From assembly GCF_002114215.1 (NCBI RefSeq), contig NZ_NCTE01000504.1, positions 1-33,733 on the forward strand: a DNA stretch of 33,733 bases. Direction: 5' to 3'. The notes beneath the pieces were generated by a model. That model searched no databases, was not told the origin of the DNA, and was given only the letters and a program-made list of their open reading frames with translations. The translations under genes and the position numbers were made by a program. Origin of the DNA: Streptomyces sp. 13-12-16 (GTDB taxonomy: Bacteria > Actinomycetota > Actinomycetes > Streptomycetales > Streptomycetaceae). Below, one piece after another: positions 1-33,733 of the stretch (its first letter is position 1; each line of letters starts with the position of its first letter).

Positions 1-189
1 GCGGGCGGCGAGGTGATCGGCGAGGTCACCTCCGGCGCCCCCTCCCCCACGCTGGGCAAGCCGATCGCGATGGCGTACGTCGACGCCGCCCACGCGGCGC
101 CCGGCACCGAGGGTGTCGGCGTGGACATCCGCGGCAGCCACGAGCCGTACGAGGTCGTGGCGCTGCCGTTCTACAAGCGGCAGAAGTGA
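1..189 (+). CDS. gcvT: Aminomethyltransferase (glycine cleavage T protein), C-terminal fragment
   Basis: The window opens inside this reading frame, which runs 62 codons to a TGA at 187-189. The visible part matches the C-terminal barrel of glycine cleavage T proteins: a [20 protein letters not shown] stretch, then a DIRG segment and an ending in LPFYKRQK, both typical of the family's last residues. T protein transfers the aminomethyl carbon held on lipoyl-H protein to tetrahydrofolate, releasing ammonia. The next gene is gcvH, 116 bases downstream on the same strand, as expected for a gcvT-gcvH-glyA operon. The start and the folate-binding part lie outside the window. Confidence 0.93.
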
Positions 190-305
190 CACCGTCCTCG
201 GACGGCTTCCCGCGCGTGAGGTGAGCACGTCGTGCCTGCTCACCGGCGCCGCACAGCAGTCCCCTCCGTCATCAGCAGTCCCCCGCGTACAGGAGAATCC
301 AGGTC

Positions 306-683
306 ATGAGCAACCCCCAGCAGCTGCGTTACAGCAAGGAGCACGAGTGGCTGACGGCCGCCGAGGACGGCGTGTCGACGGTCGGCATCACGGAGCACGC
401 GGCCAACGCGCTCGGCGACGTGGTCTTCGTCCAGCTCCCCGAGGTCGGTGACAGCGTGACCGCGGGCGAGACCTGCGGCGAGCTGGAGTCGACCAAGTCG
501 GTCAGCGACCTGTACTCCCCGGTCACCGGTGAGATCACCGAGGTCAACGAGGACGTGGTGAACGACCCGTCGCTGGTGAACTCCGCCCCCTTCGAGGGTG
601 GCTGGCTGTTCAAGGTGCGCGTCACCGACGAGCCGGCCGACCTGCTGACCGCCGCCGAGTACGACGCCCACACCACGGGCTGA
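306..683 (+). CDS. gcvH: Glycine cleavage system H protein
   Basis: A 125-residue protein, the usual length for the H protein, which shuttles the aminomethyl intermediate between the P, T and L proteins on a lipoyl arm. The lipoylation site is visible as Lys64 in [14 protein letters not shown], and the N-terminal YSKEHEW and [16 protein letters not shown] segments are family hallmarks. The ATG follows an AGGAG about ten bases upstream. It sits between gcvT and glyA, and only 14 bases separate its stop from the glyA start, so co-transcription is likely. Nothing unusual was seen. Confidence 0.97.
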
Positions 684-697
684 GGAGCCGTAGCCGC

Positions 698-1957
698 ATG
701 TCGCTTCTGAACACTCCCCTGCACGAGCTCGACCCGGCGGTGGCCGCCGCCGTCGACGCCGAGCTGCACCGCCAGCAGTCCACCCTCGAGATGATCGCCT
801 CGGAGAACTTCGCCCCGGTCGCGGTCATGGAGGCCCAGGGCTCGGTCCTCACCAACAAGTACGCCGAGGGCTACCCCGGCCGCCGCTACTACGGCGGCTG
901 CGAGCACGTCGACGTGATCGAGCAGATCGCCATCGACCGGGTCAAGGAGCTCTTCGGCGCCGAGCACGCCAACGTGCAGCCGCACTCGGGCGCGCAGGCC
1001 AACGCGGCCGCGATGTTCGCGCTGCTCAAGCCCGGCGACACGATCATGGGCCTGAACCTCGCGCACGGCGGGCACCTGACCCACGGCATGAAGATCAACT
1101 TCTCCGGCAAGCTCTACGACGTGGTCGCGTACCACGTCGGCGACGACGGCCAGGTCGACATGGCCGAGGTCGAGCGCCTCGCCAAGGAGAACAAGCCGAA
1201 GCTGATCGTGGCCGGCTGGTCGGCGTACCCGCGTCAGCTCGACTTCGCCGCGTTCCGCCGGATCGCGGACGAGGTCGGCGCGTACCTCATGGTCGACATG
1301 GCGCACTTCGCCGGTCTGGTGGCCGCGGGCCTGCACCCGAACCCGGTCCCGCACGCCCACGTCGTGACGACGACCACCCACAAGACCCTCGGCGGCCCGC
1401 GCGGCGGTGCGATCCTCTCCACGGCCGAGCTGGCCAAGAAGATCAACTCCGCGGTCTTCCCCGGTCAGCAGGGCGGTCCGCTGGAGCACGTGATCGCCGC
1501 CAAGGCGGTCGCCTTCAAGGTGTGCGCCACCGAGGACTTCAAGGAGCGCCAGCGCCGCACCCTGGAGGGCGCCCGCATCCTGGCCGAGCGCCTGGTCAAG
1601 GACGACGTCAAGGCCGTGGGCGTGGACGTGCTGTCCGGCGGCACGGACGTGCACCTGGTCCTGGTCGACCTGCGGAACTCGGAGCTGGACGGCCAGCAGG
1701 CCGAGGACCGCCTCCACGAGGTCGGCATCACGGTCAACCGCAACGCGATCCCGAACGACCCGCGCCCGCCGATGGTCACCTCGGGCCTGCGCATCGGTAC
1801 GCCCGCCCTGGCCACCCGCGGCTTCACGGCCGAGGACTTCGCCGAGGTGGCGGACGTGATCGCCGAGGCGCTCAAGCCGTCCTTCGACGTGGAGGCACTC
1901 CGGGCCCGGGTGACGGCACTCGCCGCGAAGCACCCGTTGTACCCCGGTCTGCAGTAA
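698..1957 (+). CDS. glyA: Serine hydroxymethyltransferase
   Basis: A 419-residue fold-type I PLP enzyme that interconverts serine and glycine with tetrahydrofolate and 5,10-methylene-tetrahydrofolate in the cytosol. The PLP lysine is Lys229 in [16 protein letters not shown]; the N-terminal EMIASENF, the [15 protein letters not shown] motif and the [10 protein letters not shown] segment are also diagnostic. A GAGGAG lies about ten bases before the ATG. Its position right after gcvH couples glycine cleavage to serine synthesis. A symmetrical palindrome follows directly after the stop. The length is full and no lesion was seen. Confidence 0.97.
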
Positions 1958-1959
1958 TT

Positions 1960-1981
1960 CCGTACGCTTTCACACGTACGG
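1960..1981. terminator. Palindrome after glyA
   Basis: CCGTACG, an 8-base loop and CGTACGG form a perfect 7-bp stem starting three bases after the glyA stop. It has no T-run, so it may be a weak terminator or processing site; an operator is not excluded. The rest of the 185-base gap before the serine dehydratase shows no gene. Confidence 0.45.
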
Positions 1982-2142
1982 ACATCAGGGGCATCGCGCA
2001 CACTGGGTCGGTGGGCGCGGTGCCCCGCACCATGCACCGTCGCATGAACGATTCCCCGCTTCCGGTCCCCGGATCTTCCGGCCCTCTGAACCACCCCTTC
2101 CCGGTGGACAGCGTCGTCCGCCGAACCCTTAGGAGTCCTCCC

Positions 2143-3510
<1,368 letters not shown>

Positions 3511-3517
3511 GTAAATA

Positions 3518-3560
3518 GGCCCTGACCAGCACGTTCGTATCTTTCGGCGCTGTCAGGGCC
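3518..3560 (+). terminator. Hairpin terminator after serine dehydratase
   Basis: GGCCCTGACCAGC pairs with GCTGTCAGGGCC (12 bp with one bulged C) around a loop of about 18 bases, starting eight bases after the stop and followed by TTCC. It probably marks the end of the conserved chromosomal block. Confidence 0.8.
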
Positions 3561-3579
3561 TTCCCTGCTTACGCGGCGG

Positions 3580-3632
3580 AAAGTCCCTGGAACCTCCCTG
3601 GGACAGACGTGAAAGTCCCTGAAAAGTCCCTG
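3580..3632. repeat. Three direct copies of AAAGTCCCTG
   Basis: AAAGTCCCTG occurs at 3580, 3612 and 3623, with further CTCCCTG/GTCCCTG variants between and after. The spacings of 32 and 11 bases are close to whole helical turns, as in arrays of protein binding sites. No gene follows closely on the + strand. From about 3633 to 4014 I see no convincing gene; short frames there lack family features. Confidence 0.5.
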
Positions 3633-4014
3633 GGATGCCCCTGCTCCGGGAGCTCCCTGCGGGCGATCCACCTACCCGCAACTGGTCAGACACGAGGGGA
3701 ACCCTTGCGTAGGACCTGCCTGGAACCTGTCAGTAGCCGGGAGGGGGACTCGCCTCGTCATCCGGCTGTGTCAGTCTCCACCGCCTACCGGACAGGATGA
3801 CCACCCAGAACCACGATCCGCCTCGGTGGCCAGCGCCAGACGAACGCTGACCCACGTCCCTTTCTCCGGGACTGGCAACCCCAAGACCCTGGCGATCCCC
3901 CGGATCGGAGTTCTGGTGGTTCAAGACGAGGATGCTCTCGGCAGCCAGGATCCTCCGGGCATGCAGCGTTGTCATCGCCGCGTCCCACTGCCACGCAACC
4001 GTGGCGAAGACCGC

Positions 4015-4087
4015 GACTGTAAGACGTTCAACTCTGTCCCGTGTAGTCGGGACTGTAAATCGTTCGGGTCTGTTCCGTAGTCGGTGG
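4015..4087. repeat. Two tandem ISL3-type terminus sequences
   Basis: Two related stretches of about 36 bases stand head to tail, both starting GACTGTAA (4015 and 4051), both with a CGTTC block, both ending near TAGTCGG. The second is the left inverted repeat of the element that follows. The first is diverged and may be the leftover end of an earlier related element. Confidence 0.5.
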
Positions 4088-5706
4088 TGACGGTGAGTGC
4101 TCGCCTGTGAACATTGAGCGTGCATGATGCGAACGCGCTTGCAGGAACGGTGTTTCGGGGTTGTCGGCGTTGGTCATCGAGGATGTGGCGGACGGCGGCG
4201 AGATAGTCCGGGTTACGGCTCGGACTCGGGATGTTCCCGTTCCCCGTCCGGTGTGCGGGGTCGCGACGGGGAGAGTCCACGGGTATCACGGCCGGACGGT
4301 GCGGGATGTGCCGGTCGACGGCCGGCAGGTCGTGGTCCGGGTGAGGATACGACGGCTGGTCTGTCCGGTCCTGGGCTGCAGGCGGCAGACCTTCCGAGAG
4401 CAGGTTCCCGGGCTTCTGGAGCGCCATCAGCGCCGCACCACACGTCTGACCGGTCAGCTCTCCGAGCCGGTCAGGGAGTTATGCGGACGGGCGTCCGCCC
4501 GACTCGCCCGATCGCTGGCCGTGCCCGTGCCGTACGCCTCCGCCCTGCAACTGCTGCGGCGGGTGCCCGTGCCGGCGGTGCGGATCCCGCGGATGATCGG
4601 GGTCGACGACTTCGCCCTGCGGCACCGGCACAGCTACGCCACGATCATCATCAACGCCGGGACCGGCCAGCGGATTGAGGTACTGCCCGGCCGCGAAGCC
4701 GCCCCTCCGGAGGCCTGGCTGCGCGGACATCCGGGCATCGAGGCCGTGTGCCGGGACGGATCGGCCACCTACGCCGAGGCGGTCCGCCGAGCCCTGCCCG
4801 ACGCGGTCCAGATCAGCGACCGCCGGCACCTGTGGCACAACCTCGCCGAGGCCGTCCGCAAAGAAGTCGCCGCGCACAGCACCTGCTGGGCGAAAGCGGG
4901 CCCGCCCCCGGCCGAGGGGAGACAGGCCGCCACCACACGCGAGCGCTGGCAGCAGGCCCACGCCCTGCGCGAGCGCGGAGTCGGCCTGCTGGAATGCGCA
5001 CGGCGCCTGAACCTCGCCTTGAACACCGTCAAGCGCTATGACCGTGTCACCGAGCCCGAGCGCCTCATCCGCGCCCCCAAGTACCGGCCCATCCTCGTGG
5101 ACCCCTACCGCGATCACCTGCGCAAGCGCCGACCGGAGAACCCGGCCGCCCCCGTCACCATCTCCTCCAGGAGATCAGGGAGCTGGGCTACACCGGCAGC
5201 TCGAACCTGCTGGTCCGCTACATCAACCAGGGACGTGTCGAGGCCGACCGGCCCGCCCTCTCGTCCCGGCGCCTGGCCCGCTACCTGCTCACCTATCCCG
5301 ACCGCCTCAAGGACCACCAGCGGGAACGTATCGAGGCCGCCCGCACTGCCTGCCACGAGATGACCGCTCTGGCCGACCTCATCCACCACTTCGCCGCGCT
5401 GCTGGATCCCGCCGACGGCAATGCCACCCTGCTGAGCACCTGGATCACCTCGGCCCAGGTCGAGGACCTGCCCCACCTGCATGCCTTCACCCGGGGCATC
5501 GAAAAGGACCGCGCCGCAGTCGACGCCGCCCTCACACTGCCGCACCACAACGGCGGCACCGAAGGAGTGAACGACAAAACCAAGCTGATCAAGCGCCAGA
5601 TGTACGGCCGCGCGAGCTTCCCCCTCTCCGCCGCCGCATCCTCCTGGGCTGACCACACCCTCCGTCACCACCGACTACGGAACTGACCCGTTCGTTTGAC
5701 AGACCC
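4049..5706 (+). mobile_element. ISL3-family insertion sequence
   Basis: The element is bounded by inverted repeats whose inner part is nearly perfect: GGGTCTGTTCCGTAGTCGG at 4066 on the left, and its complement, with one mismatch, ending at 5689 on the right. A weaker match extends outward to GGGACTG at 4049 and to CAGACCC ending at 5706, giving about 1.66 kb. It contains one transposase gene, frameshifted. I could not find a convincing target-site duplication, so outer limits are approximate. Confidence 0.75.
4161..5686 (+). pseudogene. ISL3-family transposase, frameshifted
   Basis: The first frame (from 4161) encodes the zinc-finger-like N-terminus (RRLVCPVLGCRRQTFREQ), a catalytic region with GVDDFALRHRHSYATIIINA, and the ADGS-like block CRDGSATYAEAVRRALPDA followed by DRRHLWHNL. 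Around position 5160 the frame changes. The C-terminal part, including VNDKTKLIKRQMYGRASFPL, continues in another frame to 5686. As written the gene cannot make a full DDE transposase without a shift, so it is either inactive or carries a sequencing error. The family call rests on the overall order of these blocks. Confidence 0.8.
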
Positions 5707-6019
5707 GCTCGGCACTTCCGGCAGGCGCGTGATGAGCCGCCGCGCACGGCGGTCCACCGCGAGGTCCGCGAGGAGCTCCGCTGGGGTCGAGCGGTCTGTC
5801 CAATAAAAGAACGAGCCGCGCGGCCGGACGTTGACGATCGGCCGGAGGGCAAAGAGGGCAGCCCTCGCCTCTATTCATCAGGAACCTCTGGAATCGGCCA
5901 GATAGCCCCTCCGCCCCTGGTCCGGTGATTCTCTTTCCCGAGGTCAGCGGCACGGCCCTGTCCGATGGGCCGCACTTTTCAGCCCCGATTGTTCAGTTGA
6001 GGAAAACCCGAGGCAAGCT

Positions 6020-6035
6020 TGTGATCTTCATCACA
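6020..6035. promoter_or_regulatory. CRP-like palindrome
   Basis: TGTGATCTTCATCACA is a perfect inverted repeat (TGTGAT, 4 bases, ATCACA) matching the classical CRP/FNR-family site. It lies about 116 bases before the GTG of the decayed secreted-protein gene at 6152. The surrounding stretch 5707-6151 holds no gene that I can support. Streptomyces CRP sites have a similar GTG...CAC form. Function is inferred from the sequence match only. Confidence 0.5.
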
Positions 6036-6151
6036 TACCTTTCTTCTCTCTGCGTGATCACATGTTCACCGAACGGCCGAACGCAAGCCCCTCCTTCCAC
6101 AGCGAAGTTGGGCTTCAACATGTTCGGCGCTGTCCCTTAAAGGAGGGCCGC

Positions 6152-6656
6152 GTGAAGACCAGCACCACGAGACGCAAGTTCAACAAATCGCCGTCACTGC
6201 CATCGCGGCCACCATCCTGGCGCCGTCACCGCCACGCCGACCAGCGCTGAGGAAGCCCCGAATGGGACCACGTCCACGTCATCCGCCGAGCCGGCTGACG
6301 GCCGCCCGGCGGCCAGCGTCAGCCCGAAGGCGTATGTCGCTTGGCTCAAGTCGAAGGCGGCCTCCGGAGACGCCAGTGCTTCCACTGTGGAAAAACAGCT
6401 CAAGGCGCTTCCTGCGAAGAAGCGGGAGAATCTCCTTGACTACATCAACGATCCGATCCACGCCAAGGCATTCAACGCGACAGGGGCGTTCCGCTCCGAG
6501 CGGGCAAACGGGGATGTGGACCGGAGTTCGCCTGACCGGTTCGACGCGCTGCTGTTGCTCTCGCGCTCGATGACGGCCGGCTTCACCTGCCAGCTGACCT
6601 CCGCAACTGGGCCCCTGCCCCACGCCACCCACTCGCTTCAAGATCTCCGGCTGTAG
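6152..6656 (+). pseudogene. Decayed secreted-protein gene
   Basis: A GTG at 6152 follows a strong AAAGGAGGG. The first frame begins KTSTTRRKF, typical of the charged start of a signal peptide. The hydrophobic core (QQIAVTAIAATILAP) is in a second frame, and the post-cleavage region (VTATPTSAEEAPNGTTS, then VSPKAYVAWLKSKAASGD and VEKQLKALPAKKRENLLDYIND) is in a third frame running to 6656. At least two frameshifts have therefore broken a small exported protein of about 165 residues. The family is unknown to me. The strong ribosome site and upstream CRP-like palindrome suggest it was once well expressed. Confidence 0.6.
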
Positions 6657-7006
6657 TACCAGAGCCTCCCCGCCGGTACCTGTATCTCTACGGGCAGTGC
6701 GGTGGTGAGCTCATCGCGGCCTTGCGGTCCGTGTGCGGACGCCTAGATCCCGCTTTCTGGACACGAGGTGCCGCTGCCGCAGTGGTCGACTGCCGATCTC
6801 AGCAGCCACCTGCGCTCTTCGGACTGTTCTGCAGCACGCCGACGAATACCTCTGCCGTCCGATCAGGCGCCGCCCGATATCCCGGTGCTTAGCATCACCG
6901 ACCGCCATGACGGCAGCGTACCGGTGGGCATGAACGACACACAGCGGCACTCCTCCGTGCGCACCTGGCCCCGTAGCAGTCCTAGAGAAGGGACGTTCCA
7001 GCTTCC
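6657..7006. other. Gap without supported gene
   Basis: No reading frame here shows family features or a convincing start. Short arginine-rich frames on both strands look like chance frames of high-GC DNA or old IS debris. An upstream promoter for the gene at 7007 would have to lie here, but I could not pick one out. Confidence 0.4.
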
Positions 7007-8098
7007 ATGGCCCGTCACAATCAGACCGTCGGCCCGATCCGTTCCGCCGTGTCCGTTGATCTCGTCCCGAGTCTGAGCCGAGTGGACGCCAGTCAGTTCG
7101 ACGGACTCGACGACACGGCAGGAGCGGTCGGCTGCTACCACCGGATGATGCAACGTGAGCACGATGGCCGTTGGAGGGTGCAGTACGCCCGGGCGACCGA
7201 CGGAACGCAGCTCCTGGCGGTACTCCCGACCTACACACCCCTTGCCGGGCACTGGGCGGACCGTGCCTACGATCCGGGCAACTGGCCCTTCCCGGCCGGC
7301 GTCGCAGACGGCACCAGCCCTGGCTCGTACGTGCTGGTCGGCGGCAACGCCGATATGCGCTCGGCCACTTACGTGAGTCGACACCTGCAGGACGGTCCTG
7401 CCTTCAAGCGGCTGCTCACGGCTGTGGCCCGAGCTGCTGCAGCCGAGAACCGCGGCCTGCTCTTCCCTTATGTGCACCAGAAGTTGAGGGAACTCCTCGA
7501 CCACTCGTCAGGAGGGCGCATCACCTGGGCGCCGCTGGGACAGGAAGCACACTTCGTGGATGCCCTGGCGACCGACAGCGAGGAGCACTACGGAGCACGC
7601 ATTAGGCGGGTGCTGCGCCGCGACCGGAACCTGATGGAGCAGCAGCAGGTGACCACCGCGGTGCACTCCTGGCCAGAGATCGCGCACACGGCAGCCGAGG
7701 TAATCGCTCAGCACAACACCCGGAAGGGAATCCCCGACCACTCGGAGTTCGTCCGCATGCGTTATGCCCAGTGGATCGACTGCCCGTCGGTCGAACTCGT
7801 CGTCTTCACCGCTCGCGCCGGCGGCGTGGAAGGCGTGGCCACAGCGCTGAAATGGCGGGACCAGCTGGATGTCTATGAAATTGCCCTGACCGGAGAGGAG
7901 AGCCCTGAAAGGCTTGCCACCTACGTGAGCCTGCTGTTCCACCAGCCGGTCCGGTTCGGGCGGGCCCACGGACTGAGGCAGCTCCGGGGCGGACTGGAAG
8001 CGACGAAAGCCAAAGGAATGCGCGGAGCCATCTTCAAGCAACTCCACGGGGGCGTTCTGAGCGCCTCCGCCAGCAGAGAACTCGCGAACAGAATGTAG
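7007..8098 (+). CDS. FemAB/GNAT-like acyltransferase
   Basis: A 363-residue protein whose C-terminal half (about residues 185-350) resembles the GNAT-like (Acetyltransf_6 / peptidoglycan-bridge, FemAB-related) fold. It has YGARIRRVLRRDRNLMEQQ, then EFVRMRYAQWI, VELVVFTARAGGVEGVATAL and, near the end, LEATKAKGMRGAIFKQLHG, which parallels the Glu...Ala-Lys...Arg-Gly block of that family. Such enzymes move an acyl or aminoacyl group, often from a carrier or tRNA, onto an amine. It is the first intact gene of the cluster and stands 80 bases before the aromatic hydroxylase. The ATG at 7007 has a GAAGGGA about 13 bases upstream, rather far, so a later start such as GTG 7049 is possible. Substrate unknown. 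Confidence 0.6.
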   Translation: MARHNQTVGPIRSAVSVDLVPSLSRVDASQFDGLDDTAGAVGCYHRMMQREHDGRWRVQYARATDGTQLLAVLPTYTPLAGHWADRAYDPGNWPFPAGVADGTSPGSYVLVGGNADMRSATYVSRHLQDGPAFKRLLTAVARAAAAENRGLLFPYVHQKLRELLDHSSGGRITWAPLGQEAHFVDALATDSEEHYGARIRRVLRRDRNLMEQQQVTTAVHSWPEIAHTAAEVIAQHNTRKGIPDHSEFVRMRYAQWIDCPSVELVVFTARAGGVEGVATALKWRDQLDVYEIALTGEESPERLATYVSLLFHQPVRFGRAHGLRQLRGGLEATKAKGMRGAIFKQLHGGVLSASASRELANRM

Positions 8099-8178
8099 CA
8101 CTCTCACCGCTCCATAGGTGTGCGCATGATTTCGAACCGAGTAGGCCCATCATCAATCAGAAGAAAGTGGGGAATCCC

Positions 8179-9051
8179 ATGGAACGAGTCGCTAAATCTT
8201 ACGCACCGCTCATCGAAAACAAGGGCGGCAAAACTACTGTCACGCTGTCCGAGGACCACCCGGGTTACGGCGATCGGCGCTATGTAGAGCACCGTGAGCG
8301 TATTGCCGCCGCGGCTCTCCATGCGCGAGCGGGCGATCCGGCACCGTACGTCATGTATTCGGAGGAGGATGACTCGACCTGGCGACTTGTCACCACTGCT
8401 CTGTCGAAACTGCATGAGCAGTACGCGACTGCAGAGTATCTAACGTGCATTGACGCGCTAAATCTGCCTTCCAACCGAGCTCCGCAGCTTCGGGACGTCT
8501 CGGATGCGATCGGCGAGGTCACCGGTTTCAGGATGTTCCCGGCCGCCGGGATCGTCGGGACCACCACCTTCTACGGTGGGCTCGCCGACAAGTCTTTCAA
8601 CGCCACCCAGTACATACGTCACGCCACCCAGCCGTGGTTCTCTCCTGAACCCGACATGATCCACGAAATTATCGGGCACGGCGCCCATCTGGCCAACGAA
8701 CGCTGGGCGCGAATGTACGAGCTCGTCGGGAAGGCGGTGCTGCGGTTGACCAACCCAGAAGCCGTGCAACTTGTCTCCCGGGTCTTCTGGTTCAGCATGG
8801 AGTGCGGCGTCGTGGAGGAAAAGGGGGAACTCAAGGTGTGGGGTGCGAGTCTCCTCACCTCGACCGGTGAAATGGCACAGTTCCGCAATGCCGATATCAG
8901 GGAACTTGATCTGGCCGGCATGGCCAAGCAGGGTTATGAGCCGGACGTCTACCAGCCGGTTCTCTACAAAGCCAGGTCGCTCGGACACTTCGAGGATTTC
9001 CTCGAAGATTTCCTTACGACGGTTGATGACGACTCGCCTTACGCCATCTGA
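8179..9051 (+). CDS. Pterin-dependent phenylalanine hydroxylase, probably 3-hydroxylase
   Basis: A 290-residue bacterial-length aromatic amino acid hydroxylase without a regulatory domain. The iron triad is present: His162 and His167 in PDMIHEIIGHGAH, and Glu208 in WFSMECGVV. Aligned without gaps to the mammalian phenylalanine hydroxylase motif, the residue after the metal Glu is Cys209 (normally Phe), and Ser224 in WGASLLTS replaces Gly. From memory, phenylalanine 3-hydroxylases of the pacidamycin type use Cys and Thr at these two places to direct oxygen to the meta position, so meta-tyrosine is the expected product. ATG 8179 (GTGGGG upstream) was chosen over GTG 8167. A pterin-4a-carbinolamine dehydratase lies at 29405-29755. 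The aromatic hydroxylase call is firm, the regiochemistry inferred. Confidence 0.85.
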   Translation: MERVAKSYAPLIENKGGKTTVTLSEDHPGYGDRRYVEHRERIAAAALHARAGDPAPYVMYSEEDDSTWRLVTTALSKLHEQYATAEYLTCIDALNLPSNRAPQLRDVSDAIGEVTGFRMFPAAGIVGTTTFYGGLADKSFNATQYIRHATQPWFSPEPDMIHEIIGHGAHLANERWARMYELVGKAVLRLTNPEAVQLVSRVFWFSMECGVVEEKGELKVWGASLLTSTGEMAQFRNADIRELDLAGMAKQGYEPDVYQPVLYKARSLGHFEDFLEDFLTTVDDDSPYAI

Positions 9052-9167
9052 TTCGAACAGGAAGCAGTAACGGAAGTGCACGGGGCGCGGGGCGCCGCGA
9101 GCAGGGCACTGCCTCCGCTCGCAAACGCTTCGCGCCACCGTACCTTAACGCCCAGAAAGCGCTCTTC

Positions 9168-10127
9168 ATGCACAGGATTGAAACCGATGTAGAAGTGATC
9201 GTGACCTGGTGGAACAAGGACCGCCATTCTGATAGCCCCAGCACCATGCAGCGGAGCAACCTGAAGACCGGCGATCGGCTGGACTTCGGCATATCAGGCA
9301 GCACGGGTAGGTTGCAGCCTAATGCCATACCCAGCCTTGGCGCGTTTGAGGTATCCGGCCATCACCTCCTCTTCTCGAACCTCACCGCCAGCGCCACCTT
9401 CGCTATTGAGAACCTGGAAGGCGGCACGGAACTGGTCAAGGCACCCCCCCGCCGACTAAACATGGTGATCCCGTTCGAGATCTCGCGCATTCTGATCCCC
9501 TCCGCTACGAGCATCAGCGAACTCACCGTCTTCGCACCCCCGCCGGCCCTGCTCGGATCCGACCAGGCCGCTACGTATACCGAGTCCGTCATATCCAACT
9601 TGGACATGACGAGCAAGTACTTCGCCGTGCTGGTCGCACTGTGCGAGCCGCGGCTGCGCGGTTCCTCCATGGCGGCAGTGCCCTCCGTCCAGGAGATGGT
9701 CAAGAGACTGAAGGGCACAAAACAGTTCAGAGATGCGAACCGCAACAGCATTAGTTATCACATCGACTACCTGACGGACCGCAAACTTCCGGTCAGCCAG
9801 TGGGCCAAGTGCGTGGACGAGGGCCGCAGGCACTCCAAGCGCGAGGCCCTGGTTGCGTTCGCACTCCGGTTCGACCTGGTCCGAGAGGAACACCTCGGCC
9901 TGCTCGAGCCGGCACGACTCCCAAGCAGGGAGCGGAAGCTAACGCTGAACGTGATGAGTGGGACCAGCGAAGGCGGCCTGTTGCAGCAGCCGGCCAAGCA
10001 GGTTCTGGAGTTGACCGATCATCCAGATCACGAGCGTGGTGAGCGGGCCGAGGGTGGACGGGAGAACTGCCGTAACGGACACAGCCCTCTCCGGAGGGCT
10101 GACTCACCATGCCTGCAGGGGACGTGA
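9168..10127 (+). CDS. FHA-like domain protein, putative regulator
   Basis: A 319-residue protein. Residues about 5-100 look like the FHA-type beta sandwich often seen in actinomycete regulators: VIVTWWNKD, LKTGDRLDFGI, IPSLGAFEVSGHHLLFSNL, TFAIENLEGG and PFEISRILIP. Residues about 140-235 are alpha-helical (KYFAVLVALCEPRLR, VQEMVKRLKG, NSISYHIDYLTDRKL), consistent with a winged-helix DNA-binding part. That layout suggests a cluster-situated regulator, but no binding motif is proven. The tail beyond residue 270 is low in order and overlaps a hairpin at 10082-10101, so the true C-terminus may be altered. No Shine-Dalgarno sequence is obvious before ATG 9168; GTG starts about 10 codons later are possible. 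Confidence 0.5.
   Translation: MHRIETDVEVIVTWWNKDRHSDSPSTMQRSNLKTGDRLDFGISGSTGRLQPNAIPSLGAFEVSGHHLLFSNLTASATFAIENLEGGTELVKAPPRRLNMVIPFEISRILIPSATSISELTVFAPPPALLGSDQAATYTESVISNLDMTSKYFAVLVALCEPRLRGSSMAAVPSVQEMVKRLKGTKQFRDANRNSISYHIDYLTDRKLPVSQWAKCVDEGRRHSKREALVAFALRFDLVREEHLGLLEPARLPSRERKLTLNVMSGTSEGGLLQQPAKQVLELTDHPDHERGERAEGGRENCRNGHSPLRRADSPCLQGT
10082..10101. terminator. Hairpin at the 3' end of the regulator gene
   Basis: CAGCCCTC, a 4-base loop (TCCG) and GAGGGCTG form a perfect 8-bp stem. It overlaps the last codons of the upstream frame, which is unusual for a terminator and hints that the coding end may once have been earlier. Confidence 0.5.
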
Positions 10128-10218
10128 CAAAGATGAATACCCGTCTAGCCTGCGACGATCATGCAGAGCTGGGCGGTTCACCTGCTGCGGAACAGTTTCA
10201 GATACGCGGGTCGGCAGG

Positions 10219-10250
10219 ACGGGGAAGAGTGTTAAGGCCCTCTTCCCCGT
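10219..10250. terminator. Strong hairpin between regulator and EEP gene
   Basis: ACGGGGAAGAG pairs perfectly with CTCTTCCCCGT (11 bp) around a 10-base loop. It is the strongest stem in this gap and a likely transcription terminator for the 7.0-10.1 kb genes. Confidence 0.7.
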
Positions 10251-10259
10251 GTACACCAG

Positions 10260-10523
10260 GTGGACAGAAACATCGCCACGGACGATTTCAAGGGTTTCCG
10301 AGAAATGGGGAGAAAGTACCCAGACGTCGTTCGAGTTCGTGAACAGCCAAATTCGGAGGGCCGGCCGCGTCAGTGGGTACTTCTCCACGGAGCAGGCCGC
10401 CTGAAGTACGGCAGCCTTGCGGTGCTGAGCCTGGACCCGACCGGGACCGGTGCGAAGCACTGGACCAGGCGATGGAAGCCGCTTCTAGGCTTCGAAAGCC
10501 GCCTCATCGCAGCCCAGCTGTAA
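10260..10523 (+). CDS. Possible small hypothetical protein
   Basis: An 87-codon frame starting at GTG 10260, right after the hairpin. The product is basic (DFKGFREMGRKYPDVVRVRE, PRQWVLLHGAGRLKYG) and matches no family I recognise. There is no clear ribosome binding site. It may be a remnant or a chance frame; it is listed because the 490-base gap between the regulator and the EEP gene holds nothing else coding. Confidence 0.2.
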   Translation: MDRNIATDDFKGFREMGRKYPDVVRVREQPNSEGRPRQWVLLHGAGRLKYGSLAVLSLDPTGTGAKHWTRRWKPLLGFESRLIAAQL

Positions 10524-10619
10524 CAAGCACCCCACTAGTTACACCACTCGCTATAAAGACCCGCATACCCCGGCCTCGAATATTCGAGCAACAGCGTTCA
10601 CTCCAGACAGGATAAATTT

Positions 10620-11387
10620 ATGAAGCCCGCACTCCTGAAGGTCGGGACTTGGAACATCGGGGGCGGAATCCTTGGCAGATCCCATCAGCAAGGCGTAAAT
10701 CCGTCACTCGACCATTATGCATCTGTCCTGGACAAGCACCGACCCGACGTGCTCTGCCTGCAAGAGGCCCACGACTATCACGACCGTCGGATGAATCAGA
10801 CGGAATGGCTGGCGAAACATTTGGGGTATCCGTACTTCGCATCGTTTCCGACGAGCAAGTCTCACATGATGGAAAATGCTTCCCTGGCGCTCGGGATCGT
10901 GTCCCAGTTCCCCATCCGGGACGCCGTTTACAAGCAGTTCCCGAATCCCAGGCTCCAGGTTGTCGGCCCGAACGGGGACGATTGGACGCTACACGATAAG
11001 GGTTATGTCGTCGGGCGGTTGGATCTCGACACCGGAACGCTCGGCCTGATCAACGGGCACTGCTTTCCGCTGCAACACTTCGATATAAGCCCGACCGAGC
11101 CGATGTTTGTGCAAATGTGGGACATGCTGACGGCCGATCTGCTAACTGCCGGCTGGGCTGGCCCAGCACTCGCCGCCGTCGACCTGAACTACGCGCGGAT
11201 AGAAGACCTGTTGGCTGAAGTCCTGCGTCCGGCTCGTTACCTAAATGCATTCGACAGCACTCCCACGACACCCCAGGGCGTACAGAAGGACTACATTCTC
11301 TACAAGCACTCGATCCGCCTGCTCACCACGACGGTGGCGGCGGCCGGTTCTGACCACTCATATTGCCAGGCGAGTTTTCAACTGTGA
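10620..11387 (+). CDS. Endonuclease/exonuclease/phosphatase-family hydrolase
   Basis: A 255-residue protein with the full EEP motif set: Asn12 in GTWNIGGG, Glu49 in VLCLQEAHD, His147 in LINGHCFPLQ, Asp188 and Asn190 in AAVDLNYAR, Asp224 in KDYILY, and the terminal Asp245-His246 pair in GSDHSY. The metal-dependent phosphoesterase active site is therefore intact. The family includes nucleases, sphingomyelinases and small-molecule phosphatases; the short, unadorned form gives no substrate. In a biosynthetic cluster it might remove a phosphate from an intermediate or precursor nucleotide, which is inference. No signal peptide was seen, so it should act in the cytosol. It is followed by a 185-base gap without a gene before the aminotransferase. 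Confidence 0.75.
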   Translation: MKPALLKVGTWNIGGGILGRSHQQGVNPSLDHYASVLDKHRPDVLCLQEAHDYHDRRMNQTEWLAKHLGYPYFASFPTSKSHMMENASLALGIVSQFPIRDAVYKQFPNPRLQVVGPNGDDWTLHDKGYVVGRLDLDTGTLGLINGHCFPLQHFDISPTEPMFVQMWDMLTADLLTAGWAGPALAAVDLNYARIEDLLAEVLRPARYLNAFDSTPTTPQGVQKDYILYKHSIRLLTTTVAAAGSDHSYCQASFQL

Positions 11388-11572
11388 CTCGAGGTCACCA
11401 CAGTGCCCAACCTATCATGATCGCTTCAATCGGATCAGGTCTCCGATCCTGTTACTTGTTGGGGCCCCAGAGAGCCTAGGTTGAGCCAGACTGAGCTCGA
11501 GTTGCAACGGGCAGCAGTACAGCAATTTCGAGCTTTCAAGACCCGATGCCCCGTCCCTTGGAGTGTTCAACA

Positions 11573-12853
11573 ATGCAGAATTCCACGTCAACGAGTTCAC
11601 TGTGGCGGCCTTGGACTCCGATCACCCAGCAGGCCAACTCGATGCGGATCGTCGAAGCGAAGGGAAACCGCGTCCGTGATGCCGAGGGCAAGTGGTACCT
11701 CGACGGTATCTCTGGTGTCCTGAACGCGTCCTGCGGGCACGGACATCCGCGACTGATCGAGGCCGCGACCCGGCAGTTTCAGCAGCTCGTCCACTACGAC
11801 CCCATGGTGTCCACCCACGATCCCGCCGAGACGCTGGCTTCGCGGCTGGCCGAGATCGCGCCGGGCGAGCTGAACGAGACCGTCCTGACCAATAGTGGCT
11901 CGGAGGCCACCGAGGCAGCCCTCAGGATCGCGCTGCAGTACTGGCGCAACAACGGCGAGGACCGCAACCGGGTCATCACCTTCGAGGCGGCCTACCACGG
12001 CACCACCTACCTGGCTCAGCAGCTCTCGGGGCTGCCGTTCACGGTCAGTGAATGGGCTCCGCCCTTCCCTGTCGACCACGTCTCCCTGCCCGCGTCACCC
12101 CGCGAGATCCGCACCGAAGAGGGCGCCGACGCGCTGATCGGGCTGTTCACCAGGGCGCTTGAGGCCGGCCCACCCGCAGCAGCGGTCATGGTCGAGCCGC
12201 TGCTTGGCCTCGGCGGCTGCGTCGTGCTTCCCGCGGGATTCCTCGCTCGGCTCCGGAAGTTGTGCGACCAGCATGGAGCGCTACTCATCCTCGACGAGGT
12301 GTTCTGCGGATTCGGCCGCACCGGCCGGATGTTCGGCTTCGACCACGACGGAATCACGCCGGACATCGTCACCCTTAGCAAGGGCATCAGCGGCGGTTAC
12401 CTACCGCTGGCCGCGGTGATGGTCACCTCCTCGATCAAGGAGACCTTCATCCGGGAGCCGATCGCCCAGGGGCTGCGCTACGGGCACACGACGGGCGGCC
12501 ACGCCGTCGCGGCCGCTGTCGGAAACACAGTGCTCGACATCATGGCCGACGAAAAGTTGGTGGAGAACTCGGCGGCCCAGGGCGCTACGTTGCTGAAGGG
12601 TCTGGGAAAGCTCGAGTCGAGCCCGCTGATCGCCGACGTCCGCGGGCTCGGACTGGTGGTCGCCATCGAGGCCGATGCGCCAGAGTCCGCTGCCGCGATC
12701 GCGGAGGCCACGGCTCGGGCCGGGGTGATGACGCGTCACGAGCGCGGCGTGATCCGGATCGCGCCTCCGTTGACGCTCACCGACGACGACACGGCGGAGA
12801 TTCTCCAGAAGATCGGCACCGCCGTTGAGGATGCCGATGCGGCACGTCGCTGA
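11573..12853 (+). CDS. Class III PLP aminotransferase
   Basis: A 426-residue fold-type I aminotransferase of the ornithine/acetylornithine/omega-transaminase class. Visible are TNSGSEATEAALRIA (PLP phosphate site), YHGTTY, Asp241 in LILDEVFCGFGRTG, the PLP Lys270 in TLSKGISGG, and GHTTGGHA near the C-terminus. I chose ATG 11573, with TTGGAG about ten bases upstream, over the in-frame ATG 11546; the N-terminal LWRPWTP segment is normal for the family. It would swap an amino group between an aldehyde or ketone and an amino donor. The cupin gene follows 70 bases downstream and is probably co-transcribed. In this cluster it could aminate an aldehyde made by the flavin oxidase, but no substrate can be read from the sequence. 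Confidence 0.9.
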   Translation: MQNSTSTSSLWRPWTPITQQANSMRIVEAKGNRVRDAEGKWYLDGISGVLNASCGHGHPRLIEAATRQFQQLVHYDPMVSTHDPAETLASRLAEIAPGELNETVLTNSGSEATEAALRIALQYWRNNGEDRNRVITFEAAYHGTTYLAQQLSGLPFTVSEWAPPFPVDHVSLPASPREIRTEEGADALIGLFTRALEAGPPAAAVMVEPLLGLGGCVVLPAGFLARLRKLCDQHGALLILDEVFCGFGRTGRMFGFDHDGITPDIVTLSKGISGGYLPLAAVMVTSSIKETFIREPIAQGLRYGHTTGGHAVAAAVGNTVLDIMADEKLVENSAAQGATLLKGLGKLESSPLIADVRGLGLVVAIEADAPESAAAIAEATARAGVMTRHERGVIRIAPPLTLTDDDTAEILQKIGTAVEDADAARR

Positions 12854-12923
12854 CCCGAAGGTTCTGCAGTCCTACATCCACCGATCCACTGGATCACCAA
12901 TATCCACAAAGGGAGAACAAGCC

Positions 12924-13658
12924 ATGATAGGGGCTTCGTCGGAGTCGACCTTGCAGGAACTGAAGGACCAGCTGGAACGGATCGTGGACAGCGGACACGG
13001 CATGACTTTTCAGGGGTCGGAATCGACGGTCCGCCGTCTTTCCGAGTCCGGAGAATTGCGGGCTCTGATCGGTCAGATCATTTCTGACAAGGCTGCCCTT
13101 GCCGACATGGCCGCCCGTTCGTACTACCACGCGAACAACTTCCTGAAGGTCGTCCTGCTGGCCGGCGACAAGAACCCCTGGAAGCTCCGCCTTCACCTGT
13201 GGCATCCGCAGCCGGACGCCTCCGGGACCATCACGGAGGACATCCACTCGCACCGTTGGGACTTCACAACCGCGCTCGTGGTCGGCGAGTACTTCGCCCA
13301 GGAGTTCAAGATCGGCCCTGGCACCGAGTACTACCACTACAAGTATCTGCCGATCGGGCAGGGGAAGACCTTCTCACTGGAGATACAGGGCAAGGAGCAG
13401 CTGTACGCCGCATTCGAGGCGGTCCTGCCCGCAGGCACGATCTACCACATCAACCACGAGATTCTGCACTGCATCTCTCGATCCGCCGGCAAGGCCGCAG
13501 CGTCACTCGTCCTGCAGCAGCCCGCCGTTGAGGGTTTCACAAACGTCTACCGGACCTCAACGGTCGGCGAGCAGGCCAAGACCGACATCGAGGTGCAGCG
13601 GCCGACCGTCGCCCAGCTGCGGGATGAGCTGAAGCTCTTCCTGACCTGGCTCGGCTGA
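12924..13658 (+). CDS. Cupin-fold protein, possible metal-dependent oxygenase or isomerase
   Basis: A 244-residue protein with a cupin core. The first cupin motif is DIHSHRWDFTTALVVGEY (His108 and His110), the second LPAGTIYHINHEILHC (His175, His178, His182). The N-terminal 60 residues are helical (ELKDQLERIVDSG). The layout resembles thiol-dioxygenase-like cupins, but no substrate is indicated. ATG 12924 was chosen because GGGAG lies eight bases upstream; the frame is open further back but overlaps the aminotransferase. It forms a two-gene unit with that enzyme, followed by a hairpin and then a MITE-like element. Cupins with such histidines usually bind Fe, Ni or Mn and catalyse oxidation, dehydration or isomerisation. 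Confidence 0.6.
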   Translation: MIGASSESTLQELKDQLERIVDSGHGMTFQGSESTVRRLSESGELRALIGQIISDKAALADMAARSYYHANNFLKVVLLAGDKNPWKLRLHLWHPQPDASGTITEDIHSHRWDFTTALVVGEYFAQEFKIGPGTEYYHYKYLPIGQGKTFSLEIQGKEQLYAAFEAVLPAGTIYHINHEILHCISRSAGKAAASLVLQQPAVEGFTNVYRTSTVGEQAKTDIEVQRPTVAQLRDELKLFLTWLG

Positions 13659-13667
13659 CCTCAGCCG
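13652..13667 (+). terminator. Hairpin overlapping the cupin stop codon
   Basis: CGGCTGACCTCAGCCG is a near-perfect self-complement (6-7 bp stem, tiny loop) containing the TGA stop and followed by GCTTTCCC. It probably ends the aminotransferase-cupin transcript. Confidence 0.6.
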
Positions 13668-13702
13668 GCTTTCCCACCACGGCCGAACACCCTTCGCTCA
13701 CC

Positions 13703-13851
13703 CTAAAGGCTGTTGCACAACGGCTAGCCGATCTTCTAGATCTCCTTCGTGCCGGCTCCCAAGACGGCAGGAAGGCGTGCATATTCGGGCAGTTGGCCTA
13801 GCTAACGGTGGCTGAATCTGAGCGAGATCGCCGTTCTGCAACACCCTTTAG
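13703..13851. mobile_element. MITE-like element with 22-bp inverted repeats
   Basis: A 149-bp segment starts CTAAAGGCTGTTGCACAACG and ends with its complement; 20 of the 22 terminal bases match. It has no gene. The termini, with a GTGTTGCA core, resemble ends of IS elements common in Streptomyces, so this is either a MITE or an internally deleted IS. Its right end touches the left end of the next IS. Confidence 0.65.
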
Positions 13852-14724
13852 ATGGCGTCCCGTAAATAGTCAGGGACGCGTCGGCTGACCTGCTTGTTTG
13901 CTCGTCATCCGGCGAGGGTGAGGTTGTGCAGGCGGGCGATACCGAGCATGGCGTGGTGGATGCCGTCCCCTCTGAGGCGGCAGTCGCGCAGGATCTTCCA
14001 GCTCTTCATCCGGGCGAAGGTGTGCTCGATGCGGGCGCGGACGCGACGGTGGGAGGCGTTGTGGTTCTCCTTCCAGACGGGCAGGTTCTCGTCCTCGTGC
14101 CGGCGGTAGTGCGGGATGGCCAGGCCGGTACCGCGGTAGCCGCCGTCGGCGATCACCGTGGGCGTTGCGCCGACGGCGGCCTTCGCGCCGGACTCTTCCC
14201 AGGCCCGGCAGTCGTTGCGGTTACCCGGCAGCGGCTTGCCGACGGCGACGACGAGGCAGGTGTCGGCGTCGATGACGACCTGGTGGTTGGTGGAGTAGCG
14301 GTAGTTCTTACTGGAGGTGGCTACGCTCCGGTCGTGGGTAGGCGTCAGTGTGCCGTCCACGATGAGCACGGTGTACTTGCAGTACCGCCGACGTGGCTGG
14401 AGGGCGAGGGCCGGCCCGAGGTGGGCGACGATCCGGTCGGCCGCCGGCTTCGAGACTCCAAAGAGCGGGGCGAGCTGGCGCAGGGGGAGGTTGGTGCGCC
14501 AGTACGCGGCCACCAGCAGCACCCAGTCCTCCAGCGGCAGGCTCCAAGGCCAGCCCCGGCGGACCGGATCGGCCCTCTCGCGCCGCAGCACGGTGATGAG
14601 CTTGGCGAACTGCCACGGACTCAGCCCGGTGAACGGGGCTGTCCAGGACGGCTCCGATGCCGTGATCACACCAGCCACAGCAAGATCGTCTCACCCGTGA
14701 CCAGCAGTTACGGGACACTGTCTA
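13849..14724 (-). mobile_element. IS5-family insertion sequence
   Basis: The ends share TAGA, a short variable part and GTCCCGTAA (about 14 of 17 bases inverted): left at 13849-13865, right ending at 14724. The element is about 876 bp and carries one intact transposase on the minus strand. It sits between the cupin and split-barrel flavoprotein genes, directly beside the MITE-like element. No clear target duplication was found. Confidence 0.75.
13905..14678 (-). CDS. IS5-family transposase
   Basis: A 257-residue DDE transposase. It has an N-terminal helix-turn-helix (LRQLAPLFGVSKPAADRIVAHLG), the first catalytic Asp in VLIVDGTLTPTHD, the second in VIADGGYRGTG, and the Glu in RARIEHTFARMKSWKIL. 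The frame is intact from ATG to stop and spans nearly the whole element, so it may be active. It has no role in the cluster apart from interrupting it. Confidence 0.9.
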   Translation of the reverse strand: MAGVITASEPSWTAPFTGLSPWQFAKLITVLRRERADPVRRGWPWSLPLEDWVLLVAAYWRTNLPLRQLAPLFGVSKPAADRIVAHLGPALALQPRRRYCKYTVLIVDGTLTPTHDRSVATSSKNYRYSTNHQVVIDADTCLVVAVGKPLPGNRNDCRAWEESGAKAAVGATPTVIADGGYRGTGLAIPHYRRHEDENLPVWKENHNASHRRVRARIEHTFARMKSWKILRDCRLRGDGIHHAMLGIARLHNLTLAG

Positions 14725-14748
14725 GGAACCGGCACGGAGCGTGTACAG

Positions 14749-16065
14749 ATGCAGCATTCGCACGAGATTTCTTCCCCTGAGTACGATCGGGTTGCGGTAG
14801 CGGAGCTCGGCCGGACACCGGGCATCGAATCAGCGCGGCTGTTCAAGAACGCCGCACAGCGCCGGAACCTCACCGGGGCCGAACTGGTCCTGGCCCGTAC
14901 GGCGCGAGAAGAGATCCAGCAGCGCGCACGCAGGATCTCCGCATTGACCGAGAAGGTGGCGGGCCTCCCGCTGACCGCGGACGAATGTTCCGTTCTGCGG
15001 CCACCCTTCGGCCGGGCCACCCACCTGCCCAGTCCCGATCGCCCATACGTACACCTGGCCGTCCACACGGGACAGGGCGGCGTGAGCGTCACGCCCGTCT
15101 GGGCGGCGGCGGCCGGTGGGAACGTGGTCCTCAGCACAGTGGAGAACAGGATCAAGGCAAGGGCGACAGCTCTCGATCCGCTAGTCGCGCTGTCCGTTCC
15201 TGCCGGTGTCGGGAGCCAGATATGCCTAGAGATCGGCGGCTTTGCCAGACAGTCGCCGGACTCCGAGCGCGAACTGATCCGTACCCTGGCCAGAATGTAC
15301 AGCAAGCCGAAAGTCGGCGAGCAGGTGGACGGCAACTATACGAGCTGGGACCAGCGCGAACGGAACGAGCGGCTGCGGCTGGAGATTCTGGCCTACCGCG
15401 TACGCAATGAACTCGGTGACGATCCCGTCTGCCGGTCCGCTCCCTACGTCCAGGAGCTGGCACCAAGATTCCGCACCGCCGACGCGGCCCGACCGTCCGG
15501 GCGCGGCTCGCACGATGAATTCTGGGGGCCGGACGAGAGGTACGGAGAGGACGAGCCTGAGCTGCGTGGCGCCCGTGACGAGCTGGCGATCCTCGGCATG
15601 ACGCGCCGGGGCAAGGAGAGCACGTACCGCTCCCTGAGCCCCACCTATGGGCACCTCGCCTGCTTCGACCACCACGGACTTCTGCGCTGTCGCCAGATCG
15701 GGTTTGATGTGATCGACGTCAAGGGCGAGGCCCGGATTTCCTTCCTCGTCAAGAAGCGTGACACCGGAACCCTCCGGAAGAACCCCGCTGTTGCCGTGTC
15801 GGTCGCGCAGTACAGCAGCGGGAGCGTCTGGCTGCAGGCCCAGGGTCTGATTCAGTTCCACGACGATCCGGGTATGGTCCAGGACGCGGTCCACCGCCTC
15901 GAGAGCCGGTACAACCGCGTCCACCACCGCTCGGCGCTCGACCTGGGCCAGGGTGGGTCCAGACCTGAGGATCATGTGCTGGCGACCCTGTCCCGCCAGA
16001 AGCTCAGCAGTCGGTACCGGGAGACGGAGCGATCGTTGCGTTCTGCCCATGCGCTCGGGAAGTGA
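14749..16065 (+). CDS. Tandem split-barrel (PNPOx-like) flavoprotein
   Basis: A 438-residue protein that appears to hold two FMN- or F420-binding split-barrel regions of the pyridoxamine-phosphate-oxidase type. The first spans about residues 85-170 (PYVHLAVHTGQGGVSVTPVWAAAAG, then VLSTVENRIKARATALDPLVALSV). The second spans about residues 300-400 (YGHLACFDHHGLLRCRQIGFDVI, RISFLVKKRDTGTLRKNPAVAVSV and WLQAQGLIQFHDD). They are joined by a charged linker rich in Arg, Asp and Glu. Single-barrel members are usually about 130-200 residues, so the fused form is unusual. The gene begins just after the IS5 element and converges on the flavin oxidase, with 29 bases between the stops. A GGAG lies about ten bases before ATG 14749. 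It could reduce or oxidise a C=N or C=C bond; the substrate is unknown. Confidence 0.6.
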   Translation: MQHSHEISSPEYDRVAVAELGRTPGIESARLFKNAAQRRNLTGAELVLARTAREEIQQRARRISALTEKVAGLPLTADECSVLRPPFGRATHLPSPDRPYVHLAVHTGQGGVSVTPVWAAAAGGNVVLSTVENRIKARATALDPLVALSVPAGVGSQICLEIGGFARQSPDSERELIRTLARMYSKPKVGEQVDGNYTSWDQRERNERLRLEILAYRVRNELGDDPVCRSAPYVQELAPRFRTADAARPSGRGSHDEFWGPDERYGEDEPELRGARDELAILGMTRRGKESTYRSLSPTYGHLACFDHHGLLRCRQIGFDVIDVKGEARISFLVKKRDTGTLRKNPAVAVSVAQYSSGSVWLQAQGLIQFHDDPGMVQDAVHRLESRYNRVHHRSALDLGQGGSRPEDHVLATLSRQKLSSRYRETERSLRSAHALGK

Positions 16066-16094
16066 CGCACACGAGGTCGTAGGTGCCGGTCGCT

Positions 16095-17429
16095 CTACTG
16101 CACCGGGGCACCGAGATAGCCGGGGAAGCGGCCTTCGGGGTCCCGGGCGGTGCGGATCCGCTGGAACTTCGACCAGGCCGCGTCGGACATGACGCGGTCG
16201 GGTCGGACGGTGAAGTCACTGTCGCCCAGGTAACAGCCGGCCGAGTAAGGTGCCACGCGCTGCATGGCGCCGTCCAACCACGAGCGGCACCGGGCGTCCT
16301 CCGCTGAGGTTTCGCCGATCACGTACGCCGCGAAGTACAGGTCCGTCTGCACGGATAGAGCCATGTCCGGGCGTTGACGGCCCATCAGAGGCGTGAAGTC
16401 GCCCAGGACCGTGAACGTCTTGGCTGTGGGAAGATCGGTGAAGGCTGGCACGAGGGCGGGGACCAACTGCGCGGCGGAGCCGGTGAGGAAGGCGTTGTCC
16501 GCGAAGTAGCGGTGGTGCTCGGGGTTGCCTCGCAGTTGCTCCGCGTTCAGGCTCGCGAAGGCCACCGGCTGGGCCACCGTGGTGGCCAAGGCATTGCCGA
16601 CCACGGGGCAGCTGCCGAGCGCGGCCAGCGAAGCCGAGCCGCCGTCGAAGGAGACCGCGTCGATGATCAGCACCGGGTGGTCGGAGCCGGTCGGGGTGCA
16701 ACCGACGGCGGCCAGTTCCACGGATGGCGGCAGGTCATGGCGCGCCGTCAGGTACCAGGCCAGCACCTCCGGAGCGAGCTGGGCGGGGTAGACGTAGCTG
16801 GACCGGGTCAGCTCCCGGAACCGGGGGCGCGTGCGCAACCGGAACTCGGTGACCACGCCGACGAAGCCGGGCCCGGAGCCGCGCGCCGCCCAGAACAGGT
16901 CAGCGTTCTCGGTCTCGGAGCACCGCACCAGCTCCCCGGCAGCGGTGACCACGTCCATGGACTCGATGGACTCCGCCGCCCAGCCCCAACCGCGGCAGTT
17001 CCAGCCCATGCCGCCCTGCAGCAGGAATCCACCAAGGCCCACAGTGGGCGAATGGCCCACGGCGAAGAACCGGTCGTGCCCGGCGAGATACGGGTCTAGG
17101 TCCAAGCCGCCGCGCGCCGCCGGGCCGACCGCTACTATGCCGTCGTCAGGGTCGTAGGACTTCCCGGTGAACCGGGCCAGGTCGATGAGCAAGGTGTCCT
17201 CGCGCAGTGACCAGGAGGCCCAGCTGTGCCCGCCGGAGCGGATCGCAACCTGCCAGCCCTCTGCCGCAGCCAGCTTCACGCCCGCCATCACATCAGCGAT
17301 GTGAGCGGCGCGCAGCACCGCCGCTGGCCGCCGTGACGGCCGCCGGTGGTTGAAGATGCGCGTGGTCGTAGCGTCTGCGAAGCCTGTGTCACCGCTCTGC
17401 CAGAACGCCCCAGTGAAGGCAGTCATCAT
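16095..17429 (-). CDS. FAD-linked oxidase, berberine-bridge type
   Basis: A 444-residue oxidase with an N-terminal FAD-binding PP-loop: VAIRSGGHSWASWS contains His68, the usual 8-alpha-histidyl FAD attachment. GGMGWNCRGWGWAAESI contains Cys145 at the position of the second (6-S-cysteinyl) link, so bicovalent FAD is predicted. The C-terminal block ending in FQRIRTARDPEGRF is the usual BBE tail. Such enzymes oxidise alcohols, sugars or amines with O2. No signal peptide is evident. The start ATG overlaps the stop of the condensation gene by four bases, so it is the third gene of a carrier protein-condensation-oxidase operon. In uridyl-peptide pathways a flavin oxidase makes a nucleoside aldehyde; here the substrate is unknown. 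Confidence 0.88.
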   Translation of the reverse strand: MMTAFTGAFWQSGDTGFADATTTRIFNHRRPSRRPAAVLRAAHIADVMAGVKLAAAEGWQVAIRSGGHSWASWSLREDTLLIDLARFTGKSYDPDDGIVAVGPAARGGLDLDPYLAGHDRFFAVGHSPTVGLGGFLLQGGMGWNCRGWGWAAESIESMDVVTAAGELVRCSETENADLFWAARGSGPGFVGVVTEFRLRTRPRFRELTRSSYVYPAQLAPEVLAWYLTARHDLPPSVELAAVGCTPTGSDHPVLIIDAVSFDGGSASLAALGSCPVVGNALATTVAQPVAFASLNAEQLRGNPEHHRYFADNAFLTGSAAQLVPALVPAFTDLPTAKTFTVLGDFTPLMGRQRPDMALSVQTDLYFAAYVIGETSAEDARCRSWLDGAMQRVAPYSAGCYLGDSDFTVRPDRVMSDAAWSKFQRIRTARDPEGRFPGYLGAPVQ

Positions 17430-18697
17430 GGGAGTACAAACCTTTCGGCTGCCTCAAGGAGATTCTCCACGGCCGCGTCGGGGAAATAGTTCGCGTTGTA
17501 CTGCGCGACGAGCTGAGGACCCGCCTCGTACAGGTTCCACGAGACAACCACCGTCTCCGGCCAGCGTTTCTCGCCGGGGAACGTCAGGTTGAGTTGCTCC
17601 GCTTCGGTACCGGTGAACGGTGGCAGGTCATCTGTCGACTGCGGGTGCTCGTTCAGCTCGACGTACAGTCCGGCTTCCTGGTCCGTCACCATCAGAGTCT
17701 CGTTCCAGGACCTCCCCGCAACGAGGAGTGGAACGGCGTACTCGAAGACGTCATGGGTTCGGTGGAACACTTCCCGGACCGTTTCGAGCGGACTTGTGGA
17801 CTGCCGTCCGAGGTGCAAGGGAACGGTCTGGACGAACAACCCCGCGGTCTGCGACGCACTCGGCAGCACGCGACCGTGGTGGGCGACGGAAATTCCCACT
17901 GTCGGGTCGTCGGTGACTTCCCGAATACCCGCGAGCGCACCGGAAGCGACCACCGCAAAAGGTGTCACCCGAGCTTGCCGTGAGAATGCGTACAGCCGTG
18001 ACCTGGCATCCGCAGGAAGGTCATGGGTAATGGCCTTGGGTTGATATTCACCGGTGTGCTCAGCGCCGATCGAAAAGGGCGGAGGATACGTCCCGAACTC
18101 CCTGACGTAGGAGCGCCAGAACGCTCTGCGCTCAGCCCCCCACGCGCCGGAGAACAGACGGCGCTGTTCCGAGGCGAAACTCTGGTAGCTGCTTACGTCC
18201 GTCGCGTCGCCGGGGCCGCCGGTGTCGCCGGCCAGAGCACGGCCGTAGAAGTCGGTGAAATCCGACAGAAGGCTATGCCAGGAGGCCACATCGGTGATGA
18301 TGTGGTCCATTGCGACCCCCAAGAGGTGCCTTGACTCGCTGCGCTGCACGATGGCGATGCGCGAGAATCCCGGGCCGTCCAGACTGAACGGTGTACCGAG
18401 GAATCGGCGCATCAGCTCGATCGCCTCTTCGTCCGTCTCCGCGCTGTGGAGCTCCACCTCGCTCAACACGTCGTCGTACGTGCATGCTTCATCCGGCGAG
18501 ACGTAGGTTCTGCGCAGGACGTCGTGACGCTGGCAGAGTCGCCACCATGCATTTCGAATCGCGACGACGTTCAATTCCCCGGTGAGCCACACCGCCAGGT
18601 GCGTCAGATTGTGCCAGTCGGCGAACTCCCCGGTCAGCCGGGCCTCTTCCGTGAGTGAAGTCGGCCCCCAAAAAGCCTTGACCTTGGATACTGTCAC
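17426..18697 (-). CDS. Free-standing NRPS condensation domain
   Basis: A 423-residue protein that is only a condensation domain. The active-site HHxxxDG motif appears as DHIITDV at residues 131-137: the catalytic second His (132) and the Asp (136) are kept, the first His is Asp and the final Gly is Val. Other core signs are LRRTYV (about 61-66) and TAGLFVQTVPLHL in the second half. It would join a carrier-bound acyl group to an amine or alcohol. Its start overlaps the carrier protein gene and its stop overlaps the oxidase gene, so all three are translationally coupled. No adenylation domain accompanies it. The altered motif may reflect an unusual donor or an ester- or amide-forming variant. 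Confidence 0.88.
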   Translation of the reverse strand: MTVSKVKAFWGPTSLTEEARLTGEFADWHNLTHLAVWLTGELNVVAIRNAWWRLCQRHDVLRRTYVSPDEACTYDDVLSEVELHSAETDEEAIELMRRFLGTPFSLDGPGFSRIAIVQRSESRHLLGVAMDHIITDVASWHSLLSDFTDFYGRALAGDTGGPGDATDVSSYQSFASEQRRLFSGAWGAERRAFWRSYVREFGTYPPPFSIGAEHTGEYQPKAITHDLPADARSRLYAFSRQARVTPFAVVASGALAGIREVTDDPTVGISVAHHGRVLPSASQTAGLFVQTVPLHLGRQSTSPLETVREVFHRTHDVFEYAVPLLVAGRSWNETLMVTDQEAGLYVELNEHPQSTDDLPPFTGTEAEQLNLTFPGEKRWPETVVVSWNLYEAGPQLVAQYNANYFPDAAVENLLEAAERFVLP

Positions 18698-18939
18698 TTC
18701 TGACCTTCCAGGAAATCCGACAGGCTTCGTGGCGAAGTATGAAAAAACACGTCACGCAGCGTCACGTCGATACCGAGAGCATCATGGATTTCGCCGGTGA
18801 TCTGTAGGACGTGGAACGACGTGCCACCCACAGCAATAAGATCCGAGTTCTCGTCGAGTTCGGGGTCGTCAAGAACCTTCCGCCAAATTTCAGTCAGGGC
18901 CACAACTCGTGCTGGCACCTCTTCGTGACGTAGATTCAT
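18694..18939 (-). CDS. Peptidyl carrier protein
   Basis: An 81-residue stand-alone thiolation domain. The phosphopantetheine attachment serine is Ser41 in LIAVGGTSFHVLQI, matching the GGxS core of NRPS carriers, with the following helix (ITGEIHDALGIDVTLRDVF) and C-terminal helix (SLSDFLE) intact. It is the first gene of the minus-strand operon, with AGGGG just before the ATG, and its stop overlaps the condensation gene. Which amino acid it carries, and which enzyme loads it, cannot be read; no adenylation domain exists in the window. A damaged near-copy of its N-terminal half lies at 27407-27591. Confidence 0.9.
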   Translation of the reverse strand: MNLRHEEVPARVVALTEIWRKVLDDPELDENSDLIAVGGTSFHVLQITGEIHDALGIDVTLRDVFFHTSPRSLSDFLEGQK

Positions 18940-19073
18940 ACCGATAGCCCCTCACTACTGCCGCGTGATCGCTGATGCTGCCCCAGTCGGATGCAGCGGA
19001 ACTACAAGCTACGGATCGGCATGATTCGCATGTACTGACACCGGCCAGGATCGCGCCGACACTGCCCAGACCT

Positions 19074-19480
19074 CAGGGTGTTGCAAAGCCCCGTGATCTT
19101 GTAGACGTGCTGGTCAGATGATGCCCAGGAGGTCGAGTGATCGGGTGAAGGGCTCGTAGGAGGTGTGCGGGGGCCTGCGGCGATGTTGCCGTGTCCGTGC
19201 TGCCGCAGCATGTTGATCTCCCACAGCCTCCGGCTGGGAGGTGCCTCCTGGTTGCGCAGGGTAGCCATGTTCGCGAGTCCGTGGCTGGTGCGGATCCTCG
19301 AGGCGTCCTCGCCGAAAATGGCCCTGAGGGTCGGTGCGTGTCACAGGATGCGCATGGCGCGGGGGAAGTCCAAGCCGAGACCGGCGATGGTGAGAACCCC
19401 GGTCACGTGGGTCTCCTTGCGGGCTGTGGCCGATCTCGCGATCGGAGCGTCTCGCGGTGACGTTCTTCTACGGCAGTGAC
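19074..19480 (-). pseudogene. ISAs1-family transposase remnant
   Basis: Minus-strand fragments in several frames resemble the C-terminus of ISAs1 transposases: KETHVTGVLTIAGLGLDFPR, then IFGEDASRIRTSHGLANMATLRN, then INMLRQHGHGNIAAGPR and the ending SYEPFTRSLDLLGII. The terminus CAGGGTGTTGCAAAGC at 19074 looks like the IS end. At least two frameshifts and the loss of the front part make it dead. It occupies what should be the divergent promoter region between the carrier protein and ATP-grasp operons. Confidence 0.65.
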
Positions 19481-19489
19481 CCCGGTCGG

Positions 19490-19815
19490 CGGTGACCCCG
19501 GCCAGGTCGTAGACCTCCTGAACTGCAGGTACGTGTCCGTGCCCGAGCAGAAGACGTCCGTCTGGAAGGCCTGTTATGCGGTGTGTTCCAGAGTGGAGGG
19601 CACCATCAACGAGTTCGTCCGCAGACACGGCATGCGGCACTGCCGCTACCGCGGACAGTCGAAAGCCCAGCTGCAGGACGTACTCACGGCCATCGCCGTG
19701 AACATCGAACGACTTAGCGGCCTGGCACCGGCCGAGGAGGAAGGCCCCTCAGCACGACGACCAATTGCTGCCCAAACGTACCTGGACCAGCGAGGGGTTC
19801 CGCGGTCGCCGGCCT
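19490..19815 (+). pseudogene. IS1182-family transposase C-terminal remnant
   Basis: The + frame reads KACYAVCSRVEGTINEFVRR, HGMRHCRYRGQSKAQLQDVL and [12 protein letters not shown], closely matching the C-terminus of the IS1182-type transposase at the right end of this window ([44 protein letters not shown]). The catalytic front part is missing. It is therefore a truncated relative, left when the ISAs1 remnant and this element recombined or overlapped. From 19816 to 20062 no gene is seen. Confidence 0.75.
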
Positions 19816-20062
19816 GGTGGAGACCGCTCCACCGATGCGGCTGTCGAGGCGCATCCTGCGCGACGAAGCCCGCAGGCAGGAACGACAGCGACATCATGGG
19901 CACGGGCGCAGCCGACCGCTGCCGCGAAAGATCAAAGATAGTCCTGTACGGGCTGAAGTACTGACAGGTGCCAGTACCGGGATGTTGCCCACGCAATGCA
20001 TTGTCGACACAAACGTGCGGTGCCAGATCTTGCATGCACTGCTCCAGTGTCGAGGAGTTGCA

Positions 20063-21412
20063 GTGGGTTTCGCCGATCGATTGAAGCGTGATCTCGTTGG
20101 AGACGAGAATGCGCGATTTGTCTATCTCAACAATTTCGAAGTGGAACGCAGCTGGGCTGCTGGTGAACCCAAACTTCCGGGTGCGGGCATCGCTTTCGCC
20201 TCGGCGACGGTCAACCGCATGGAGGAGCTGGGGGTCCCGCTCGCCGAGGGCTCGGACATCGTGCTGTTGAAGTCTCCGATGGACCGTGACTACGCCGCGT
20301 ACCTGCGTGCGGTGGGTGCGGCGGCGAGCAAGGTGGTCGCGGTCGAGAAGTCACTGCCGTCACGTACCGTTACCGAGGACGCGCTGGAGTCGCCCCAGAC
20401 GCTGGACTTCCTGCGGGGGTTGGCGGACGGCCACACCTACCTGATGCCGATGGGCATCTCCGCGGCCGAGGAGCGGCTCTCCGCCGCGGTGGGCTTGCCG
20501 ATGGCCGGCCCGAGTGCCGAGGTCTGCAAGCGGGTGAACGGCAAGATCTACAGTCGCCGCCTGGCCGATGCGCTCGGACTGACCGCCGTGCCGGGGCAAG
20601 TGTGTGAGCGGGTGGCCGACCTGGCCGACGTCATCCGTGCGCAGTGCGCGGGCGGCGGCCGGGCGGTCGTGAAGGAGTCGCTGGGGGTTTCGGGGCGCGG
20701 CATGGTGGTGCTGCCGGACCTGGCTGCCGCGGAGCGGCTGCTCAGGCTGATCGGCCGCCGCGGCGAGCAGGCGCGGGTGGACATGGTGGTCGAGTCCTGG
20801 ATCGAGGACGCCACTGATCTCAACTACCAGTTCATAGTGAGCCGTTCGGGGCAGGTTAGGTTCGAGGCGGTGAAGGAAGCGGTACTGCGCAACAACGTGC
20901 ACCAGGGCCACCGTTTCCCGGTACGGCTCTGCGATGAGCATCTCGCCACGCTGCATGAGTCGGCCCGCTTGATCGGCCGCGCGCTGCACGCGGACGGGTA
21001 CTACGGAGTGGTCGGCGTAGACGCCGTGATCGGTCCGGATGGGACGCTGTACCCCTGTCTGGAGATCAACGCCAGGTTCAACATGTCGACGTACCAGAGT
21101 CGGATCGCGGAGCGGTTCGTGTCCGAGGGTCGGCACGCAATCGCCGCGACGTTCAACGTGAGGCCGTCGAGAGCGTATTCGTTCCCTGAAGTGGCTGCGG
21201 CCCTCGGCGACTCGATGTTCGACGGCACCAGCCTGCCGGGCGTGCTGGTCAACAATTTCGCCACCCTGAACGCGGGTGTCGGCTCCGGGCCCGGGCCATT
21301 CCACGGGCGCGTCTACGGCATCTGCATAGCCGCCGACGCCGATGCGGCGCTCGCCCTGCGGAGCCAGACCGAGGGGTGCCTGCGCACCCTAGTGGAAAGT
21401 GGGAGTTCATGA
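20063..21412 (+). CDS. ATP-grasp ligase, BtrJ/PGM1-like
   Basis: A 449-residue ATP-grasp enzyme with a pre-ATP-grasp N-terminal domain. Visible are Lys204 and the glycine loop in AVVKESLGVSGRGMVVL, Glu244 in MVVESWIED, and metal ligands Asp320 and Glu334/Asn336 in GVVGVDAVIG and LYPCLEINARFN. GTG 20063 was chosen because GAGGAG lies five bases upstream; the frame is open further back through IS debris. Its stop overlaps the ATG of the decarboxylase (ATGA). Together with the carrier protein two genes on, this matches butirosin BtrJ, which attaches L-glutamate to an acyl carrier protein. The same superfamily includes peptide ligases that join unusual amino acids to peptides (pheganomycin type), so a ligase role on a peptide is an alternative. 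Confidence 0.8.
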   Translation: MGFADRLKRDLVGDENARFVYLNNFEVERSWAAGEPKLPGAGIAFASATVNRMEELGVPLAEGSDIVLLKSPMDRDYAAYLRAVGAAASKVVAVEKSLPSRTVTEDALESPQTLDFLRGLADGHTYLMPMGISAAEERLSAAVGLPMAGPSAEVCKRVNGKIYSRRLADALGLTAVPGQVCERVADLADVIRAQCAGGGRAVVKESLGVSGRGMVVLPDLAAAERLLRLIGRRGEQARVDMVVESWIEDATDLNYQFIVSRSGQVRFEAVKEAVLRNNVHQGHRFPVRLCDEHLATLHESARLIGRALHADGYYGVVGVDAVIGPDGTLYPCLEINARFNMSTYQSRIAERFVSEGRHAIAATFNVRPSRAYSFPEVAAALGDSMFDGTSLPGVLVNNFATLNAGVGSGPGPFHGRVYGICIAADADAALALRSQTEGCLRTLVESGSS

Positions 21413-22701
21413 AGATCCAAGGGATCGCCTACAGCGAGCTGGCGGAGCGCTTCGGCACGCCGCTCTACGTCTACGACGGTGATATGCTGCTGCGGCTCCT
21501 GTCCGAGTTGTCCGAGGCGTTGCATCCCGCGCTCGACATCTTCTTCTCGCTCAAGTCGAACCCGAATGTCAGTGTATTCGGTACTTTGCGGGAGGGCGGG
21601 GCGCACGCCGAGGTGTCTTCGCTGCTCGAACTGCGCACCGCGCTGCTGGCCGGAGCCCGTCCGCAGGACATCATCTTCCTCGGACCCGGCAAGAGCGATC
21701 TGGAGCTGGATGCCTGCCTGCGGGCGGGAATCTACGCCGTCGTCGCCGAGTCGTTCGAAGAGGTAGACCGGATCGAGCGGCTGGCGGCCGGGCTCGGTGT
21801 CCACCAGCGGGTGCTGCTGCGGATCAATCCGGCGTTCCTGGTCAGCGGCTCCCGGCTGACCATGGGCGGCAAGCCGCGGCAGTTCGGCATCGACGAGGCT
21901 CAGGTGCTCGCCGCCGGGAACCTGACGTCGCGTTACCGGCACGTTCAGCTGGCTGGCATCCACGTGTACATGGGCACCCGGATCCTCGACGCCGAGGTGG
22001 TCGGAAAGAACACGCGGTACATCCTGGAACTGGCCGATCGGGTGGCGGTGGCCACCGGGATCCCCTTGGAGGCTGTCGACATCGGCGGCGGACTGGGCGT
22101 TGCCTATTTCGACGGGGAGGAGGACCTCAGCCCGGCGTCGCTGGGTGAGGAGCTTAACCCGCTGATCGATGAGTTCGCGCGGAACCACCCGGATACCCGG
22201 CTGCTGATGGAGTCGGGCCGCTTCCTGACCGCGCCGGCGGGCGTCTACCTGACGTCAGTGCGTTATGTGAAGGAGTCGATGGGGGAGCTGTTCGCCGTAG
22301 CGGACGGCGGCACCAACCACCACATGGCCGCTGTGGGCATCGGCTCGTTCGCCAAGCGCAACTTCCCGGTGCGGTTACTCAACCGCGAGTCCGCCGACGA
22401 CGGGCTCCAGCAGTGGAACGTCACCGGTCCGCTCTGCACGCCCAACGACACGCTGCTCAAGCGCGCCGCGTTGCCGCCGCTGCGCGTCGGTGACCTCCTG
22501 GGCGTCACCCAGTCGGGTGCCTACGGTCCCTCGGCCTCGCCCGGCCTCTTCCTGGGGCACGGCTTCCCCGCGGAGGTTCTCGTCCGGGACGGTGAGGCGC
22601 ATCTGGTGCGCAGCCGTGATCTGCCGGAGGACATGTTGCGTCAACAACACCTGTACAGCCGGGTCGCGTCGTCGGCCGGCACAAGAAATGAGGTCTCATG
22701 A
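21409..22701 (+). CDS. PLP (fold-type III) decarboxylase, BtrK-like
   Basis: A 430-residue alanine-racemase-fold decarboxylase of the diaminopimelate/ornithine decarboxylase group. PLP Lys49 is in FFSLKSNPN, the phosphate-binding loop is VDIGGGLG (224-231), the catalytic Cys343 is in TGPLCTPND, and QSGAYG is at 368-373. The start overlaps the ATP-grasp stop and the stop overlaps the carrier protein start, each by ATGA. In butirosin the equivalent BtrK decarboxylates glutamyl-carrier protein to a GABA thioester, and the neighbours here suggest the same use of a carrier-bound amino acid. The gene contains a TTA leucine codon at 22375-22377 (codon 323), rare in Streptomyces and read by the bldA tRNA, so expression may be tied to development. 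Action on a free amino acid is the alternative. Confidence 0.88.
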   Translation: MKIQGIAYSELAERFGTPLYVYDGDMLLRLLSELSEALHPALDIFFSLKSNPNVSVFGTLREGGAHAEVSSLLELRTALLAGARPQDIIFLGPGKSDLELDACLRAGIYAVVAESFEEVDRIERLAAGLGVHQRVLLRINPAFLVSGSRLTMGGKPRQFGIDEAQVLAAGNLTSRYRHVQLAGIHVYMGTRILDAEVVGKNTRYILELADRVAVATGIPLEAVDIGGGLGVAYFDGEEDLSPASLGEELNPLIDEFARNHPDTRLLMESGRFLTAPAGVYLTSVRYVKESMGELFAVADGGTNHHMAAVGIGSFAKRNFPVRLLNRESADDGLQQWNVTGPLCTPNDTLLKRAALPPLRVGDLLGVTQSGAYGPSASPGLFLGHGFPAEVLVRDGEAHLVRSRDLPEDMLRQQHLYSRVASSAGTRNEVS

Positions 22702-22937
22702 ATCGCGAGCAGACTGTCGAGCACATCCGCGTCGCGCTCTCCAAGGTGCTCGACCGGGAGATTGCGCAGCTGTCCGAGGACGTCCGCCTCGTCGAGGACC
22801 TCTCCCTGGACTCGACCAGCGTCATCGAGCTGCTGATGGCCCTCGAGGACATCATGGGAGTGGAGTTGGACGTGGAGGATCTACAGCCCGAGGTGTTCGA
22901 GACTGTCGCGAGCCTGGCCGACTACCTGGTGACATGA
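22698..22937 (+). CDS. Acyl carrier protein, BtrI-like
   Basis: A 79-residue carrier protein, acidic, with the phosphopantetheine serine at Ser39 in LVEDLSLDSTSVIELLMALE. It is a type II ACP rather than a GGxS peptidyl carrier. It overlaps the decarboxylase at its start and the holo-ACP synthase at its stop by four bases each. Its place between a ligase/decarboxylase pair and its own activating enzyme makes it the likely scaffold on which an amino acid is loaded and decarboxylated. Confidence 0.93.
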   Translation: MNREQTVEHIRVALSKVLDREIAQLSEDVRLVEDLSLDSTSVIELLMALEDIMGVELDVEDLQPEVFETVASLADYLVT

Positions 22938-23326
22938 GGATCGGCGTCGACTTGCTCGCCATCCGGCGGTTCTCCCGGATCGCCCAGCACGAGCGTTGCC
23001 GTTCGCTGGTCTTCACCCAGGCCGAGCTCGCCCAAGCCTCCGGCCTGGAACCGGCACGCAGTGTGGAGCGCTTGGCGGGTCGCTTCTGCGTCAAGGAGGC
23101 GACCTGCAAGGTCCTTGGCCGAGGATTCGGGCAAGGGATCCACTGGCGGGACATCGAGGTGCTCGGCGACCGCTGGGGCAGGCCCGCCGTCACGCTGCAC
23201 GGTGGCGCCCAGCGGATCGCCGAGGAAATGGGCCTGAGTGAGGTGGCAGTGACGCTCACGCACCAGGCCGATCTAGTGGTTGCAGTGGCTGTGGCGGTCA
23301 CTGACAACCGAGGAAAGCGCGACTGA
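22934..23326 (+). CDS. Holo-ACP synthase-type phosphopantetheinyl transferase
   Basis: A 130-residue AcpS-type enzyme. Motif one is RIGVDLLAIRRF with Asp6, and motif two is GRFCVKEATCKVLG with Glu55 and Lys54. It transfers phosphopantetheine from coenzyme A to the carrier serine. The usual length of AcpS (about 120-130) fits. It begins inside the stop of the carrier protein gene, so the two are made together. A dedicated AcpS, rather than the more common Sfp type, within a peptide-like cluster suggests it serves the ACP at 22698; it may or may not also serve the peptidyl carrier at 18694. Confidence 0.9.
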   Translation: MRIGVDLLAIRRFSRIAQHERCRSLVFTQAELAQASGLEPARSVERLAGRFCVKEATCKVLGRGFGQGIHWRDIEVLGDRWGRPAVTLHGGAQRIAEEMGLSEVAVTLTHQADLVVAVAVAVTDNRGKRD

Positions 23327-23453
23327 CGGCCTCGCAGGCCGCGAGACGCGGCTGCTTCTTCCGGGGACGGGCTTCCGCATCCAGCGTCGAGCCCGGCCTC
23401 GTCTGCTCGCCCGGTCGGCGTCCGGCCGCCCTTTCGCACGAGGGGATTCTTCC

Positions 23454-24296
23454 GTGACTGATCGCAACTTGATATCCGGAATTGACCAGAACGAGTTCAT
23501 CAAAAGCTATCTCTCCAAGAACAAGCCGCTTGTTTCCAGGGGGTGTTTCCCGGGGGCCGAGCAGCCGGATTCGCCGTGGAATCTTGATCTCCTGGCAAGA
23601 AGGTTCGGCAACTGCCACGTCCCGGTCTTCGACAGCCTTTTCGAGATGCAGCAAACGGTTAAGTTCAGTGATTACGCATCGACGATTCACGATGAACGTT
23701 CCGACGAAGAGCCCGTGCCTTACATGCGCTGGTACGCCAGACAGCGCCATTTTCAGATGATACGCGCAGATAAGGCGTTCGCGGAAATGGCGGACAGCTG
23801 GGCGGCTCCTTCGTGGCTACCTTCGGAAAATTACGTTTTCCCGCCTATCGAGCGTAACGCGGATCCCGTGCGGGACAGCTTTCCCGCCAAGGGAATTTTC
23901 GTCTGCGCTGCCGGTGGGCGTACCCGTCTGCACGTGGATCCATGGGCAAGCGACGCTGTGCTCTGTCAGGCCTTCGGGGAGAAGCGCTTCGTCATGTACC
24001 CCCCCAGCGCGGCGGAGTTCCTATCCGACGGGGAGTCTGTTATCGACCTGGAACACCCGGATAATGTGCGGTTCCCCAGGTGGAGATCAATCAGCCCCAC
24101 TGTAGCTGTCACACTTTCTCCAGGGGACGCCATTTTCATTCCTTCCGGATGGTTCCATGCCGCTGTGGCGCTCACGCCCAGCGTGTCCGTGACGTGGAAT
24201 TTCGTGCACGAGGTGAATGCCGACCGGTTTGCGGCATATCTTGAAGCTGGCGGTTCCACGGACCCGACGGTCAGATATTTCCAGGGGTCTCGGTGA
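23454..24296 (+). CDS. JmjC/cupin_8-type Fe(II)/2-oxoglutarate oxygenase
   Basis: A 280-residue protein. The C-terminal half is a JmjC-like cupin: the iron motif HVD (His160, Asp162) in GGRTRLHVDPWASD, Lys177 in GEKRFVMYPP, and the distal His235 in IPSGWFHAAVAL. All metal ligands are present, unlike the other oxygenase-like gene at 25686. Such enzymes hydroxylate amino acids, peptides or proteins using 2-oxoglutarate. GTG 23454 follows an ACGAGGGG site. It lies 127 bases after the synthase gene and is followed by the MFS gene. A tailoring hydroxylation on the carrier-bound or final product is inferred. Confidence 0.8.
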   Translation: MTDRNLISGIDQNEFIKSYLSKNKPLVSRGCFPGAEQPDSPWNLDLLARRFGNCHVPVFDSLFEMQQTVKFSDYASTIHDERSDEEPVPYMRWYARQRHFQMIRADKAFAEMADSWAAPSWLPSENYVFPPIERNADPVRDSFPAKGIFVCAAGGRTRLHVDPWASDAVLCQAFGEKRFVMYPPSAAEFLSDGESVIDLEHPDNVRFPRWRSISPTVAVTLSPGDAIFIPSGWFHAAVALTPSVSVTWNFVHEVNADRFAAYLEAGGSTDPTVRYFQGSR

Positions 24297-24363
24297 GCAC
24301 AGGGCCAGAAAACCAGATACCTGTCAGCGTACTCCTCTTCCAGAAAGCCTCCACACTGTGACA

Positions 24364-25635
24364 ATGAGTTCGAAACGCATTTCGGGCGTTATGCGTCTAC
24401 TGATCGCGGGACAGGGGATATCGGCCATCGGCAACGGGCTTGTGGTGCCGCTGACCTTGATCTATCTGAACCAGGTGCGCGGGATCCCACTGGCGATCAC
24501 CGGCACTCTGTTCACCGCCGCCGCTGTCATGGGCCTCGTCACGGTACCGCTTGCCGGGGTCCTGCTGGACCGGGTAGGGGCACGGCCGGTGCTCATCGCG
24601 GCCATCGCCGGGCAGGCGTTGGCCGCGGTTGGGCTGGTGTGGGCGCACAGCGCCCTGACGGCGCTGCCCGTACTGCTCCTGCAGGGAGCAGCGCTCGCGC
24701 CGACGTTCCCTGCGTTCAACACCCTGTTGGCCGGGCTCAGCAGCGACCCGGAACAGGAGCAGCGGGCGATGGCGCTGAACTTCTGCTTCGTGAACGCTGC
24801 ACTCGGAGCCGGCGCCATGGTCGGCGCAGCGGTGGCGAACGTGCATGAGGTCGCGTCGTTCCAGGTCATGTTCGCGGGTAACGCGGTGCTGGGTCTGGTG
24901 TTCTGCGCCCTAGTGCTCTTGGTGCCGAATGTGCGGCCGCCGCACGACGAGCAGCGGCAGGAGAAGGTCGGATACCGTGACGTGCTCGCGCCGCGCAGCC
25001 TGCGCACCGTAATGGTCGTGTCGCTGGTGCTCGCCTTCACCGGCTACTCCGCGTTCGACTCAGGCCTGCCCGCCTACGCCTCGGTGGTCTCCCAGGTGCC
25101 GGTGCGTGTCATCGCGCTGGCTCTGGCGGTGAACACGGTCGTCATCGTCGTCGCGCAGCTGTTCATGCTACGGCTGGTGCGGTCGCTGCGGCGCAGCAGG
25201 GCGCTCGCGCTGATCGGCGTGATCTGGAGTGCGTCTTGGCTGCTCTTTGGGCTGTCGGCCTTGCCTGACCAGAGCTGGGCACGGACCGCACTGGTCCTCA
25301 CGTTCGCCGGCCTGTTCGGGCTCGGCGAAACGGTCCTCGCGCCAACACTCGTACCGTTGGTGAACAGCCTCGCAGACAAGCGGGTCCGCGGCCGGGCCAA
25401 CGCGATGTCCACCGCGGCGTTCTCGCTGGCGCTCATGGTGTCCCCGGCGCTGTCGACCGGTCTGATCTCGGCCGGCTTGGCGGCCACCTGGATCGGGCTG
25501 CTGTGCGTGGGCTGCCTCGGCTCGGCGTTGCTCGGTATGCGGCTCGGCAGGCAGCTGACGGTGGAACAGGACAGCGTGGCATCGCCAGACCAACGCATAG
25601 TCGAGCCGGAACTACAGGTGTCCCGAACCGATTGA
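24364..25635 (+). CDS. MFS exporter
   Basis: A 423-residue membrane protein with about twelve hydrophobic helices. The front half has LLIAGQGISAIGNGLVVPLTLIYL and VPLAGVLLDRVGARPVLIA (the loop 2-3 MFS motif is LLDRVGARP). A central charged loop (PNVRPPHDEQRQEKVGYRD) divides the halves, as usual in this superfamily. It probably exports the product or gives self-resistance; import is less likely in such a cluster. ATG 24364 is taken; a GTG six bases upstream is possible. It lies between the JmjC gene and the SyrP-like gene, with about 50 bases to the latter. Confidence 0.88.
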   Translation: MSSKRISGVMRLLIAGQGISAIGNGLVVPLTLIYLNQVRGIPLAITGTLFTAAAVMGLVTVPLAGVLLDRVGARPVLIAAIAGQALAAVGLVWAHSALTALPVLLLQGAALAPTFPAFNTLLAGLSSDPEQEQRAMALNFCFVNAALGAGAMVGAAVANVHEVASFQVMFAGNAVLGLVFCALVLLVPNVRPPHDEQRQEKVGYRDVLAPRSLRTVMVVSLVLAFTGYSAFDSGLPAYASVVSQVPVRVIALALAVNTVVIVVAQLFMLRLVRSLRRSRALALIGVIWSASWLLFGLSALPDQSWARTALVLTFAGLFGLGETVLAPTLVPLVNSLADKRVRGRANAMSTAAFSLALMVSPALSTGLISAGLAATWIGLLCVGCLGSALLGMRLGRQLTVEQDSVASPDQRIVEPELQVSRTD

Positions 25636-25685
25636 CGACGATGCCCACCGAGTTCCGCACTATCCGAGTCAATATGAGGAGTCAA

Positions 25686-26627
25686 GTGAGCGAGATCGTT
25701 CCCACGTGGATGGATGGGCTGCCCGTTCCTTCCTTCGAGGCCCCGGTCAGCTCACCCCTCACGTCGCTGCGAGACATGAGGGCGACCATTCGTGAACAGC
25801 TGCTAGTCCACGGAGCAGTTCTTATCCATGGCTTGCCCATGGATAAGCCGGACAGTCTGGCCGAGGCGCGAGATTCGCTGGGTATCGGCAGCTTCACACC
25901 CACCGAGGTGTTCAACCGCAGGAGCGACTTCGGGAACGGCATCCTCTCGCCGATCAGCTGGCCGCAGAACCGGCACATCTGCCCGGTCCAGGAGGGCTCC
26001 TTCAGCAGGACGTTCCCCTCGGTGGTCCTCACCGCGTGCATCACCCCGCCGGACGGTGACGGGCGGGCCTATCTCAGCGATGCACGTCGGGTAGCCGGTC
26101 ACCTGCCCGCGCACCTCGCCGAGCGCGTACGAGAGGATGGTTGGATCATGACACGGGCTTTCCACGGTGGCTTCGGCATCACGTGGCCGGAGGCCTTCTC
26201 CGTGACTGACCGGGCAGAGCTCGAGGAGCTGTTCGAGGCCGAGAGGGTCGAATCCGGATGGCTCCCCAACGGCACGTTGCACACAGTGCGACACCTGCCC
26301 GGCTTCATCGACCATCCGGAGACCGGGGAGGAGTGCTGGTTCAACCAACTCTCCTTCCTCAACGCCGGCAGCCTGGACAGAACCGAGCGTGCGTTCATGA
26401 CCAAGGCATTCGGGAAGCACCTTCCGATGAACTCCTTCTTCGGTGACGGATCGCCTCTGTCGGAGGAGGATGTGGCGGCCATAGATCATGCCTACGACTC
26501 GGTGAGGATCGAGCTCCCGTGGCGCCGCGGAGACCTGCTGCTCACCGACAACATCATCATGGGCCAAGGCCGGTCGCCGATCGAGGGTGCTCCCGAGTTC
26601 CTCGTCGCCCTAGGCAAGAACTATTGA
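25686..26627 (+). CDS. SyrP/TauD-like protein lacking iron ligands (putative pseudoenzyme)
   Basis: A 313-residue protein with the overall layout of the SyrP/clavaminate-synthase group. The usual HNExSY motif appears as VQEGSF at 101-106, so the first His is Val while the acid (Glu103) stays. In place of the distal His in DNxxxxHGR it has Gln294 (TDNIIMGQGRSP). The Arg that binds 2-oxoglutarate, normally about nine residues after that His, is also missing (GAPEFLVAL). The neighbouring motifs PSVVLTACITPP and YLSDARRV still align. The frame is intact, so selection seems to have kept it. It may bind substrate without iron chemistry, act non-oxidatively, or be degenerating. GTG 25686, with GAGGAG four bases upstream, was preferred; ATG 25641 is the alternative. 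Confidence 0.7.
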   Translation: MSEIVPTWMDGLPVPSFEAPVSSPLTSLRDMRATIREQLLVHGAVLIHGLPMDKPDSLAEARDSLGIGSFTPTEVFNRRSDFGNGILSPISWPQNRHICPVQEGSFSRTFPSVVLTACITPPDGDGRAYLSDARRVAGHLPAHLAERVREDGWIMTRAFHGGFGITWPEAFSVTDRAELEELFEAERVESGWLPNGTLHTVRHLPGFIDHPETGEECWFNQLSFLNAGSLDRTERAFMTKAFGKHLPMNSFFGDGSPLSEEDVAAIDHAYDSVRIELPWRRGDLLLTDNIIMGQGRSPIEGAPEFLVALGKNY

Positions 26628-26634
26628 AGCCCAC

Positions 26635-26653
26635 GGGCCTTGTCCCAAGGCCC
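26635..26653 (+). terminator. Hairpin after the SyrP-like gene
   Basis: GGGCCTTG, loop TCC and CAAGGCCC form a perfect 8-bp stem eight bases after the stop. It lacks a T-run but probably ends the 20.0-26.6 kb transcript. Confidence 0.65.
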
Positions 26654-26817
26654 ACCGTACCCCCTGACGGATGCCAGTACAGCTCGATGGCTCGATCGGT
26701 ATCTTACTGGTTCGGAGATAAGGGACTGGCCATCACGCACCGCACCGTGCGCTCTGAGGGAGTGGATGTCAAGTATGGCGGCCATTGAACTTCTCGATGA
26801 AATCACAGGGTGATCGC

Positions 26818-27300
26818 ATGGTTTTCAACGAATACACACCCCAGTCAACGTCCTCCGACGGCACATATCCTATATTGACGCCCCGCGTCATGCCGTCACT
26901 GCCGCAGCGGCTCTGGTCCGAGAGTGATTGGGAGCGCATCAGAGCAGGCGGGTCCCACCAGGGCAGGGGAACGCGATGGATTTCTCGCTGCCACGACAAC
27001 ACCCTCTACCTGTATCGTCGACTGACCGGGTACGGAATCTACGAAGCGGCGTTCCTGCCGACTGAGACCGGTGACTGGAAAATCTCCGGTGGCGTGATCG
27101 AGAGTGAGTCCGAGCGTTACATATCCCCGTCCACAGAATACGACTGTCTCGTCTTGGAGCTGGTCATCAGCGTCGTCCTGCTCAATGAACCCGTCAGGGA
27201 ACTCCGCTCCTCGATGACACGCATGATCCGAGACATGTCGGGGGTCATCGACATGCCTTCTCACATTGTCGATCACAGTGTCCTGGGTGGTCAGCCCTGA
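26818..27300 (+). CDS. Hypothetical protein of the cluster
   Basis: A 160-residue protein of unknown family. ATG 26818 has AGGGTGA about six bases upstream. The product starts VFNEYTPQSTSSDG, has a central basic-aromatic part (RGTRWISRCHDNTLYLYRRLTGYGIYEAAFLP), a segment with GDWKISGGVIESESERY, and a hydrophobic helix (CLVLELVISVVLLNEPV) near residues 110-126, followed by a helical end. No catalytic motif or signal peptide was recognised. The good ribosome site and typical codon use argue that it is real. It lies between the SyrP-like gene and the damaged carrier protein copy. Confidence 0.55.
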   Translation: MVFNEYTPQSTSSDGTYPILTPRVMPSLPQRLWSESDWERIRAGGSHQGRGTRWISRCHDNTLYLYRRLTGYGIYEAAFLPTETGDWKISGGVIESESERYISPSTEYDCLVLELVISVVLLNEPVRELRSSMTRMIRDMSGVIDMPSHIVDHSVLGGQP

Positions 27301-27406
27301 TGGGTGTCAGTAGAGGCCAGCTCTCCAGGTCGGTAGCTTACCGTCACGCCTTAACTTACAGGCTGCCGTACCGGAAAGCATGCATAGATCGCGAGGAGCT
27401 CCCGAT

Positions 27407-27591
27407 GTGAATCTGCAGCATCAAGGGGATCTGCTTTAATGACGGCCCTGACCGAAATCTGGCGGGAGATTCTCGGCAACCCCGGCCTTGGCGAGAACTC
27501 GGAACTCCTCGAGAATGACGCAACATCGTTGCACATCCTGCAGATCACCGCTCAGACCTACAGCGTCCTCGGGGACAGCTGCACCAGTTGA
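27407..27591 (+). pseudogene. Damaged copy of the peptidyl carrier protein
   Basis: GTG 27407 follows GAGGAG and reads NLQHQGDLL before a stop at 27437. A second frame from ATG 27439 reads TALTEIWREILGNPGLGENS and LLENDATSLHILQIT, ending at 27591. Side by side with the intact carrier at 18694 (MNLRHEEV, then ALTEIWRKVLDDPELDENSD and GGTSFHVLQIT) the match is clear, and the join fits a single-base deletion. The C-terminal helix is also missing. This is a paralogous carrier that has lost function; the serine position is kept as DATS. Confidence 0.75.
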
Positions 27592-27629
27592 GACCGCCCC
27601 CATCGAACGCCACGAGATGAGAGGTCACC

Positions 27630-27794
27630 ATGACGAATCACCAGACGCACCAGGAACCACCCGACGTAACACCCGCCGCCCACGAGTACGATCAGTCGAC
27701 GCAGCCGCCTTCGGCCCCTAGGCTCCCCCCGGTCTCTGCCAGCGAACGCCTTGCCCACCAACTACTCGGTGGCTGCAGCTGCGTCGAACCCTGA
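27630..27794 (+). CDS. Small peptide with Gly-Gly/Cys-rich C-terminus (possible precursor peptide)
   Basis: A 54-residue peptide. ATG 27630 has GAGAGG five bases upstream, one of the better ribosome sites here. The N-terminal two thirds are polar and rich in Pro, Gln and His (TNHQTHQEPPDVTPAAHEYD). The end is SERLAHQLLGG followed by CSCVEP. A long polar leader, a short helix, a double glycine and a short cysteine-containing tail is the general shape of a ribosomally made precursor. About 72% of third codon positions are G or C, lower than core genes but compatible with coding. It follows the damaged carrier gene by 38 bases and stops 24 bases before an IS3 element. No known precursor family is recognised, and no dedicated RiPP enzyme is seen. 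Confidence 0.4.
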   Translation: MTNHQTHQEPPDVTPAAHEYDQSTQPPSAPRLPPVSASERLAHQLLGGCSCVEP

Positions 27795-27842
27795 GGGGTC
27801 AAGCGCCCGATGAGGCGTCCCCTGGAGTGTGGACACGGGGGT

Positions 27843-28736
27843 TCATGCCGCGAGCGTGAGTCTATGCTCTGCCCGGTGCTGCTGTTCGAACTCGACAGGT
27901 GAGAGGTAGCCGAGTGAGCTGTGCCGCCTGCGAGCGTTGTAGTAGGTGAGCCATTGGAAGATCTCCAGCCTGGCCTGTCGTACCGTCGTGAACACCGTCT
28001 GCATCGCTTCTCTCTTCAGCCCCTGCCAGAAGCTCTCGGCGAGGGCGTTGTCGTAGCTCGACCCGACACGGCCCATGCTCCTGCGGATGCCGAAATGGGC
28101 GCTGACCTGGGCGAACGCCGCCGAGGTGTATTGCGAGCCCCTGTCCGCGTGGAAGATCACTCCGTCCACGTGGCCGCCGCGGGTCGCCACCGCCATCGTG
28201 AGCGCGTCGACGACCAGCTCGGTGCGCATGTGCGTGGCCATCGACCAGCCGAGCACCCGGCGCGAGCAGATGTCCAAGACGCAGGCCAGATACAGCCACG
28301 TGCCGCCGACCTGCACGTATGTGATGTCGCCGCACCACTTCTCGTCCAGGCGGTCGGCGGCGAAGTCGCGTCGGACCAGGTCCGGGGCGGGCGGCGCGAG
28401 CCGGTCGGGGATCGTGGTGCGTTTGCGCCGGCGCAGGTGTCGGCCCTCGATCCCCTCGCGGCGCATCAGCCGCTCGATCCGCTTGCGGTTGACCGTGTGC
28501 CCGAAGCCCCGCAACCCGGCGTGCACGCGCCGCACTCCGTAGGTGCCGCGGTGGTCGTCGTGGATCTGGCGGATCTCCGCGACCAGCGCGTCGTCGGCAG
28601 CCCGGCGCTCGGCGCGGGCGACCGCGCCAGCCGTCCACCGGTAGTAGCCCGAGCGCGAGACCCCGAGGACACGGCATATCCGCTGCACGCCGAAGTCGGC
28701 GCGGTGGAGGGAGATGAAGTCCCAGCGGCCGGTCAT
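27843..28736 (-). CDS. IS3-family transposase OrfB
   Basis: An integrase-core protein of about 297 residues from ATG 28736. The DDE triad is visible: Asp in WCGDITYVQVGG, Asp in IFHADRGSQYTS, and Glu in SYDNALAESFWQGLKREAM. The HTH_21-like front (GVSRSGYYRW) and RRRHSSLGYLSPVEFE at the end are typical. The start overlaps the OrfA stop by ATGA; the frame also stays open upstream to 28799, as needed for an OrfAB fusion by -1 frameshifting. The frame is intact. Confidence 0.93.
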   Translation of the reverse strand: MTGRWDFISLHRADFGVQRICRVLGVSRSGYYRWTAGAVARAERRAADDALVAEIRQIHDDHRGTYGVRRVHAGLRGFGHTVNRKRIERLMRREGIEGRHLRRRKRTTIPDRLAPPAPDLVRRDFAADRLDEKWCGDITYVQVGGTWLYLACVLDICSRRVLGWSMATHMRTELVVDALTMAVATRGGHVDGVIFHADRGSQYTSAAFAQVSAHFGIRRSMGRVGSSYDNALAESFWQGLKREAMQTVFTTVRQARLEIFQWLTYYNARRRHSSLGYLSPVEFEQQHRAEHRLTLAA

Positions 28737-29104
28737 GCCTTCATCTCCCGGGCGAAATACTGGGCCGCCCGCCGCAGGATCTCCCGCTCCAACTGCCACT
28801 CGGCCTCGACTTTGCGCAGCCTGCCGAGCTCGGCCCGAAGCCGGGTCAGTTCCTCGTCCCTGCCCTCCACCGGGCCGTCGGTGCCGCGGGCCCGGCCCGC
28901 CTGCTCGTCGGCCTGGCGCACCCAGGACCGCAGCGTCTCGCCGGTCACCCCGACATCCGCCGCCACCGCCGCATACGTGCGCCGACCCGCGGCCGCGCGA
29001 TACAACGCCACCGCGTCGTTCCTGAACTCCTCCGGATACGGAGACCTACGTCCCACCAGGACACCCTTCCTCGGACCATCAAGATCCATTGTCAGAGTGT
29101 CCAC
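28733..29104 (-). CDS. IS3-family transposase OrfA
   Basis: A 123-residue DNA-binding protein. It has an N-terminal helix-turn-helix (YPEEFRNDAVALYRAAAGRR, then TYAAVAADVGVTGETLRSWV) and a C-terminal leucine-zipper-like coiled coil (LTRLRAELGRLRKVEAEWQL). It ends FAREMKA at the overlap with OrfB. The frame is intact, so this element may still move. Confidence 0.92.
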   Translation of the reverse strand: MDTLTMDLDGPRKGVLVGRRSPYPEEFRNDAVALYRAAAGRRTYAAVAADVGVTGETLRSWVRQADEQAGRARGTDGPVEGRDEELTRLRAELGRLRKVEAEWQLEREILRRAAQYFAREMKA

Positions 29105-29119
29105 ACTCCAGGGGCCACC

Positions 29120-29356
29120 TCACTCATAGCCCTGCCCCGAGAACAAGCACATCGCGAGCACGAAATACACCACCACCCGCGCCGGCAGCAGCCGCGAGCG
29201 CTGTTCGACCCGCCCGCACTCCTCCACCACCTCATCCACCAGCTCAGGCGGAAACACCCGCGTCAGCACACCCAGAGCAATCCGGTCCGACAACCGGTCA
29301 CCTGACGACTTCACCTGCCCAGGCCTTGGCACACCCCAACCAACGACCAACACCAC
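29120..29356 (-). pseudogene. IS4-family transposase N-terminal remnant
   Basis: The minus frame reads RLSDRIALGVLTRVFPPELV, VVEECGRVEQRSRLLPARVV and ends VYFVLAMCLFSGQGYE. This is the standard N-terminal domain of IS4-type transposases. The catalytic remainder is absent because the IS3 element begins only a few bases beyond. It is therefore a truncated fragment, and the other part was not found on the far side of the IS3. Confidence 0.8.
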
Positions 29357-29404
29357 TCAAAGTCACCGGTATTGCCTTTAGGCTAGGTCCCGTTGAGGTC
29401 CACT

Positions 29405-29755
29405 CTACTCGCGCTCATTGACCCTGCGTTTCTTCGACGTGACCACGTCGGCACCGTCCTCCGGAGAGATCAAAGAATTGATCTTCGTTGCCATAGAGGT
29501 ATCGAGTTCCGTGATCCGTGATCCAGCGGAATGCGTGCACAGAGCAAAGGTCACACTGCGCCATCGTATATCGATGTCGGGGTGATGATCAGCCTCCTCG
29601 GCCAGCACCGCAACGCTGTTGACGAGGCGGATGGCGGCGGGGAAGTCTGCCGTCTCATGTTCAAGGATGAGTTCATTCCGCCGTAGCGTCCAACCGTTCA
29701 GCGCGGATAGTGCTTCAGCGAGTTGGACTTCACTGAGGGCCACCGGCTTGTTCAC
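29405..29755 (-). CDS. phhB: Pterin-4a-carbinolamine dehydratase
   Basis: A 116-residue protein with the family signature EEADHHPDIDIRW (His57, His58, Pro59), then FALCTHSAGSRITELD with His75 and Asp85. It dehydrates the 4a-hydroxy-tetrahydrobiopterin formed by aromatic amino acid hydroxylases, so that the pterin can be reduced and reused. Its natural partner is the hydroxylase at 8179-9051, about 20 kb away, which suggests that both belonged to one cluster since split or stretched by IS insertions. It lies on the minus strand beyond the IS3 and IS4 remnants, with intact start and stop. No regulatory site was identified in the roughly 260 bases before the GNAT gene. Confidence 0.93.
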   Translation of the reverse strand: MNKPVALSEVQLAEALSALNGWTLRRNELILEHETADFPAAIRLVNSVAVLAEEADHHPDIDIRWRSVTFALCTHSAGSRITELDTSMATKINSLISPEDGADVVTSKKRRVNERE

Positions 29756-30017
29756 TGAATCGTCGCCTCCTCTTGCAGGTCCCAGTCAGTCTGTCGATTG
29801 GGGACGTGAGCCGTGCCATGGTAGGGCCCGGTCCAGTCAGAATATTATCTACGGTTCCTTGGTTGACCACTTGGCCGCCTTTGGCTCCTGTCCTGGGGCC
29901 GGGGTCCACCAACCAGCCGCTTCGAGACCGTGAGGGAAGAGGGACGGGACCCGGACAGGTGGGTTGATCGGTCCGCGAGCCTTGATCGTTACCAAGCCTA
30001 CTGATTAGCTGGTTGGT

Positions 30018-30554
30018 ATGACTGAGCTCGGATCCACCACATGGCCCCCTGCCCCGATCAGGACCGAGAGGCTCGTGCTCCGTGAGCCCGAGGACCGGGA
30101 CCGTGCGGCAGCCATCGAGCTGCTGGCCTCTCCAGAGGTAGGCACCTACCTTGGTGGCCCTAAACCGCGTGATGAGCTCGAACGCGAGATGCCGGGGGCG
30201 CCCAGCCGGCGCCCCGGCCATTTCGTAGTTGATCTCGACGGAGCGATGATCGGCCAGATCACGCTCTACAGAGACACGGGGCACATTCGTCAGGCTGCCG
30301 GGAGGACCGAGCTCGGCTACTTGTTCCTGCCACAGGCGTGGGGGCACGGGTATGCCGCCGAGGCGTGCGCAGCAGCACTCGACTGGTTCGCCAGCGCGCT
30401 TCCCGGCGAACCAGTGGTACTCGCCACCCAGACGGCCAACGTCCGCTCGATGCGCCTCGCAGCGAAGCTGGGGTTCACCGAGGTCGAGCGGTTCGAGGAG
30501 TGGGGCGCCGAGCAGTGGTTCGGTATGTGGTCGCCGGCCACCTTGTCCGATTGA
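30018..30554 (+). CDS. GNAT acetyltransferase (RimJ/RimL-like)
   Basis: A 178-residue protein of the GNAT superfamily. The front has IRTERLVLREPEDRDRAAAIE; the acetyl-CoA loop is FLPQAWGHGYAAEACAAAL; and NVRSMRLAAKLGFTEVERFEEW is the usual C-terminal block. Such enzymes acetylate protein N-termini, antibiotics or small amines. It could give self-resistance or be a general gene beside the cluster; the sequence does not say which. A hexamer pair TACCAA/TTGGTA overlaps the start codon region and may be an operator. No strong Shine-Dalgarno is seen. The gap from 30555 to 30766 shows no gene. Confidence 0.82.
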   Translation: MTELGSTTWPPAPIRTERLVLREPEDRDRAAAIELLASPEVGTYLGGPKPRDELEREMPGAPSRRPGHFVVDLDGAMIGQITLYRDTGHIRQAAGRTELGYLFLPQAWGHGYAAEACAAALDWFASALPGEPVVLATQTANVRSMRLAAKLGFTEVERFEEWGAEQWFGMWSPATLSD

Positions 30555-30766
30555 CCTCGCACTCGGAGGTGTCCGCACCGAAGTTCCCCCACGAGAAGCA
30601 GTCCAAGTAGTGAGTAAGGAGAGCATTACGAGCAAGCGGTACATGGAGCTGTTTCCAACCTGGCTGATGTCAGGTTGAGTTGGCGTGGGGGCCGGAGGTG
30701 GGAAGAGGTGAAGCTCCTGGTAGATGGGTTGTCGACCAAGAGCAACCTGTCCGCCCGGAGCTTCGT

Positions 30767-31150
30767 GTGCTTGTCTACCCATCGGGACTCGATCTGTCCA
30801 GTTCTACTCTGCGGTTCCTGTCCGGTCTGCTGAGCGCCCGGTGCTGCGAACGCGGCACGCGGTGGCGGAGGCTTCCGGCGGATCGCCAAGCCCTGCTCGT
30901 GCTGGCCCATCTGCGCTGTGGACACACATATCCTCAGCTCGCGGCAGGTTTCGGCGTCGGTGTTGCCACGGTGTACCGCTATATGGCGGAGGCCGTTGAG
31001 ATCCTCGCGGCGCTCGCCCCGGACCTTGCCGCTGCCACCCGGACAGCGGCGCGCAAAGCGTTCGTGATCCTCGACGGCACACTGCTGCCCAACGACCGCA
31101 TCGCCGCCGACCGGCCGTACCACGCCGGAAAGCACCGGAAGCGCGGATAG
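30767..31150 (+). pseudogene. IS5-family transposase N-terminal fragment
   Basis: From GTG 30767 the frame reads VLVYPSGLDLSSSTLRFLSG, QALLVLAHLRCGHTYPQLAA, GFGVGVATVYRYMAEAVEIL and KAFVILDGTLLPNDRIAADR, ending soon after YHAGKHRKRG. This matches the helix-turn-helix and first catalytic Asp of IS5-type transposases of about 260 residues, so roughly the last half is missing. The break lies next to the ISAzo13 remnant. Confidence 0.8.
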
Positions 31151-31173
31151 GCGGCCCGGCCCTGGTCGCACCA

Positions 31174-31955
31174 CTAGCGGCGGATCGACTCCACCGCGAA
31201 CGCGGCGGTGTCATGGTCGGTGCCGACGTTGATCCAGCCGGTGTCGGCCGCCAGGTCGTAGATGCCGTAAGGGATGGCCTTGCCCAGCTGCGGGTCGGCG
31301 AAGTCATTCACGCGCACCGGCACCGGATCGCCCGTCGGCCGCCAGGAACGGCCCGGATTGTGGAAGTCGCCGACCAGCTCCTTCTTCTTGGTGTCCACGC
31401 TGATCACCGGCTGTCCGGCGTCCCGGTGATCGCATGCTTGTTCGTTGAGATACCGGAACTGGGCATCCCGGTCGGCATGCTGACTGCCCTCGAGCGTCTT
31501 GGCGTTGGCCTGCAGCCGGAAGCCCTCCTGGCGCAGCAGGCCGCGACGGTGTCGGCACCGACCCGGTGCCCCTGGCGGTTCAGTTCGGCCGCCAGCGTGC
31601 GGGTCGACCTGGTCGTCCACCGCAACGGCGACATCGGATCTCCGCGCTCGTCCGGCTCGACCAGCGCCAGCAGCGCAGACCGCAGTCCGGGATCGAGGTC
31701 CGCGGCGCGCTTGCGTCCACCGCCCGGCCGCCGCACCCGCTCCACCAGGGGCTCGCCTGTCTCCAGGTCGGGCATACCCCTGCGGATCGTTGTCTCGCTC
31801 GTCCCGGCCGCCCGGGCCACGGCCCGGATGCCGCCATGCCCCAGGCTCCGGGCCTCCGCGGCCGCCAGCAACCGCCGCTGCCGCTCGTCCAGATGCGTGA
31901 ACAACACCGCGAACTTCACAGCAAGTTGGTCACGAGTCTCGTCCGGGATGCGCAT
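31174..31955 (-). pseudogene. ISAzo13-family transposase, frameshifted and truncated
   Basis: The N-terminal frame (from 31955) reads LDERQRRLLAAAEARSLGHG, VARAAGTSETTIRRGM and RRPGGGRKRAADLDPGLRSA. Near 31540 it shifts to a second frame with LLRQEGFRLQANAKTLEGSQ, then DRDAQFRYLNEQACDHR and VISVDTKKKELVGDFHNPGR, ending at 31174. These blocks follow the order of ISAzo13 transposases, but the C-terminal part is lost against the IS5 fragment. It is both shifted and shortened. Confidence 0.8.
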
Positions 31956-32048
31956 ACGACATCAACGAGGCCCCACCCCCGAAAGCAACACCTTGGTGAT
32001 CGGCAAGCCCTTAGCTTGACTCTGTCGGGGATCTTGGAGTTGCCGAGG

Positions 32049-33733
32049 TCAGGTGCCCAGGGTGCGCCAGGACTTCGGCCGGAGGATCTCGTGCTGATCG
32101 AGGTAGGTCTGGAAAGCGGTCGGTCGGCGTGACCGGGGTGCTTCCTCGGTCGGTGGGAGGCCGCTGAGGCGCTCGATGTTGATGGCGATGGCGATCAGGA
32201 CGTGCTGGAGGTGGACCTTGCCCTGCCCTCGGTAGCGGCAGCGGCGCATGCCGTGGCCGTGGGCGAACTCGTTGACCGTGCCCTCCACTCCGGAGCGGAC
32301 CGCGTAGCGGGTTTTCCACTCGGGTGTCTGTTGCTCGGCACGGATGCGGAGTTGCAGGTCGCGGAGTTCTCGCGGAGGAAAGCCGACTGTGCGGGTGCTT
32401 TCGCGGGAGGTGGTGCACTGGGTGCGGGCCGGGCAGGGGTGGCACTGGCTTTTGGTGAACCGTGCCACGATCAGCGGAGCCGCGGTGGGCGAGGAGGTCG
32501 GGTAGGGGCCGTGCCAGCCCCGGCTGACCTGCCCCTGGGGGCAGGTGACCTGCCGGCGGTCGTAGTCGATGTGGAAGTCGTCCCGGGCGAAGCCCTCGCC
32601 TCGGCGGTGTTGCCGGGTGGGATTGCCCCGGAGACGGTGACCTGGTGATCACGTGCGGCTTGTTCCAGGTGGGGCAGGGAGGTGTAGCCGCTGTCGACCA
32701 GGTGCTCGGTGGGCAGCAGGCCGCGGCGGTGCAGGCGTGTGTGGATGCCGGGCAGGACCTTGCTGTCGTGGGTGGTGGATGCGGTGGTGGCCACGTCCGT
32801 GATCACGTTGGGGCCGTCGGGAGCACACGTCTCGGTCAGATGGGCGGAGAACCCCTTCCAGCTGATGATGTGCCCGTGGCGGGCATAGCGGGCCGAGGTG
32901 TCATACGGGGAGACGATCGCCCTGGACGAGGGCGGCAGCCCGGGGCCGTCTTCCGTCTCGGCGGTGCGCCAGCGCAGGTGTCCTGCGGAGTCGCGGTGGT
33001 AGTTCTGCACCACGATCTGACGCAGGGCCTGGACGCGAGGGCCGGACACGCTGTCTACTCCGTGCCGGTAGAGGTGTTCCAGGAGCCGGATGGCGTCGTT
33101 GCCGGTGGCGAGGATCCTGGTCTTGGGCTTGGTGGGGTTCTTGCCCAGGCGGACCGGACGGCCATAACGGCTACCCCATTCCTCGTCGACCAGTTCGTCC
33201 AGCAGGTGCGGGGCGGTGCCAGCGACTTCCTCCAGCGCGGCACGTACCGCCTCGGTGACCATCTCCAGCCGGGTCAGGTCGCGGACCGGGGCCAGGACAT
33301 GGGTGGAGTCGGTGCGCTGGGTGGTGCGCTCGCGCACCAGACCGGCCTCCTTCAGGCGGGCCAGGGCGAGGTCGAGGAGGCGGTCGGCGCGGTCGCCTTC
33401 GGTGAGACGGTCGCGGAAGTCGGCCAGCACGCTGTGGTGGAAGCCGGGATCGTCCAGCTCTATGGCCATGGCGTACTTGAAGTCGATGCGGTAGCGCACC
33501 GCCTCGGCGGCCTGCCGGTCCGACAGGCCAAGCACGAACTGCAGCACACAAACGGTGGCCAGCTGGGCGGGCGAGAGGCCCGGACGCCCGTCACGCGGAT
33601 ACCAGTCGGCGAAGTCCTCGTCACGCCACAGCCCGTCCAGGCGGTCTCTCACCCACATCGCCGCCGTACCATCCGGGTTGCTCGCCCGCGCGATCTGCGC
33701 GGTCAGAGGCGGGACTTGCTCACCCGAACGAGG
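32049..33733 (-). pseudogene. IS1182-family transposase, frameshifted, running off the window
   Basis: The minus-strand frame is open from the window edge ([21 protein letters not shown], then [20 protein letters not shown]) to about 32590, including [20 protein letters not shown] and [20 protein letters not shown]. There the frame changes. The C-terminal part continues in another frame ([50 protein letters not shown]) to 32049. The true start lies beyond the right edge. The shift may be decay or a sequencing error. A fragment of a close relative lies at 19490-19815. Confidence 0.85.

Follow-up and report, generated by a model that had tools for sequence, protein, structure and literature searches.

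Which pathway is encoded by a stretch of Streptomyces DNA in which genes of pterin-dependent hydroxylation, carrier-protein chemistry and flavin oxidation stand side by side among transposase genes? We examined this for 33,733 nt of Streptomyces sp. 13-12-16 (contig NZ_NCTE01000504.1, positions 1-33,733), the whole of which is referred to here as the window. An earlier note on this DNA had described a composite biosynthetic cluster with no recognised precedent. The gene inventory behind that description was real, since most of the families were seen by Pfam and the acyl carrier protein by NCBIfam carrier-protein models (Table 1). The claim that there is no precedent is not borne out: the core is that of the uridyl peptide antibiotic clusters, as seen from a Pac13 match and from the conserved company of genes around it. 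We consider it likely that the region is a cluster of the uridyl-peptide (pacidamycin) lineage in a variant without DABA, in which a GABA-type unit stands in place of N-methyl-DABA. Its genes stand in a rearranged order among IS elements, the window edge cuts through it, and its product is probably an undescribed variant of the pacidamycin-family nucleoside antibiotics. The names Pac5, Pac11, PacB, PacH, PacI, PacW and PacX are used here on the basis of family, position and the Pac13 anchor.

Table 1. Genes and operator sites of the cluster within the window (identities are to the matching genes of relatives).
Feature	Position	Strand	Evidence and conservation
FemX-fold (PacB-like) aminoacyl-tRNA-dependent transferase, candidate	7007-8098	+	Foldseek; 38-42% to relatives
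Pterin-dependent phenylalanine hydroxylase, probably meta-type	8167-9051	+	PF00351 (Biopterin_H); Cys/Ser motif; 61% to S. canus, 43% to S. wedmorensis
Candidate pathway regulator (putative role)	9168-10127	+	First 246 of 319 residues conserved; 75-78% to three relatives
Exonuclease/phosphatase-family protein	10620-11387	+	PF03372; 68-83% to three relatives
Class-III aminotransferase, putative Pac5-like role (5'-amination of uridine-5'-aldehyde)	11546-12853	+	PF00202; 86-87% to four relatives; PDB match 7qzj
Conserved protein, core of family	12924-13658	+	80-83% to four relatives
F420/FMN-type reductase with PPOX domains	14749-16065	+	TIGR03618, 73.1 bits, below cut-off of 79.05; 69-75% to three relatives
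FAD oxidase, putative Pac11-like role (uridine to 5'-aldehyde)	16095-17429	-	PF01565 (FAD_binding_4); 82-83% to three relatives
Free-standing condensation domain, PacI-like	17426-18697	-	PF00668; 69-74% to three relatives
Free-standing peptidyl carrier protein (PCP), PacH-like	18694-18939	-	PF00550 (PP-binding); 65-69% to three relatives
SsaA-type palindrome	19032-19051		3 mismatches; 93 bp before PCP start codon
ATP-grasp ligase ORF, putative BtrJ-like role; conserved from ~19991, true start not fixed	19817-21412	+	PF18604, PreATP-grasp/ATP-grasp; 83% to S. canus
SsaA-type palindrome	19958-19977		1 mismatch; before ATP-grasp gene
BtrK-like PLP decarboxylase	21409-22701	+	85% to S. canus
Acyl carrier protein (ACP), putative BtrI-like role	22698-22937	+	NCBIfam carrier-protein models; 84% to S. 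canus
AcpS-type phosphopantetheinyl transferase	22934-23326	+	PF01648; TIGR00516 above cut-off; 73% to S. canus
JmjC/Cupin_8 oxygenase ORF, HxD...H intact; conserved from ~23454	23280-24296	+	PF13621, alignment; 70% to S. canus
MFS transporter ORF	24217-25635	+	PF07690
TauD-fold protein ORF, core of family; conserved from ~25683	25503-26627	+	PF02668; 65-73% to four relatives
Small protein	26785-27300	+	60% to an S. wedmorensis gene next to hydroxylase and A domain
Pterin-4a-carbinolamine dehydratase	29405-29755	-	PF01329 (Pterin_4a); one of two in this genome
GNAT acetyltransferase, putative NpsB-like role	30018-30554	+	PF13302; 71-74% to two relatives

The nucleoside half of the predicted product is the most secure part of this reading and is well supported. 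The window end (33,733) is the exact start of a run of 173 Ns, beyond which the scaffold (C995) continues. At 0.2 kb past the window end lies a Pac13-type gene whose product is identical at 95 of 119 positions to Pac13, the pacidamycin dehydratase, and keeps the six active-site residues K16, H42, Y55, Y89, F103 and E108 (PMC5656905). A free-standing adenylation (A) domain, putatively of the PacW type, follows at 0.6 kb past the end (C995:34320-35876); both genes are joined to the window across this scaffold gap. The earlier statement that no A domain is present is therefore true of the window alone, and the limits then given to the cluster (7007-29755) were too narrow, as it extends to these two genes and to an acetyltransferase gene shared with two relatives. 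By homology, the FAD oxidase, the Pac13-type dehydratase and the class-III aminotransferase would together yield 3'-deoxy-4',5'-enamino-uridine, and a pair for uracil reduction would also be encoded in the cluster. By description only, the exonuclease/phosphatase protein and the F420/FMN-type reductase belong to the same families as mureidomycin SSGG-02980 and SSGG-03002, respectively (PMC10714638). The earlier note had suggested a product in which meta-tyrosine is joined to a decarboxylated amino acid such as GABA; a nucleoside was not part of it. The hydroxylase and a GABA-ACP-type cassette are indeed present, and the idea is plausible for the acyl half of the product; it overlooked the nucleoside half, and a nucleoside-free product is hardly conceivable beside a Pac13 with its active site in the company of the FAD oxidase and the aminotransferase. 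We rejected it on these genes.

The same company of genes is found elsewhere. Seventeen of the 20 window genes compared recur on one contig of S. canus at 38-87% identity, which exceeds chance, and the Pac13-type gene and the A domain are also on this contig. The 20 exclude gcvH, glyA and a serine dehydratase gene, which had no match in four relatives; S. wedmorensis is split over contigs, and its blanks in this comparison are not absences. Neighbouring genes of the S. canus cluster lie less than 1 kb apart in an order that differs from that of the window, with the butirosin-like cassette and the TauD core gene spaced by 134 bp or less. In the window, IS-type transposase genes are scattered among the cluster genes, and remnants of transposases separate the PCP gene from the ATP-grasp gene, as might be expected if IS elements had brought two unrelated clusters together. 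On the S. canus contig, however, both halves occur together with identical operators and no recognised transposases (a search with five window transposases gave no match), so that chance juxtaposition is highly improbable and was rejected. The earlier note had advised looking for related clusters without the IS insertions; the S. canus contig upholds the description of the cluster as composite and contradicts an origin of its operons from separate loci.

Three further relatives (G387, G392 and G393) carry most of the core together with a DABA operon, an N-methyltransferase gene and more NRPS genes. In Streptomyces sp. 13-12-16 and S. canus, a cassette of ATP-grasp, decarboxylase, ACP, AcpS and JmjC genes is found in place of the DABA set. 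The decarboxylase scored 290 bits to BtrK (2j66) versus 172 bits to the best diaminopimelate decarboxylase; judged by sequence it is of the BtrK type and is predicted to act on an ACP-bound amino acid. This supports the proposal of a butirosin-like decarboxylase next to ATP-grasp, ACP and AcpS genes; the BtrJ-like and BtrI-like roles of the ATP-grasp protein and the ACP are putative, from family and adjacency. ATP-grasp/decarboxylase cassettes in two other genomes (G147 and G061) have neighbours that are KASIII-like by eye, and no known product is attached to these neighbourhoods.

We searched whole genomes for the DABA fusion enzyme, the methyltransferase and the PacN-type and PacD-type genes, and the fetched stretches for the lyase, kinase and aldolase-like genes. 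The fusion enzyme is present in G387, G392 and G393 at 85-100%; the best matches in Streptomyces sp. 13-12-16 (41%) and S. canus (34%) are both generic. The methyltransferase, assigned by position, was found in three of five genomes, with none in our strain or S. canus at E 1e-10. The PacN-type ureido condensation gene, assigned by resemblance, occurs at 70-100% in the same three relatives; our strain gave a generic 27% at best, and S. canus gave 26-28%, along with 59% over a carrier-like stretch of 78 residues. For the PacD-type gene there was one 49% match on another S. canus contig, and otherwise no orthologue was found in these two genomes. The assembly of Streptomyces sp. 13-12-16 is 98.21% complete in 1511 contigs, and gene absences are therefore weaker than for a closed genome. 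Could this be an ordinary uridyl-peptide pathway, with DABA coming from diverged enzymes or from genes at other loci, in which the butirosin-like cassette makes a side decoration only? The A domain has the same pocket as the one of S. wedmorensis, a carrier of the DABA operon, and contig C1140 of our strain has a cysteine-synthase-like gene (41%) beside an ATP-grasp-like gene (37%), both of which would fit. Such gene pairs, however, also exist in G392 and G393 alongside their DABA fusion genes and thus look like a different pathway, and the orthologues of the fusion enzyme, methyltransferase and PacN-type gene are missing from two genomes independently. We regard continued use of DABA as unlikely.

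The hydroxylase carries Cys and Ser at the positions mapped to C187 and T202 of PacX, which is compatible with meta-hydroxylation, the type assigned earlier; in a 30-row tree (two distant rows, L028 and L029, excluded) it falls outside the Cys/Thr clade of the other uridyl-peptide hydroxylases. No orthologue of the pterin-4a-carbinolamine dehydratase was found in the relatives' stretches. Among the pocket codes of five A domains (that of S. viridochromogenes read by eye from the alignment), DPHHFGLIGK is shared by our strain and S. wedmorensis, in which a hydroxylase is present as well. Another A domain of the same genome, on contig C713, was considered as the missing part and set aside: it is 58% identical to the S. 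canus A domain, and its 8.5-kb contig is PKS-like by eye. The transferase described as FemAB-like gave no Pfam match above cut-off, but its model (pLDDT 75) had Sba18 and FemX as top Foldseek hits. The JmjC protein retains its HxD...H motif. Of the two proteins described as oxygenase-like, the TauD-like one has no histidine at either of the two positions aligned with the iron ligands. Both positions are changed in the proteins of the window, S. canus, S. viridochromogenes and G387, and, by eye, likewise in S. wedmorensis; the idea that it is a working dioxygenase for UMP or an amino acid was dropped on this ground.

The genes suggest the following route. The hydroxylase would make meta-tyrosine, which the A domain would load on the PCP. 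Glutamate may be loaded on the ACP and decarboxylated there to GABA-ACP, which the JmjC protein would perhaps hydroxylate. We infer that GABA takes the DABA position, where such a unit would substitute for N-methyl-DABA. Homology supports acylation of the aminouridine by the PCP and condensation domain; this domain, with the ligases, could join meta-tyrosine and the GABA-type unit to the aminouridine, and the FemX-like protein, the acetyltransferase and the reductase may tailor the product. The simplest product predicted is m-Tyr-GABA-(3'-deoxy-4',5'-enamino-uridine), C22H27N5O7, with a computed [M+H]+ of 474.198. By analogy with the uridyl-peptide family, the antibiotic target is probably MraY.

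The cassette may share the regulation of the pathway. We scanned 29 stretches (loci L036, L038 and L042 lay outside the scan, and its nine controls were designated once it was complete) with an SsaA-type operator consensus; on this consensus the window has two sites with three or fewer mismatches versus 0.04 expected. Sites with four mismatches were left uncounted because scattered hits far from cluster genes occurred at exactly four (e.g., L043:13267). The 20-mer before the ATP-grasp gene is identical to that before the S. canus ATP-grasp gene. In our strain the A domain has no operator with three or fewer mismatches in its vicinity, so that expression in this strain may be impaired. It is distinctly unlikely, on the other hand, that the operons were disrupted by IS elements and that this strain makes nothing. 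Transposase genes among the cluster genes, the gene order unlike that of S. canus and the A domain without a nearby operator would all suit such decay; against it, the ORFs are open and align with relatives almost from end to end, no internal stop interrupts the matches of the hydroxylase, the ATP-grasp protein, the A domain or Pac13, and the one-mismatch operator before the cassette is kept. The S. canus cluster, moreover, is unaffected by any decay here.

The candidate regulator has a 45-residue match in G387; an FHA domain was expected in it, and a Pfam search gave no match. Searches of PDB and Pfam with the conserved core protein at 12924-13658 gave nothing substantial, and its model (pLDDT 38) was unusable. 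For the MFS transporter, nothing matched in the stretches from relatives.

Taken together with the DABA-less reading, these results lead us to propose, tentatively and with somewhat less than even confidence, a new subclass of uridyl nucleoside antibiotics. In it, a GABA unit made on a carrier protein, and possibly hydroxylated, would take over from the N-methyl-DABA/ureido dipeptide core, the pathway having drawn a btrJKI-like cassette into its own regulon. If nature has kept the nucleoside and changed the linker, this would tell the essential part of the scaffold from the rest and offer a simpler template for synthesis; it would also be a natural example of a carrier-made omega-amino acid feeding an NRPS-type assembly.

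Among known systems, the region is close to the cluster of S. canus 299MFChir4.1 (NZ_KB911605.1), which shares the window genes counted above, Pac13, the A domain and the operator; beyond these, that cluster carries genes for a sulfotransferase and for an ATP-grasp protein of the L-amino-acid-ligase type and, by eye, CysD/CysN-like and DpgA-like genes. To our knowledge, no product of this cluster has been described. With the uridyl peptide clusters (pacidamycin, napsamycin, sansanmycin and mureidomycin) the region has in common the Pac13-type dehydratase, FAD oxidase and class-III aminotransferase, free-standing PCP, condensation and A domains, SsaA-type operators and a FemX-fold transferase, and with mureidomycin also the phosphatase and F420/FMN reductase families (PMC10714638). 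It differs from them in that no DABA fusion enzyme, N-methyltransferase or PacN-type orthologue was found here, in the extra five-gene cassette and in a hydroxylase from another clade. Like the butirosin side-chain pathway (BtrJ/BtrK/BtrI), it has an ATP-grasp gene, a BtrK-like decarboxylase gene and an ACP gene side by side; unlike that pathway, it holds them in a nucleoside cluster, and has a JmjC protein where butirosin has the flavin hydroxylase BtrO.

The earlier note described a composite biosynthetic cluster here and proposed a search for related clusters lacking the IS insertions. Such a cluster was found in Streptomyces canus 299MFChir4.1: 17 of the 20 window genes compared matched on one S. 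canus contig at 38-87% identity, as did two genes past the window, an adenylation (A) domain (76%) and a small cupin of the type of the pacidamycin dehydratase Pac13 (78%). Gaps between neighbouring genes of this cluster are below 1 kb, and the five window transposases, searched against it, gave no match. The window genes unmatched on that contig were the MFS gene, the small protein at 26785-27300 and the pterin dehydratase. These results uphold the composite cluster, and Pfam and NCBIfam confirmed the gene families named in the note. On its hydroxylase side, the S. canus cluster is followed at once by aminotransferase, DpgA-like KASIII and enoyl-CoA-hydratase-like genes (L032:109-4670), by eye a dihydroxyphenylglycine-type set, which may supply an extra building block there.

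The reported lack of an A domain proved to be a window-edge effect. The window covers bases 1-33733 of scaffold C995 (123,469 bases, in an 8.7-Mb genome of 1511 contigs and 98.21% completeness), and exactly where it ends a run of 173 N starts, followed by the first two genes listed below. When the S. canus A domain was searched against this genome, the listed domain was the best of 28 matches (75% identity). Past it and an IS-like gene, large helicase-like and ATPase-like proteins (C995:38114-51999; L043:5115-19000) have, by eye only, the look of a defence island.

Genes beyond the window edge on scaffold C995 and putative operators in the window
Feature	Position	Strand	Location	Mismatches
Cupin (Pac13-type), 120 residues	C995:33933-34295	-	beyond 173-N run	
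Free-standing adenylation domain, 511 residues	C995:34320-35876	-	beyond 173-N run	
Putative SsaA-type operator	19958-19977		just before ATP-grasp gene	1
Putative SsaA-type operator			93 bp before PCP gene	3

Searched against the PDB, the S. canus cupin matched seven entries, all for a single small cupin (5njn, 5njo, 5oo4, 5oo5, 5oo8, 5oo9 and 5ooa; E 5e-57 to 6e-56), four of which are reported as Pac13 (PMC5656905). Between the cupin encoded here and the Pac13 sequence, 95 of 119 positions agree, among them K16, H42, Y55, Y89, F103 and E108, all described as part of the Pac13 active site (PMC5656905). Pac13-type genes are uncommon: at E 1e-15, just 5 of the 392 genus genomes gave a match. Pac13 is described as acting together with Pac11, a flavoenzyme, and Pac5, an aminotransferase, to give 4',5'-enamide-3'-deoxyuridine, to which PacI joins the peptide (PMC10643210); genes beside Pac13 in relatives share 69-87% identity with the FAD oxidase, aminotransferase and condensation domain of the window. 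A model of the FemX-like transferase (7049-8095, pLDDT 75) matched Sba18, FemX and Sbb17 at TM-scores of 0.43-0.51, and PacB, which adds Ala from tRNA, is reported to have a FemX-type fold (PMC12945691). Genomes G007 and G104 and a Micromonospora hold more remote loci, where Pac13 and the 12924-13658 protein occur together with a hydroxylase. A Pac13 subfamily accompanied by the 12924-13658 protein and a phosphatase-family protein was seen in G104 (L039/L040), G007 (L081/L082), S. canus (L084) and the Micromonospora (L089); its Pac13 proteins are 58-62% identical to the S. canus protein, and three of these four also have a gene of SHMT type with about 25% identity to glyA of the window, which suggests other nucleoside chemistry.

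Three relatives also carry the A domain and Pac13, together with 11 of the 20 window genes in genome G387 (one as a 45-residue stretch only), 10 in S. viridochromogenes NRRL 3413 and 7 in S. wedmorensis NRRL 3426, where they lie in pieces. All three have a lyase, kinase, cysteine-synthase-ATP-grasp fusion and aldolase-like operon (84-89% to G387), which by resemblance and position we read as synthesis of DABA, the diamino-acid core of pacidamycin-family uridyl peptide antibiotics, as well as a methyltransferase, further NRPS genes and condensation genes of PacN and PacD type, named on the same grounds. Genome-wide, the best matches to the DABA fusion enzyme were generic both here (41%) and in S. 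canus (34%), and the methyltransferase had none in either. The PacN-type gene found generic condensation matches only here and, in S. canus, generic matches plus a carrier-like stretch; the PacD-type gene found nothing here and one S. canus match (49%) on another contig. A cysteine-synthase-like gene (41%) adjoining an ATP-grasp-like gene (37%) on contig C1140 of this genome could count against the absence of DABA genes; similar pairs also occur in S. viridochromogenes and S. wedmorensis, besides their fusion gene.

Where the relatives have these genes, this genome and S. canus have in common the ATP-grasp (83%), decarboxylase (85%), ACP (84%), AcpS (73%) and JmjC (70%) genes. This cassette was not seen in the stretches read of the three relatives, and a search of the whole G387 genome gave no ATP-grasp relative at E 1e-20. 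The window decarboxylase scored 290 bits against BtrK and 172 against the best diaminopimelate decarboxylase. At E 1e-20, 31 of the 392 genus genomes hold relatives of the ATP-grasp gene, and in 24 of 25 such loci that were read, counting the window and S. canus, the decarboxylase adjoins; the nearest pair outside the uridyl-peptide family is in G147 (55% and 65%). The ATP-grasp and BtrK-like decarboxylase cassette is widespread in the genus (L093-L115), often with an ACP, and in G147 and G061 it adjoins, by eye, KASIII-like genes.

For an operator scan we used what we take to be the SsaA consensus. The window held two matches at three mismatches or fewer against 0.04 expected, a number reached in none of 100 shuffles. 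A 20-mer identical to that at 19958-19977 precedes the S. canus ATP-grasp gene and recurs between its sulfotransferase and PCP genes, and a match with two mismatches stands before the S. canus A domain. Nine other loci outside the family (152,488 bases) gave no match at up to four mismatches. The stretch of this genome with the A domain and Pac13 gave none at up to three, which counts against full function here. SsaA is reported to bind five promoter regions of its own cluster (PMC4572928).

A search of 295 genus genomes gave the hydroxylase in 29, the closest being that of S. canus (61%). As one relevant site in PacX we take C187. T202 is described as a site as well (PMC7027792). Mapped through the Glu ligand and a spacing of 15 rather than by aligning the PacX sequence, the pair at these positions in 30 sampled enzymes was Tyr or Phe with Ala in 18, Thr/Ala in five, Cys/Thr in G104 and G007, Cys/Ser in the window and S. 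canus, and three other pairs. In the hydroxylase tree, the enzymes of the window and S. canus pair together (100/99), outside the Cys/Thr clade (100/100) formed by S. wedmorensis, G104, G007 and Micromonospora, and the hydroxylase was therefore probably acquired separately. Judged from its sequence, the window enzyme is likely meta-specific. A-domain pocket codes, read from motifs placed by hand and with the final K assumed, were DPHHFGLIGK both here and in S. wedmorensis and DPHHIGRIGK in S. canus, all three with a hydroxylase; the code was DLHNFGIIGK in G387 and differed again, by eye, in S. viridochromogenes, and the stretches read of these two held no hydroxylase. This pattern is compatible with an m-Tyr-type substrate. 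For N-terminal residues, PacU is reported to choose Ala and PacW m-Tyr (PMC4858918).

Of the two oxygenase-like proteins noted earlier, the JmjC protein has HxD...H intact in the alignment. The TauD-like protein calls for a correction: it has Val and Gln where 1y0z has the HxE...H histidines that we take to be iron ligands. The corresponding residues are Val/Leu in S. canus, Phe/Gln in S. viridochromogenes and G387 and, by eye, Phe/Gln in S. wedmorensis. This TauD-fold protein (window 25503-26627; L086:8955-9890; L085:7769-8710) is conserved in uridyl-peptide-type clusters, its fold family clear and both His ligands lost. From its sequence, it is possibly a repurposed, non-oxygenase member.

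Homology points to a pathway to the nucleoside amine with a single A domain, PCP and condensation domain, besides a FemX-like transferase and a cassette of GABA-ACP type. ACP-bound glutamate would be converted to GABA, with hydroxylation optional, and the GABA unit would be used at the usual DABA position. One simple product predicted on this basis is m-Tyr-GABA-enamino-uridine (C22H27N5O7), with a computed [M+H]+ of 474.198. No such combination of uridyl peptides with an ATP-grasp/GABA cassette was recognised, by titles and abstracts, in the open literature searched, and we claim novelty for the variant only against that literature and what is known to us. The cluster should not be counted as a standard uridyl-peptide member because DABA synthesis, a defining feature, was tested for and not found. 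Its core is of the uridyl-peptide kind, and the earlier note's view that it had no recognised precedent is not supported. The window phosphatase- and reductase-family genes fit, by family rather than alignment, SSGG-02980 and SSGG-03002 of mureidomycin, whose disruption is reported to shift the balance of uracil- and dihydrouracil-containing products (PMC10714638), and the acetyltransferase at 30018 is reminiscent of NpsB as described in PMC4572928.
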